From Desulfotignum sp. (lineage in GTDB: Bacteria; Desulfobacterota; Desulfobacteria; Desulfobacterales; Desulfobacteraceae), in the NCBI GenBank assembly GCA_011390635.1, contig JAABSA010000025.1, positions 1-54,076 on the forward strand: a stretch of 54,076 bases of DNA, in the 5' to 3' direction. How positions within the stretch are numbered: position 1 is the stretch's first letter; each line of letters starts with the position of its first letter. Positions 1-54,076 of the stretch are shown piece after piece. A program made the position numbers and the translations under genes. The notes below the pieces were generated by a model. That model did no database searches. It saw nothing but the letters and a program-made list of their open reading frames with translations, and had not been told where the DNA came from.

Positions 1-1
1 T

Positions 2-1993
2 GTCAGGGAACACCCCATTGATCCGGCCCTGCCAAAAAAAACAAAGGCAAAAATCTGGGTTCCGGCCCTGGCAGGACCGCCCCTGGCGGTTGTCTGTGCC
101 GGCCTTGCAGGCTTGCCCCTGCCGGATATCAGCCTGGTGCTGGCCCTGGGACTTTCTTTGTTTTTCGGCATCTGCCTGTTTCCCCAGAAAATCATTGCTG
201 AAAAAAACAATCCCCTGAACCGGTTTCTGATCTGGGTCTATCTGCCTGCGATCAAATGGGTGCTGCAATGGCGCAAAACAACCATACTGGTTGCAGCGGC
301 CGCCATTGCAATTACCTGGTACCCCATGACCCGGGTGGGCAGCGAATTCATGCCGCCTTTGAATGAAGGGGATCTTTTGTACATGCCCACCACGCTGCCC
401 GGTATTTCCATCACCAAGGCCAAAGAGCTTCTCCAGCAGACAGACAAGATCATTCAGCGGTTTCCGGAAGTCAAAACCACCCTGGGAAAGATCGGCCGGG
501 CGGAAACATCAACCGATCCTGCCCCGTTGTCCATGATCGAGACCGTGATCATGCTCCGGCCCCAGGTGGAATATGAGATCATTGAAATCCCCCGGTTTTT
601 TTCCGGCTGGCCGGGGTGGCTGAAACAACCGCTCACCTGGATCTGGCCGGAGCAAAAGAACGGCAAGGTGCTGCACGAATGGCGCAAAAAGCAGATCGAC
701 CGGTTCTACGCCGGATGGCCGGGCTGGCTTGCTGCCCCGTTTGAATGGATACTGCCTGAAGCGCGCTATATCACCATGCAGGAACTGATCGATGACCTGG
801 ATGCAGCGGTGAAGTTCCCGGGGGTGACCAATGCCTGGACCATGCCCATCAAGACCCGCATCGACATGCTGTCCACCGGCATCAAAACCCCGGTGGGAAT
901 AAAGGTCATGGGACCGGATCTTTCAACCCTGGCCGATCTGGGAGAACAGATCGAAAGCCTGCTTCGGGACAAAAAAGGGACCCTGTCCGTTTTCTCCGAA
1001 CGGGTCACCGGCGGCAACTATCTGGATTTCACCATTAACAGAAAAGAAATTGCCCGGTACGGGTTAACGGTGCAGGATGTCCAGGACATTATCAAGACCG
1101 CCATCGGCGGGATGAATGTCACCTATACCGTGGAGGGACTGGAACGCTACCCTGTCAATCTGCGGTACAACCGGGAGTTCCGGGACAATCTCCACATGCT
1201 GCGCCGGGTGTTTGTGCCCACCCCGTCCGGTGCCCAGGTGCCGTTGACCCAGCTGGCCGATATTGCCGTAAAAAAAGGCCCGGCCGGCATAAAGAGCGAA
1301 AATTCCAAAAGAAGTGCCTGGGTGTTCGTGGATATCAAAGGAATGGATCTGGGCACCTATGTAAAGCAGGCCCGGCAGCTGGTGGATGAAAACATCGATC
1401 TGCCGTCAGGGTATTCCCTTGTGTGGTCCGGCCAGTACGAATATATGGAAAAGGCGAAAAAAACCCTGCAGCTCATTATTCCGGCCACCCTGCTGGTGAT
1501 ATTCATCCTGCTGTATATCCATTTCGGCAACCTTACAGAGGTGGTCATTGTGATGGCCAGCCTGCCTTTTTCTCTGATCGGGGGGTTCTGGCTGATCTAT
1601 CTTCTGGGATACAACATGTCTGTGGCCGTGGGGGTGGGATTTATCGCCCTGGCGGGACTTGCCACGGAAACCGGCATTGTGATGCTGGTGTACCTGGATG
1701 AGGTGTATAAACGCAAAAAAAAGGAAAATTGCATGCGCACCGCATCAGATCTGTACGGGGCGGTTGTTGAAGGGGCCGTGGACAGGGTCCGGCCCAAAAT
1801 CATGACCGTTGCCACCACCCTGATCGGTCTGCTGCCGGTGATGTACGGCAGCGGGGCCGGCTCCCAGATCATGAAGCGCATTGCAGCACCCATGGTGGGG
1901 GGACTTGTGTCTTCCGCCGTCATGACGTTGATTATCATACCGGTAATCTACATTCTGTGGAAAACCCGGGAAATTAATAAAAACAATATATAA
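2..1993 (+). CDS. cusA: CusA-like heavy-metal (Cu/Ag) RND efflux pump, 3' part
   Basis: The frame is open from base 2, so the gene begins upstream; 663 residues of a family usually near 1,040 are present. This is the inner-membrane pump of a CusCBA-type tripartite system, which exports Cu+/Ag+ by proton-driven transport. The visible part holds the end of the first membrane half, the second periplasmic porter region and the C-terminal membrane bundle. Family hallmarks are RIDMLSTGIKTP, whose Met corresponds to the porter-site methionine of CusA, TENxxR-like SENSKR, ALAGLATETGIVMLVYLDE and RVRPKIMTV. Two short Trp-rich segments (FFSGWPGWL and FYAGWPGWL) repeat each other within the porter domain. 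The stop is followed after 16 bases by a His/Met-rich secreted protein, which supports a metal role. CzcA (Zn/Co/Cd) is the main alternative, but the TETGIVMLVYLDE motif favours the monovalent-metal branch. Confidence 0.93.
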   Translation, partial: VREHPIDPALPKKTKAKIWVPALAGPPLAVVCAGLAGLPLPDISLVLALGLSLFFGICLFPQKIIAEKNNPLNRFLIWVYLPAIKWVLQWRKTTILVAAAAIAITWYPMTRVGSEFMPPLNEGDLLYMPTTLPGISITKAKELLQQTDKIIQRFPEVKTTLGKIGRAETSTDPAPLSMIETVIMLRPQVEYEIIEIPRFFSGWPGWLKQPLTWIWPEQKNGKVLHEWRKKQIDRFYAGWPGWLAAPFEWILPEARYITMQELIDDLDAAVKFPGVTNAWTMPIKTRIDMLSTGIKTPVGIKVMGPDLSTLADLGEQIESLLRDKKGTLSVFSERVTGGNYLDFTINRKEIARYGLTVQDVQDIIKTAIGGMNVTYTVEGLERYPVNLRYNREFRDNLHMLRRVFVPTPSGAQVPLTQLADIAVKKGPAGIKSENSKRSAWVFVDIKGMDLGTYVKQARQLVDENIDLPSGYSLVWSGQYEYMEKAKKTLQLIIPATLLVIFILLYIHFGNLTEVVIVMASLPFSLIGGFWLIYLLGYNMSVAVGVGFIALAGLATETGIVMLVYLDEVYKRKKKENCMRTASDLYGAVVEGAVDRVRPKIMTVATTLIGLLPVMYGSGAGSQIMKRIAAPMVGGLVSSAVMTLIIIPVIYILWKTREINKNNI

Positions 1994-2009
1994 GAAAGGA
2001 TGTTTACCC

Positions 2010-2507
2010 ATGAAAAAAATACCAGTAACAATTATGTGTCTTGTTGCCCTGGCAGCTGCCCTGGTTTTCTTTTTAACCACTGCTTCTGCAATGGATGACA
2101 GCCATGATATGGATTCATCAGACAAAATCGGAGAGCTGTTCCATGAATCCATGCAAAACGGGTATATGCTGTCCTATTACCTGATGGACCTTCGAAACCA
2201 GGGTGATGAAAAGGCGGCTGACCATTCCTCGGGGGATCATACGTCCCATGGAGAAAAACAGATGGACAAGCCCCATCACATCATGGTGTATATCATGGAC
2301 CAGGACCATGAACCTGTGACGGAAGCCAAAGTGGGGGTTATGATTAAAAACGATGCCGGTGAAACCCAGAAAATCATGGCCATGTACATGAGCAAAGGAT
2401 TTGGCATTACTGCTGACATGAAGGCAAAAGGGGTGTATGAGATCGCGGTCAAGGCGGTGGTTGACGACGTTACCCTGATGGACCGGTTCAGCCATGAGAT
2501 GAAATAA
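2010..2507 (+). CDS. His/Met-rich periplasmic protein, putative metal-binding partner of the efflux pump
   Basis: This is a 165-residue protein with a signal peptide: Lys-Lys, a hydrophobic core over about residues 6-25, and a TASA-type cleavage region. The mature part begins with a stretch rich in His, Asp, Met and Ser (DDSHDMDSSD, then DHSSGDHTSHGEKQMDKPHH). A compact C-terminal domain follows, with a pattern of beta strands (HIMVYIMDQDHEPVTEAKVG) and further methionines and histidines. I do not recognise a named family with certainty; the fold may be CopC/FixH/YtkA-like. It follows cusA with a ribosome site (AAGGATG) in the 16-base gap, so the two are likely co-transcribed. A periplasmic copper or silver carrier or sensor is inferred from composition and position. 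Confidence 0.75.
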   Translation: MKKIPVTIMCLVALAAALVFFLTTASAMDDSHDMDSSDKIGELFHESMQNGYMLSYYLMDLRNQGDEKAADHSSGDHTSHGEKQMDKPHHIMVYIMDQDHEPVTEAKVGVMIKNDAGETQKIMAMYMSKGFGITADMKAKGVYEIAVKAVVDDVTLMDRFSHEMK

Positions 2508-2576
2508 CTGAGATGTCTTTTTGATGGAAATGCCATTTTTATTGACATATTACCGTGAACACAGCATTTTATTGAT

Positions 2577-3383
2577 ATGCTTTTTTATCGGAAAATGGGA
2601 TCAGGGCCGCCTGTGATTCTGGTCCACGGCCTGCTGGGATCCTGTGCCACAATGGGGACGCTGGCAAGGGGCCTGGCCCGAAAGTTTGAAGTGCTGGCCG
2701 TTGATTTAAGAAATCATGGCAGCTCTTTTCATGCCGCCACTATGACTTACAGGGAGATGGCCCGGGATCTGGCCGGGTTCATGGATGAAAAAAAAATGGC
2801 GTCTGCCTGGGTGGCCGGTCATTCCATGGGGGGCAAATGCGTCATGCAGCTGGCCATGGATTTTCCCGACAAGGTGGCGGGTCTGGCTGTGCTGGACATG
2901 GCCCCCAGGGCGTATGCGCCGATGTGGGCACAGTATGTTACGGCCATGCTGGACCTGGATCTGACACAGATTACCCGCCGGGAACAGGCGGACCGGCTGC
3001 TGGCAAATGCAGTGCCGGAAAACGCGTTTCGGGGATTTTTACTCCAGAACCTGAAAAGCAGCGGTAAACAAAGCTATTTCTGGCGGGCCGGTCTGGCGGA
3101 GATCCTGGGATCCATGAAAGATATCTGCGCACCGGTGTCAGGCCGGCCGTATACAGGCCCGGCCCTGTTTATCCGGGGCGGTACCTCAGATTTTGTTTCA
3201 GACGAAGACTGGGAGGATATCCGGAATCTGTTTCCGGCAGCAGTCCTCAAAACCATTGCCAAAGCAGGCCACCTGGTGCACCTGGAACATCCGGGTCTGG
3301 TGACGGAACTGCTGGCCGGTTTTTTCACCGGCCTTTCAGGCTCCAGCCAGGGAAGCATTCAAGGTGAGGCCAGGACAACGTAA
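2577..3383 (+). CDS. Alpha/beta-fold hydrolase (YbfF-like esterase)
   Basis: The 268 residues make a complete alpha/beta hydrolase. There is an oxyanion-hole segment near residue 18 (LVHGLLGS), the strand-turn DLRNHGSS near 46, and the nucleophile elbow GHSMGG with Ser83. The acid probably lies near the GGTSDFVSDEDW stretch, and the catalytic His in AGHLVHLEHP near 235. Family members such as E. coli YbfF hydrolyse short acyl esters or thioesters in the cytoplasm; the substrate here cannot be told. The ATG at 2577 has no clear Shine-Dalgarno, and the next Met is six codons later, so the start is somewhat uncertain. The following arfB gene starts 1 base after this stop, so translation is probably coupled. 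Confidence 0.85.
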   Translation: MLFYRKMGSGPPVILVHGLLGSCATMGTLARGLARKFEVLAVDLRNHGSSFHAATMTYREMARDLAGFMDEKKMASAWVAGHSMGGKCVMQLAMDFPDKVAGLAVLDMAPRAYAPMWAQYVTAMLDLDLTQITRREQADRLLANAVPENAFRGFLLQNLKSSGKQSYFWRAGLAEILGSMKDICAPVSGRPYTGPALFIRGGTSDFVSDEDWEDIRNLFPAAVLKTIAKAGHLVHLEHPGLVTELLAGFFTGLSGSSQGSIQGEARTT

Positions 3384-3384
3384 C

Positions 3385-3807
3385 ATGGCCGTTCACATCA
3401 CCCATAAGATTCAGATTCCGGACAATGAGATCCAGCTGGAGGCGATCCGGGCACAGGGGGCAGGGGGGCAGCATGTCAACAAAGTCTCCACCGCCATTCA
3501 CCTGCGGTTTGATATCCCGGCTTCGTCCCTGCCAGAGGAGATCAAATCCCGACTTCTGGCCTTTTCAGACCATCGGATTTCAAAAGACGGTGTCATTGTG
3601 ATCAAGGCCCAGCAGTTCCGCAGCCAGGAAAAAAACAGAACCGATGCGATAAAAAGACTTAGACAATTGGTTTTGCAGGCCATGGTCCGGCCCAAAAAAA
3701 GAAAGCCCACCCGTGTGACCAAAACCGCCCAAAAAAAACGCCTGGATAAAAAAACAAAACGGGGCAGGGTGAAACGGCTGCGGGGGCAGGTGTCGTCCGA
3801 TGACTGA
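3385..3807 (+). CDS. arfB: Peptidyl-tRNA hydrolase ArfB (YaeJ), ribosome rescue
   Basis: This is a 140-residue codon-independent release factor. The catalytic GGQ is at residues 27-29 (AQGAGGQHVNKV), almost the same place as in E. coli ArfB. A small class-I release factor domain follows, then a long Lys/Arg-rich C-terminal tail of about 35 residues (RPKKRKPTRVTK and onward), which in this family enters the empty mRNA channel of stalled ribosomes. Codon-recognition domains are absent, which separates it from PrfA/PrfB. The ATG at 3385 was chosen because it lies just after the hydrolase stop and fits known N-termini; an in-frame GTG at 3364 would add seven residues overlapping the upstream gene. 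Confidence 0.92.
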   Translation: MAVHITHKIQIPDNEIQLEAIRAQGAGGQHVNKVSTAIHLRFDIPASSLPEEIKSRLLAFSDHRISKDGVIVIKAQQFRSQEKNRTDAIKRLRQLVLQAMVRPKKRKPTRVTKTAQKKRLDKKTKRGRVKRLRGQVSSDD

Positions 3808-3839
3808 CATATACCAGAGCCGGTTTTGCACGGACATGT

Positions 3840-3866
3840 TTGCAACATTCATACTGCGCATATAAT
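3840..3866 (+). promoter_or_regulatory. Possible sigma70-type promoter before the isomerase-like gene
   Basis: A perfect TATAAT is at 3861-3866. The best upstream hexamer is TTGCAA at 3840-3845, with a short 15-base spacer. It lies 38 bases before the ATG at 3904. The -10 is convincing but the spacer is not, so this is a weak call. Confidence 0.35.
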
Positions 3867-3903
3867 GAAACATGAATAAAAATAATGGATAAGGAGATAT
3901 CTG

Positions 3904-4785
3904 ATGCGGTTGGGAATGCATACCTACAGCCTGTATCATCATGGAGTTGCTGAAGACTGGGCCGGGTTTGAACTGCCCTGGGAGCGGCAGATGACCCTGT
4001 TTGAAATGATGGACTATATCAAGACCCTGGGGCTGGAGGGGCTGCACCTGGATGCCAAAGCCCTTGACCGAATGGAAAAAGCGTATTTTGAACAGGTCCG
4101 TCAGTATGCAAATGACCGGAATCTGTATCTGGAGTTTAATTTTGCCCTTAAAAGCGGGCATTATGATTCTGCGGTCCAGTTTGATATTGCAGACGGGGTG
4201 GCCATTGCCCATGCCATCGGCGCAGATATCACCAAGATCGGAATGAACCTTAAGCGCCCCCGGCCGGTGGCAGCAGGCAAATTTCATCCGGATATCATGA
4301 CCCAGCTGGAAACCGTGGTGAAAAAGGTGCATACCGCCCTGAATCTGGTGGAAAAAACCGGGGTGAAACTGGCCCTGGAAAACCATACCGATGCATTTTC
4401 AGAAGAAGTGTTATGGGTCCTGGATAAAATTGATCATCCCCTGGTGGGGGCCTGCATTGACACGGTCAACGGCATCCACGTGACGGAAAATCCCATCACG
4501 GCCGTAGAAAACCTTGCCCCCCGGGCATTCACCAATCACTTCAGAGACAATAAAATTGTGATCACGCCCTGGGGGCTCAAGTTCACCGGCGCGGCTGTGG
4601 GGGAGGGGGATCTTGATATGAAGCAGGCCTGTGAACTGATCCGGCAGAATCCCGATATGAACAGAATCAATATCGAGCTGGATCTGGACTGCCCCCTGGA
4701 CAGTATGCAAGCTGCCATGGCATTTGAACGGGCCGCCTTAGAGCGCAGTGTTACCTATTGCCGGGAGGTTCTGGGGATCTGTTGA
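3904..4785 (+). CDS. Sugar phosphate isomerase/epimerase-like TIM-barrel protein
   Basis: The 293 residues match the xylose-isomerase-like/AP-endonuclease-2 TIM-barrel superfamily. Markers are the N-terminal strand RLGMHTYSLY, the GLEGLHLD strand-loop, KLALENHTD with a probable metal-ligand Glu near residue 159, VGACIDTVN near 184, NHFRDNK near 219, and a C-terminal Glu in NIELDLDCP near 266. These Glu/Asp/His positions are those that bind a divalent metal in the family. A strong AAGGAGA ribosome site sits before the ATG. The gene stands alone between arfB and a convergent kinase gene 31 bases away, so context does not reveal the substrate. Known relatives act on ketoses, inosose or hydroxypyruvate; I cannot choose among them. 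Confidence 0.8.
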   Translation: MRLGMHTYSLYHHGVAEDWAGFELPWERQMTLFEMMDYIKTLGLEGLHLDAKALDRMEKAYFEQVRQYANDRNLYLEFNFALKSGHYDSAVQFDIADGVAIAHAIGADITKIGMNLKRPRPVAAGKFHPDIMTQLETVVKKVHTALNLVEKTGVKLALENHTDAFSEEVLWVLDKIDHPLVGACIDTVNGIHVTENPITAVENLAPRAFTNHFRDNKIVITPWGLKFTGAAVGEGDLDMKQACELIRQNPDMNRINIELDLDCPLDSMQAAMAFERAALERSVTYCREVLGIC

Positions 4786-4816
4786 TATCAGCATATCAGC
4801 GGCCGGACAGATACCT

Positions 4817-7018
4817 TTATACGGTATCCAGCACCTGTCTGACCCTGGTGGCCAGCCCTTTGACAGTGAAGGGTTTTTGTATGAACTGGATGCCTTGTTC
4901 CAGGATACCGTGATGTGCGATGACATTGGAGGTGTACCCTGACATGTACAGCACCTTTATATCCGGATATGATTTGCGCACTTTTCCATACAGGTCCTGG
5001 CCGTTCATGCCGGGCATGACAACGTCGGTAACCACCATGTGTATATTTCCATCATGGCCGGCAGCCATCTCAAGGGCCTGTTCACCGTTGCCTGCGGCAA
5101 GCACGTTGTAACCCCTGGCTTTCAGAATGGTATGGGCCAGCTGCCGTACCTGATCATTGTCTTCGGCCAGCAGAATGGTCTCGGTCCCGTTAAGCGCAGT
5201 GGTTTGTTGTGCAGCACGCTCAGGTGTTGTATCCACATCTTCGGCAAGGGGCAGATAAATCTTGAAAGTTGTTCCCTCTCCGGGTTCTGAGTATACCCAT
5301 ATATTGCCGCCGTGCTGTTTTACTATGCCATATACAGTGGCAAGCCCCAGGCCGGTGCCCTGATCGCCTTTGGTGGAAAAAAAAGGTTCAAATATGTTTT
5401 TGCAGGTTTCTTTGTCCATGCCGGCCCCGGTGTCACTGACAGCCAGCAGCGCATAATTGCCCGGCACCACACTCCGGCGGGTTTGTGCGTAGGATGCATC
5501 CAGATCTTTGCGGCTGGTTTCAATGGTCAAATGACCACCTGCAGGCATGGCATCAGCCGCATTGACCACCAGGTTCATTATCACCTGTTCCACCTGGCCG
5601 ATGTCTGCCATGACGATTTGGGGATCAGGGGACAATACAAGGGTGATATGAACGTCTTCTCGGATGGTCCGCTGGAGTAATGGCTCAAAATTTTGAACTG
5701 CCTGGTTGATGTCCACCGGTTTGACAGCAAGGGTTTGTTTTCTGCTGAATGCCAGCAGCTGGCGTACCAGATCCCGGGCACGCAATCCTGCCTGTAAAAC
5801 AGTATTCACGCAATTTTGTTGTTTATCCGTTATCTGCGGATCAGTGAGCATCAGTTCGCTGTATCCCAGGATGGGTGACAGCAGGTTGTTCAGGTCATGG
5901 GCAACTCCGCCTGCCAGGCGGCCGATGGATTCCATTTTCTGTATCTGCCGGTATTGTTCCTCCACCCGGTCCCTTTCTTTTTGCATCTGCTTGTACCCTG
6001 ACAGGTCCAGATCAATACAGAACATTTCCTTTTCACCGGCATGGTTGGTGATCATAACATGGCTGGAAAATACGGGAATCGGTTTTCCCTGGCGGTTTTG
6101 CATCACCAATTCGCCGGCGGGTATGGGGATGGCATGTTCATGCCAGTCCTGTATGGCCTGGACAATTTGATGGTGCATGTCCCGGGGAATGATGAGGTCC
6201 TCAAGCTTTTTTCCAAAGGCCTGCTCCCGGGAATACCCATACACTTTTTCACTGGCACGGTTCCAGAATATCACGTTGCGATCCTTGTCATATCCCTGGA
6301 TGGGAACGCTTTCAACCGCATCAAATACAGCATACAGGCGGGCTTCACTTTCCTGCAGCGTGGCCTTGGCCGCCTGTTCCTTTTCAAAGGTTTTTTTCAA
6401 ACTGTGCAGCATCAATGCAGTGGTGGTGGAAATAAGGGCATTGATGAAAAGAAAATTGCCGCTCATCACCAGCCATTGTTCCAGGGGGTTTTCAGAAGGG
6501 ATATTCCAGTGAAGTATGCCGGTTCCAATGAAGACGGCAATGAGAAAAAATGTAATGGCATTGCATGCCAGGCTGATAAAAGCAGCCTTGAGATCATAAA
6601 TGGTGCTGACAATGATGGATGCCGCCAGCAGCCACACATACCCGGCACCCACAGGACCGAGGATAACCATTAATCCCACACCCAGCGAAAACAGGATAAA
6701 AAATATGAGACCGGCACGGATTTTTAAGGAGGTGTTCCTGAGAAGCAAAACCGTAACAACGCCTGCATATGCTGCAAGGTCCAAAAGAGCGACACTGGCC
6801 AGGCCTTCGGAAACAGATAACAATACAGAAGGCACCAGCACAAATGGACCCAACATACTGGCGGTAAGGCAGATGATGAACAAAATGCGTTCCTGCCAGA
6901 ACGTAAAGGGATCAGTTTCCCAGACATAGGCAGGCAGCAGCTTTTTTTCCAGTGTATGCCATATCAGCTTTGTTTTCACATGCAAAGGGTTCATGTGTTT
7001 TTTCCATTTACGGGTCAC
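4817..7018 (-). CDS. Hybrid sensor histidine kinase (membrane domain-PAS-HisKA-HATPase-REC)
   Basis: The protein has 733 residues. Five or six hydrophobic segments span about residues 45-205 with no large periplasmic loop, resembling integral-membrane sensor modules. A PAS domain (about 225-345), a coiled linker, the H-box GGVAHDLNNLLS with His374, a full ATPase domain (N-box NLVVNAADAM, DTGAGMD, GTGLGLA) and a C-terminal receiver with Asp in VVTDVVMPGMNG follow. All catalytic motifs look intact. It is an orphan: convergent with the isomerase-like gene and divergent from tRNA-Pro, with no adjacent response regulator or output gene. The start is a GTG at 7018; an ATG eight codons inside (6994) is an alternative. 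Confidence 0.92.
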   Translation of the reverse strand: MTRKWKKHMNPLHVKTKLIWHTLEKKLLPAYVWETDPFTFWQERILFIICLTASMLGPFVLVPSVLLSVSEGLASVALLDLAAYAGVVTVLLLRNTSLKIRAGLIFFILFSLGVGLMVILGPVGAGYVWLLAASIIVSTIYDLKAAFISLACNAITFFLIAVFIGTGILHWNIPSENPLEQWLVMSGNFLFINALISTTTALMLHSLKKTFEKEQAAKATLQESEARLYAVFDAVESVPIQGYDKDRNVIFWNRASEKVYGYSREQAFGKKLEDLIIPRDMHHQIVQAIQDWHEHAIPIPAGELVMQNRQGKPIPVFSSHVMITNHAGEKEMFCIDLDLSGYKQMQKERDRVEEQYRQIQKMESIGRLAGGVAHDLNNLLSPILGYSELMLTDPQITDKQQNCVNTVLQAGLRARDLVRQLLAFSRKQTLAVKPVDINQAVQNFEPLLQRTIREDVHITLVLSPDPQIVMADIGQVEQVIMNLVVNAADAMPAGGHLTIETSRKDLDASYAQTRRSVVPGNYALLAVSDTGAGMDKETCKNIFEPFFSTKGDQGTGLGLATVYGIVKQHGGNIWVYSEPGEGTTFKIYLPLAEDVDTTPERAAQQTTALNGTETILLAEDNDQVRQLAHTILKARGYNVLAAGNGEQALEMAAGHDGNIHMVVTDVVMPGMNGQDLYGKVRKSYPDIKVLYMSGYTSNVIAHHGILEQGIQFIQKPFTVKGLATRVRQVLDTV

Positions 7019-7107
7019 GGTTCATCCAGGCAGTTTTTCTCTTATACGACAAAGGGCCGACCCTGGTCAACCAAGGGTGAAAAGTTTCGGTTGGGGCGGA
7101 TTGGTGC

Positions 7108-7136
7108 TTGACACCGCAAAGCAGAAATGATATTAA
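7108..7136 (+). promoter_or_regulatory. Promoter of tRNA-Pro
   Basis: TTGACA at 7108-7113 and TATTAA at 7131-7136 are separated by exactly 17 bases, placing a start site about 10 bases before the tRNA. Confidence 0.75.
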
Positions 7137-7153
7137 CCCAGTCTGTTTTACAT

Positions 7154-7230
7154 CGGGGCGTAGCGCAGTCTGGTAGCGCACTTGTCTGGGGGACAAGTGG
7201 TCGCAAGTTCAAATCTTGCCGTCCCGACCA
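7154..7230 (+). tRNA. tRNA-Pro (anticodon GGG)
   Basis: The 77 bases fold as a complete cloverleaf. The acceptor stem CGGGGCG pairs with CGTCCCG (one G-U), the D arm is GCGCAGTCTGGTAGCGC, and the anticodon stem CTTGT/ACAAG encloses the loop CTGGGGG. The T arm GCAAGTTCAAATCTTGC and an encoded CCA complete it. Positions 34-36 are GGG, which read the proline codon CCC. It has its own promoter upstream and a terminator downstream, so it is a single-gene unit. Confidence 0.97.
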
Positions 7231-7238
7231 TTGATAAT

Positions 7239-7270
7239 AAAGGCTTCCGGCATTTTTGACGGAGGCCTTT
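7239..7270 (+). terminator. Rho-independent terminator of tRNA-Pro
   Basis: The arms 7239-7249 (AAAGGCTTCCG) and 7260-7270 (CGGAGGCCTTT) pair with one G-T position around a 10-base loop, and the downstream arm runs into a T-rich tract. Confidence 0.75.
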
Positions 7271-7403
7271 TTGTTTGTGTTCGAACATGAAAATTTTTAC
7301 TAAATTTTGTCTGGCAGGTAAAACAATTGGTTGTTTTTATAAAGTGATGCGTGTAAGGTAAAAAAAGGTTATATTTGGTTATCACATAAAATAGAGATGG
7401 TAA

Positions 7404-7757
7404 ATGATAAACAAAGTGCAAGATAACCATGATCGGGCAATTCGGTCTGAAGTCCGCAATACGGCTTCAGACTCTGCAAGCATCGCATTCAAACCCCCGA
7501 AGGCGCAACTGGAGTATCATTTTAAATTACGTGATTTTTCCGCTTCAGGCCTGGGGTTTCTGGTGAAAAAAGATTCTGATCTTTTGAAATTTATCAGTAC
7601 CGGTGATGTTTTGTTTATTAAATATTACAAAGAAAATGTCTCAGCAGAACCTTTGCACCTTAAAGTACAGATCCAGCATATTTCCGCACCCTTTAGTGGA
7701 AAGCCTGAAAACCATCTGATAGCTGGTCTGTATTTTCTTGAAAAAATAGAAAACTAA
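7404..7757 (+). CDS. PilZ-domain protein, putative c-di-GMP binder
   Basis: The 117 residues match a minimal PilZ domain. An RxxxR motif is at residues 14-18 (RSEVR), followed about 26 residues on by DxSxxG at 44-49 (DFSASG) and then the beta-barrel strands expected of the fold (GFLVKK, GDVLFIKYY, LKVQIQHI, LIAGLYFLE). Both c-di-GMP contact motifs appear intact. There is no attached enzyme or transporter domain, so it would act as a stand-alone adaptor. It sits between the tRNA terminator and the antiporter/signalling cluster, 95 bases ahead of the antiporter; whether it belongs to that operon is unclear. Confidence 0.75.
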   Translation: MINKVQDNHDRAIRSEVRNTASDSASIAFKPPKAQLEYHFKLRDFSASGLGFLVKKDSDLLKFISTGDVLFIKYYKENVSAEPLHLKVQIQHISAPFSGKPENHLIAGLYFLEKIEN

Positions 7758-7852
7758 ATTAATCTTGACATTCCCTGCTGTATTTATTAGGTCAATGAAG
7801 CCTGAGAGGGTGATTTGCCTATATCTTTTAGTAAAGCAGGAGAAATGGATCC

Positions 7853-9394
7853 ATGAAGTCGAACATGCTTGCGCTTGTCATGATGCTGGTTGGTTTTTTC
7901 ATTTTTTCAGCAGCGGTTTTTGCAGGGGATATTGCCCCGGAACAGACCCATAACGGCGACCAGGCAGCGCTGGAGCAGGCATTGCATCCAAGTGATCTTG
8001 GATTGCAAACAGATCATGGTGCAGATGCCGCCCACAGCGGCGGGCATGGACACCCGGACCTGGGTAAGGTGCTGCCGTTGTACGCCTGCATTCCGTTTGC
8101 CTGTATGCTGCTGTCCATTGCACTTTTGCCCCTTGTCGCCGGCACCTTCTGGCACCACCATTTCGGCAAGATTTCCGCTTTCTGGGCCGCTACTCTGGCC
8201 ATTCCTTTTATAGTGGTCTACAAAGGGGATGCAGTCTACGAAATTCTCCACATCATTCTGGCGGATTATGTACCGTTTATAATCCTGCTGTGGGCGTTGT
8301 TCACAGTATCCGGCGGGATTCTTTTGCGGGGTACCCTCCGGGGCACTCCTGTGGTGAACACCGGCATTATTCTTCTGGGCACCATTCTGGCATCCTGGAT
8401 GGGAACTACCGGTGCAGCCATGCTGCTGATCCGGCCGTTTCTGCGGGCCAATGATTTTCGAAAAAACCGGACATTCATGGTGGTGTTTTTCATATTCCTG
8501 GTGGCCAATATCGGTGGGTCATTGACCCCTCTGGGTGATCCGCCCCTGTTTTTAGGGTTCCTCCACGGAGTCAGTTTTTTTTGGACCCTTAAGATTCTTC
8601 CCCATATGCTGCTGAGCAGCGGGGTGCTGCTGGTGATCTATTTTTTGCTGGATACCTGGTTTTTCAAAAAAGAAGGGGCAGTGGTGCCTGATGACGGGGA
8701 AAAGAAACCATTACGTCTGGTGGGAACGTATAATTTTATCTTTTTGGGCGGCATAGTAGGCGCGGTGCTCATGAGCGGCATCCTGGATCTGGGGTATGTC
8801 AACACCTTCGGGGTGCACCGGGCCATCCAGGACTGGATGCGGGACATCAGTCTCATCTTGCTGGGCGGCCTGTCCCTGTGGGCAACGCCCTGGGCCCTGC
8901 GGGAGGAAAATGAATTTTCCTGGTTTCCCATCATAGAGGTGGCATACCTGTTCATCGGAATTTTTATTACCATGATCCCCTGTCTGCTGCTGCTGAAGGC
9001 CGGACCGGACGGGGCCTTTGCCTTTCTTATCGCTGCAGTGAAAGAACCGTTTCATTATTTCTGGGTCACCGGGGTCCTGTCGGCATTTTTAGACAACGCT
9101 CCTACATATCTGACCTTTTTCAACACCGCATTGGGCAGTTTTTATGCGGGTATGCCGGAATCAGCTTCCGTGCCCCTGCTGATGACCGATAAGATGATAT
9201 ATCTCCAGGCCATTTCAACCGGGGCCGTGTTTTTCGGGGCCGTCAGTTATATCGGCAATGCCCCCAATTTCATGGTACGGTCCATTGCGGCCGAATCCGG
9301 TACTATCATGCCCAGTTTTTTCGGGTATATTCTCAAATATTCTCTGGTGTTTCTGATTCCCACCTTTGTGGTTGTCACCCTTATATTCTTTTAA
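7853..9394 (+). CDS. Na+/H+ antiporter of the NhaD/ArsB-citrate transporter superfamily
   Basis: The protein has 513 residues. A cleavable or anchoring N-terminal hydrophobic segment is followed by a His-rich periplasmic stretch (residues about 25-70, with HSGGHGHPD), then 11-12 membrane helices. Ion-transporter superfamily motifs are present: SWMGTTGAAMLLIRP, then NIGGSLTPLGDPPLFLGFL, and a C-terminal SAFLDNAPTYLTF with FGAVSYIGNAPNFM. These paired loops resemble the NhaD family and mark two inverted repeats. The family exchanges cytoplasmic Na+ (or Li+) for protons. A good AGGAG site precedes the ATG. It heads a same-strand run of signalling genes and the Mrp-type antiporter, which fits a sodium-cycle role. 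An anion substrate cannot be fully excluded. Confidence 0.85.
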   Translation: MKSNMLALVMMLVGFFIFSAAVFAGDIAPEQTHNGDQAALEQALHPSDLGLQTDHGADAAHSGGHGHPDLGKVLPLYACIPFACMLLSIALLPLVAGTFWHHHFGKISAFWAATLAIPFIVVYKGDAVYEILHIILADYVPFIILLWALFTVSGGILLRGTLRGTPVVNTGIILLGTILASWMGTTGAAMLLIRPFLRANDFRKNRTFMVVFFIFLVANIGGSLTPLGDPPLFLGFLHGVSFFWTLKILPHMLLSSGVLLVIYFLLDTWFFKKEGAVVPDDGEKKPLRLVGTYNFIFLGGIVGAVLMSGILDLGYVNTFGVHRAIQDWMRDISLILLGGLSLWATPWALREENEFSWFPIIEVAYLFIGIFITMIPCLLLLKAGPDGAFAFLIAAVKEPFHYFWVTGVLSAFLDNAPTYLTFFNTALGSFYAGMPESASVPLLMTDKMIYLQAISTGAVFFGAVSYIGNAPNFMVRSIAAESGTIMPSFFGYILKYSLVFLIPTFVVVTLIFF

Positions 9395-9436
9395 TATACT
9401 GTCCTTATAAAAGGCATTACCCATAAAGGAGCAGCC

Positions 9437-11500
9437 ATGTATTTTGATTTAAAGGGATTGAAACTGGCCATTATCGGCGGTGGTGATCCCTGTGCAGAAA
9501 TCCTGGAACTGCTTGCCGGACCGGGGTTAAAAGACCTGGGCATCCAGGTGCTCATGGTGGCGGACACCATTCAAATCGTCCGGGGCATTGCCCGGGCCGG
9601 TGAATTCAATATTCCCACCAGCTCAGATTACAATGCGGTCTGTGAACTGTCAGGTCTGGATTTGATCCTCAAACTCAAAAATGACGACCTGCTGTCCTGT
9701 ATCCTGGAAAAGATCAACACAGAGCGGGTGAGCATCATTGACCTGGATACTTACGGTGCCATGTCCTTTATCAATTTTTTAAAGACGGAAAAAGAAAAGA
9801 TACAGATCAGAAAACGGATCCAGACCCAGGATCTAAACAACGAGGAAGTGGCAGAGCTGTTTGAGCGCTTTTCCAACCGGATTAATACCATTGCGGAAAG
9901 CCGCATTGCCTATCTCGAGGAAGAACGCCAGGACCTGTTGAAAATGGAAAAAGAGCTGAACCAGATCATCCAGGGCAGCATGATCCCCACCTTTATCATC
10001 AATAACGAACATATCATAACCCACTGGAACGGGGCGTGTGAGGAACTTACCGGGTATCCGGCGTATGAGCTTGTGGGCACCGACCGGCAATGGGCACCGT
10101 TCCGGTCGGCCAAACGCCCTACGCTGGCGGATGTGGTGGTGGGACAGCTGGCGGATGAAGAGGTCCAGAAATATTATGGCAATGCCTGGCGCAAATGTAA
10201 GATAATCAATGAAGCCTATGAGGCGGAAGAGTTTTTTCCCCATCTGGGGGAAAACGGAAAATGGATATTTTTCACCGCAGCACCCATTAAATCCCCGGAC
10301 GGAAAGGTCATCGGTGCCATCCAGACCCTGCGGGACCGTACTGAAGACAAAAAAGCCCAGGAAGAAATTGAACTCCAGGACCAGGAATTATCCAAACTCC
10401 ATGAAAAATATAAAAAATCCGAAGAAAAATACCGGTCTTTGTTCAATGAGAATCCCAATCCTATCTTTATCATAGACAGCCAGACCTTTGAGATCCTGGA
10501 TGTCAATCACAGGGTCCAGGAAAATTACGGGTACTCCAAATCCGAACTGCTGGGCACCTCGTTTCTGGAGATCGGTGAAAAAGCTGATGATACCCTTAAA
10601 CAGGGCATGCAGGGATTGACCCGGGGCGGTTACATCCTTTTTACCAAAAAACGCCACAAACGCAAAACAGGGCAGGTTTTTTTTGTAAATATCAAAGTGG
10701 TAAAGGTGGTCTACAGTCATCGGGATGTGCTCATTGCCGCAACAACGGATATCACCGAAAGCGTGGAAAAAGAAACCCAGCTTATTCAGGCCGGCAAACT
10801 GGCCACCCTTGGGACCATGGCTGCGGGCATGGCCCATGAAATCAACCAGCCCTTGAATGTGATCCAGATCTGCGCGGACCTGATCCAGAAAATGGTGAAA
10901 AAAGGGGTTCCGATTCCGGATGATGAACTGGTGGGTATGGCAAAAGATATCATTGACAATGTGGCCCGGGCCTCCGGTGTGATCAAGCATGTGAGAGATT
11001 TTGCCAGACAGTCTGAACGGGATTTGAAAAAAATCAATATCAATGATCCCATCAGGGATGTGTTCAAGGTACTGGGCCACCAGCTCTCGGTCCATTCCAT
11101 AGAAAAAACCCTGGAACTTTCTGAAAATCTGCCGAAAATCAGGGCGGAACACAACCGCCTGGAGCAGGTGTTCATCAATCTGGTGACCAATGCCATCGAC
11201 GCCATGGATGAGAAAGCACTGCGGACAAAAGATTCTGTGGAAAAAATGCTGACCATCAAAACCTTTGCCCGGAACGGCTATGTGGTGGCAACCGTTTCCG
11301 ACACCGGCGTGGGGATGAGCGATGACATAAAAGACAAGATTTTTGAGCCTTTTTTCACCACCAAGGACACCGGCAAAGGCACCGGTCTTGGAACCAGCAT
11401 CAGTTTCGGGATCATCAAAGATTACGCCGGAACCATTACCGTTGATACCAAAGAAGGCCAGGGATCATGTTTCACCATTAGATTTCCGGCCATTACATAG
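9437..11500 (+). CDS. PAS-containing histidine kinase with an N-terminal Rossmann-like domain
   Basis: The 687-residue protein is soluble. Residues about 1-125 look like a nucleotide-binding Rossmann fold: [19 protein letters not shown] has the strand and Gly-rich turn, and alternating strands follow ([22 protein letters not shown]). A coiled linker leads to two PAS domains (about 170-310 and 335-445). The H-box is [11 protein letters not shown] with His467, and the ATPase domain is complete ([25 protein letters not shown]). There is no receiver and no membrane segment. It starts 42 bases after the antiporter with an AAAGGAG site and is followed 11 bases later by a receiver-kinase. A redox or dinucleotide input is an inference from the N-terminal fold. 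Confidence 0.9.
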
Positions 11501-11511
11501 GAAAATCGCCC

Positions 11512-13062
11512 ATGTCAGCCAATAAAATATTGATTGTGGATGATGAACAAGCCATTGTCCGGCTGTTGTCCATGTCCCTGAAAAGTGACGGGTATGAGAC
11601 ATGCACCGCCTTCAGCGGAGAAGAGGCTTTGGATGTGCTCAAAAAACAATCACCTGATATCGTGGTGACCGATATCAAAATGCCGGGTATGGACGGCCTT
11701 GCACTGCTTAAAAAAATCAAGGAACTGTATCCGGAAAAAGAGGTGATCATTGTCACCGGCCACGGGGACATCGATTCTACCATTACGGCCCTGCAGTACG
11801 GGGCCAGTGATTTTATCAACAAACCGGTGCGGGACGAGGCCCTGGCCATTGCCCTGGACCGGGCCAAAACAAAAATCACCATCAGACAACAGCTGGCCTC
11901 CTATACCCAGGACTTAGAAGACAAAGTGGCGGAAGTCACAAAAGAAATCCGGCGCAAATCCAATTTCCAGCGCCTGCTGATTCACTCCAGCCACGATGCC
12001 ATTGTGGCCTTTGACCAGGATTGGCAGATCGTGGTGTACAACCCGGAGGCGGCAAGGATATTTGACAAAAAAGCCGGTGAAGTCCTCGGGAAAATGACCA
12101 TTGATGATCTGTATACCCCGGAACTGGCACAATATTTCAGAAAAGAGGCCAAAAACAAAGCCAATGACCGGGATATGCCCTGGCAGGAAATGGCCATGGA
12201 AACCCGGGAGAAAAAGCAGATTCCGGTAAGGTATGCCACCAATGTGCTCCATGAAAAAAATGAATTCATGGGCATTGTCAATTTTTTCCAGGATCTGACA
12301 GAGATCAAGCGGCTGGAAAAGGAACTGATCCAGTCAGAACGGATGGCAGCCATCGGCCAGACCGTATCAGGCCTCGCCCATTACGTGAAAAATATTCTCA
12401 TCGGCCTCAAAGGCGGCAGCTACGTGGTGGATGTGGGGTTGCAGAACAATGACATGGAAAAGCTGAACACAGGATGGCAGACCATCAAGAAGAATATCAC
12501 TCGGGTGGGCGACCTGACCCAGGATATGCTCACCTATTCAAAGGAGCGCAAACCTGAACCTGAGCTGTGCTATCCCAATGAGATCGTGGAAGAGGTGGTG
12601 GACCTGGTGACCGATTTTGCAAATGGCCATAATATTGACATTGTAAAGAGCTGTGATCCGGAAATGGGTGAAATGTATCTGGATACCAGAACCGTTCACC
12701 GGGCCTTGCTGAATCTGGTGAACAACGCCATTGAAGCCTGCCTGGAAGAAGAAACCGAGTCCAGGCAATTTACGGTGAAAATTAAAACCGGAAAAGCCGA
12801 TGATGGATCAGCCGTGTTCGAAGTTTCCGATAATGGGTGCGGTATGGATGCAGAAACCAAAGGCAAACTGTTCACCCCCATGTTCAGTTCCAAAGGGGGC
12901 AAAGGTACAGGTCTGGGACTTCTTGTCACCAAAAAACTGGTGGCAGAGCATAACGGCACCATTGACATTGAAACCAGTTTGGGGTATGGGTCTGTGTTTA
13001 CCATGAAGCTGCCTGAGAAACCAGGGACCGCCCGGGATGTAAACGATAAAAAAGAGGTGTGA
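11512..13062 (+). CDS. Receiver-PAS-histidine kinase (REC at N-terminus)
   Basis: The 516-residue cytoplasmic protein begins with a receiver domain whose phosphoacceptor is Asp54 (VVTDIKMPGMDG). A helix-rich linker near residues 120-150, a PAS domain (about 150-265), an unusual H-box GLAHYVKNILIGLKGG with His290, and an intact ATPase domain (NLVNNAIEAC, SDNGCGMD, GTGLGLL) follow. Such REC-kinase proteins take phosphate from an upstream kinase and use it to tune their own kinase activity. The neighbour 11 bases upstream is the obvious partner, and the next gene, one base after the stop, is a lone receiver that could be its target. Confidence 0.92.
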   Translation: MSANKILIVDDEQAIVRLLSMSLKSDGYETCTAFSGEEALDVLKKQSPDIVVTDIKMPGMDGLALLKKIKELYPEKEVIIVTGHGDIDSTITALQYGASDFINKPVRDEALAIALDRAKTKITIRQQLASYTQDLEDKVAEVTKEIRRKSNFQRLLIHSSHDAIVAFDQDWQIVVYNPEAARIFDKKAGEVLGKMTIDDLYTPELAQYFRKEAKNKANDRDMPWQEMAMETREKKQIPVRYATNVLHEKNEFMGIVNFFQDLTEIKRLEKELIQSERMAAIGQTVSGLAHYVKNILIGLKGGSYVVDVGLQNNDMEKLNTGWQTIKKNITRVGDLTQDMLTYSKERKPEPELCYPNEIVEEVVDLVTDFANGHNIDIVKSCDPEMGEMYLDTRTVHRALLNLVNNAIEACLEEETESRQFTVKIKTGKADDGSAVFEVSDNGCGMDAETKGKLFTPMFSSKGGKGTGLGLLVTKKLVAEHNGTIDIETSLGYGSVFTMKLPEKPGTARDVNDKKEV

Positions 13063-13063
13063 T

Positions 13064-13456
13064 ATGGGTAGAAAAGTGCTGGTGGTGGACGATGATCCGG
13101 ATGTCAGATCATTTGTTGTCACGGTTCTGGAAGAAAACCAGTATACGCCTTTGATGGCGTGTGACGGTGTGGAAGGTCTGGAAATGATCCAGAAAGAAAT
13201 GCCGGACCTGGTGATACTGGATGTGCTCATGCCCCGGGGAAGCGGCATCCGTCTGTACCGTCACCTGAAAACAGACGATATCTTGAAAGCCATTCCAGTG
13301 ATCATGTTTACCGGTATTGCCCTGCGCTCTTTTCTCAAGTCCCAGAAAGTGCTGGAAGAGTTCAAAGGAGAAAAAGTGCCGGAACCTGACATCTACCTGG
13401 AAAAACCTGTGGAGCCCCAGGAACTGGTGGATGCCATCAGAAAAAAAATCAGCTGA
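13064..13456 (+). CDS. Stand-alone response-regulator receiver
   Basis: The 130 residues make a single receiver domain with the acidic pair VVDDD near residues 7-11, phosphoacceptor Asp53 (VILDVLMPRG), Thr in MFTGIA near residue 86, and Lys in LEKPVEP near residue 113. No output domain is attached. The ATG lies one base after the upstream kinase stop, with GAGGTG as ribosome site, so the pair is translationally coupled. It should act by protein contact or as a phosphate sink or shuttle. Confidence 0.9.
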   Translation: MGRKVLVVDDDPDVRSFVVTVLEENQYTPLMACDGVEGLEMIQKEMPDLVILDVLMPRGSGIRLYRHLKTDDILKAIPVIMFTGIALRSFLKSQKVLEEFKGEKVPEPDIYLEKPVEPQELVDAIRKKIS

Positions 13457-13512
13457 TGCTGTAAAAAAAGCACTTGTTCGGCGCATGTGACAGGACAGGG
13501 ACAGGAGGTTTC

Positions 13513-14388
13513 ATGAAAATCAAAAAATTGTTGTTTGTGACCAAATTTGAAAGCCTTTGCTATGATGCATTGCATTCTCTTCTGGACCTGAGAAAATCCG
13601 GCCTGGAACATGTGGTGTTTTTAAATGTGATTGAGCGCGAAAAAGTGACCATGCGCCGGGGAAAGGGATATGTAAAAGAAGATGAGGTTCGGCTTAAGGA
13701 AATTGCCAATATACGCTTTATTGACTGGGCGGAAAATCTGTTTGAAATGGGCATGGAGGTCGGGGCCTATATTGAAGTGTCGTCTTTGATTCCCAAAATC
13801 CTCGAAGTGGTGGAAACAGAAAAACCCGATCTCATCGTCATCGGCCGTTCCCAGAAAGGAAAGATTGAACAGCTGTATTCCCGCTCTGATATTACCGAGC
13901 TGACCAGAAGATCCACTGTGCCCATCCTGGTTTTCAAGCACATGACGGAAAACAAGCTGGTGCCGGCAAAAATTTTTGAAAGGCCCTTGTTTGCCACTTC
14001 CTGGTCCAACAGCAGTGAAAAGGCCGTGGACTGCCTCAAGGAATTAGGCCAGGTCATCGGTGAAATGCACCTGATGCATGTGGTGGATGAAAAAGAATTG
14101 AAAACCACCGATACCCATGAGGTGCAGGCAGTGCGCAAAAAAGAAAGAAACCGGCTGGATGATCTGTGTGCTGAATTTGAAGAAAAAGGTATAACAGCCA
14201 GACCCCATGTGTATGTGGGTGATCCGGAAACAGAAATATTGAGGGCAGCCCGAGAATACCAGGCATCCATGATTATTCTGGGCTTCAGCGACCGCACCGC
14301 ACTGATGGAGCGCTGGATGGGATCCATTTCCAGAAATATTGCCGATAAATCGCCGTATCCCTGCCTGCTGTTTCCGGTTAAAAAATAA
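13513..14388 (+). CDS. Tandem universal stress protein (two Usp domains)
   Basis: The 291-residue protein carries two UspA domains, about residues 1-145 and 155-291. Each ends in the family's ATP-binding type pattern: IVIGRSQKGKIEQLYSRSD then VPILVF in the first, and IILGFSDRTALMERWMGS then YPCLLF in the second. The perfect AGGAGG at 13502-13507 sets the start at 13513; an in-frame TTG at 13474 would add 13 residues and has no ribosome site. It lies between two receiver genes in the same transcript. Usp proteins next to cation antiporters often bind ATP and modulate transport or stress survival; such a role here is inference. Confidence 0.9.
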   Translation: MKIKKLLFVTKFESLCYDALHSLLDLRKSGLEHVVFLNVIEREKVTMRRGKGYVKEDEVRLKEIANIRFIDWAENLFEMGMEVGAYIEVSSLIPKILEVVETEKPDLIVIGRSQKGKIEQLYSRSDITELTRRSTVPILVFKHMTENKLVPAKIFERPLFATSWSNSSEKAVDCLKELGQVIGEMHLMHVVDEKELKTTDTHEVQAVRKKERNRLDDLCAEFEEKGITARPHVYVGDPETEILRAAREYQASMIILGFSDRTALMERWMGSISRNIADKSPYPCLLFPVKK

Positions 14389-14428
14389 AGATTTTTTAAA
14401 GGGTGTGATTTTTCCACAAAGGGTTTTT

Positions 14429-14896
14429 ATGAAATTATTATTTATAGATGATGAACAGACATTTTTAAAATACATTGCCAAGCGGCTGATGCTGGAGGGG
14501 TTTGAAGTTAAAACCACGTTTTCAGGTGAAGAAGGGGTGGCAGCAGCGGCGCAAGAGGTGTTTGACGTGGCAGTGGTGGACCTGCAGATGCCCGGCATTG
14601 ACGGGATCGAGGTGCAGCGCCGGCTCAAGGATCTGCAGCCGGATCTGCCCTGTATTGTGCTCACCGGTCACGGAAGCGTGGAAAACGCGCTTGAAAGCGG
14701 CAAATATAATGCGTTTAAATTTCTGTCCAAGCCCGTGGATATGGATACCCTGATTGAGACCATCCAGGCGGCCCATGATTTACGACGTCTGAAGGAAACA
14801 GCCGGTACCCCGGATGCGGGGGCTGCATCTGAAAACCAGGGGCCGGTTTCCCGGTTTTTTAAAAAATTCCGCAGGATATATGGTGTAGAAAAATAG
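14429..14896 (+). CDS. Stand-alone response-regulator receiver with basic tail
   Basis: The 155 residues form one receiver domain with the acidic pair FIDDE near residues 5-9, phosphoacceptor Asp51 (VVDLQMPGID), Thr in VLTGHG near residue 79, and Lys in LSKPVDM. A tail of about 40 residues ends in a basic stretch (FFKKFRRIYGVEK) and shows no known DNA-binding fold. The start at 14429 gives the receiver its usual N-terminus (MKLLFIDDEQ); the in-frame ATG 90 bases upstream would fall inside the stress-protein gene. The next gene is mrpE, 88 bases downstream. Confidence 0.88.
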   Translation: MKLLFIDDEQTFLKYIAKRLMLEGFEVKTTFSGEEGVAAAAQEVFDVAVVDLQMPGIDGIEVQRRLKDLQPDLPCIVLTGHGSVENALESGKYNAFKFLSKPVDMDTLIETIQAAHDLRRLKETAGTPDAGAASENQGPVSRFFKKFRRIYGVEK

Positions 14897-14984
14897 TGTA
14901 ATAAACAGCGGCCTGTGTCATGACCGTTTTTTGTGAACGGACAGGTACGTGAAAATCCGGTAATAAGAAAAAAGGAAGTGGGTG

Positions 14985-15530
14985 ATGAAAGAAAACAGAT
15001 CTGAAAAACAAGGAACCTGGAGCAGGAAAAAATCGGGATCAGCCTTATTTTCATTTTGTATCACCTTTGTTTTTATGTTTGTAACCTGGATCATCTTGTC
15101 AGGCAAATTCGATCCTTTGCTGCTGGGCCTGGGAATTTTTTCAAGTGCCATTGTGGCCTGGTTTTTCCATGATCTGTTGTTTGCGGGTGCCACCATGGAA
15201 CAGGCCGGGGTGTTTGTCCGGTTCTGCCGGTATATGCCCTGGCTTGTCATGGAGATCATTAAAGCCAATTTTCATATGTTGTATCTGGTGTTTCATCCCA
15301 GGATGCGCCAGCTCATCGATCCACATATTATCCAGTTCCAGACCGGTCTGAAATCTGATATTGCCATCACTACCCTGGCCAATGCCATTACCCTGACCCC
15401 CGGGACGGTCACCATCACCGCCACCTCGGAGGGCGGGTTCCGGGTTCACAGCATCGATCGGAAAAGCGCAGAAGGACTTCCCGGTGTCATGCGGGACCGG
15501 GTGGCCCATGTATACGGAGAAAACAGATGA
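14985..15530 (+). CDS. mrpE: Multisubunit Na+/H+ antiporter subunit E (MrpE/MbhA-like)
   Basis: This 181-residue membrane protein has an N-terminal pair of helices and the family signature near residues 115-145 (IITLxPGT-like form ANAITLTPGTVTI). Subunit E is needed for assembly or full activity of the Mrp complex. The ATG at 14985 follows AAAGGAAG; a GTG one codon earlier is possible. The stop overlaps the mrpF start by four bases (ATGA). It opens the antiporter operon in the order E-F-G-D'-E'B-C-D, the order seen in archaeal Mbh membrane modules. Confidence 0.9.
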   Translation: MKENRSEKQGTWSRKKSGSALFSFCITFVFMFVTWIILSGKFDPLLLGLGIFSSAIVAWFFHDLLFAGATMEQAGVFVRFCRYMPWLVMEIIKANFHMLYLVFHPRMRQLIDPHIIQFQTGLKSDIAITTLANAITLTPGTVTITATSEGGFRVHSIDRKSAEGLPGVMRDRVAHVYGENR

Positions 15531-15814
15531 TCTATTTTTTTTCATGCATTGCTGTCGCCCTGTGCCTGATCATGGTGCTGCCGCTGTACCGGTGCCTGTT
15601 CGGCCCCACGGTCCTGGACCGGCTGGTGGGTGTGAACGCCATCGGCAGCAAAACCGTTGTGCTGCTTTTGCTCATCGGATACCTGTATGGGCGGGTGGAC
15701 ATGTTTGTGGACATTGCCCTGGCTTATGCGTTTTTAAATTTTGTGGCCGTGCTTGCCGCCTCCCGGTATTTTCACAAGCGCAAAGGCCTGTACGAAGAAT
15801 CCTTCATGGAGTGA
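15527..15814 (+). CDS. mrpF: Multisubunit Na+/H+ antiporter subunit F (MrpF/MbhB-like)
   Basis: The 95 residues form three membrane helices, with the conserved DRLVGVNAIGSKTVVLLLLIG stretch and the carboxylate in DMFVDIALAYAFLNF. The latter matches the region of MrpF implicated in ion passage. The gene overlaps mrpE at its start and shares one base with mrpG at its stop, which indicates tight coupling. Length is normal for the family. Confidence 0.9.
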   Translation: MIYFFSCIAVALCLIMVLPLYRCLFGPTVLDRLVGVNAIGSKTVVLLLLIGYLYGRVDMFVDIALAYAFLNFVAVLAASRYFHKRKGLYEESFME

Positions 15815-16152
15815 TGATGCATATTCTCATAAATATTGCTGCAATTTTTTTTCTGGCCATGGGCCTGATTTTTTTTCTGGGCGGGGCTGTGGGCATTATC
15901 CGGATGCCTGATTTTTATTCCCGGCTGCATCCGGCCGGCAAACTGGACACCTTAGGCATTTTTGCCATGGTCCTGGGGCTTGTGATTTACAACCTGCACC
16001 ATTTTTCCATAGAAGTGCTTTTGCTGTCCATCAAGATGTTTTTGATTGTGTTTTTTGTGTTCCTGGCCAGCCCCACCGCCACCCACTCCATTGTGGATGC
16101 CGGTATGCGGGCCGGACTGCGGCCCTGGACGAGAAAAACAAAAAAGGAATAA
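15814..16152 (+). CDS. mrpG: Multisubunit Na+/H+ antiporter subunit G (MrpG/MbhC-like)
   Basis: The 112-residue protein has three membrane helices. The PhaG/MnhG signature GIIRMPDFYSRLHPAGKLDTLG is near residues 24-45, followed by a hydrophobic hairpin and SPTATHSI near residue 90. The start was placed at the ATG overlapping the mrpF stop (TGATG), with a second ATG directly after it. A longer frame upstream exists only because it overlaps mrpF. Confidence 0.9.
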   Translation: MMHILINIAAIFFLAMGLIFFLGGAVGIIRMPDFYSRLHPAGKLDTLGIFAMVLGLVIYNLHHFSIEVLLLSIKMFLIVFFVFLASPTATHSIVDAGMRAGLRPWTRKTKKE

Positions 16153-16157
16153 CCAAG

Positions 16158-16403
16158 ATGCTGTGGCCCATTGACCTGATCGTATTGACCTTTGTGATTT
16201 TCTGCGCCATTGCGGCCATTACCGTCCGGGACCTTTTGGGAACCGCCATTTTGTTCAGCGCGTATTCCTTTTTGATGTGCCTGTTGTGGGCTGTCATGGG
16301 GGCGGTGGATGTGGCATTCACCGAAGCATCCGTGGGAGCCGGGGTGAGCACGGTATTTTTTGTGGCCGCAGTGTTTCGGACCAGCAGGAGGACAAAGGAT
16401 TGA
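16158..16403 (+). CDS. MbhD-like subunit (DUF4040; equivalent to part of the MrpA C-terminus)
   Basis: These 81 residues make two or three helices with the signature TEASVGAGVSTVFFVAAVFRT, typical of the MbhD/DUF4040 segment found inside the C-terminus of MrpA in Bacillus-type antiporters and as a separate gene in Mbh and group-2 Mrp systems. It starts 5 bases after mrpG and its stop overlaps the next gene by four bases. Being separate shows that the large MrpA protein is split here. Confidence 0.85.
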   Translation: MLWPIDLIVLTFVIFCAIAAITVRDLLGTAILFSAYSFLMCLLWAVMGAVDVAFTEASVGAGVSTVFFVAAVFRTSRRTKD

Positions 16404-17224
16404 AATTCATCGGCACTGTCATCGTCTGTCTTACCGGCGGACTGTTGTTATACGGCACCATGGACCTGCCGGACTGGGGTGATCCCGGATCCCCGGCATC
16501 CACCCACCTCTCTGATTATTATATTGAACATATTATGGAACAAACCCAGGTGCCAAACCTGGTGACCGCGGTGCTGGCAGATTACAGAGGATATGACACC
16601 ATGTTTGAGACCGCGGTGGTGTTCTGCGCCGGTCTTGCATGTTTTCTTTTGCTCAGGGATTTTCGGCCAAAAAAAGACCGGTATTTCCGGCATGTGCCCA
16701 CCGGGGTGATGCTGCATTTTAAAAACCCGGACACCCGCATGATTGCGGACAATGAATTTGAGCACATGGACAAAGACTGGGTCCCATCGGATATGATCAT
16801 CAAAACCGTGTGCCGGATTCTGATTCCCTTTATCCAGATTTACGCGTTGTATGTGGTGGCCCACGGGGATTTTTCTCCGGGGGGCGGTTTCCAGGGCGGG
16901 GTGATCTTCGGATCCAGCCTGATTTTAATGGCCATTTCCTATAATTTGAAAACCCTGGTGAAACGGGTGACGGAAAAATTCTTATCAATTTTTGCCGCCC
17001 TCGGGGTTTTGATTTACGTGGGGCTCGGGGTGGGTGCCATGGTCATGGGCGGGCATTTTCTGGATTACGGCATGCTGGCACCCCTGCTGCCGTCCGACCC
17101 CGGCCATATCCGTGCCTTAGGAATGCTGGGGGTGGAGATCGGTGTGGGCATTGCCGTAATGGCCGTCATGGTGATTATTTATGTGAATATTGTCTCTGAA
17201 GGCAGACACGATGAAGGACTGTAG
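16400..17224 (+). CDS. mrpB: MbhE-MrpB fusion subunit of the cation antiporter
   Basis: The protein has 274 residues. About 1-95 resemble MbhE: two helices with the periplasmic LSDYYIEHIMEQTQVPNLVTAVLADYRGYDTMFE stretch typical of the end of MrpA (only its first and last parts, LSDYYIEH and DYRGYDTMFE, are diagnostic). About 130-270 are MrpB, with IYALYVVAHGDFSPGGGFQGG as its hallmark. The start is TTG at 16400, supported by AGGAGG at 16386-16391 and by the four-base overlap with the upstream stop. In archaea MbhE and the MrpB equivalent MbhF are usually separate. Confidence 0.85.
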   Translation: MKFIGTVIVCLTGGLLLYGTMDLPDWGDPGSPASTHLSDYYIEHIMEQTQVPNLVTAVLADYRGYDTMFETAVVFCAGLACFLLLRDFRPKKDRYFRHVPTGVMLHFKNPDTRMIADNEFEHMDKDWVPSDMIIKTVCRILIPFIQIYALYVVAHGDFSPGGGFQGGVIFGSSLILMAISYNLKTLVKRVTEKFLSIFAALGVLIYVGLGVGAMVMGGHFLDYGMLAPLLPSDPGHIRALGMLGVEIGVGIAVMAVMVIIYVNIVSEGRHDEGL

Positions 17225-17233
17225 GAGAAACCC

Positions 17234-17647
17234 ATGAGTGACATCCTCTCGCTGATCGTGGCAAAATACAATTTCTGGCTCTATATCATTCTCATGATGA
17301 TCGGGCTGTATGCCATGATTGCCAAAAACAATCTGATGAAAAAGCTGGTGGGCATGAACATCTTTCAGACCGCTATTATCCTGTTTTATGTGTCCATCGG
17401 ATACAAGCACGGGGCCACTTTGCCCATTATTCAGGGGGGGCATGGGGGCCATTCTGCCCATGATGCCGTGATCCGTGCGGCAGATTACATCAACCCGCTG
17501 CCCCATGTGCTCATGCTCACCGCTATTGTGGTGTCTGTGGCCACCTTCGGGGTGGCCATGGCGCTGTGTGTGAGAATTTACCAGCGGTACCAGACCCTGG
17601 AAGAAGATGAACTGCGAATGCGCGTATCGGAAAAAAACAACCTATGA
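17234..17647 (+). CDS. mrpC: Multisubunit Na+/H+ antiporter subunit C (MrpC/NuoK-like)
   Basis: This 137-residue protein has three NuoK-like helices. Family features are LIGLYAMIAKNNLMKKLVGMNIFQTAIILF, of which KKLVGMNIFQTA is diagnostic, and the final helix LTAIVVSVATFGVAMAL. A His/Gly-rich loop (GGHGGHSAHD) sits between helices 2 and 3 and makes the protein somewhat longer than the usual 110-115 residues. The stop overlaps the mrpD start by four bases. Confidence 0.9.
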   Translation: MSDILSLIVAKYNFWLYIILMMIGLYAMIAKNNLMKKLVGMNIFQTAIILFYVSIGYKHGATLPIIQGGHGGHSAHDAVIRAADYINPLPHVLMLTAIVVSVATFGVAMALCVRIYQRYQTLEEDELRMRVSEKNNL

Positions 17648-19206
17648 ATAATATGCCGGCAATACTTGTTCTGGCCCCGCTGCTGGGGGCACTTTTTGCA
17701 GGCCTGGCCGCCTGGATACAAAAACAGCTCTCCTATTACATTGCCTTGACTGCCATGGCTGTCTCCTGTTTTGCCGCTGTCAGCGTGCTCAAGGATGTGG
17801 TGGAAGCAGGTACAATGCAGTACCGCATGGCCGGGTGGGCACCGCCCATGGGCATTGAACTCAAGATTGACCTGCTCAACGCCATGGTGCTGGTGCTGAT
17901 ATCTGCCATCGCCTTTCTGAACCTGGTGGCCAGTGTTAAAAGTGTTGAGCAGGAAATCCCTGACCGTGCCCCGTCTTTTTATGTGATGTACCTGCTGTTC
18001 GTGGTAGGCCTTCTGGGAGTCTCCGCCACAGGAGATCTGTTCAATCTGTATGTACTCATTGAGATCACCTCTTTGACCTCCTATACCCTGATCGCACTCG
18101 GGGACAAGGACAGAGGACACCTGGCCGCATTGAACTATATCTTTATCGGCGTTATCGGTGCCTCGTTTTATCTGTTGGGAGTGGGGTATCTGTATATTAC
18201 CACAGGCTCCTTGAACATGGCGGATGTGGCTGTCATCCTCAAGGGAATCCAGGGATCCTCTGCTGTGCTGACAGCCTTTATTCTCTGCATCTTGGGTGTC
18301 TGGATCAAGATGGCCCTGTTTCCCTTGCACGTGTGGCTGCCCAATGCCTATTCATTTGCGCCGGTGGGATTTGCAAGGGTAGTGGCGCCTTTGATGACCA
18401 AGGTGATGGTATATGTCATGATCCGGCTCATGGTCACGGTGTTCGGCCTGGACTATATCTTGGACACCCTGCACCTGGCAGATGCCGTGGTGTGGCTGGC
18501 GGTCACCGCCATCCTTGCCGGGGCGTTCATGGCCCTGTCCCAGACCGATCTGAAAAAAATGCTGGCCTATATCATTGTGTGTGAGATCGGTTACATGGTG
18601 GGCGGTGCCTGGCTGGGAAACGACCTGGGCATGACCGGGGCCATCCTCCATATCCTCAATGATGCGCTCATGACCTTTGCTTTGTTTCTGGCAGTGGGCA
18701 ACATTATCTATATGAGAAAGCAGGTGGCATTTTCAAACCTGCCGGGGCTGTTTTCTGCCATGCCCTGGACCATGGCCGGGTTTGTACTGGCGGGTTTAAG
18801 CATTATCGGGGTGCCGCCTACCTGCGGATTTTTCAGCAAATGGTACCTGGTGCTGGGGGCGTTTGAGGCGGGTGCCTACCATTTTGCAGCCGCGTTGATT
18901 ATTTCCAGTCTGGTATGCGCAGTGCTGTTTTTCAAGGTGTTTGAGATCTGTTTTTTTGCATCCGCACCCGGCGACCCAGACCATCATGTTGCCGGGAGCC
19001 CGCAACCGATCCACTACATCCATGCTGCCGGTCATGACAGGGCAGGGGGTGATTCCGGGGCAGGGACTCATCCTCCGGCCGGTGTGATGGCCGAGGCCCC
19101 GGTGTCCATGCTGGCAGCCTTAGGGCTGGTGAGTATTGCCATCATTGCAGCCGGGGTGTATGCCGGCACCATTGTCAACACCATCATTCTGCCGTTTCTT
19201 CAATGA
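17644..19206 (+). CDS. mrpD: Multisubunit Na+/H+ antiporter subunit D (MrpD/NuoM-like), first copy
   Basis: The 520-residue, roughly 14-helix protein belongs to the complex I antiporter-like family. Key family residues are visible: Glu in LFNLYVLIEITSL (TM5), Lys in KMALFPLHVWLPNAYS and LMTKV (TM7-8), and the basic residues of QTDLKKMLAY. Near residues 440-485 there is a loop with many His, Gly and Pro residues (DPDHHVAG, HYIHAAGHD, THPPAG) before EAPVSMLAALG, the normal start of the last helices. No stop or frame break occurs there. This copy follows mrpC directly and is the positional MrpD/MbhH. Confidence 0.9.
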   Translation: MNNMPAILVLAPLLGALFAGLAAWIQKQLSYYIALTAMAVSCFAAVSVLKDVVEAGTMQYRMAGWAPPMGIELKIDLLNAMVLVLISAIAFLNLVASVKSVEQEIPDRAPSFYVMYLLFVVGLLGVSATGDLFNLYVLIEITSLTSYTLIALGDKDRGHLAALNYIFIGVIGASFYLLGVGYLYITTGSLNMADVAVILKGIQGSSAVLTAFILCILGVWIKMALFPLHVWLPNAYSFAPVGFARVVAPLMTKVMVYVMIRLMVTVFGLDYILDTLHLADAVVWLAVTAILAGAFMALSQTDLKKMLAYIIVCEIGYMVGGAWLGNDLGMTGAILHILNDALMTFALFLAVGNIIYMRKQVAFSNLPGLFSAMPWTMAGFVLAGLSIIGVPPTCGFFSKWYLVLGAFEAGAYHFAAALIISSLVCAVLFFKVFEICFFASAPGDPDHHVAGSPQPIHYIHAAGHDRAGGDSGAGTHPPAGVMAEAPVSMLAALGLVSIAIIAAGVYAGTIVNTIILPFLQ

Positions 19207-19286
19207 GGGGCGAGCCATGACTGAACAATTTTTGTGCAACCAAAACACCTATCTGATGTTCATATCCCGGAAAGGCTGATCCAACC

Positions 19287-20762
19287 ATGGAAATCCTCAT
19301 CTCAATCAAACCGCTGCTGACTGTCCTGGTCCCGCTGCTGGTCATCCCCATTTTGGTGTCATCATCACAAAAACCCAATGTCAGGGAAGCCTGGATATTC
19401 GGTGGCGGGTTCGTCATGTTTTTTCTGGTGGCATCCATGGTGCCGGCGGTACTGTCCGGCAGTAAAATTGTATTTACCCTTTTTAAACTGGCCCCCGGGG
19501 CGGATATCGCCTTTGCCGTGGACGGCCTGGGCATGCTGTTCGCCCTGGTTGCATCCAGTTTGTATATCGTCACCTCCCTGTATTCCATCGGGTACATGCG
19601 GGGGCTCAAGGAACATGGCCAGACCCGGTTTGTATCCTTTTTTGCGTTGGCCATCTCCGCCACCATGGGGGCGGCATTTTCCGCCAACCTGCTCACCCTG
19701 TACCTGTTTTATGAAATACTGTCTCTGGCCACCTATCCTTTGGTGGCCCACCATGAAGATGCAAAATCCAAAATTTCCGCCCGGCGGTACCTGGTGTTTA
19801 TCCTGGGCACCTCCATCGGCCTGGTGCTGCCGGCCATGATCTACTGCTACCATGTCACCGGCACGCTGGCGTTTTCCACGGCCGGTATTTTTGCGGGCCA
19901 GCTGTCAAAACCGGCTGCCACCGTGCTTTTGCTCATGTTTGTGTTCGGGTTTGCCAAGGCAGGGATCATGCCGTTTCATTCCTGGCTGCCGGCAGCCATG
20001 GTGGCCCCCACCCCGGTGAGTGCGCTTTTGCATGCCGTGGCCGTGGTCAAGGTGGGGGTGTTTTCCATTGTACGGGTCATCACCGGGATCTTCGGGGTGG
20101 ACCTGCTGGCCGCCTTCAATTTAGGGACAATGGTGATGGTCATTGCATCCTTTACCATTATCGTCAGCTCCTGCATCGCCCTGTCCCAGGATGAACTCAA
20201 GCGCAGGCTGGCCTTTTCCACCATCAGCCAGTTGTCCTATATTGTGTTCGGCGTGGCCCTTTTGTCTCCTTCGGGCCAGCTGGGCGGGGTGATCCATATT
20301 CTCATGCACGCATTCGGCAAAATCACCTTGTTTTTCTGTGCCGGTGCCATTTTTGTGGCCACCGGCAAAAAATATATCTCCCAGATGAAAGGCCTGGGCA
20401 GACAGATGCCGGTAACCTTTGCCGCATTTTTTATCGGATCTTTGGGAGTGATCGGACTGCCCCCCACGGGCGGGTTTTACAGCAAGTGGAATTTGATCCT
20501 GGGCACACTTGAGGCCGGGCAGACCGTTTTCATGGCGGTGCTGCTGGTATCCTCTTTTTTGAACGCATTTTATTTTCTGCCAATTGTGTATCAGGCGTTT
20601 TTCGGCAAAGGGAAAGACGACCTTTCCGATGCCCCGGTAACAATCCAGGAAGCCAATCTGTGCCTGGTGGTTCCCCTGGCCATCACGGCCCTGGCATCCA
20701 TCGGGCTGTTTTTCTTTCCCCGGATGTTTGTGGATCTGATCGTTCTGGGTTTGAACCTTTGA
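19287..20762 (+). CDS. MrpD/NuoN-like antiporter subunit, second copy
   Basis: The 491-residue protein has about 14 helices and the same family residues as the first copy: Glu in LTLYLFYEILSLATYP, Lys in FAKAGIMPFHSWLPAAMVAPTP and VVKVGVF, and basic residues in QDELKRRLAFST. The PxxAxLLHxxxVVK pattern is closer to MrpD/NuoL consensus than that of the first copy. It starts 80 bases after the first copy with no overlap. Its presence adds a second likely proton channel to the complex. Confidence 0.88.
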   Translation: MEILISIKPLLTVLVPLLVIPILVSSSQKPNVREAWIFGGGFVMFFLVASMVPAVLSGSKIVFTLFKLAPGADIAFAVDGLGMLFALVASSLYIVTSLYSIGYMRGLKEHGQTRFVSFFALAISATMGAAFSANLLTLYLFYEILSLATYPLVAHHEDAKSKISARRYLVFILGTSIGLVLPAMIYCYHVTGTLAFSTAGIFAGQLSKPAATVLLLMFVFGFAKAGIMPFHSWLPAAMVAPTPVSALLHAVAVVKVGVFSIVRVITGIFGVDLLAAFNLGTMVMVIASFTIIVSSCIALSQDELKRRLAFSTISQLSYIVFGVALLSPSGQLGGVIHILMHAFGKITLFFCAGAIFVATGKKYISQMKGLGRQMPVTFAAFFIGSLGVIGLPPTGGFYSKWNLILGTLEAGQTVFMAVLLVSSFLNAFYFLPIVYQAFFGKGKDDLSDAPVTIQEANLCLVVPLAITALASIGLFFFPRMFVDLIVLGLNL

Positions 20763-20838
20763 GGGGGGATAGTGGTCGAACTGGACAAAATTCTATGGGG
20801 GGGAATGATAATAGAAATTCAGAAGGGTATGATCAATC

Positions 20839-20994
20839 ATGACAATCAAAGACAAACATAACAACGAAGACTGGGAGATGCTGGGCCATGAGCCGGTGCC
20901 AGGATACAAGACCGCGTTTTACATTGCGGTGCTGGTGTCGGTGATCTATCTGGCAGTGGCATTTTTTTTCGGCGGCGGCGGTGGCGGCCATTAA
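20839..20994 (+). CDS. Small single-helix membrane protein in the antiporter operon
   Basis: This short frame encodes 51 residues: a charged N-terminus (MTIKDKHNNEDWEMLGHEP), one clear helix over about residues 24-42 (TAFYIAVLVSVIYLAVAFFF), and a GGGGGGH end. It falls in the 317-base gap between the second and third MrpD-like genes, where nothing else is long enough. No family is recognised. The hydrophobicity, the hydrophilic start and the tight position argue that it is a real accessory subunit of the complex. Confidence 0.6.
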   Translation: MTIKDKHNNEDWEMLGHEPVPGYKTAFYIAVLVSVIYLAVAFFFGGGGGGH

Positions 20995-21079
20995 CAAAAT
21001 AATGACCGAAGCCCTGGTTGTTCATGTCACGGCCGGGTCGGTTGAACTGCACAAGGTTTGCAAGGCATAAGGTGGTAAG

Positions 21080-21325
21080 ATGAAAAAAGAGTTGACTATT
21101 TTTGACAAACCAAAGAATGTAAAAATCCTGCTGAGATGCTTTTACGGCTCCCTGGTTGTTTTGCTGATTGCGGAATTTTTCATTCATCCGCATCCGGCGT
21201 TTTATTTTGAACAGATCAAGGGATTTTCTGCTGTGTACGGTTTTTTTTCCTGTGTGCTGCTCATTTTTTTAGCCAAAATCCTGCGCCTGATGGTCATGAA
21301 AAAAGAGGATTACTATGACCGGTAA
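21080..21325 (+). CDS. Small two-helix membrane protein in the antiporter operon
   Basis: The 81-residue protein has two predicted helices, about residues 19-37 (FYGSLVVLLIAEFFIHPHP) and 51-68 (YGFFSCVLLIFLAKILRL), joined by a short loop, with a charged C-terminus. It overlaps the next antiporter gene by 11 bases, which is strong evidence for co-translation. The family is not recognised. It may be an assembly or gating subunit together with the 51-residue protein just upstream. Confidence 0.75.
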   Translation: MKKELTIFDKPKNVKILLRCFYGSLVVLLIAEFFIHPHPAFYFEQIKGFSAVYGFFSCVLLIFLAKILRLMVMKKEDYYDR

Positions 21326-23087
21326 TCTTTTGCCCCCGGCCCTGATATTCATTGCCGCAGCGCTTTTGATCCCTTTTCTGCGGGGCAGAACCAAAGCAAT
21401 GTATATGCTGCTGATTCCTGTGGTAAGTTTTACCATCCTCATGAAAATCCCCATGGGCAATACCTGGATCTGTGATTTCTGGGGATACACCCTGATCATG
21501 GGGCGTATTGACAAACTGTCCCTGGTGTTCGGGTATATTTTTACCATCATGGCATTTTTGGGCGTTCTGTTTGCCTTGAAGGTAAAAGACGACCTGCAGC
21601 ATGTGTCCGCCATTGTGTATGCCGGCGCCACCTTAGGCGTGGTGTTTGCCGGGGATTTTCTCACCCTGTACCTGTTCTGGGAAATCATGGCGGTAAGTTC
21701 CACCTTTTTGATTATTGCCTCCAGAACAGATGCAGCCCGGAAAGCCGGGTTCCGGTATATCCTGGTGCATCTGGTCGGCGGATTGTTTCTGCTGGCCGGC
21801 ATTGTTTTGTACATCCAGCAGACCGGCACCACTGCCTTCGACTACATCGGGCTGTCCGGCACCGCATCTTACCTGATTTTCATCGGCATCGCCCTGAACG
21901 CGGCAGCCATCCCCCTGCATGCCTGGCTGCCGGATGCCTATCCCATGGGCACCCCCACCAGCACAGTTTTTTTGAGTGCATTCACCACCAAGTCAGCCGT
22001 GTATCTGTTGATCAGAACCTTTCCCGGCACGGAGCTGCTCATCTGGATCGGGGCGTTCATGGTGTTTGTGCCCATCTTTTATGCGGTCCTGGAAAATGAT
22101 ATCAGAAGGGTGCTGGCCTACAGTCTTTTGAACCAGATCGGGTTCATGCTGGTGGGCACCGGTATCGGCTCCCAGCTGGCCCTGAACGGGGCCGTGGCCC
22201 ATGCCTTCTGCCATATTCTTTACAAAGGCCTTTTGTTCATGGCAGCCGGATCAGTTCTCCAGATGACCGGCAAAATCAAATGCACCGAGATCGGCGGGCT
22301 GTACAAGACCATGCCCTTGACCTGCCTGTTCTGCATTGTGGGGGCTGCCTCCATCTCCGCGTTCCCGCTGTTTTCCGGGTTTGTGTCCAAATCCATGGTG
22401 GTGACGGCAACGGTGAATGAAAACCTGGTGCTGGTGTACCTGATCCTGCAGTTTGCATCTGCAGGCGTCTTCCACCATGCCGGCATCAAGGTGCCGTTTT
22501 TCACTTTTTTCGGCCATGATGCAGGCATCCGGGCCAAGGACCCTTCCTGGAATATGGTGCTGGCCATGGGGATCGCCGCATTCGCCTGTATTTTCATCGG
22601 GGTGTTTCCCCAGCCGCTGTATAATCTTCTGCCCTTTACCGTTGAGTATATCCCCTACACCGGGGCCCATGTGGTGGGACAGCTGCAGCTGCTCATGTTC
22701 GGGGCCCTGGCCTTTGCACTGCTGATTCTTTCCGGGTATTATCCGCCTGAAATCAAATCCATCAACCTGGATGTGGACTGGACCTACAGAAAGCTGGGAA
22801 GCGCTGCCTACCGGACGCTGGATACCGCTTTGAACGCGGCAAACCGCAGAGCAGAAACCATATTGATGGCCCTGGTCAAAGGGTTCAGCCGCTTCTTTTT
22901 GCAGATCATTGTGCACATGGCCCTGTTTTTTTCGGTCAACCTGTGGCTGGTCCAGGGATACAGAGACAAGCACCTGGCTTTGAAAAAACAGCGGCTGTAT
23001 ATGGATTTGGTTCACGGTTCCCTGCCCATCGGCATGGGAGCGGCTGTGGCGGTATCATTTGTTATTCTGGTATATGTGTTAACCTAA
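21315..23087 (+). CDS. MrpA/NuoL-like antiporter subunit, third copy
   Basis: With 590 residues this is the longest of the three antiporter-like subunits. Family residues are Glu in LTLYLFWEIMAVSS, the IPLHAWLPDAYPMGTPTST loop, Lys in FTTKSAVYLL and the charged ENDIRRVLAYS. The last 130 residues contain an amphipathic, charged stretch (DLDxxYRKLGSAAYRTL-like, about residues 490-520) and a final helix, resembling the lateral-helix end of NuoL or the MrpA N-terminal part. Since no full MrpA is present, this protein probably fills that place. It ends 28 bases before the first cyclic-nucleotide-fold gene. Confidence 0.87.
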   Translation: MTGNLLPPALIFIAAALLIPFLRGRTKAMYMLLIPVVSFTILMKIPMGNTWICDFWGYTLIMGRIDKLSLVFGYIFTIMAFLGVLFALKVKDDLQHVSAIVYAGATLGVVFAGDFLTLYLFWEIMAVSSTFLIIASRTDAARKAGFRYILVHLVGGLFLLAGIVLYIQQTGTTAFDYIGLSGTASYLIFIGIALNAAAIPLHAWLPDAYPMGTPTSTVFLSAFTTKSAVYLLIRTFPGTELLIWIGAFMVFVPIFYAVLENDIRRVLAYSLLNQIGFMLVGTGIGSQLALNGAVAHAFCHILYKGLLFMAAGSVLQMTGKIKCTEIGGLYKTMPLTCLFCIVGAASISAFPLFSGFVSKSMVVTATVNENLVLVYLILQFASAGVFHHAGIKVPFFTFFGHDAGIRAKDPSWNMVLAMGIAAFACIFIGVFPQPLYNLLPFTVEYIPYTGAHVVGQLQLLMFGALAFALLILSGYYPPEIKSINLDVDWTYRKLGSAAYRTLDTALNAANRRAETILMALVKGFSRFFLQIIVHMALFFSVNLWLVQGYRDKHLALKKQRLYMDLVHGSLPIGMGAAVAVSFVILVYVLT

Positions 23088-23115
23088 AAAAAAGCAGGAA
23101 CCAAAGGGTTTTTCC

Positions 23116-23622
23116 ATGGTAAAAATACAGGATTTAAGACAGATTTTCATATTGGAGTCCATGCCGGAACACCTGCTGACCCTCATCGGGCAGGAGGCCC
23201 AGCTTTCCATTTTCAGCAGCGGCACCTGCCTGTTCCGGGCAGGAGAGGCAGTGGATACCTTTTACATGGTCATCATGGGCCAGGTGGCCCTGACCGTGGC
23301 CCTGAGCAAGGATGTTGACGTGATTCTGGAAAACATCCAGTCCGGCCGCACCTTCGGATCGTCCGCATTGATTTCCGGCGAACCGGCCGCCTACACCGCT
23401 ATCTGCCAGGAACCCTGCGAAACCATCACCCTGTCCGGCGCCCGTATGCAAAAACTGTTTGAAACCAACCATGAACTGGCTTTTTACATGATGGCCGGTG
23501 TGGCCCGGCAATATAAAAAAACCATGGACAGCCGGGCAAAAATGATCATGAAAACCCTGGAAAGACACCCCGGGATGAAAGCATCCATCCATGACATTGA
23601 AAAACTTACCCCTGCATATTAA
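23116..23622 (+). CDS. Cyclic-nucleotide-binding-fold protein with degenerate binding cassette (copy 1)
   Basis: These 168 residues make one CRP/PKA-type beta-roll domain (about 15-125) and a helical tail; there is no helix-turn-helix. The phosphate-binding cassette reads FGSSALISGEPAAYTA at residues 80-95, where family members that bind cAMP have Glu after FG and an Arg-Ser/Thr-Ala. Both the Glu (Ser82) and the Arg are missing. Binding of a cyclic nucleotide is therefore doubtful, and a structural or non-nucleotide sensing role is likely. It follows the antiporter genes on the same strand and has a paralogue next to it. Confidence 0.85.
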   Translation: MVKIQDLRQIFILESMPEHLLTLIGQEAQLSIFSSGTCLFRAGEAVDTFYMVIMGQVALTVALSKDVDVILENIQSGRTFGSSALISGEPAAYTAICQEPCETITLSGARMQKLFETNHELAFYMMAGVARQYKKTMDSRAKMIMKTLERHPGMKASIHDIEKLTPAY

Positions 23623-23660
23623 ACCAGCCATGCCGGAATCCATATCCCCAAGGAATTGAA

Positions 23661-24134
23661 ATGAACCCCATTGATTTATTGAAAAAAATACAGTTTCTCC
23701 AGGACCTGCCGGACGATATTCTGGAAAAAATCGGTCCCCTTTCCCAGGTGGAAACCTTTGACCCGGACGTCATACTGGTGCGGCAGAACCAGGCACAGCA
23801 CCTGGTATATATGCTGGTGGCAGGAAAAATCTGTCTCAATGCCCGGTCCGATGCCGGCAGGATTCTGACCCTGGATGAAATTACCCCTGGCCGCAGTTTC
23901 GGAGTGTCCGCGCTTTTGGGAAATGCTTTTGCCACCTTTACCGCTGTCTGCACGGAGCCCTGTGAAGTAATCACCCTGTCAGGCGATCAGATGCGCCAGT
24001 TGTTTGCATCCGACCACACCGCAGGATACGCCGTGATGGCAAAGGTGGCCCAATTATTTAAAGACCGCATGAACAAACACACCCGGCAGTTTCTCCATTC
24101 ACTGTCCATCCACCCGGCCATCAATCCTATTTGA
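23661..24134 (+). CDS. Cyclic-nucleotide-binding-fold protein with degenerate binding cassette (copy 2)
   Basis: The 157-residue protein is a paralogue of its upstream neighbour, with the same layout and a shared TAVCTEPCEVITLSGDQM-like segment (TAICQEPCETITLSGARM in copy 1). The beta-roll covers about residues 10-125 and no DNA-binding domain follows. The cassette FGVSALLGNAFATFTA again lacks the Glu and Arg that hold a cyclic phosphate. The gene ends the plus-strand antiporter run and is convergent with trkH. Confidence 0.85.
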   Translation: MNPIDLLKKIQFLQDLPDDILEKIGPLSQVETFDPDVILVRQNQAQHLVYMLVAGKICLNARSDAGRILTLDEITPGRSFGVSALLGNAFATFTAVCTEPCEVITLSGDQMRQLFASDHTAGYAVMAKVAQLFKDRMNKHTRQFLHSLSIHPAINPI

Positions 24135-24219
24135 GGATATCTGGTTACCAGCAAAGGGTTGTTATTTTCCCGGGCAGCGGGTATTTCTCATAGGCCAGTA
24201 CCTTTTCATGTTTTCAATT

Positions 24220-25671
24220 CTATTTCCAGAACTCCGGCACCACCAGAATAATAACGGTATAGATTTCCAGCCGCCCCAGCAGCATGCACCAGGCCAGCAC
24301 CCATTTGGCCATGGCTGGCAGATGGGCAAAGTTTTCCGCCGGCCCCACAGTGCCGAAACCCGGTCCGATATTGCCAAGGCAGGATGCAACCGCCCCCAGG
24401 GCAGTGACAAGATCAAGACCCATGGCAGCCAGAACCGCACTGGCAGCCACAAACAAAAACAGGTACAGGGCCAGAAATCCCATGATGGACCGGAGCACAT
24501 CTTCTGAAACAACCATCCGGTTGAGCTTGACATGGCGGATGTTTCTGGGGTGGATCAGTCGGAACAGTTCCCTGTAGGCAAACTTGAAACACACAATCAG
24601 CCGGGCGATTTTCATGCCGCCGCCCGTGGACCCGGCTGACGCTCCCATGAACATGCAGGTAAACAGAATCACCTGGCTCAGTCCCGGAAACAGCTCATAA
24701 TCGGCTGTGGCATAGCCGGTGGTGGTGAGAATGGAAACCGCCTGAAATGATGCATAGCGGAAGGCAGCTGCAAAAGAGTCATATACGCTGCCATAAAGAT
24801 CCAGGGTGATGGCCAGGGTGAACACCAGGGCAAGGCCTAAAAATATTTTGCATTCCGTATCTTTGAAAAATGCCAGGGGCTTTCCCCGGAGCATCTGAAA
24901 ATGCAGGGAAAAGTTGATGCCTGCCAGGACCATGAACACCACAATCACATAGTCGAAATAGGCACTTTCATAGTGGGCAATGGAGGTGTTTTTAGGAGAA
25001 AACCCGCCGGTGGGCATGGTGGTCAGGGCATGGCAGATTGATTCAAAAACAGACATGCCGCCGATGGCCAGGAGAATAACCAGCAAAAAGGTCAGGCCGG
25101 CATACACCATCCACAGAATTTTGGCGGAATCACTCAGGCGGGGGGCCAGTTTGTCCGGCACCGGACTGGGCACCTCTGCCTTGTACATCTGGATCCCGCC
25201 TACCCCCAAAAACGGCAGGATGGCTAAAGAGAGAACAATGATCCCCATGCCCCCCAGCCACTGGATCAGGCTCCGCCAGAACAGCAGGCTGGGGGAGGCT
25301 GCCTCGATATTGGTCATGACTGATGAGCCCGTGGTGGTGAATCCGGAGATGGATTCAAACACGGCATCGGTCACCGAAGAAAAATCCGGAGAAAAATAAA
25401 AGGGCAGGGCCCCGAACACCCCGATGGCTGTCCAGCTCAGTGCCACCACAGCCATACCCTCTTTCTGGTTGATGAACGGGGCATCTTCATCCATATGACG
25501 GGACAGCAGTTTGAGCAGCAGCCCGGCAGCCGCCGTGATCACCATGGACCACATAAAAGAAACATGGGCCCCGTCCCTGAAAACAAGGCTCACCAGCAGG
25601 GGGGTTGCCATGATAAGGGCCAGTACCAGCAGAAAAATACTGACAATGCCTGAGATGTACCGCCACCGCAT
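24220..25671 (-). CDS. trkH: Trk K+ uptake channel subunit TrkH
   Basis: The 483-residue protein has four M1-P-M2 repeats. The filter glycines are visible in each pore loop: SGFTTTGSS, TMPTGGFSP, LTTTGYATA and AGSTGGGMK. The loop of the last repeat carries the conserved GGMKIAR stretch. The start codon abuts the trkA stop with no gap. TrkH forms the membrane pore for potassium and is gated by TrkA; no missing key residue was seen. Confidence 0.96.
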   Translation of the reverse strand: MRWRYISGIVSIFLLVLALIMATPLLVSLVFRDGAHVSFMWSMVITAAAGLLLKLLSRHMDEDAPFINQKEGMAVVALSWTAIGVFGALPFYFSPDFSSVTDAVFESISGFTTTGSSVMTNIEAASPSLLFWRSLIQWLGGMGIIVLSLAILPFLGVGGIQMYKAEVPSPVPDKLAPRLSDSAKILWMVYAGLTFLLVILLAIGGMSVFESICHALTTMPTGGFSPKNTSIAHYESAYFDYVIVVFMVLAGINFSLHFQMLRGKPLAFFKDTECKIFLGLALVFTLAITLDLYGSVYDSFAAAFRYASFQAVSILTTTGYATADYELFPGLSQVILFTCMFMGASAGSTGGGMKIARLIVCFKFAYRELFRLIHPRNIRHVKLNRMVVSEDVLRSIMGFLALYLFLFVAASAVLAAMGLDLVTALGAVASCLGNIGPGFGTVGPAENFAHLPAMAKWVLAWCMLLGRLEIYTVIILVVPEFWK

Positions 25672-27036
25672 TTAGAAAAATTCCAGTTTGACGGTGAGCA
25701 GCTTTTCCATTTTTTTTATCGCATGCTTGACCGCGAACACTATGATCTGGTCTCCGGGGGTTACCACACTGTCTCCTGTGGGGATGATGATGGTGCCGTT
25801 CCGGATGATGCACACCAGCAGGGCGCCTTTGGGTACAGCGATGTCTTTCAGGGGCCGGTCCGTGATGTCAGAGGTCTCCAGGGCGATGGCCTGGATAAAC
25901 TCCCCGCGTTCCCCGAATATGGAGATGTCGGACAGCACCTTGCCCTGCCGGACACTCTGGAGGATGGAACTGACCGCAGACAACCGGGGGCTGACCACCT
26001 TTTCAATGCCGATGGTGGACAAAAAGGGATAATAACTGGATTTGCCGATGCGGGTCACCGTGTTTTCCACCCCCAGGTTCTTGGCCAGCAGTGACACCAG
26101 TACATTGGTTTCATCATCATCTGTTACCGAGATTACCGCATCGATCTGGTTGAGGTTTTCTTCTAAAAACAGCTTCTGGTCAGATCCGTCTCCATGGAGC
26201 ACCACGGTTTTGTCCATCTGTTCCGCCAGCTCCAGGCAACGGGTTTTGCTGGCTTCAATCAGGCGGGTTTTGATGCCCTCTTTTTCCATCTGTCCGGCAA
26301 GCCGGGCGCCGATGCGGCCGCCCCCGACAATCAATGCGCTTTGAATGGGCTTGATCTGTATGCCGAAAATTTTCAGGGTATCACGGAGCTGGTCTGCGTG
26401 GCTCACAAAATACACCAGGTCCCCCGGGAAAATACTGTCGTTTCCCCGGGGCACGATCACTTCGTTTTTGCGGATAATGGCGGCGATCAGGGGCCTGGTG
26501 TCACCGAACCGTTCCTGAAAGTCCTTCAGACGCATACCGGCCATGACCGAGGCTGAATCAATGCGGATGCCTATATAACGGACCTTTCCATCGGCAAAAT
26601 CTCCGGCATCCAGGGCCTGGGGGATATCCACCAGCCTCCGGATGGTTTTGACCACCTCGATCTCCGGGTTGATGATGGTATCAATATAGGGGATCTGGTT
26701 TTTAAAGGTTTCATGATACGCATCAAAATCGGTGTTTCTAATGCGTGCCAGTTTTTTGGTGGACGGGGACAGCATATTGGTGACCAGGCAGGCGGTGAGG
26801 TTGATTTCATCACTGTCGGTGACGGCCAGCAGAATGTCGGTTTCCTGGATCCCGGCCTGGGTCAGGATGGTGGGGCTGCTGCCGGACCCTTCGATCACCT
26901 GAACGTCCAGGTCTTCAAAAAGGACTCGGGCCAGGTCTGGATTTTTTTCAATGACCACCACTTGTTTGTTTTCCAAAGCCATGCGCGAGGCAATGTTGTA
27001 TCCGACCTCGCCAGCCCCCACTATGATGATTTTCAC
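25672..27036 (-). CDS. trkA: Trk K+ uptake regulatory subunit TrkA
   Basis: The 454-residue cytoplasmic protein has two RCK_N/RCK_C pairs. The first nucleotide-binding turn is VGAGEVGYNIA with an acidic residue after strand 2 (VVIEKNPD); the second is VGGGRIGARLA with RLIEAS. This fits NAD(H)/ATP-type ligands that gate TrkH. The start is GTG at 27036, preceded by GGAGAAAAGGC. It is immediately upstream of trkH and 72 bases downstream of a CBS-domain gene on the same strand. Confidence 0.96.
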   Translation of the reverse strand: MKIIIVGAGEVGYNIASRMALENKQVVVIEKNPDLARVLFEDLDVQVIEGSGSSPTILTQAGIQETDILLAVTDSDEINLTACLVTNMLSPSTKKLARIRNTDFDAYHETFKNQIPYIDTIINPEIEVVKTIRRLVDIPQALDAGDFADGKVRYIGIRIDSASVMAGMRLKDFQERFGDTRPLIAAIIRKNEVIVPRGNDSIFPGDLVYFVSHADQLRDTLKIFGIQIKPIQSALIVGGGRIGARLAGQMEKEGIKTRLIEASKTRCLELAEQMDKTVVLHGDGSDQKLFLEENLNQIDAVISVTDDDETNVLVSLLAKNLGVENTVTRIGKSSYYPFLSTIGIEKVVSPRLSAVSSILQSVRQGKVLSDISIFGERGEFIQAIALETSDITDRPLKDIAVPKGALLVCIIRNGTIIIPTGDSVVTPGDQIIVFAVKHAIKKMEKLLTVKLEFF

Positions 27037-27108
27037 GCCTTTTCTCCTGCCGGCTTCTGGTTGTCCGGCAACCCTACCTGCTGGAACCTTGTCACACCAG
27101 AAAACCTG

Positions 27109-27663
27109 TTATGCCATGATCTCGCAGACCATGTCAAACAGATCCGCCAGCCGCAGAATTCCCACAACCCGGTCTTTTTCCACCACCAGCAGGGACTGGT
27201 GACAGCCGATGATGAACTGGTGTACCGCCTCGGAAACCGGGGCATCGATATTGACGTATTCTCCCCTGGAGGGGGTGTACATGATATCTTTGACAGGGGT
27301 TTGGGAAGCCTTTGCCACCAGGTTGTCCATGGATTCATGCCACAGGCTGTACTTGTCCACCAGAGAATAGAGAAACTCCTGGTTGAAACCGAAATGGGAC
27401 AGGCTCACGCTGCCGGCCTGATCAGAACCTGCAAACTGGCGGTATTTGGGCTCCAGGGCCTTTAATATCTCCCGTATTCCCACTTTGCCGATGACATGGT
27501 GATCTGTATCATACACCAGTACAGCCCGGTGCTTGTGGTTCAACTGTTTATCCGCGTTGGACCGCTTCAATTCCTGGATGGCGCCTGCCAGAGTTTCCGT
27601 ATCCGGTACCGTGGCGTAATCAGACAAGGTAATCATTATCTCTTTGACTTTTTTTGCTTTCAT
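27109..27663 (-). CDS. CBS-domain pair protein next to trkAH
   Basis: The 184 residues carry two CBS domains, about 1-75 (VKEIMITLSDYATVPDTET, then AVLVYDTDHHVIGKV) and 115-184 (VKDIMYTPSRGEYVNIDAP, then SLLVVEKDRVVGIL). They are joined by a helix-rich linker. No catalytic domain is attached. CBS pairs bind adenine nucleotides and report energy state to channels and enzymes. Position directly upstream of trkA suggests it tunes potassium or anion transport, which is inference. Confidence 0.85.
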   Translation of the reverse strand: MKAKKVKEIMITLSDYATVPDTETLAGAIQELKRSNADKQLNHKHRAVLVYDTDHHVIGKVGIREILKALEPKYRQFAGSDQAGSVSLSHFGFNQEFLYSLVDKYSLWHESMDNLVAKASQTPVKDIMYTPSRGEYVNIDAPVSEAVHQFIIGCHQSLLVVEKDRVVGILRLADLFDMVCEIMA

Positions 27664-27786
27664 GGTCTGCCTTCCCTGAAATTAGGGTGTATTATCGATA
27701 CAGCCTGTTTCAAAACCTGTATTTTTTCTGCCTCCGGTCCGGTGCCATGAGCGGATGTGTTCACTGCACCGGTCCGGGCAGCAGGG

Positions 27787-29259
27787 TTAACTGATAAGAA
27801 TCGGCATACCCAGCAGGGGCCAGATCAGCAGCACGGCCAGAGCCACCAGGGCCATGAGCAGAATACTGGCCGGAATGCCGTAGCCGAAAAATTCACCACT
27901 GGTGAACTGTCCGGAGTTGTAGGCAATGGCATTGGGGGCGGCCCCCACCAGCAGCAGGAACGGCATGCCTGCGGTGACCAGGGCGGCAAAAACAATTACT
28001 TCGGCTGCAACCCCAAGGTACGGTGCCACCACCAGGGCTACGGGCACGGAGATGGCAATGGCAGCCACGTTCATGATAAAGTTGGTCATGAGCATCACAA
28101 AAAAGGAGATTGCCATGACAAAAACGAACCAGTGGGCCTCTGCGAAAAATCCCAGCCAGTTGATGGCCAGCCACTCGGCTGCCCCGGTCTGCCACAGGCA
28201 GAATCCCATGCTCATGGCACCGGCAAACAGTAATATGATGTTCCAGGGCACATCTTCCAGGTCCCGGATATCTAAAATCCCCACGATGAAAAACAAGATG
28301 GTGGAGACCAGAAGAATCGCGGCTTTGTTAAAGGGTTGCAGCGCCGGGATGAACGACTGCAGGGAAAGAAACAGGATCACACCGAAAATGATGGCCGTGG
28401 CAATGACTTCATGCCGGGTGAACGATCCCATTTCACTACTGAGCTGCCGGGCCTTTTCCCGCAGCCCGGGGATCACGGCTTTTTCCGGTTTGAAAAATAC
28501 CATGAAAAATCCCCATAGCACAAACACCATGATCCAGCCGATGGGAAACATGTAATAGGTCAGTTCGAAAAAAGACACCGTCTTGCTGGTGATCTCTTCA
28601 TAAAACCCCAGAGCCACTATACCCCGGGCCGCTCCCAGCAGGGTGACGATACTGCCGGCACCGGCTACGAACGCCATACCCATGAACAGCCCCTTGCCGA
28701 ATCTGGTGGGGGCTTCTTCATCCGTATACAGGGCATAGATGGACAGCAGCAAAGGATACATGGTGGCAGCCACTGCGGTGTGGGCCATCACATGGGTGAG
28801 CAGGGCCGTTACCACAAAGCATCCCAGGTAGATCATGGAGGTGCGTTCTCCCACGATCATGAGCATTTTATAGGCCAGGCGCTTGGTGATGCCCACCTTG
28901 GTGAACACCGTCCCGATGATCAGAGATCCGAAAATAAAGAGCACTGACGGGTCCATGAAATCCTTGAACGCATCTGCGGCCGGCCGGATGAAAAAAAGGG
29001 CCTGGACCACACCGATGGCCAGGCCGGTCACACCGATGGGCACCACTTCAAATACCCACCAGGTACCAGCCAAAAGGAACAGGGCAATGGCGGCTTTGCC
29101 CTGGGGGGACAGGGTAAAGGCCTTTCCCATGGGATCCACGGCATCGGGCCAGGGAGGGGAAATGTACACTATTGCAAATAAAATTACGCCGATCATCAGA
29201 AACATGATCCGCTTCCAGTCTATCTGAATACCGGATGAGGCTGTCGATTTTGTATTCAT
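27787..29259 (-). CDS. DASS/SLC13-family transporter with altered SNT motifs
   Basis: The 490-residue protein has about 11-12 helices and the overall pattern of divalent-anion:Na+ symporters: VPIGVTGLAI near residue 74, helix-hairpin regions near 150-165 and 390-400, and VGAAPNAIAYNSGQ near 450. The two SNT motifs that bind Na+ and substrate in this family are replaced by AHT (residues 159-161) and MNV (396-398). Substrate (sulfate, dicarboxylate, other) and ion coupling cannot be stated. The gene has a good AGGAG site and its own putative promoter. It lies upstream of the CBS and trk genes on the same strand. Confidence 0.87.
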   Translation of the reverse strand: MNTKSTASSGIQIDWKRIMFLMIGVILFAIVYISPPWPDAVDPMGKAFTLSPQGKAAIALFLLAGTWWVFEVVPIGVTGLAIGVVQALFFIRPAADAFKDFMDPSVLFIFGSLIIGTVFTKVGITKRLAYKMLMIVGERTSMIYLGCFVVTALLTHVMAHTAVAATMYPLLLSIYALYTDEEAPTRFGKGLFMGMAFVAGAGSIVTLLGAARGIVALGFYEEITSKTVSFFELTYYMFPIGWIMVFVLWGFFMVFFKPEKAVIPGLREKARQLSSEMGSFTRHEVIATAIIFGVILFLSLQSFIPALQPFNKAAILLVSTILFFIVGILDIRDLEDVPWNIILLFAGAMSMGFCLWQTGAAEWLAINWLGFFAEAHWFVFVMAISFFVMLMTNFIMNVAAIAISVPVALVVAPYLGVAAEVIVFAALVTAGMPFLLLVGAAPNAIAYNSGQFTSGEFFGYGIPASILLMALVALAVLLIWPLLGMPILIS

Positions 29260-29350
29260 GTGACTCCTGCATTTTTGGTTAAAGTAATCAATAGTTCTAT
29301 ACGCTTAACTATCATAGATCGCTATCCTTTGCCTTTACGTTCATAAATTG

Positions 29351-29384
29351 GTCTTACATAAGACAAGTGCCTGGTTTTTGTCAA
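29351..29384 (-). promoter_or_regulatory. Putative promoter and overlapping operator of the DASS transporter gene
   Basis: Read on the minus strand, TTGACA (29379-29384) and TATGTA (29355-29360) are 18 bases apart. A near-perfect inverted repeat, GTCTTA-2-TAAGAC (29351-29364), covers the -10. Bases on both sides (TTGG and CAAG) loosely resemble GntR/FadR-type operators. No such regulator gene is seen in the window. Confidence 0.45.
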
Positions 29385-29485
29385 GCACAGGTTGGATGGA
29401 ACCCGATATTATCCGATCGTCATCACGGGTTCAAATCACCGCAGCATACAATATGCTGATGAGAATTTATGAAGTGCTCGGAGGG

Positions 29486-29914
29486 TTATCCGCTGAACCG
29501 CTGCAAAATATCCTTGATTTTTTCTTCGGTCTTCTTTTCCACCAGCAGCATTTTATCCGCCTTGGCCTGTTTGATTTTAGCAGCCAGGGACTCTAAGTCA
29601 GCCGGTTTTTCCAACAGATCCGTGGCACCGATTTTCATGGCCTCCACGGTTTTTTCCACTGTGGCATACCCGGTGAGCAGGATAATCTGCAGTTCCGGTT
29701 TTTGGCTTTTAATATTTTTCAAGGCCTGGATCCCGTCCATGCCCGGCATCTTGAAATCCATGACAATAGCGTCAAAGCTTTCTTTTTCCAGCATGGCCAG
29801 GGCCTGATCGGCAGAATCTGCTGTCTTTACCGTCATGCCCCGGGCTTCCATCCGTTCGGACATGATGTCCAAAAATTCTTTTTCATCATCCACAAGCAAT
29901 ACTTTTTCTGACAT
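29486..29914 (-). CDS. Stand-alone response-regulator receiver
   Basis: These 142 residues form a receiver domain with the acidic pair VDDE, phosphoacceptor Asp53 (IVMDFKMPGMDG), Thr in LLTGYA and Lys in LEKPADLE. A short Lys/Glu-rich amphipathic helix ends the protein, with no output domain. GGAGAAAATA precedes the ATG. It is the last gene of a four-gene signalling set and would receive phosphate from the kinase or from the degenerate kinase just upstream. Confidence 0.9.
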   Translation of the reverse strand: MSEKVLLVDDEKEFLDIMSERMEARGMTVKTADSADQALAMLEKESFDAIVMDFKMPGMDGIQALKNIKSQKPELQIILLTGYATVEKTVEAMKIGATDLLEKPADLESLAAKIKQAKADKMLLVEKKTEEKIKDILQRFSG

Positions 29915-29965
29915 TATTTTCTCCTTTTTATAAATACTTCATTGCCGTTTTGGTCCGGCAGATAA

Positions 29966-30649
29966 TCATGCATGATCCGGCCGGATTCTATACAAACAGA
30001 ACCCGTTTCCGGTATTATTTGTTTTCACAGCCATGTGCACACGATCCCGCATGTCCAGGTCTTTGGGCTGGTCAAACAGGGTATCCCAGCCACCGGTCGG
30101 GACGGGATCCAGGGTAAAGCAGATTTCAGGCACCTTCGGGTCCATGCCGAAACTGACCAATACCTGTTTCTGGGTGTCCATTGCCCCATTGTCCAGAATC
30201 TTGCAGGCAATTTCAACTGCCCGAAATATCAGATGAAGCAACCCGAACCGGTGAACTTTAAGACGGCAGGGGACGGTTGCCGGTGTCACGGTCAGAAACA
30301 CCCCATGGTGACGGATGATCCGTGCGGCCAATCCCGCCACCAGATGAACCATCTCTTCCACATCCACGGTTTCTTCGGCATGATCCATGCTGTGTGAGAA
30401 CCGGTTGAACTGTTTTATCATCGTATCGGCCCTTGCCACCTGGTTTCTGATCTTTTCACTAATCCCCAAGGCTTTCCGGGGATCGATGGGGAGGGATCTG
30501 TTTTGGGCGTTGACTGCCAGATCTCCCAGGAGTCCGGCATTTTCATTGATAATGGCAAGAAAATTTTTCATGTCATGGGTGACGGCAGCTGAAACAGCAC
30601 CGAAAAATGTGATTCCGTCCATATCCATGTGCCGGTTATCGTGTTCCAT
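29966..30649 (-). CDS. Histidine-kinase-like protein with degenerate, truncated ATPase domain (ChpT/Spo0B-like phosphotransferase candidate)
   Basis: The protein has 227 residues. A clear DHp-type H-box is at residues 19-33 (VSAAVTHDMKNFLAI, His25), with a second long helix through about residue 95. The C-terminal part has the length and strand pattern of an ATPase fold but lacks the motifs: the N-box Asn pair is replaced (LIFRAVEIA), no DxGxG is present, and only a remnant NTGNGFCLYRI resembles the G2 box before the protein stops. The start at 30649 has an AGGAG site six bases upstream; an in-frame ATG at 30697 lies inside the preceding kinase gene. A phosphotransferase role between the adjacent receivers is inferred. 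Confidence 0.8.
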   Translation of the reverse strand: MEHDNRHMDMDGITFFGAVSAAVTHDMKNFLAIINENAGLLGDLAVNAQNRSLPIDPRKALGISEKIRNQVARADTMIKQFNRFSHSMDHAEETVDVEEMVHLVAGLAARIIRHHGVFLTVTPATVPCRLKVHRFGLLHLIFRAVEIACKILDNGAMDTQKQVLVSFGMDPKVPEICFTLDPVPTGGWDTLFDQPKDLDMRDRVHMAVKTNNTGNGFCLYRIRPDHA

Positions 30650-32132
30650 GAGCGGCTCCTGAAGTATCATCGGCAGGACCGGGCGGGGCCGATACATCTG
30701 GTCTGGGCAGCTGTAAAGAACCGTCCAAAGATGTCTTTCTGACCGCTTTTACCGGCAGCGTCAATATAAAACAGGTGCCTTTGCCCACGCGGCTTTTTAC
30801 TGTAATGTCGCCCCCCATTTCCTTGATCAGGCCATAGGTGATGGCCAGACCGAGTCCGGCTCCCCAGCGGTCGGTCCTGGTAGAATAAAACGGCTCGAAA
30901 ATTTTGGGCAGGTCTTCCGGCGAGATCCCTTTGCCGGTGTCAGACACCTGGATAGTGATCTGGCCGGTGATTTCATGTCTGACACCAATGGTGAGGATGC
31001 CGCTGGTTTCCATGGCAGTGATGGCGTTCTCCGACAGATTCAGAAATATCTGAAGCAGACTGCTGCGGTCACATTCAAACCCGGGTATTGCCGGAACCGG
31101 GGCCACCTGTATGGTGATGCTCCGGTGAAGGGCATCTTTTTCCAGCAGGGCCAGCACCTGGGAGATGACTTCCTCCATATCCACCGGTTCCACGCTGGGC
31201 TCCATGTGCCGGGCAAAATCCAGCAGCTGCCGGGTGATGGTGCCGCACCGCCTTACTGCTTCCAGCACATCTCTGGCAAGGGGCAAAAGTCGCTGGTCTG
31301 GTTCGGCATCTTTGCCAAGGGTCAGCAGATCGATGATCAACCCGGTTTTCTGGTTTATAATTTCCAGGGGATTGTTGATTTCATGGGCCACGCCGGAGGC
31401 GAGCCTGCCGATGGATGCCAGGCGGTTGGCATGTTCCTCGTGGTGGAGGGACTCGATCCGCAGGCGTTCAGATGCGTGAATCCGTCCCACCAGATAGGTG
31501 GCCATGCCCATGATGGCCAGCAGAATCAAACCGATGCTGGCACACAAAAACCATAGCAGTTTGAGCCGGGGTTTGAGCCAGAGATCCCTGAGCCAGTCTG
31601 CCTGGCGCAGCTGCACCAGGATCAGGGGGGTGCCGGGGATTTGTGCAAATCCGGCCAGGACCTTTGTGCCATCCGGAGCCTGGGTTTCGATGATGCCTTC
31701 CGGTCCGGAGAAAAGGCCGGGGTCCATGACGGGCAGGCTTTCAGCGGAGCCGTAATAAGACGAAGGGGTCAACACCCGGCCGGTATCATCCATGAGAAAC
31801 AGATCATGGGGCAAGTCGGATGCCAGAAGGTCAAATGTATCCTGCCACAGGGTTTGGGCCCCGGACACTGCATCTTTTTTTGCCAAAGAAGCGGACATTA
31901 CCGCGGCAAGGGTGTTCAGGCTGGTCCGCATGCCGATACTGGCTTTGGTTTCAATGGTTCGCCGGGTCAGGTTGAAATCCACCAGGGTCATGATGACCAG
32001 AGGAGAAAGGCAGATAATGGAGGTCACCAGTACGATCAGTTTCCATTTGCGTTTGAGATTCAACCCGCTGTGGCTGCTTAGGGTATCTGCGTGATCCCAG
32101 AAAGCGGGTTTGAGAAATTGAAAGGAAATCAT
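30636..32132 (-). CDS. Membrane sensor histidine kinase
   Basis: The 498-residue protein has helices at about 31-54 and 193-215 flanking a periplasmic sensor region of about 135 residues (Cache-like, with FLMDDTGRVLTPSS). The H-box is SGVAHEINNPLE with His250, and the ATPase domain is complete (NLSENAITAM, SDTGKGIS, GAGLGLA). A Pro/Ser-rich tail of about 30 residues ends the protein. The start overlaps the upstream receiver stop by four bases, and its end overlaps the degenerate kinase start by 14 bases, so the three are coupled. Confidence 0.93.
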   Translation of the reverse strand: MISFQFLKPAFWDHADTLSSHSGLNLKRKWKLIVLVTSIICLSPLVIMTLVDFNLTRRTIETKASIGMRTSLNTLAAVMSASLAKKDAVSGAQTLWQDTFDLLASDLPHDLFLMDDTGRVLTPSSYYGSAESLPVMDPGLFSGPEGIIETQAPDGTKVLAGFAQIPGTPLILVQLRQADWLRDLWLKPRLKLLWFLCASIGLILLAIMGMATYLVGRIHASERLRIESLHHEEHANRLASIGRLASGVAHEINNPLEIINQKTGLIIDLLTLGKDAEPDQRLLPLARDVLEAVRRCGTITRQLLDFARHMEPSVEPVDMEEVISQVLALLEKDALHRSITIQVAPVPAIPGFECDRSSLLQIFLNLSENAITAMETSGILTIGVRHEITGQITIQVSDTGKGISPEDLPKIFEPFYSTRTDRWGAGLGLAITYGLIKEMGGDITVKSRVGKGTCFILTLPVKAVRKTSLDGSLQLPRPDVSAPPGPADDTSGAAHGTR

Positions 32133-32575
32133 GGCTGCCAGGTGCCTGTGTCGGGGAGTCTGTCCAGAATCGTGGCAGTTGATGCATGCCGCCGGATTTT
32201 TTCATGTCCCTGGTTGATGGCATCTCCCAGCCGGTCGATATCCACGGGTTTCTGGAAATAGGCCAATGCGCCCAGGTCCATGCAGGTTTTTTTGTCCTGT
32301 TCCGACCCGTGCCCGGTAAGTACAATCACCTGGATAAAGGGATGGGTCTGTTTGACCTGTTTTAACACATCAATGCCGTCCATTCCCGGCATTTTCAGAT
32401 CAACGATCAGAATCTGCGGGGGATCGGACCGCACCTGTGCCAGAGCCGCAGGGCCGTCACATACAGCTCTCGAGTCCATGTTCCGCATCTGGAGGCGTTC
32501 AGCCAGGGTTTGGACGAACTCTTGTTCATCATCCACGAGCAGAATTTTCAACGGCATGTCAGGTTGCACTTTCAT
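32129..32575 (-). CDS. Stand-alone response-regulator receiver, first gene of the minus-strand signalling set
   Basis: This receiver has 148 residues from the chosen ATG; an in-frame start at 32605 would add ten. It shows VDDE near residues 14-17, phosphoacceptor Asp59 (LIVDLKMPGMDG), Thr in VLTGHG and Lys in FQKPVDID. The tail of about 25 residues has no output domain. AAGG lies eight bases before the start at 32575. It shares the ATGA overlap with the membrane kinase, so kinase and receiver are a cognate pair. Confidence 0.88.
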   Translation of the reverse strand: MKVQPDMPLKILLVDDEQEFVQTLAERLQMRNMDSRAVCDGPAALAQVRSDPPQILIVDLKMPGMDGIDVLKQVKQTHPFIQVIVLTGHGSEQDKKTCMDLGALAYFQKPVDIDRLGDAINQGHEKIRRHASTATILDRLPDTGTWQP

Positions 32576-32768
32576 CAGTATACCTTGCCGGGGCTGACAG
32601 CACAAATTGCATTCCGGTTTGACATATGCTTCCTATCCCATGGGTACTTGTGACCTTCGGGTGATGCCCGTCACATTAACATTGTGGGTGAAAATTTTGT
32701 AAAGAACTTGGGTCCAAAAGTCAAGACCAAACATGGCAAACACGGTGGTTGCGGAACAGGCAACGCTG

Positions 32769-34736
32769 CTACAGCAGGGTCAGATCCCAGTTCCATAGTC
32801 CTGGCCGATCCTTTGGTGTTACCCCTTTGGGAATAGGTTCCTGCAGGGTGACAAAGCAGGTGTATCCCGCCTTTTCCAGGATTTTTCTGTGGACGGTCAG
32901 ATCCAGGCACCAGTTGGGGAACACATAAAAAAGATCATTGGACCGGCTGATCCAGGCCCCTTCTTTTTTGGGGCTCAAAAACAGGGTTCCCACAGACAGA
33001 TCCGGGGAAATGATTCTGGAAACAGCCAGGGGCCAGTTTGCCTGGATGACAACACCCAGGGGCAGGTTAGATGCCGCCGGCAGGGACAAAAAGGTTTCCT
33101 TGTCCAGCTCCGGCGACACAATGGCACCGGAAAATCCATACTGCTGTAACTGATTGACCGTCATGGTGTTGGTGATATTGCAGAAAGGTCCTGCCCACAG
33201 ATTCAGTCTGGTTGGATGTGTAAACAGACTGATCTGCCAGACCGCATTGAGAACAAAATTTTTGGCACCTTTTTTCACAGCTGCATTGACATATCCCCGG
33301 CACAGGGATTCATCCTCGGGAAACAAAAGCGGATCCAGCCACAGCCAGGTTTTGCCTGCAGGTCTGCCGCCGTAGCGGCTGCCGGAGATCCATATCCCTT
33401 GCTCTGAAGGTTTTTGCACCGCTGCAGGGTTGCTTCGTGATACATGAAGATCCAGAATCCTGTGTTTTGACGGCCTGCTTTTCCGCATCCGGACAGGGGA
33501 AAATATTGGATCAGAGACCTGTCCGGCCGGCACAATTTTTGTATGGTCCATACCATTTATCTCGGATTCCAGATCCTGCAGCAATGTTGCCAACTCTTTG
33601 CTCCGGCGGTCAATAAGATGGACTGATGTGCCGGATCGCACCTTGTGCCGGGATGTTTTTGAAAGAAAGAATTTTGCTTTTTTGGGCACCGCCCGGGTGA
33701 CATTCTGGACCTCGTGGAAAGCATCTTCTTCATTTCCGATGCGCAGCAGGTCCCCCTGGTGCAATGCCTCTCTGGTGATGAAATACGGAGCAGCCGGGTT
33801 TTTCACCCGCCCCATAAACAAGCCGGATCCGGTGCCATCGTCATGGTCGAGGGGGTTGTGGACCCTGTGGGACAAAAGATTATAGTGGGTGAACTGTCTT
33901 CCCAACGCATAATCAAGGTACGCCAGGGCCTCTTTTTTGTGTGACGGCTGGTCCCGAAGCAGTTGAAATGCCTTGACCGTGTAATACACATAGTGAGGGC
34001 TTTTTTTGCGCCCCTCGATTTTCCAGGTGGACACCTGTGGAATATCTGTGAGTACTTTGGCCAGCACATCTGCGGAAAAATCCATGCAGGAAAAATACCG
34101 CTTTTTTTTCCCTTTCTGCTCATATACACGCCGGCAGGGCTGGACGCACCTTCCGCGCAGGGCGCTTTTCCCGCCGAACCAGGAACTCCAGTAACACCGG
34201 CCCGATACAGCGTAGCAGAGGGCACCGTGGACAAATACTTCCAGATCCATATTCTTCGGCGCATGGGCCGCCATTGCTCTGATCTCATCCAGGGTGAATT
34301 CTCTGGGCAGTACCACCCGGCTGAATCCGGCTTTGCTTGCGGTTTCAAGGCCGGCGGGAAAGGTCAGGTTGGCCAGGGTGGATAAATGGAATTCTCCTGT
34401 AAAACCGGCCTGCCGGGCCAGGGGAATCATGGCCAGGTCCTGGACAATCAAAGCGTCAAAGGTCACATGGCGGCAGAGTTTGGTGAGAAGCCGAAACGCT
34501 TTTTCCTGTTCATGCTCCTTGAGGGTGGTATTAAAGGCGATATAGACCTGGATTTGCCTGGAACGGGCCAGACTGCCCAGCCGGGAAAGGTCTTCAATGC
34601 TGAAATTGTGTGCTTCCATGCGGGCGGAAAATATTTTCAGGCCGCAGTAAATGGCATCTGCCCCGGCAGCTACGGCAGCCAGAAACGCGGTTTTGTCACC
34701 GGCCGGAGCCAGGATTGCAGGTGTGTTTCGGATCAT
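32769..34736 (-). CDS. Peptidase U32-family protein (YhbU/RlhA-like)
   Basis: The protein has 655 residues. The N-terminal two-thirds is a U32 TIM-barrel-like domain opening with APAGDKTAFLAAVAAGADAIYCG, whose APAGD and GADAIYCG parts are diagnostic. The family signature E-x-F-x-H-G-x-x-C is at residues 166-174 (EVFVHGALC), with further Cys residues at 181 and in GRCVQPCRRVY that could bind an Fe-S cluster. A C-terminal domain of about 250 residues follows, as in the longer family members involved in 23S rRNA or tRNA hydroxylation. AAAGGA precedes the ATG. Real peptidase activity is unproven for this group. Confidence 0.88.
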   Translation of the reverse strand: MIRNTPAILAPAGDKTAFLAAVAAGADAIYCGLKIFSARMEAHNFSIEDLSRLGSLARSRQIQVYIAFNTTLKEHEQEKAFRLLTKLCRHVTFDALIVQDLAMIPLARQAGFTGEFHLSTLANLTFPAGLETASKAGFSRVVLPREFTLDEIRAMAAHAPKNMDLEVFVHGALCYAVSGRCYWSSWFGGKSALRGRCVQPCRRVYEQKGKKKRYFSCMDFSADVLAKVLTDIPQVSTWKIEGRKKSPHYVYYTVKAFQLLRDQPSHKKEALAYLDYALGRQFTHYNLLSHRVHNPLDHDDGTGSGLFMGRVKNPAAPYFITREALHQGDLLRIGNEEDAFHEVQNVTRAVPKKAKFFLSKTSRHKVRSGTSVHLIDRRSKELATLLQDLESEINGMDHTKIVPAGQVSDPIFSPVRMRKSRPSKHRILDLHVSRSNPAAVQKPSEQGIWISGSRYGGRPAGKTWLWLDPLLFPEDESLCRGYVNAAVKKGAKNFVLNAVWQISLFTHPTRLNLWAGPFCNITNTMTVNQLQQYGFSGAIVSPELDKETFLSLPAASNLPLGVVIQANWPLAVSRIISPDLSVGTLFLSPKKEGAWISRSNDLFYVFPNWCLDLTVHRKILEKAGYTCFVTLQEPIPKGVTPKDRPGLWNWDLTLL

Positions 34737-34862
34737 GTTTTCCTTTGAAGGGTATAATTAATTGGTCATGCAGTATTGCAATTTTACAGGATTTTGTCAA
34801 AATACCATTATAAATATGCCGGGGCAATCATATGTCACCAAATGTCATTCGGTTGATCGATG

Positions 34863-34944
34863 CACGCCCGCTGTGGGTGTCTTGCATCCGGCCCGAGATT
34901 TCAGAATCTGACGGTCCGGATGCAAGACACCCGCAGCGGGCGTG
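34863..34944. repeat. Long intergenic inverted repeat (29-base arms)
   Basis: The arms 34863-34891 and 34916-34944 are reverse complements with a single mismatch. They enclose a 24-base loop that itself holds a small hairpin (AGATT-TCAG-AATCT at 34896-34909). The structure is in the 285-base gap between the divergent U32 and LD-carboxypeptidase genes. No T tract follows on either strand. The rest of the gap shows nothing else clear apart from the ribosome site of the next gene. Confidence 0.85.
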
Positions 34945-35021
34945 GTCAATATATTTTTGGCTGCATCTGCATGTGATTGTCCGGCCGGATAGCACTGCGC
35001 CAAAAGAGGAGGCCATTCCAA

Positions 35022-35915
35022 ATGATAATCGATACATTCCCCAGACTGAAAAAAGGGGATCTCATAGGGGTGGCAGCCCCGTGTGCTCGGTTTGACCAAT
35101 CCCGGCTGCTTCAGGGGATTGACTGTCTGAAGCAGCTGGGGTTTCAGGTGCGGGTTCCCAAAAAAATCTATGAAAAAAAACGGTATATGGCCGGAGAGGA
35201 CCAATGCCGGGCGGATGTAATCAACCAGCTGGCTGCTGATTCTGATATCAAAGGCATTATCTGTGCCAGGGGCGGTTTCGGGGCAATGCGCATGCTGGCC
35301 CACCTGGACTGGAATCTGATCCGGGCCAACCCCAAATTGTTTGTGGGATTTTCAGATGCCACTGCGTTGCTCATCACCCTCATGCAGCAGGCAGGTCTCA
35401 GCGTGGTCCACGGCCCGAATCTTGTGTCGCTGGCTGAACCGGATAGACCCACCCTGGATACCTTTTTCAAAGCCGTTACAGGTTCCTTGACATCGGTGAC
35501 GGCAGACAAGGCAATTTGCCTGAAACCAGGCCGGGCAAAAGGAATTCTTACGGGTGGAAATCTGGCTACTTTGACCCATCTTATCGGTACCCGTTTTGCC
35601 CCGGATTTTTCAGGGGCTGTATTGTTTCTGGAGGATGTGGGAGAACCGGCCTATAAAATTGACCGGATGTTGTCCCAGATGAAGATGGCCGGGTTTTTTA
35701 CACAGATTTCAGCAGTTGTGACCGGGTCTTTTGCAGGGTGTGACCACCCGCAATATCTGCCCGATATTGTTGATGATATCTTCGGAGAATACAAGGTGCC
35801 GGTTCTCATGGGGCTGGCTGCGGGTCATGGCGGTACCAATCTGTCTTTGACCATGGGTCGGCAGGTCTTGCTGGATGCAGGTGCAAAACAGATGCAATGG
35901 CAGGATCTGTTATGA
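35022..35915 (+). CDS. LD-carboxypeptidase (peptidase S66 family)
   Basis: The 297-residue protein matches the S66 family that trims D-Ala from muropeptide tetrapeptides in cell-wall recycling. Motifs are VAAPCARFD at the N-terminus, ARGGFGAMRM near residue 87, the nucleophile in VGFSDATALL (Ser111), a Glu in EDVGEPAYKIDRML near 207, and His in AAGHGGTNLSLTMG near 270. The start was set at 35022 because AGGAGG is at 35007-35012; an upstream in-frame TTG has no ribosome site. Its stop overlaps the serine hydrolase start by four bases (ATGA). Confidence 0.92.
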   Translation: MIIDTFPRLKKGDLIGVAAPCARFDQSRLLQGIDCLKQLGFQVRVPKKIYEKKRYMAGEDQCRADVINQLAADSDIKGIICARGGFGAMRMLAHLDWNLIRANPKLFVGFSDATALLITLMQQAGLSVVHGPNLVSLAEPDRPTLDTFFKAVTGSLTSVTADKAICLKPGRAKGILTGGNLATLTHLIGTRFAPDFSGAVLFLEDVGEPAYKIDRMLSQMKMAGFFTQISAVVTGSFAGCDHPQYLPDIVDDIFGEYKVPVLMGLAAGHGGTNLSLTMGRQVLLDAGAKQMQWQDLL

Positions 35916-36994
35916 CATATGGACCGATATCCAGGACAATGGTCCGGGGGATCGCCGATGGTGTCTTTCCCGGAGCTGTTCTTTTGTGTGCCAAAGGACC
36001 TGATATCTTTTTTTTTGATGCATTCGGCCTGGCTGATCTTGAAACAAAGCGGCAGATAGGCATTGATTCCGTATTTGACCTGGCTTCTTTGACCAAGCCT
36101 CTGGCCACGGCCGTTGCCATGATGCTGCTGGTCCAAGAAGGCCGTCTGGGCCTGGAAACCCGCCTGGGTGACGTTCTGCCGGCAGCAGTCGGGTCATCCA
36201 AAGCCGGTATCACCATGGATATGCTGCTGCGCCATACATCAGGACTGCCGGCCCACCGTGATTATTTTAAAACCATTTATCAACAACCTGATCCCCTTTA
36301 TAGCCTGCGCAAAAAGTTGCTTTCCGAACCATTGCAAAAAAATCCAGGTACATGTCAGATCTATAGCGATCTGGGGTATATGCTGCTTTGCTGGGTGATT
36401 GAAACCGTGACACAAAAGCGCCTGGATCATTTTGTCCGGGACCGTATCACCATCCCTTTGGGAATAAAAGATCTGTTTTTTATCGACAGACACACAAACA
36501 CGCTGCCTGTAAATCCTGACCGCCTGGTATCCACCCGGAACTGTCCTTTTCGCAAACGCATTCTCACTGGTGAAGTGGAGGATGAAAATGCCTGGGCCGC
36601 CGGCGGTATTCAGGGGCATGCCGGTCTTTTCGGGGATGCAGCATCGATTTACCTATTGTGTCTGGAAATCCTTTGCGGGCTTGCACAAAGGCCCACCCGG
36701 ATTCTGGATCCCCGGATCCTGGCCGCTTTTGTGGAAAAATATCCGGGTAAGACCATGGTTGCAGGATTTGATACACCTTCACAGACCGGTTCGTCAGCCG
36801 GCCGGTTTTTTTCCCAAAAAACTGTGGGGCATCTGGGTTTTACCGGAACCTCCTTCTGGCTTGACCCTGAAACCAGCCTTGTGGTGATTTTTTTGACCAA
36901 CCGGGTCCATCCCAGCCGGTCCAATGAGAAAATCAAAAAATTCAGGCCAATAATTCATGACTGCATTGCCGGGTGCATTAGAAGACAACAATGA
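35912..36994 (+). CDS. Beta-lactamase-family serine hydrolase
   Basis: The 360-residue protein is a class C beta-lactamase/DD-peptidase-like hydrolase. The catalytic SxxK is at residues 59-62 (ASLTKPLATA), followed by a YxN-like YSDLGYMLL near residue 152 and an HxG-type LGFTGTSFW near 310. No clear signal peptide is seen, so a cytoplasmic role in peptidoglycan recycling beside the overlapping LD-carboxypeptidase is plausible. Substrate is unknown; esterases and D-amino-acid amidases share these motifs. Confidence 0.87.
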   Translation: MTYGPISRTMVRGIADGVFPGAVLLCAKGPDIFFFDAFGLADLETKRQIGIDSVFDLASLTKPLATAVAMMLLVQEGRLGLETRLGDVLPAAVGSSKAGITMDMLLRHTSGLPAHRDYFKTIYQQPDPLYSLRKKLLSEPLQKNPGTCQIYSDLGYMLLCWVIETVTQKRLDHFVRDRITIPLGIKDLFFIDRHTNTLPVNPDRLVSTRNCPFRKRILTGEVEDENAWAAGGIQGHAGLFGDAASIYLLCLEILCGLAQRPTRILDPRILAAFVEKYPGKTMVAGFDTPSQTGSSAGRFFSQKTVGHLGFTGTSFWLDPETSLVVIFLTNRVHPSRSNEKIKKFRPIIHDCIAGCIRRQQ

Positions 36995-37102
36995 GAATTA
37001 TATAAGGATATCAGACTTTGTTCTTGTAAAATAGCGCCAATTTTGTTAGCAACTATCAATTCAGGCAAAAGCATGATTTTTTTTACAAAGGCGGTCAATT
37101 AA

Positions 37103-38173
<1,071 letters not shown>

Positions 38174-38177
38174 TTAC

Positions 38178-38984
38178 ATGTTTTCACGCAGAATGCTTAT
38201 CGTCATCGGTGTGGCATTATTTGTTGCAATCAATTTGATTGTCATCACCATGACCAGCCGTCAAACCCTGCCGGTGAACGGTCCGGAAAAACTGTTTGTC
38301 ACCCTGACAGCGCCTTTCCAGATGCTGGTGCAAAAAACCATTTCTTTGACCGCCGGCATCTGGCATACTTATTTTGCAGCTGTTCATGCCGTCAAAGAAA
38401 ATGCTGTATTAAAAGAACAACTGTCCAGGGCACACCAGATCAAAAATATGAACCGGGAGTTGATAAAAGAGAACGCCAGACTTAAAAAATTTGTTGATTT
38501 TACCGCTTCCGTACCTGACACCTATGTGGCAGCAAGGGTTATCGGGCGTGATCCCTCTCCCTGGTTTAAAACTATCATGATTGACAAAGGAGAAACCCAC
38601 GGCCTGGTAAAAACCGCACCCGTGATTGTATCAGAGGGTATTGTGGGACAGATCATAACGGTGTCCCGCAATTTTTCCAGGGTGCTGCTCATAACCGACC
38701 GCAATTCCGCTGTGGATGCCTTGGTCCAAAACACCCGGGCCCGGGGAATGGTCAAGGGCAGCAATGAAAACACCTGTGTTTTTGTGTATGCCCTGCGCAA
38801 GGATGAAATTCACACCGGAGAAATGATTGTTACCTCAGGTCTGGATCAGGTGTTTCCCAAGGGGTTGAAAATAGGCCGGATACTGGAGGTCACAAAAGAG
38901 CATTCCCAGTTGTTTCAGGATATCACCATTCAGACAAGCGTAGATTTTGATACTTTGGAAGAGGTCCTGGTGTATAAAAAATGA
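38178..38984 (+). CDS. mreC: Rod-shape-determining protein MreC
   Basis: The protein has 268 residues: one N-terminal membrane helix (about 8-27), a coiled coil about 70-110 (KENAVLKEQLSRAHQIKNMN and onward), then the periplasmic beta-barrel domain with VIGRDPSPWFKTIMIDKG, a highly conserved signature. It begins four bases after the mreB stop. A longer upstream frame overlaps mreB and is not used. Its stop overlaps mreD by four bases. Confidence 0.96.
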   Translation: MFSRRMLIVIGVALFVAINLIVITMTSRQTLPVNGPEKLFVTLTAPFQMLVQKTISLTAGIWHTYFAAVHAVKENAVLKEQLSRAHQIKNMNRELIKENARLKKFVDFTASVPDTYVAARVIGRDPSPWFKTIMIDKGETHGLVKTAPVIVSEGIVGQIITVSRNFSRVLLITDRNSAVDALVQNTRARGMVKGSNENTCVFVYALRKDEIHTGEMIVTSGLDQVFPKGLKIGRILEVTKEHSQLFQDITIQTSVDFDTLEEVLVYKK

Positions 38985-39511
38985 ACGGGCTTTTTTTTAT
39001 CGTCATTACCCTGGCTGTCGTTGTTTTTCAGACCATTGTTTCACCCTGTTTTTTCTGGTTTCCCCAAAGTTTTGATGTGACCATCATTCTGATATTGTTT
39101 TTAAGCCTGCATTTTTACCGCCATGCTGTGGTGCCGGCCATTGTGTTTATCGGCAGCATCATGGACAGTCTGTCAGGGGGACCCTTTTTTCTGTACACTT
39201 TTTCTTATATCTGGATTTACCTGATTGTCCAGCTTGTAAAACAAATTGTTTTCCAGACCAGCGGGCTGTTTATTCTGGTTATCAGTATGGTATCGATTTT
39301 GATTCAGCAGGGGCTGGTGGTTTTCAGCGTATTCATTCAACAGGGCAAAACAGGAGTCTGGCAGATGGACTTCACCTCTATGGGTGCACAGTTATTATGG
39401 GGCACTTTACTGATTCCCCCCGGTGTCTGGTTACTTTCTTTGTGTTATCAGAACTGGCGTTACATGGTCCGGGTACTTAAAAAAAGCTGGGAACACAAGG
39501 TGCATAATTAA
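38981..39511 (+). CDS. mreD: Rod-shape-determining membrane protein MreD
   Basis: The 176-residue protein is almost entirely hydrophobic, with five or six helices. The MreD-typical VFIGSIMDSLSGGPFFLYTF stretch near residue 60 carries the conserved Asp, Gly and Phe residues. It sits between mreC and the PBP2 gene with a four-base overlap at its start, which secures the identity of this weakly conserved protein. Confidence 0.92.
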   Translation: MNGLFFIVITLAVVVFQTIVSPCFFWFPQSFDVTIILILFLSLHFYRHAVVPAIVFIGSIMDSLSGGPFFLYTFSYIWIYLIVQLVKQIVFQTSGLFILVISMVSILIQQGLVVFSVFIQQGKTGVWQMDFTSMGAQLLWGTLLIPPGVWLLSLCYQNWRYMVRVLKKSWEHKVHN

Positions 39512-39512
39512 G

Positions 39513-41375
39513 ATGCATGAGCTCAATAAAAATGCAGACCGTGACTGGATTAAACAACAGATAATGTGGGCCAGCCTCTGTATTCTGATCATATTTGTCC
39601 TGTTGTTTCTTCGGCTGGTGTATCTTCAGCTCATCAAAGGCGAAGAATTTCGCCGCCTGTCTGAAACAAATTGCGTGCGCCTCAAGAGTATCAAGCAATC
39701 CAGGGGATTGATATATGACCGGAACAAACAGCTCCTGGTGGACAACCGGCCGGCATTCGATCTGGTGGTTGTGCTGGAAGATGCAGCACCTGTGGCGGAT
39801 ACCATTTCCTTATTGTCGTCCTTGATCCATGAACCCTATGCAGACCTCATGGACAATATCCAGAAGGCCGGCAATACGGCTTTTTATAAGCCGATCACTT
39901 TGAAAAAAGACATTTCCAGAGATCAGCTGGCAATTGTGGAGTCTCATAAATTCGATCTGCCGGGCATCCACATTGAAATCGAACCCACCAGATATTACAT
40001 GTATCCCAAAATGGCTTCCCATCTTCTGGGGTATCTGGGAGAGATCAACAAAAGAGAGCTGGAAACCGGTAATTTTCCCCATGTGAAATCCGGTGACAGC
40101 ATCGGTCGGTACGGGGTGGAAAAAAGTTTTGAATCTTTTTTGCAGGGCAGACGGGGGGGACGTCAGGTTGAAGTGGATGTCAACGGCCGGGTGGTGAAGG
40201 TGCTGAAAACCGTGGAACCAGTATCTGGAAATGATCTTCACCTGACCCTGGATCTTTCACTGCAGCAGGTGGCTGAAGACCTGCTCAAAGACCAGGATGG
40301 CGCGGTGGTGGCCATTGATCCGTCCAATGGCGATGTTTTGGCCATGGCCAGCAGTCCCAGCTTTGACCAGAATGATTTCATAGGCGGGATATCCAGTAAA
40401 AAATGGCGCCTTCTGATGGACAACCCGGGCAAACCCATGACCAATAAGGCCATTCAGGCGGAATATCCTCCGGCTTCAACATATAAAATAGTAACCGCCA
40501 TTGCAGCGATGGAAGAAACGGCCATTGACGTCCATACCACTTCATTTTGTCCGGGGTATTATGTCTTCGGCAACCGGCGCTACCATTGCTGGAGCAAATA
40601 TGGCCATGGAAAACTCTCTGTTGAAGCGGCCATAGCCCAGTCCTGTGATGTGTTTTTTTACCAGGCCGGTGAAAAAATAGGGGTGGATGCCCTGGCCCAG
40701 TATGCCAGAGGATGCGGACTCGGAAGATCCACCGGCATTGCCCTGGACCATGAGCGTAATGGTCTGATCCCGACGGCTGCCTGGAAACGTAAACGGTTCC
40801 AGGAGTCCTGGCATGCAGGAGAGACCCTTTCCATAAGTATCGGACAGGGATTCAATCTGGTTACCCCCCTCCAGATGGCAGTGCTGACAGCGGCCATCAG
40901 CAACGGCGGGACGTTATACCGGCCCAGGATCGTCAAAAATATTACAGACAGTAACGGCAATGTGATTAAAAAAATAGAACCCGAGATTACCGGGGGGATA
41001 CCAGCCGGGAAAGAAACCCTGGAACATGTCAGAAAAGGGCTTTTGGACGTTGTGCAGGGGAACCGGGGAACCGCCCGGGCTGTTCGCATCAAAGGGGTTG
41101 AAATGGCGGGAAAAACCGGTACTGCCCAGGTTTTTTCCAGAAAAACCGGTGAAAAATTTGACAACGAAAATCTGATAAGGACATTGCAGGATCATGCCTG
41201 GTTTATATGTTATGCCCCGGCCGACAATCCTGTGATAGCCATTTCAGTGATTATTGAACATGGTGAACACGGCTCCACGGCAGCTGCACCTGTGGCGGCA
41301 GCTCTGGTGAAAAAATATCTGAACCTTCCCGGATCGCATATGACACCAGCATCAGAAACAGCCGGGGAAGGATAA
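39513..41375 (+). CDS. mrdA: Penicillin-binding protein 2 (peptidoglycan transpeptidase)
   Basis: The 620-residue bitopic protein has a single N-terminal helix (about 20-40), the pedestal domain, and a transpeptidase domain with STYK at 322-325 (nucleophile Ser322), the SxN equivalent SCD in AQSCDVFFYQ, and KTG at 534-536 (AGKTGTAQ). PBP2 is the elongasome cross-linking enzyme paired with RodA. The ATG at 39513 was chosen because it lies just after the mreD stop; a longer frame upstream overlaps mreD. Confidence 0.96.
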   Translation: MHELNKNADRDWIKQQIMWASLCILIIFVLLFLRLVYLQLIKGEEFRRLSETNCVRLKSIKQSRGLIYDRNKQLLVDNRPAFDLVVVLEDAAPVADTISLLSSLIHEPYADLMDNIQKAGNTAFYKPITLKKDISRDQLAIVESHKFDLPGIHIEIEPTRYYMYPKMASHLLGYLGEINKRELETGNFPHVKSGDSIGRYGVEKSFESFLQGRRGGRQVEVDVNGRVVKVLKTVEPVSGNDLHLTLDLSLQQVAEDLLKDQDGAVVAIDPSNGDVLAMASSPSFDQNDFIGGISSKKWRLLMDNPGKPMTNKAIQAEYPPASTYKIVTAIAAMEETAIDVHTTSFCPGYYVFGNRRYHCWSKYGHGKLSVEAAIAQSCDVFFYQAGEKIGVDALAQYARGCGLGRSTGIALDHERNGLIPTAAWKRKRFQESWHAGETLSISIGQGFNLVTPLQMAVLTAAISNGGTLYRPRIVKNITDSNGNVIKKIEPEITGGIPAGKETLEHVRKGLLDVVQGNRGTARAVRIKGVEMAGKTGTAQVFSRKTGEKFDNENLIRTLQDHAWFICYAPADNPVIAISVIIEHGEHGSTAAAPVAAALVKKYLNLPGSHMTPASETAGEG

Positions 41376-41384
41376 AAAAAGCCT

Positions 41385-42494
41385 ATGTTTGACAGGCGCC
41401 TGATAGAAAATTTCGACTGGGGATTTTTTGCACTGATCCTGGTTATCGGATCCTGCGGCCTCGTAATTTTGTATTCTGCAGTCAGCGCCGGCTGGCAGGG
41501 AACCGGTCTGCATTATCTGTTTAAGAAACAGATGGTCTGGATGGGAGCCGGCCTGGTTGTGATACTGGGTATTCTGGTAATCGATTTTAGAAATCTGGAC
41601 AAACTGAATCTGTTTATTTATGCCATCTGTGTGGGGCTTCTGGTAAGTATTTATTTTTTTGGGCTGTCAGGGGGCGGTTCCAGGCGATGGCTGTCTTTGG
41701 GTTTTGCTACTATACAGCCATCTGAACTGATGAAAATTTCTTTGATAATCAGCCTGTCTTCCCTCTATGCCGGCACTGTTTCTCCAGAAGGGCTGAACTT
41801 CAGAAATTTGATCAAACCGGCGGTTCTCTGTATGATACCTGTCGCATTGATTGTGAACCAGCCGGATTTGGGTACGGGTTTGCTGCTGCTGCTCATTGCA
41901 GGGTCCATCACTTTGTTTGTAAAAGTTGAAAAAAAAGTTGTGTTCACACTGGGGGGGCTTTTGGTTTTGATTGTACCCGTGGTCTGGTTTACGGGTCTCA
42001 AAGAATACCAGAAAGAGCGGATTATGACGTTCCTTGATCCAGACCGGGACCCTTTGGGTACAGGGTATCATATCATCCAGTCCAAAATCGCCATAGGCTC
42101 TGGCATGATCACAGGCAAAGGCTTTCTGGAGGGTACCCAGAATGCCTTGTCTTTTCTGCCGGAGCAGCATACGGATTTTATTTTATCCGTACTTGCGGAA
42201 GAATGGGGACTGGTGGGATGTACCGTGCTTCTGGTGTTATATTTTATGTTGTTGTTCTGGGGGTTGAATATCGCCTATAACTGCCGCAATATGTTTGGAT
42301 CCATTCTGGCATTCGGCATTACCAGTATGATATTCTGGCAAATTTTCATTAATATCGGCATGGTTATGGGACTGATGCCGGTGGTGGGGGTCCCCTTGCC
42401 CCTGATTTCCTACGGCGGGTCTTCTGTTATAACCAATATGGTAGGATTCGGCATTTTACTCAACATCAGCATGCGCAATTTTTCCACGGCCTGA
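41385..42494 (+). CDS. rodA: Peptidoglycan glycosyltransferase RodA (SEDS)
   Basis: The 369-residue SEDS protein has about ten helices. Hallmarks are GGSRRWLSLGFATIQPSELMK (GSRRW and QPSELMK are the diagnostic parts), NQPDLGTGLLLL, the large periplasmic loop with FLDPDRDPLGTGYHIIQSKIAIGSG beginning near residue 212, and GVPLPLISYGGSS near the end. It polymerises lipid II together with PBP2, whose gene ends 9 bases before it. It closes the rod-shape operon. Confidence 0.97.
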   Translation: MFDRRLIENFDWGFFALILVIGSCGLVILYSAVSAGWQGTGLHYLFKKQMVWMGAGLVVILGILVIDFRNLDKLNLFIYAICVGLLVSIYFFGLSGGGSRRWLSLGFATIQPSELMKISLIISLSSLYAGTVSPEGLNFRNLIKPAVLCMIPVALIVNQPDLGTGLLLLLIAGSITLFVKVEKKVVFTLGGLLVLIVPVVWFTGLKEYQKERIMTFLDPDRDPLGTGYHIIQSKIAIGSGMITGKGFLEGTQNALSFLPEQHTDFILSVLAEEWGLVGCTVLLVLYFMLLFWGLNIAYNCRNMFGSILAFGITSMIFWQIFINIGMVMGLMPVVGVPLPLISYGGSSVITNMVGFGILLNISMRNFSTA

Positions 42495-42631
42495 CCCGCC
42501 TGTTGTTTTGGTGTTTTTTTGAAAGAATGCATATAAGGCACCGCCACTGTGAATATGGGAAATATTTTCTTATTCCATGTTGACAAATGGTTACCTGGAT
42601 GGTACTCAAGTCTCGATTTGACTGGCAATTG

Positions 42632-42668
42632 GACTGTTTTTGCGCAAAAACAGTCAGTAAGATATAAG
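42632..42668 (+). promoter_or_regulatory. 24-base perfect palindrome with possible promoter ahead of the ATP synthase operon
   Basis: Bases 42632-42655 (GACTGTTTTTGCGC and its mirror) form a perfect palindrome of 12-base half-sites. A possible promoter overlaps it: TTGC at 42640-42643 as a poor -35, a 17-base spacer measured from 42646, and TATAAG at 42663-42668. No T tract follows the palindrome, so a terminator for the rodA operon is less likely than an operator. The remaining 216-base gap also has TTGACA at 42580-42585 without a good -10. Confidence 0.45.
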
Positions 42669-42710
42669 TGGTTGATTTTTTTATAATTATTAACTGGCGG
42701 AGGGAATTTT

Positions 42711-43142
42711 ATGATAACTGTGATTCCTGATATATCATTGGTGTATCAGATGATCAATTTCCTGATTCTGCTTTTTGTACTCAATCTGTTGCTGTACAAA
42801 CCCATCCGAAAAGTGCTTCTGGAAAGAAAGGCAAAGGTGCAAGGCCTTGAAAACGGCGTTGAAAAAGCGTCTGCCGACCTTGCTTCCCAGGAGGAATCTT
42901 ATAAGAACGGGTTACGTCAGGCCAGATCCGAAGGCGTAAAAAAGAAAGAAACCTTCGTGGATGAGGCATCAAAACAGGAGCGGGAAATTATCGATCAGAT
43001 CAACAAAAAGGCTCAGGCCAACCTGGCGCAGATAAAGCAGCAGGTGGCAGATGAGACAGAGCAGGCCCGAAAAGCCCTGGAAAGCGAAGTGGAGGTATTT
43101 GCCAAGGCCATTGGTGAAAAAATTCTGGGGAGGGCTTTTTGA
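42711..43142 (+). CDS. atpF': F-type ATP synthase subunit b' (F0)
   Basis: The 143-residue protein has one N-terminal membrane helix (about 10-30, MINFLILLFVLNLLLY) followed by a long charged coiled coil, the layout of the peripheral-stalk b/b' subunits. Two different b-type genes in tandem at the head of the operon are typical of Desulfobacterota and photosynthetic bacteria. A GGAGGGAA ribosome site precedes the ATG. The stop overlaps the next start by one base. Confidence 0.93.
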   Translation: MITVIPDISLVYQMINFLILLFVLNLLLYKPIRKVLLERKAKVQGLENGVEKASADLASQEESYKNGLRQARSEGVKKKETFVDEASKQEREIIDQINKKAQANLAQIKQQVADETEQARKALESEVEVFAKAIGEKILGRAF

Positions 43143-43729
43143 TGAAAAAAAACAGATGGGGAAAAAAACATGTTACCATTTCAGGTATAGTTGTCACGAT
43201 TGTGACCATTGCCACTGCCACGGTATGGGCAGCGGCGGATGGAGAGGTCCACAACAACTGGCTGGAAATTGACACCTGGAAAACATTGAACTTTGCTGTT
43301 CTTGCCATTGCTCTGTTTTTGCTTGGCAGAAAACCGGTCAAAGCATTTTTTTCATCCCGCACAAAAGAGATCGCAGATGAAATAAGAGATCTGGAACAAA
43401 AAAAGGCGGATGCTGAAAAACAGCTGGCTGAATACCAGGCCAGGTTCAAAAACCTGGACCAGGAATCAAAACAGATCATTGAAGATTATATCAAACAGGG
43501 TGAAAAAGCAAAAGAACGCATTATTGCCCAGGCTGAAGCCCAGGCGGTGAAACTGGAAGATATGGCCAAGCGCAATATTGAACAGGAATTCAAAGCAGCC
43601 AGGTTACAACTTCAGCAGGATATTGCTGAAATTGCAATTGAAAAAGCCGAAACAGTCATTCGAGAATCCATTTCATCTGATGATCAGGATAAACTTGTTG
43701 ATGACTATTTGAAAAAGGTGGTGGCATAA
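43142..43729 (+). CDS. atpF: F-type ATP synthase subunit b (F0)
   Basis: The 195-residue protein has two hydrophobic stretches: an N-terminal one (about 10-30) that looks like a signal segment ending in AAADGEVH, then the membrane helix TLNFAVLAIALFLLG (about 48-62). A long coiled coil continues to the C-terminus. The extra N-terminal segment is seen in b subunits of related sulfate reducers. The ATG at 43142 is used; a TTG one codon earlier is possible. Its last base is shared with atpH. Confidence 0.93.
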   Translation: MKKNRWGKKHVTISGIVVTIVTIATATVWAAADGEVHNNWLEIDTWKTLNFAVLAIALFLLGRKPVKAFFSSRTKEIADEIRDLEQKKADAEKQLAEYQARFKNLDQESKQIIEDYIKQGEKAKERIIAQAEAQAVKLEDMAKRNIEQEFKAARLQLQQDIAEIAIEKAETVIRESISSDDQDKLVDDYLKKVVA

Positions 43730-44280
43730 TGAAAAATTTAGCAGTTTCCAGGCGTTATGCCAAAGCGTTGATTCTTATTGGACAGGAAGACGGTCAGGCT
43801 GAGCGGTATAATGAAGAATTGACAGCCATGGTGGATCTTTTTGATACACAGGAAGGTTTTGAAAAGGCATTGACCAATCCTCTGTACAATAAAAATGATC
43901 GCAAAAAAGTGTTGGAGGCCGTACTGGGTGCCACAGAACTGTCGGTTGTGATGAAATCATTTATGATGTTGTTGTTTGACAAGGGAAGAATTACCATCCT
44001 GCGGGATATCGCCTCTTATTATAATGACCTGGCTGATGAACTCAAAGGCATTGTCAAGGCCAGTATCACCTCTGCAACACAATTGTCTTCAGAAGCGGTG
44101 GAAAAAATCCGGGACGCATTTTCCAAAAAGGTCGGTAAAACAATTGTTCTGAATGTTGAACAGGATCCAAGTCTCATCGGCGGTGTCGTCACAAAAATCG
44201 GTGATCTTGTTCTGGATGGCAGCGTGAAAACTCAGCTGATCAATATGAGGGAAACTTTAAAAAAAGGTGAGAGTGTCTAA
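43729..44280 (+). CDS. atpH: F-type ATP synthase subunit delta
   Basis: The 183-residue OSCP/delta subunit opens with [11 protein letters not shown], its usual helical start, and ends with the conserved [22 protein letters not shown] stretch (LIGGVV and DGSV are diagnostic). It joins the peripheral stalk to the top of F1. It overlaps the flanking b and alpha genes by one base each. Confidence 0.96.
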
Positions 44281-45794
44281 TGGAAATTAAAGCAGCAGAA
44301 ATAAGCCAGATAATCAAAGATCAGATCAAAGGATTTGATGCCAAGGTTGATCTGAATGAGACCGGTGTCGTTCTTTCTGCGGGTGATGGTATCGCCCGTG
44401 TATATGGTTTGGAAAAAGTAAAAGCAATGGAACTGGTGGAATTTCCCGGCGGAATTCTGGGCCTTGCATTGAACCTTGAAGCCGATAATGTGGGGGTTGC
44501 CATCCTGGGAGATGACAAGGTCATCAAGGAAGGGGATGTGGTCAAACGGACAGAGCGTATCGCATCAGTACCCGTGGGTGAAGCCCTGCTGGGGCGTGTT
44601 GTGGGTACCACGGGAGATCCCATTGACGGCAAAGGTCCCATCAATTCCGATATCATGATGAATATGGAACTGGTGGCCCCGGGTGTTATTGCCAGAAAAT
44701 CCGTTCATGAACCCTGCTACACCGGTGCCAAGGCCATTGACGGCATGACGCCTGTGGGCCGGGGACAAAGAGAACTGATCATCGGTGACCGGCAGATCGG
44801 TAAAACCGCTGTAGCAGTGGATGCCATTATTGCCCAGAAAAATACCGATATGAAATGTATCTATGTTGCCTGCGGCCAGAAAAAATCCACTGTTGCCCAG
44901 GTGGTTGCCGCCCTGGAAGAACATGGTGCCATGGAATACACCACCGTGGTTGTGGCATCTGCTTCTGAGTCCGCTGCCATGCAGTACCTGGCACCCTATG
45001 CAGGCTGTGCCATGGGTGAATATTTCAGGGACAAGGGCGAGCATGCCCTTATTATTTATGATGATCTGTCCAAACAGGCGGTTGCCTACCGCCAGGTATC
45101 TTTGCTTTTAAGACGGCCGCCGGCACGTGAAGCCTATCCCGGTGATATTTTCTACAACCATTCCCGGCTTTTGGAGCGTTCTGCCAAATTGAGCGATGAA
45201 AAAGGTGCCGGTTCTCTGACTGCACTGCCGATTATTGAAACCCAGGAAGGTGATGTATCTGCATTTATTCCCACCAATGTTATCTCCATTACCGATGGTC
45301 AGATTTTTCTGGACAAAGACCTGTTCTTTGCCGGTGTCCGGCCGGCCATTGATGTCGGGCTTTCTGTATCCCGGGTTGGGGGCGCAGCCCAGGTAAAAGC
45401 CATGAAACAGGTGGCAGGCACCCTGCGTCTGGATCTGGCACAGTACCGTGAACTCGAAGCTTTTGCCGCATTTGGATCCGACCTTGATGCAGCCACCCAG
45501 AAACAGTTGACCCGGGGCGAGCGGCTGGTGGAACTGCTCAAACAACCCCAGTTCCAGCCGCTTCCCATGGAAAAAATGGTAACCGCCCTGTATGCCGGCA
45601 CCAAGGGATATATTGACAAATACCCCAAAGAAGCGGTTGCCAAATATGAAGAAGGACTTTATCCTTTTATTGAAAACCGGTTCCCTGAAATCTACCAAGG
45701 CCTGATAGAGAAAAAAGAAATTACCCAGGATATCGAATCCAAGCTCAAACAGGCACTGGAAGCCTATGATGAAGAATTCAAGGATACCCTCTAA
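44280..45794 (+). CDS. atpA: F-type ATP synthase subunit alpha
   Basis: The 504-residue subunit has the N-terminal crown domain, the Walker A loop [13 protein letters not shown] near residue 170, the visiting arginine in [15 protein letters not shown], and the closing [14 protein letters not shown] segment typical of alpha. It carries the non-catalytic nucleotide sites. The length is standard. A 69-base gap separates it from atpG. Confidence 0.98.
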
Positions 45795-45863
45795 ACACCT
45801 TGGGGTGTTATTGGGTCAGGCAACAAAATTTTTCACCAACACCAGGCTTGAAAGGTAGATAAA

Positions 45864-46757
45864 ATGGCAACATTAAAAGAAGTAAAATCAAAGATCGGCA
45901 GTGTCAAAAAGACAAAGCAGATCACCTCTGCCATGAAAATGGTTGCCACTTCAAGATTGCGCGGTTGTCAGAACAATATGGAGCAGTTTAAACCATATGC
46001 TTCCAAATTTGCTGAAGTTCTGGGCAGTATTGCCGGTAAATCCAGCTCGGATGCAAGTCCTCTGCTGGTTCCCCGCGAAGAAGTCAAAAAAGTGGTACTG
46101 GTTCTTTGTACATCCGACAGAGGACTGTGTGGCGGATTTAACATCAATCTGATTGAAAAAGCCAGAAAATTCATCCAATCTGAACTGCAGGGAAAAGAGG
46201 TCTCTTTCTTTTGCTTTGGAAAAAAAGGCAGGGACTGGGTTAAAAAATCTCCCCATACCCTTGATGCGCAATTTTTGGATGTGGTAGGTGGCAAGATCGG
46301 GTTTTCCCTTGCATCCACACCGGGACAGCAGCTGATAGACAGTTTCCTTGAAGAATCTGTTGATGAAGTATATGTGATTTATTCCGAGTTCCAGACCATG
46401 GCCAGACAGGAACCCAGGGTGAAACAAATACTGCCTATCTCGTCCCTGGCAGATGTGGTGGAGGAAAAGCCGGCTGCGGCAGATGGCGCCTTTCTTCCGG
46501 AACATATCTGTGAACCGTCATCTGACGTACTTTTAGGAGAAATGCTGCCCAGAAATGTGTTCATCCAGATATATGATGCACTGCTCCAGACCTCCACCAG
46601 CGAACATGCCGCCCGTATGCGGGCCATGGAAAATGCCACAAAAGCCTGCGAAGACATGGTGGCAGAACTCCAGGGGATTTACAACAAGACCCGGCAGGCC
46701 GGCATTACAGCAGACCTCATGGATATTGTCGGTGGTGCTGAAGCACTCAGGGGATAA
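45864..46757 (+). CDS. atpG: F-type ATP synthase subunit gamma
   Basis: The 297-residue rotor shaft subunit has the N-terminal helix KSKIGSVKKTKQITSAMKMVA and the C-terminal helix ending ARMRAMENATKACEDM, both of which enter the F1 ring. The central LCTSDRGLCGGFNIN stretch is diagnostic. The ribosome site before 45864 is weak (AAAGGTAG). Confidence 0.98.
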   Translation: MATLKEVKSKIGSVKKTKQITSAMKMVATSRLRGCQNNMEQFKPYASKFAEVLGSIAGKSSSDASPLLVPREEVKKVVLVLCTSDRGLCGGFNINLIEKARKFIQSELQGKEVSFFCFGKKGRDWVKKSPHTLDAQFLDVVGGKIGFSLASTPGQQLIDSFLEESVDEVYVIYSEFQTMARQEPRVKQILPISSLADVVEEKPAAADGAFLPEHICEPSSDVLLGEMLPRNVFIQIYDALLQTSTSEHAARMRAMENATKACEDMVAELQGIYNKTRQAGITADLMDIVGGAEALRG

Positions 46758-46809
46758 TACGTCACACAATAGCAAAAGATATGCAAAAATATGTAAACAG
46801 CTTTATTAG

Positions 46810-48225
<1,416 letters not shown>

Positions 48226-48242
48226 GTATTCGGAGGAAAATC

Positions 48243-48653
48243 ATGGCCGAAAAACTGTTTCTTGAAGTGGTGACACCACAAAAAGCGGTTGTCAGCGAAC
48301 CGGTTGACAGTGTTGTGGCACCAGGCTCGGAAGGTGAATTTGGTGCCCTCAAAGGGCATACGCCTTTTTTAACATCCCTGAAGCTGGGAACGCTCCGGTA
48401 TACTGATACCCAGGGAAAAGAGCGGCAACTGTTCGTCAACGGCGGGTTTGCAGAAGTTCTGCCGGATAAGGTGACCATTCTGGCAGAATCTGCCGAACGT
48501 GACAGCGACATTGATATTGCCAGAGCACATGCTGCAAAGGAGCGGGCTGAACAGCGCCTGGCCACCCGTGCTGCCGGTATTGATCTTTTGCGGGCTGAAA
48601 TGGCATTGCGGCGGGCCGTGCACAGACTTAATATCGCATCAGTACGCAAATAA
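48243..48653 (+). CDS. atpC: F-type ATP synthase subunit epsilon
   Basis: The 136-residue subunit has the N-terminal beta-sandwich with [19 protein letters not shown], typical of the family, and a C-terminal helical pair ([13 protein letters not shown] and onward) that can inhibit ATP hydrolysis. CGGAGG lies eight bases before the ATG. It ends the operon and is followed by a strong terminator. Confidence 0.97.
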
Positions 48654-48699
48654 TGCGGTTAACTTTTTACAGATAGTTTTTTAATTGTAAATTTGCTTT

Positions 48700-48736
48700 A
48701 AAAAAGGGTGCACCCATGAGGGATGCACCCTTTTTT
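48700..48736 (+). terminator. Rho-independent terminator of the ATP synthase operon
   Basis: The arms 48700-48712 (AAAAAAGGGTGCA) and 48724-48736 (TGCACCCTTTTTT) pair perfectly around a short loop that extends the stem by CCC/GGG. The second arm ends in six T. The symmetry of the A and T tracts means it could also work on the minus strand. Confidence 0.9.
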
Positions 48737-48776
48737 ACTGGCAGATAATTTAGCCGGACAAACAAAGGAAATCAAA

Positions 48777-49529
48777 ATGGATGCGTTGAGTGTGATTATT
48801 CTGGCTGCCGGAAAGGGAACCAGGATGAAATCAGACCTGCCCAAAGTGCTTCACAAGGTAGCAGGCAAAAGCATGGTGCACTATGTTATTGCCAGTGCCA
48901 TGCACCTGACCCGGGACCATATCCATGTGGTTGTGGGACACCAGGCGCAAAAGGTGGAAAAGGACGTGGCAGTCCATTTCAATGTGCACTTTTGCCTGCA
49001 GCAGGCGCTTTTGGGAACCGGTGATGCCGTAAAATCTGCATTGCCGGACCTGGCAGCCCATATCCGGGATGTGGTGGTACTGTGTGGTGATGTGCCACTG
49101 ATACAACCCCGGACCCTTGTTGATCTGGTGCATGCCCATCAAACCAGTGGTGCTGTGGTAACGCTTCTGGCTGCGGATCTTGAAAACCCATCGGGATACG
49201 GCCGGATTATCCAGGATAAAAACAAGAATGTGGTGGCCATTCGAGAAGAGGCTGATGCAAGTGTTGTTGAAAAAACAATCCAGCGTATCAATACGGGTAT
49301 CTATTGTTTTAACCGCAATTTTTTATCCCGGGCAGTGGACATGCTGCAGCCAGACAACCGCCAGGGGGAATACTATCTTACCGATGTGGTGGATATTGCT
49401 GTGAAACAAAACGAAAAAATTGCTGTGAAAACGCTGGCGGATCCTCGCCAGATTATGGGTGTCAACACCCTGGACGACCTTGAAAAGGCCCGGCAGTTGA
49501 TTGGGCAAATGGAAAATGAATTGCCTTGA
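48777..49529 (+). CDS. Stand-alone GlmU-type N-acetylglucosamine-1-phosphate uridyltransferase domain
   Basis: The 250 residues match the N-terminal pyrophosphorylase half of GlmU: LAAGKGTRMKSDLPKVLHKVAGK (LAAGKGTRM is the nucleotide loop), QQALLGTGDAV, LCGDVPL with the metal-binding Asp, NPSGYGRII, REEADAS, INTGIY and GEYYLTD. The left-handed beta-helix acetyltransferase half (about 200 residues in GlmU) is absent, and the frame ends naturally. It should make UDP-GlcNAc from GlcNAc-1-phosphate; the acetyl transfer would need another protein. The ATG at 48777 follows AAAGGAAATC. Confidence 0.88.
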   Translation: MDALSVIILAAGKGTRMKSDLPKVLHKVAGKSMVHYVIASAMHLTRDHIHVVVGHQAQKVEKDVAVHFNVHFCLQQALLGTGDAVKSALPDLAAHIRDVVVLCGDVPLIQPRTLVDLVHAHQTSGAVVTLLAADLENPSGYGRIIQDKNKNVVAIREEADASVVEKTIQRINTGIYCFNRNFLSRAVDMLQPDNRQGEYYLTDVVDIAVKQNEKIAVKTLADPRQIMGVNTLDDLEKARQLIGQMENELP

Positions 49530-49555
49530 CTTTGCCAAAAGTTTTGATCTATACT
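49526..49555 (+). promoter_or_regulatory. Promoter of the zapB-zapA-6S RNA unit
   Basis: TTGACT (49526-49531) and TATACT (49550-49555) are 18 bases apart, in the 54-base gap before the first ATG at 49584. It is one of the clearest sigma70-type signals in the window. Confidence 0.65.
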
Positions 49556-49583
49556 GAACCCCAATAAAATATTTTGTGAGATT

Positions 49584-49838
49584 ATGAAATTGGGTAATGA
49601 TTCAGTTAAGAACAAGTTTGATGATATCAGCAATAAAGTGGATGGATTGATTGCACTCTGTCAGGCACTTCGATCGGAAAACCAGGGTTTGCTTTCACGA
49701 ATAAAAGAGTTGGAAACAGACCTGGAAAAAAAGAACCAGGCAGCAGAAATGTTTTCAGAACAAGAAGCGTTGATTCAATCAAGAATTGACGCACTTCTGA
49801 CAAAACTGGACAGTTTTACACGGTCAGAAAAAACCTGA
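49584..49838 (+). CDS. Small coiled-coil protein, ZapB-like
   Basis: The 84-residue protein is nearly all alpha-helical coiled coil, with heptads from about residue 8 to 75 (IALCQALRSENQGLLSRIKEL and onward). Its size and its place directly before zapA are those of ZapB-like division factors, which bundle with ZapA at the Z ring. Sequence identity alone would not settle this, since any short coiled coil looks similar. Confidence 0.7.
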   Translation: MKLGNDSVKNKFDDISNKVDGLIALCQALRSENQGLLSRIKELETDLEKKNQAAEMFSEQEALIQSRIDALLTKLDSFTRSEKT

Positions 49839-49880
49839 TCACATGTGTGATCGAACCACTGTTTCGATAAAGGGATTTCA

Positions 49881-50174
49881 TTGGATGAAATTATCAAAAT
49901 TGATCTTTTTGGGGAAGAATTTAGATTCAAGCCTGATGGTCAGGTTACTAATCCGGAAAAGGTTGCACAATATTTAACCGATTATATTCAGGAGGCAGAA
50001 GGGATGTTCCAGAGCAAAAGCTCAGAGCGAAACAAGATGGCCATTCTGCTTCTGGCTGCCATGAACCTGTCAAAGGATTTTCATGAGCTGAAACTGCAAC
50101 ATTCGGAATTTGAAAGAGATGTTGAAAGAAGAATGTCATCTCTGGTACGAAAAATTGATAAAGGACTTGAATGA
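49881..50174 (+). CDS. zapA: Cell division protein ZapA
   Basis: The 97-residue protein shows the ZapA pattern: an N-terminal strand pair (IIKIDLFGEEFRFK), PEKVAQYLTDYIQEAEG, then a long helix (RNKMAILLLAAMNLSKDFHEL) and coiled coil. It cross-links FtsZ filaments. The start is TTG at 49881 with AAGGGA upstream; the nearby ATG at 49885 is out of frame. It is followed by 6S RNA, a common neighbour of zapA. Confidence 0.87.
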   Translation: MDEIIKIDLFGEEFRFKPDGQVTNPEKVAQYLTDYIQEAEGMFQSKSSERNKMAILLLAAMNLSKDFHELKLQHSEFERDVERRMSSLVRKIDKGLE

Positions 50175-50201
50175 ACGACAGTAGCGTTGTGATCAAACAA
50201 C

Positions 50202-50388
50202 AACCCCTGCAATGTGCGTGATTGTATGATAGACTTTGTCCTAACACATACTAAAAAGGGAATTCACCCTGATACTGGTGAGCAGGTTCCTCGTTAGCAA
50301 GGAAAAGCCTGAAGGTATTATCTGAATGCCCACTTTTGAACCAATGGTTCAAAGCCCTAAACGCAACACGGCAATCTGTGGGGGTAAC
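50202..50388 (+). ncRNA. ssrS: 6S RNA
   Basis: The 349-base gap between zapA and rny contains a 6S RNA-like sequence. The best mark is TTGAACCAATGGTTCAAAG at 50335-50353, nearly the same as the TTGAACCAAGGGTTCAAGG hairpin of E. coli 6S RNA, followed by a matching stretch (ACGCAACACGGCAATCTGTGG). ACCCC near the 5' end and GGGGT near the 3' end can close the long stem. The length of about 187 is close to the usual 184. Ends are approximate. 6S RNA binds the sigma70 holoenzyme in stationary phase. The rest of the gap, to 50523, shows only a small hairpin near 50467-50489. Confidence 0.85.
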
Positions 50389-50523
50389 TGTCTTTTGTAA
50401 CAGGTACTTTTCAAAACCCAACCCCGCTTTTACATCATTATTCCATTCCATAATTTGTATCGAAGTTGCACAACCGCCTTTTGGCGTGTTGCTAATACCA
50501 TATGTTTGAAGGAGACTTGTTGA

Positions 50524-52083
50524 ATGGAAACCGTACTCTCATTGATAATTGTTGTGTTGCTGGGATTGGGAGTCATTGTCTTTTTTGTGCGCAAAAAAAA
50601 GATTTCTCAGGAAAATCTGAATATTGAAGCGGAACAAAAACGCATTATAGAAGAAGCGGAAAGAAAAGCGGATACCCTTTTAAAAGAAGCCAGGCTGGAA
50701 GCAAAATCCCGGCTTCTGGAAATGAAAAGCAGTTTTGATGCAGAAACCCAGGAAACCCGTGAGGAATTGAAAAAAGAGGCCAGACGGCTTTCCAAAAAAA
50801 GTGAAAAACTGGACCAGACAGAAGACACGCTTGGAAAAAGGGAAACCACCCTCCAGATAAAGGAAGTCGAGATTCATACGAAGCTTGATGCAGTTGCCCA
50901 GACAGAAGAATATTACAATACCCTGGTGGAAGAAACAAAAAAGGAACTGGAAAAAGTATCCGGTTTGACCCTGGAGCAGGCCAGGTCCCTGCTGCTCAAG
51001 GCCATGGAAGAAGAAGCCAGGCATGAAGGGGCCGCCCTTGTCAAAAAGATCAACAATGAGGCCAGAGAACAGGCAGACAAAGAAGCCAAAAAAATCATTT
51101 CCACTGCCATACAGCGGTATGCCGGTGAGTATGTGGCAGAAAAAACCGTGTCCGTCGTGCATTTGCCCGGAGATGAAATGAAAGGCCGGATCATCGGCAG
51201 AGAAGGAAGAAATATCCGGGCTCTGGAAGCCGCCACAGGCATAGATCTCATCATTGATGACACCCCCGAGGCGGTCATACTTTCAGGATTCAATCCGATT
51301 CGGAGGGAAGTGGCAAGACTTTCTCTGGAAAAACTTATTTCCGATGGCAGGATCCATCCGGCCAGAATCGAGGATGTTGTGGAACAAGCTTCCCAGGAAG
51401 TGGAACAGACCATTAAGGAAGCAGGTGAACAGGCTGCCTTTGACCTGGGGGTCCATGGGATCAACCCGGAGTTGATCAAGGTGCTGGGGAAGCTCAAATT
51501 CAGAACATCCTATGCCCAGAATGTGCTGCAGCATTCATTCGAGGTGGCATTTCTGGCCGGTACCATTGCCGCGGAATTGAATTTGGACATCAAACTGGCA
51601 AAGCGCATGGGTCTGCTCCATGATATCGGCAAGGCGGTAGACCATGAAGTGGATGGTGCACATGCCATCATCGGGGCCAAACTGGCAAAAAAATACGGGG
51701 AAATTGATTCAGTGGTTAATGCCATTGCCGCTCACCATGAAGACCAGGCGCCCACATCGGTGTATGATTATATTGTCCAGGCAGCTGATGCCCTGTCCGG
51801 GGCACGTCCGGGCGCCAGAAAAGAAAGTATGGAAAATTATATCAAACGCCTTGAGGACCTGGAAAATATTGCCAATGCCTTTGACGGGGTGGTCAACACC
51901 TACGCTATTCAGGCCGGCCGTGAAATCCGTGTGATCACCGAAAGCGAGAAAATCAGTGATGATGATGCCACGATTCTGTCCAGGGAAATTGCCCGTCAGA
52001 TAGAAGAGAACCTGACCTTTCCGGGCCAGGTCAAAGTGGTGGTGATAAGAGAAACCAGGGCGGTTGAATATACCAAAAAATAG
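50524..52083 (+). CDS. rny: Ribonuclease Y
   Basis: The 519-residue protein has an N-terminal membrane helix (about 4-21), a coiled coil to about residue 190, a KH domain ([21 protein letters not shown]) and an HD domain with [18 protein letters not shown]. It is a membrane-bound endoribonuclease that starts mRNA decay. The strong GAAGGAG site is seven to eight bases before the ATG. The next gene, tyrS, follows after 15 bases. Confidence 0.97.
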
Positions 52084-52098
52084 CAGGAACTTGTATTC

Positions 52099-53385
52099 AT
52101 GAATGTTTTATCGGTCTTGAGAGAACGGGGTTTTATTGATGCGGTGACCCATACACAGGAATTGGAAACATACCTGGAAAACAATCGGGCAACCTGTTAT
52201 ATCGGGTTTGATCCCACCGCTTCCAGTCTTCATGTGGGCAGTCTTGTGTGCATCATGGCCCTGGCCCACATGCAGCGGGCGGGCCATCGCCCCATCGGTC
52301 TTGTAGGGGGCGGCACCGGTCTCATAGGCGATCCATCGGGAAAAACTGAAATGCGGCAGATCATCACCCAGGAGCAAATTGATGAGAACAAGGCCGGGAT
52401 TCAGGCCCAGCTCTCCAGATTCATCGATTTTGACCACGGTCGCGCCCTGATGCTGGACAATGCCCAGTGGCTGACCAAATTGGAATATATTCCCTTTTTG
52501 CGTGATATCGGTCGGCATTTTTCCATCAACCGCATGATAAAGGCTGAAAGTTACAAGGCCCGCATGGAATCAGAAGAGGGCCTGACCTTTATCGAATTCA
52601 ATTATATGCTGCTCCAGGCGTATGATTTCATGGAGCTGGCAAAAATCCATGACTGCTTTCTCCAGATGGGGGGCAGTGACCAGTGGGGCAATATTGTGGC
52701 CGGCATTGATTTGATCCGAAGAACCCTCGGCAAACAGGCCTTTGGTATCACCTTCCCTTTGATAACAACTGCTTCTGGAATCAAGATGGGGAAAACCCAT
52801 AAAGGAGCCGTATGGCTTGATCCGGACCGGTTTTCTCCCTATGAATATTATCAGTTCTGGGTAAATTGTGATGATGCGGATGTGGGACGGTTTCTGGCCT
52901 TGTTTACCTTTTTGCCCATGCCTGAAATTGAACAGGTCAAACATCTTTCAGGTGCAAACCTGAACAAGGCAAAAACCATTTTGGCCTATGAAGCCACAAA
53001 GATAGCCCATGGCGAAGCTGCGGCCCGCAATGCGCTGAAAGCTGCGGCATCGGTATTTGGCTGCATTGATGTGCCAAACGATCTGCTGCCCGGGGCAACC
53101 ATTCCCAGAGGCGTGCATTCTCCTGCCTCGGATGAATCTGTTCCTGCTACCCATCTTGCCAGAAATGGATTCGTGGATAAAGCCCTGGTGGTGGACCTGT
53201 TTACCCAGACCGGATTGTGTGCATCCAAATCCGATGCCAGACGTCTGGTCAAGCAGGGAGGGGCTTATATTAACGGAAACAGGGTATCAGTCATTGACAA
53301 GGTGGTCTCGTCAAATGACCTGGATCAGGGAGAAATACTGCTCCGGGCCGGGAAAAAAAAATACCATAAAATTATTTTGGATTGA
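52099..53385 (+). CDS. tyrS: Tyrosyl-tRNA synthetase
   Basis: The 428-residue class I synthetase has the HIGH variant PTASSLHVGSLV near residue 46, GGGTGLIGDPSGK, the KMSKS variant KMGKTHKGAVW near residue 231 and a C-terminal S4 RNA-binding domain (ARRLVKQGGAYING). This places it in the TyrRS group found in most bacteria. It is followed by the rrn promoter on the same strand; no separate terminator was seen in the gap. Confidence 0.97.
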   Translation: MNVLSVLRERGFIDAVTHTQELETYLENNRATCYIGFDPTASSLHVGSLVCIMALAHMQRAGHRPIGLVGGGTGLIGDPSGKTEMRQIITQEQIDENKAGIQAQLSRFIDFDHGRALMLDNAQWLTKLEYIPFLRDIGRHFSINRMIKAESYKARMESEEGLTFIEFNYMLLQAYDFMELAKIHDCFLQMGGSDQWGNIVAGIDLIRRTLGKQAFGITFPLITTASGIKMGKTHKGAVWLDPDRFSPYEYYQFWVNCDDADVGRFLALFTFLPMPEIEQVKHLSGANLNKAKTILAYEATKIAHGEAAARNALKAAASVFGCIDVPNDLLPGATIPRGVHSPASDESVPATHLARNGFVDKALVVDLFTQTGLCASKSDARRLVKQGGAYINGNRVSVIDKVVSSNDLDQGEILLRAGKKKYHKIILD

Positions 53386-53398
53386 TTTTAAAAAAGGT

Positions 53399-53427
53399 TT
53401 GACAAAGCCAGAAGCTATGTGTATATT
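53399..53427 (+). promoter_or_regulatory. rrn promoter
   Basis: TTGACA (53399-53404) and TATATT (53422-53427) are 17 bases apart, about 150 bases before the 16S start. It begins only 14 bases after the tyrS stop. Confidence 0.8.
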
Positions 53428-53485
53428 AGCCAGGTTTTTCGGTCACAGAAAAAATGACTGTTAGAGACAAGTTTTGCCAAATGTT

Positions 53486-53498
53486 TGATCTTTGAAAA
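53486..53498 (+). promoter_or_regulatory. boxA-like antitermination element in the rrn leader
   Basis: TGATCTTTGAAAA matches the E. coli rrn boxA TGCTCTTTAACAA at 10 of 13 positions and lies between the promoter and 16S rRNA, where boxA is expected for NusB/NusE loading. Confidence 0.6.
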
Positions 53499-53577
53499 TT
53501 GGTCAGTGATAAGTTTGAAGCGGGTCTTAAACAAGACCTTAAAGAGTTTTTAGAAGACTTATGAAGATAAGTCAAGG

Positions 53578-54076
<499 letters not shown>

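What the first reader, a model, noticed from the sequence alone, without database searches (positions are those of the whole stretch)
7853..32575. A ~25 kb block joining Na+/H+ antiport, K+ uptake and anion transport to a dense phosphorelay
A plus-strand run (NhaD-like antiporter, two kinases, two receivers, tandem Usp, Mrp/Mbh-type antiporter, two cNMP-fold proteins) meets a minus-strand run (receiver, kinase, degenerate kinase, receiver, DASS transporter, CBS, TrkA, TrkH). Seen: same-strand order, short gaps and overlaps inside each run. Known: Mrp, NhaD and Trk all set cytoplasmic Na+/K+/pH. Inferred: one control system for membrane energy and ion balance, acting on the transporters by protein contact. 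I do not know of a named system with this make-up.
Basis: partly seen in the sequence, partly recalled or inferred. Interest (0 to 1): 0.75.

Follow-up and report, generated by a model that had tools for sequence, protein, structure and literature searches.

The report
Conserved ion-transport and phosphorelay locus
In a family of marine sulfate-reducing bacteria, genes for sodium, proton, potassium and anion transporters lie in a conserved order together with a set of signalling proteins, which suggests that these cells adjust their ion balance through dedicated phosphate-passing proteins.

Summary
The block is real and lies in a Desulfotignum-like genome. It holds two conserved units. Plus: CitMHS_2 transporter, soluble kinase HK1, REC-PAS kinase, receiver, tandem Usp, receiver RR2, Mrp with three antiporter-type subunits, two cNMP-fold proteins. 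Its order is kept across Desulfobacteraceae and a core recurs in other families; upstream genes are not kept. Minus: RR4-HK3-degenerate kinase-RR3-DASS-CBS-TrkA-TrkH, found elsewhere on the chromosome in several Desulfotignum. The junction is no quirk of this window: TrkH follows the cNMP genes within 15 kb in 16 of 29 assessable loci (one a fragment), and the full order recurs in another genus. New features: a Rossmann-like N-domain in HK1; a degenerate kinase that keeps its histidine but has lost the Asn box, like Spo0B/PhyT; a conserved C-terminal tail on RR2. 'NhaD' is not supported. No stand-alone receiver has a DNA-binding domain. Direct control of transporters is plausible but unproven.

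The parts
7853..9394 (+).
   Evidence: PF16980 586.6 bits; no TIGR00775 NhaD match in the genome
9437..11500 (+). HK1: histidine kinase without an evident membrane span; N-terminal Rossmann-like domain (about 1-104), long helices, PAS-PAS-HisKA-HATPase
11512..13062 (+). RRHK2: receiver-PAS-histidine kinase
   Evidence: Pfam PF00072, PF00989, PF02518; conserved motifs
13064..13456 (+). RR1: stand-alone receiver
   Evidence: PF00072
13513..14388 (+). Tandem universal stress protein (two Usp domains)
   Evidence: PF00582, two stretches
14429..14896 (+). RR2: receiver, variable linker, conserved C-terminal tail KFRxxYGVEK, directly before mrpE
14985..15530 (+). MrpE
   Evidence: PF01899
15527..15814 (+). 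MrpF
   Evidence: PF04066
15808..16152 (+). MrpG (start approximate)
   Evidence: PF03334
16158..16403 (+). MbhD-like small subunit (label by position and recalled Mrp/Mbh order)
   Evidence: ORF found at 65-100% identity in 14 of 35 stretches, the window included; many stretches do not reach this far
16397..17224 (+). MbhE-MrpB fusion (start approximate)
   Evidence: PF20501 and PF04039
17234..17647 (+). MrpC
   Evidence: PF00420
17644..19206 (+). MrpD-type antiporter subunit 1
   Evidence: PF00361; best NCBIfam model PRK12662, under its cut-off
19287..20762 (+). Antiporter subunit 2 (MrpA/NuoL-like by recalled relation)
   Evidence: PF00361, PF00662; best NCBIfam model PRK08375, under its cut-off
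20839..20994 (+). Small ORF, 51 aa, hydrophobic segment
   Evidence: 31 of 35 stretches, window included
21080..21325 (+). Small ORF, 81 aa, hydrophobic segments
   Evidence: 33 of 35 stretches, window included
21315..23087 (+). Antiporter subunit 3 (extra to canonical Mrp as recalled)
   Evidence: PRK12668 718 bits over cut-off 564; no conserved Lys where D1 has K222 and D2 K224
23116..23622 (+). cNMP1: cyclic-nucleotide-binding fold, no further domain
   Evidence: PF00027
23661..24134 (+). cNMP2: same fold
   Evidence: PF00027
24220..25671 (-). TrkH K+ uptake subunit
   Evidence: PF02386
25672..27036 (-). TrkA, two TrkA_N and two TrkA_C stretches
   Evidence: PF02254, PF02080
27109..27663 (-). 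CBS-domain pair protein
   Evidence: PF00571, two stretches
27787..29259 (-). DASS-type anion transporter
   Evidence: PF00939, PF03600; TIGR00785 197.2 vs cut-off 198.6
29486..29914 (-). RR3: stand-alone receiver
   Evidence: PF00072
29966..30649 (-). degK: degenerate histidine kinase, candidate histidine phosphotransferase (start approximate)
30636..32132 (-). HK3: histidine kinase, N-terminal hydrophobic stretches read as membrane anchors
   Evidence: PF00512, PF02518; sequence
32129..32575 (-). RR4: stand-alone receiver
   Evidence: PF00072

Best explanation
The block is two neighbouring conserved gene runs of Desulfobacteraceae that handle Na+/H+ exchange (Mrp, with a CitMHS_2 transporter) and K+/anion transport (TrkAH, DASS), each carrying its own phosphorelay with receiver-only outputs. 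Shown: gene content, conserved order, domain make-up, conserved phosphoryl-site motifs, loss of the Asn box in degK, a Rossmann-like fold (predicted) for the HK1 N-terminus, and the conserved RR2 tail. Inferred: HK1 reads a cytosolic dinucleotide or redox state and, with RRHK2 and RR1, sets the phosphorylation of RR2, which docks by its tail on the Mrp complex (or the membrane beside it) and tunes antiport; Usp and cNMP-fold proteins add inputs of unknown kind. In the second run, HK3 phosphorylates one receiver, degK passes the phosphoryl group on as Spo0B or PhyT does, and the other receiver acts on Trk/DASS. The two runs serve one physiological aim but need not share phosphate.
For: Conserved order across genera: among 41 HK1 loci, the tandem Usp is present in 27 of 27 with at least 5.5 kb after the HK1 start, RR2 in 23 of 27, and the transporter in 32 of 36 with at least 1.5 kb before it (my tally). 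A core in other families. CitMHS_2 and a tandem Usp lie within about 5 kb in 20 of the 24 phylum-sample genomes that hold both, in 10 families (my tally). Upstream-neighbour control 0 of 13. No stand-alone receiver in the block has an output domain in Pfam. degK: invariant THxxKN motif in 11 of 11, hhalign 98.8% to HK3, Asn of the N-box in 0 of 11. HK1 N-domain Rossmann-like. RR2 tail in 20 of 21 distinct complete tails. Precedents: EpsW, a single-domain regulator acting on an enzyme by contact (PMC12802240, abstract); PhyT (PMC5898713, passages).
Against: No expression, interaction or phenotype data. The two runs are apart in several Desulfotignum and in Desulfospira. RR2 is missing after Usp in 4 of 27 loci, two of them with 5.6 kb to spare (L041, L047). 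HK1's last glycine of a GxGxxG motif is mostly Cys, so dinucleotide binding is not shown. The cNMP-fold proteins lack the phosphate-binding Arg of cAMP sites, and Usp lacks one Gly of the ATP motif (motifs recalled; sequences), so nucleotide input is doubtful. The degK cassette recurs beside genes unrelated to ion transport. Outputless receivers may also feed a DNA-binding regulator elsewhere.
Confidence: 0.45

Rival explanations
1. Conserved operons under ordinary transcriptional control: the kinases and receivers form relays whose last step is a DNA-binding regulator coded elsewhere, and the clustered receivers are phosphate shuttles or sinks.
For: Single-domain receivers serve as relay intermediates (Spo0F, SdrG; PMC5898713 passages). 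In D. vulgaris a DNA-binding regulator coded beside a kinase, two Usp-like proteins and a transporter is thought to regulate both of those operons (PMC10102598 passage).
Against: No DNA-binding regulator lies in either run. A pure shuttle would not need the conserved RR2 tail.
Confidence: 0.27
2. Two independent modules that happen to be neighbours in some lineages by inheritance; there is no joint control of Na+ and K+ transport.
For: The minus run is away from the plus run in G003, G005 and G006, and, with foreign genes between DASS and TrkA, in G008 and G011. 12 of 29 assessable loci have neither TrkH nor CBS-DASS downstream, though only 4 of these 12 have more than 15 kb in view.
Against: The same convergent junction recurs in genera g1, g11 and g14, with looser linkage in g8 and g12, more than random order would give, though shared descent explains part of it.
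Confidence: 0.24
3. Chance clustering or an assembly artefact of this window.
For: The window comes from a 98-contig assembly.
Against: The same order, including the junction, is found in other assemblies of other genera (L104, L124).
Confidence: 0.01

Closest known systems
Spo0F/Spo0B and SdrG/PhyT phosphorelays
   Same: Kinase, single-domain receiver, histidine-kinase-derived protein with degenerate ATPase domain that keeps its histidine, further receiver
   Different: All four genes sit in one cassette beside transporters; neither receiver has an output domain; phosphotransfer untested
Mrp (multisubunit Na+/H+ antiporter), Mbh-like arrangement
   Same: Subunits E, F, G, MbhD, MbhE-MrpB, C and antiporter subunits
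   Different: MrpA is split, a third antiporter subunit and two small conserved ORFs are present, no hydrogenase module, and the run carries kinases, receivers, Usp and cNMP-fold proteins (canonical Mrp layout recalled)
EpsW-EpsZ of Myxococcus xanthus (single-domain regulator acting on a membrane enzyme)
   Same: Receiver-only protein proposed to act by contact with a membrane protein
   Different: Target would be an ion antiporter or channel; here a conserved C-terminal tail is the only contact candidate
D. vulgaris DVU0539-DVU0545 (kinase, regulator, two Usp-like proteins, PSE transporter)
   Same: Two-component genes with Usp-like proteins and a transporter in a sulfate reducer
   Different: That regulator binds DNA and the transporter family differs; the passage names no Mrp, Trk or degenerate kinase there

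Membership tests
NhaD Na+/H+ antiporter (TIGR00775) | Match to the curated NhaD model | tested here: not met
   No match in the whole genome at E<=10; the protein matches PF16980 CitMHS_2 at 586.6 bits
Mrp multisubunit cation/proton antiporter | Subunits E, F, G, B, C and D-type in one operon | tested here: met
   PF01899, PF04066, PF03334, PF04039, PF00420, PF00361
Mrp multisubunit cation/proton antiporter | Na+/H+ exchange activity | not testable with these tools
   Needs vesicle assays
Mbh membrane-bound hydrogenase | Hydrogenase subunits in the operon | tested here: not met
   No hydrogenase catalytic family among the Pfam hits of the ORFs given
Trk K+ uptake | TrkH and duplicated TrkA | tested here: met
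   PF02386; PF02254 and PF02080 two stretches each
DASS anion symporter | Match over the TIGR00785 cut-off | tested here: inconclusive
   197.2 bits against 198.6, though PF00939 and PF03600 pass
Spo0B/ChpT/PhyT-type histidine phosphotransferase | Histidine-kinase-derived dimerisation domain with conserved His | tested here: met
   THxxKN in 11 of 11; hhalign to HK3 98.8%
Spo0B/ChpT/PhyT-type histidine phosphotransferase | Degenerate ATP-binding domain | tested here: met
   Neither Asn of the N-box in any of 11 rows at the aligned columns; both invariant in HK3
Spo0B/ChpT/PhyT-type histidine phosphotransferase | Phosphoryl transfer between receivers | not testable with these tools
   Needs in vitro phosphotransfer
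NAD(P)-binding Rossmann domain (HK1 N-terminus) | Fold | tested here: met
NAD(P)-binding Rossmann domain (HK1 N-terminus) | Dinucleotide binding | tested here: inconclusive
   GG(x)xPC loop and an invariant Asp43 after strand 2, but the third glycine is mostly Cys and no Pfam NAD family passes its cut-off

The most novel reading that the evidence does not exclude
A cytosolic kinase with a dehydrogenase-like Rossmann sensor gears Na+/H+ antiport to NAD(H) redox state: it sets phosphorylation of RR2, whose conserved C-terminal peptide docks on Mrp and gates it directly, while a Spo0B-like relay beside it tunes K+ and anion transport.
Probability: 0.25. Interest if true: 0.8.

Novelty: new variant of a known kind. 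Interest (0 to 1): 0.58.

Why it matters
It points to post-translational control of ion antiport and K+ uptake by receiver-only relays in a group of marine sulfate reducers. Their energy budget is tied to Na+ and H+ gradients: Rnf, Nqr and Na+-type ATPase genes are reported in D. phosphitoxidans, though D. balticum is said to lack Rnf and Nqr (PMC4046663 passages), and Rnf-Mrp coupling is proposed in other sulfate reducers (PMC10553843 passage). The Rossmann-sensor kinase, the RR2 tail and the recurrent four-gene relay cassette can each be tested singly.

Tried and rejected
HK1 N-domain by sequence: no significant Pfam or PDB sequence match, and profile comparison with TrkA gave nothing (probability 0.4%); only the fold search was informative. 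First thought, that the junction of the two runs was peculiar to this genome, because several Desulfotignum lack it; the wider set overturned that. Promoter and terminator scans gave more matches than shuffles but no usable boundary. No Rfam riboswitch in the window at gathering threshold. The CitMHS_2 protein has no PDB sequence match. Literature: searches listed no paper that from title and abstract start describes this gene cluster, and one search found none; of six papers opened I saw one abstract and passages of five. Most subscription journals are not held. The plain Foldseek search never ran.
Full report
What is there. The plus run reads CitMHS_2 transporter, HK1 (PAS-PAS kinase), RRHK2 (receiver-PAS-kinase), receiver RR1, tandem Usp, receiver RR2, MrpE, F, G, MbhD, MbhE-MrpB, C, three Proton_antipo_M subunits, two cNMP-fold proteins. 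Two small ORFs lie before the third subunit (31 and 33 of 35 stretches, window included). The minus run reads, in transcription order, RR4, HK3, degK, RR3, DASS, CBS, TrkA, TrkH. No stand-alone receiver has an output domain in Pfam. The first transporter is not NhaD by the curated model.

Organism. The window is on contig 23 of a 4.09 Mb, 98-contig genome. Named relatives at 75-82% identity in the HK1 N-domain are Desulfotignum MAGs; others are Desulfobacula, Desulfospira joergensenii and unnamed Desulfobacteraceae. Genus codes g1, g14 and so on are those; I read g1 as Desulfotignum, g14 as Desulfobacula and g10 as Desulfospira from contig lengths shared.

Plus run is conserved. The order is kept in the same genus and in other genera. 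Of 41 loci found by the HK1 N-domain (many are short), those with at least 5.5 kb after the HK1 start hold the tandem Usp in 27 of 27 and RR2 in 23 of 27; L025, L041, L047 and L048 show nothing mapped after Usp although 3.9, 5.6, 5.6 and 1.4 kb remain. Those with at least 1.5 kb before HK1 hold the transporter in 32 of 36; L045, L050, L051 and the diverged copy L058 do not (my tally). L025 has also lost RRHK2 and RR1, and L030, L035 and L043 hold an extra HK1-like kinase before RR2. Control: in 13 loci outside the genus, the four genes upstream of the block are found in 0 of 13, the transporter in 12, RRHK2, RR1 and Usp in 13.

Wider distribution. In phylum samples of 247 genomes 32 hold a tandem Usp and 53 hold CitMHS_2; 24 hold both, and in 20 of these the two lie within about 5 kb, in 10 families (my tally). 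In some (family f44 for one) the Usp beside CitMHS_2 is a second, less similar copy (39-40%) and the copy beside the kinases lies on another contig. I fetched 20 Usp regions from 19 of the 32 genomes: HK1, RRHK2 and RR1 relatives lie beside Usp in 11 of 20, Mrp genes in 9, CitMHS_2 in 10; regions of families f48, f71, f72 and f55 show no kinase set, and L066 and L079 show little but Usp. The unit thus looks modular: transporter plus Usp, then kinases and Mrp, then RR2 and the cNMP-fold proteins in Desulfobacteraceae.

Minus run and the junction. DASS has close relatives in 46 of 59 relatives, degK in 49 of 59 (many weak or to paralogues) and TrkH in 46 of 59. RR4-HK3-degK-RR3-DASS-CBS-TrkA-TrkH is complete in G003 and G005; G006 lacks CBS; in G011 and G008 CBS is missing and other signalling genes lie between DASS and TrkA, and the G008 stretch is cut at degK. 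In none of these does it follow the plus run; in G011 the two are about 0.68 Mb apart on one contig. Searching the family by the third antiporter subunit found 64 of 86 genomes. I mapped 35 of these 64 at the junction; 34 carry a cNMP gene (L123 does not) and 29 have at least 1.5 kb beyond it. Of the other 29 genomes, six were fetched (L115, L117, L119, L128, L130, L131) but show no cNMP gene in view and were left out; the rest were not fetched for this. TrkH lies convergently within 15 kb in 16 of 29 (one, G005, only a fragment), within 200 bp in 11; G023 has CBS-DASS instead; 12 have neither, but 7 of these 12 have under 5 kb in view, one 8.6 kb and four over 15 kb (G006, G008, G011, G021). 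The full order is seen in the window and in G330 (L104, with about 4.7 kb between TrkA and CBS in the distance table), and DASS-CBS-TrkA-TrkH in G035 (L124). The block is thus probably an old arrangement that some lineages split; shared descent means that the 16 are not independent.

Mrp detail. Subunits D1 and D2 keep K222 and K224; D3 has no conserved Lys at the matching place but keeps E123, K226 and K359 (the role of these residues is recalled). NCBIfam PRK12668 is passed by D3 at 718 bits.

Mechanism. Best reading: two conserved transport runs, each with a built-in relay that ends in receiver-only proteins, hence possible action on the transporters by contact, with RR2 the strongest candidate. 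The contact step is inference. Precedent: EpsW (PMC12802240 abstract). In D. vulgaris a related mix of kinase, Usp-like proteins and transporter uses a DNA-binding regulator (PMC10102598 passage), which keeps the transcriptional rival alive.

Noticed in passing
window 32769-34736 (-): Peptidase U32 gene next to the minus run; U32 is also near DASS or cNMP2 in G023 (L100), G026 (L108) and G027 (L091).
   Followed up: partly
window 4817-7018 (-): MASE11-PAS kinase with a C-terminal receiver, upstream of the block; at this place seen only in Desulfotignum loci among those mapped.
   Followed up: partly
window 50201-50388 (+) and 53581-54076 (+): 6S RNA, and a 16S rRNA gene cut by the end of the window.
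   Followed up: no
L004 2082-2458: Adjacent fragments of cNMP2 and TrkH in G005, whose intact TrkH lies on another contig: a possible relic of the ancestral junction.
   Followed up: partly
L133 7362-10759: Second kinase-receiver-degK-receiver set in the same genome, beside HGD-D and BadF-type genes.
   Followed up: partly
L015, L112, L114, L118: Extra copy of the third antiporter subunit, convergent with the Mrp run, beyond cNMP2; TrkH follows it in L114 and L118.
   Followed up: no
L092 about 13110: Second DASS copy in the window's genome, 93% identical, without TrkA or TrkH in the fetched stretch.
   Followed up: no
window 21315-23087: The third antiporter subunit lacks the conserved Lys that the other two share, although it is conserved itself.
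   Followed up: partly
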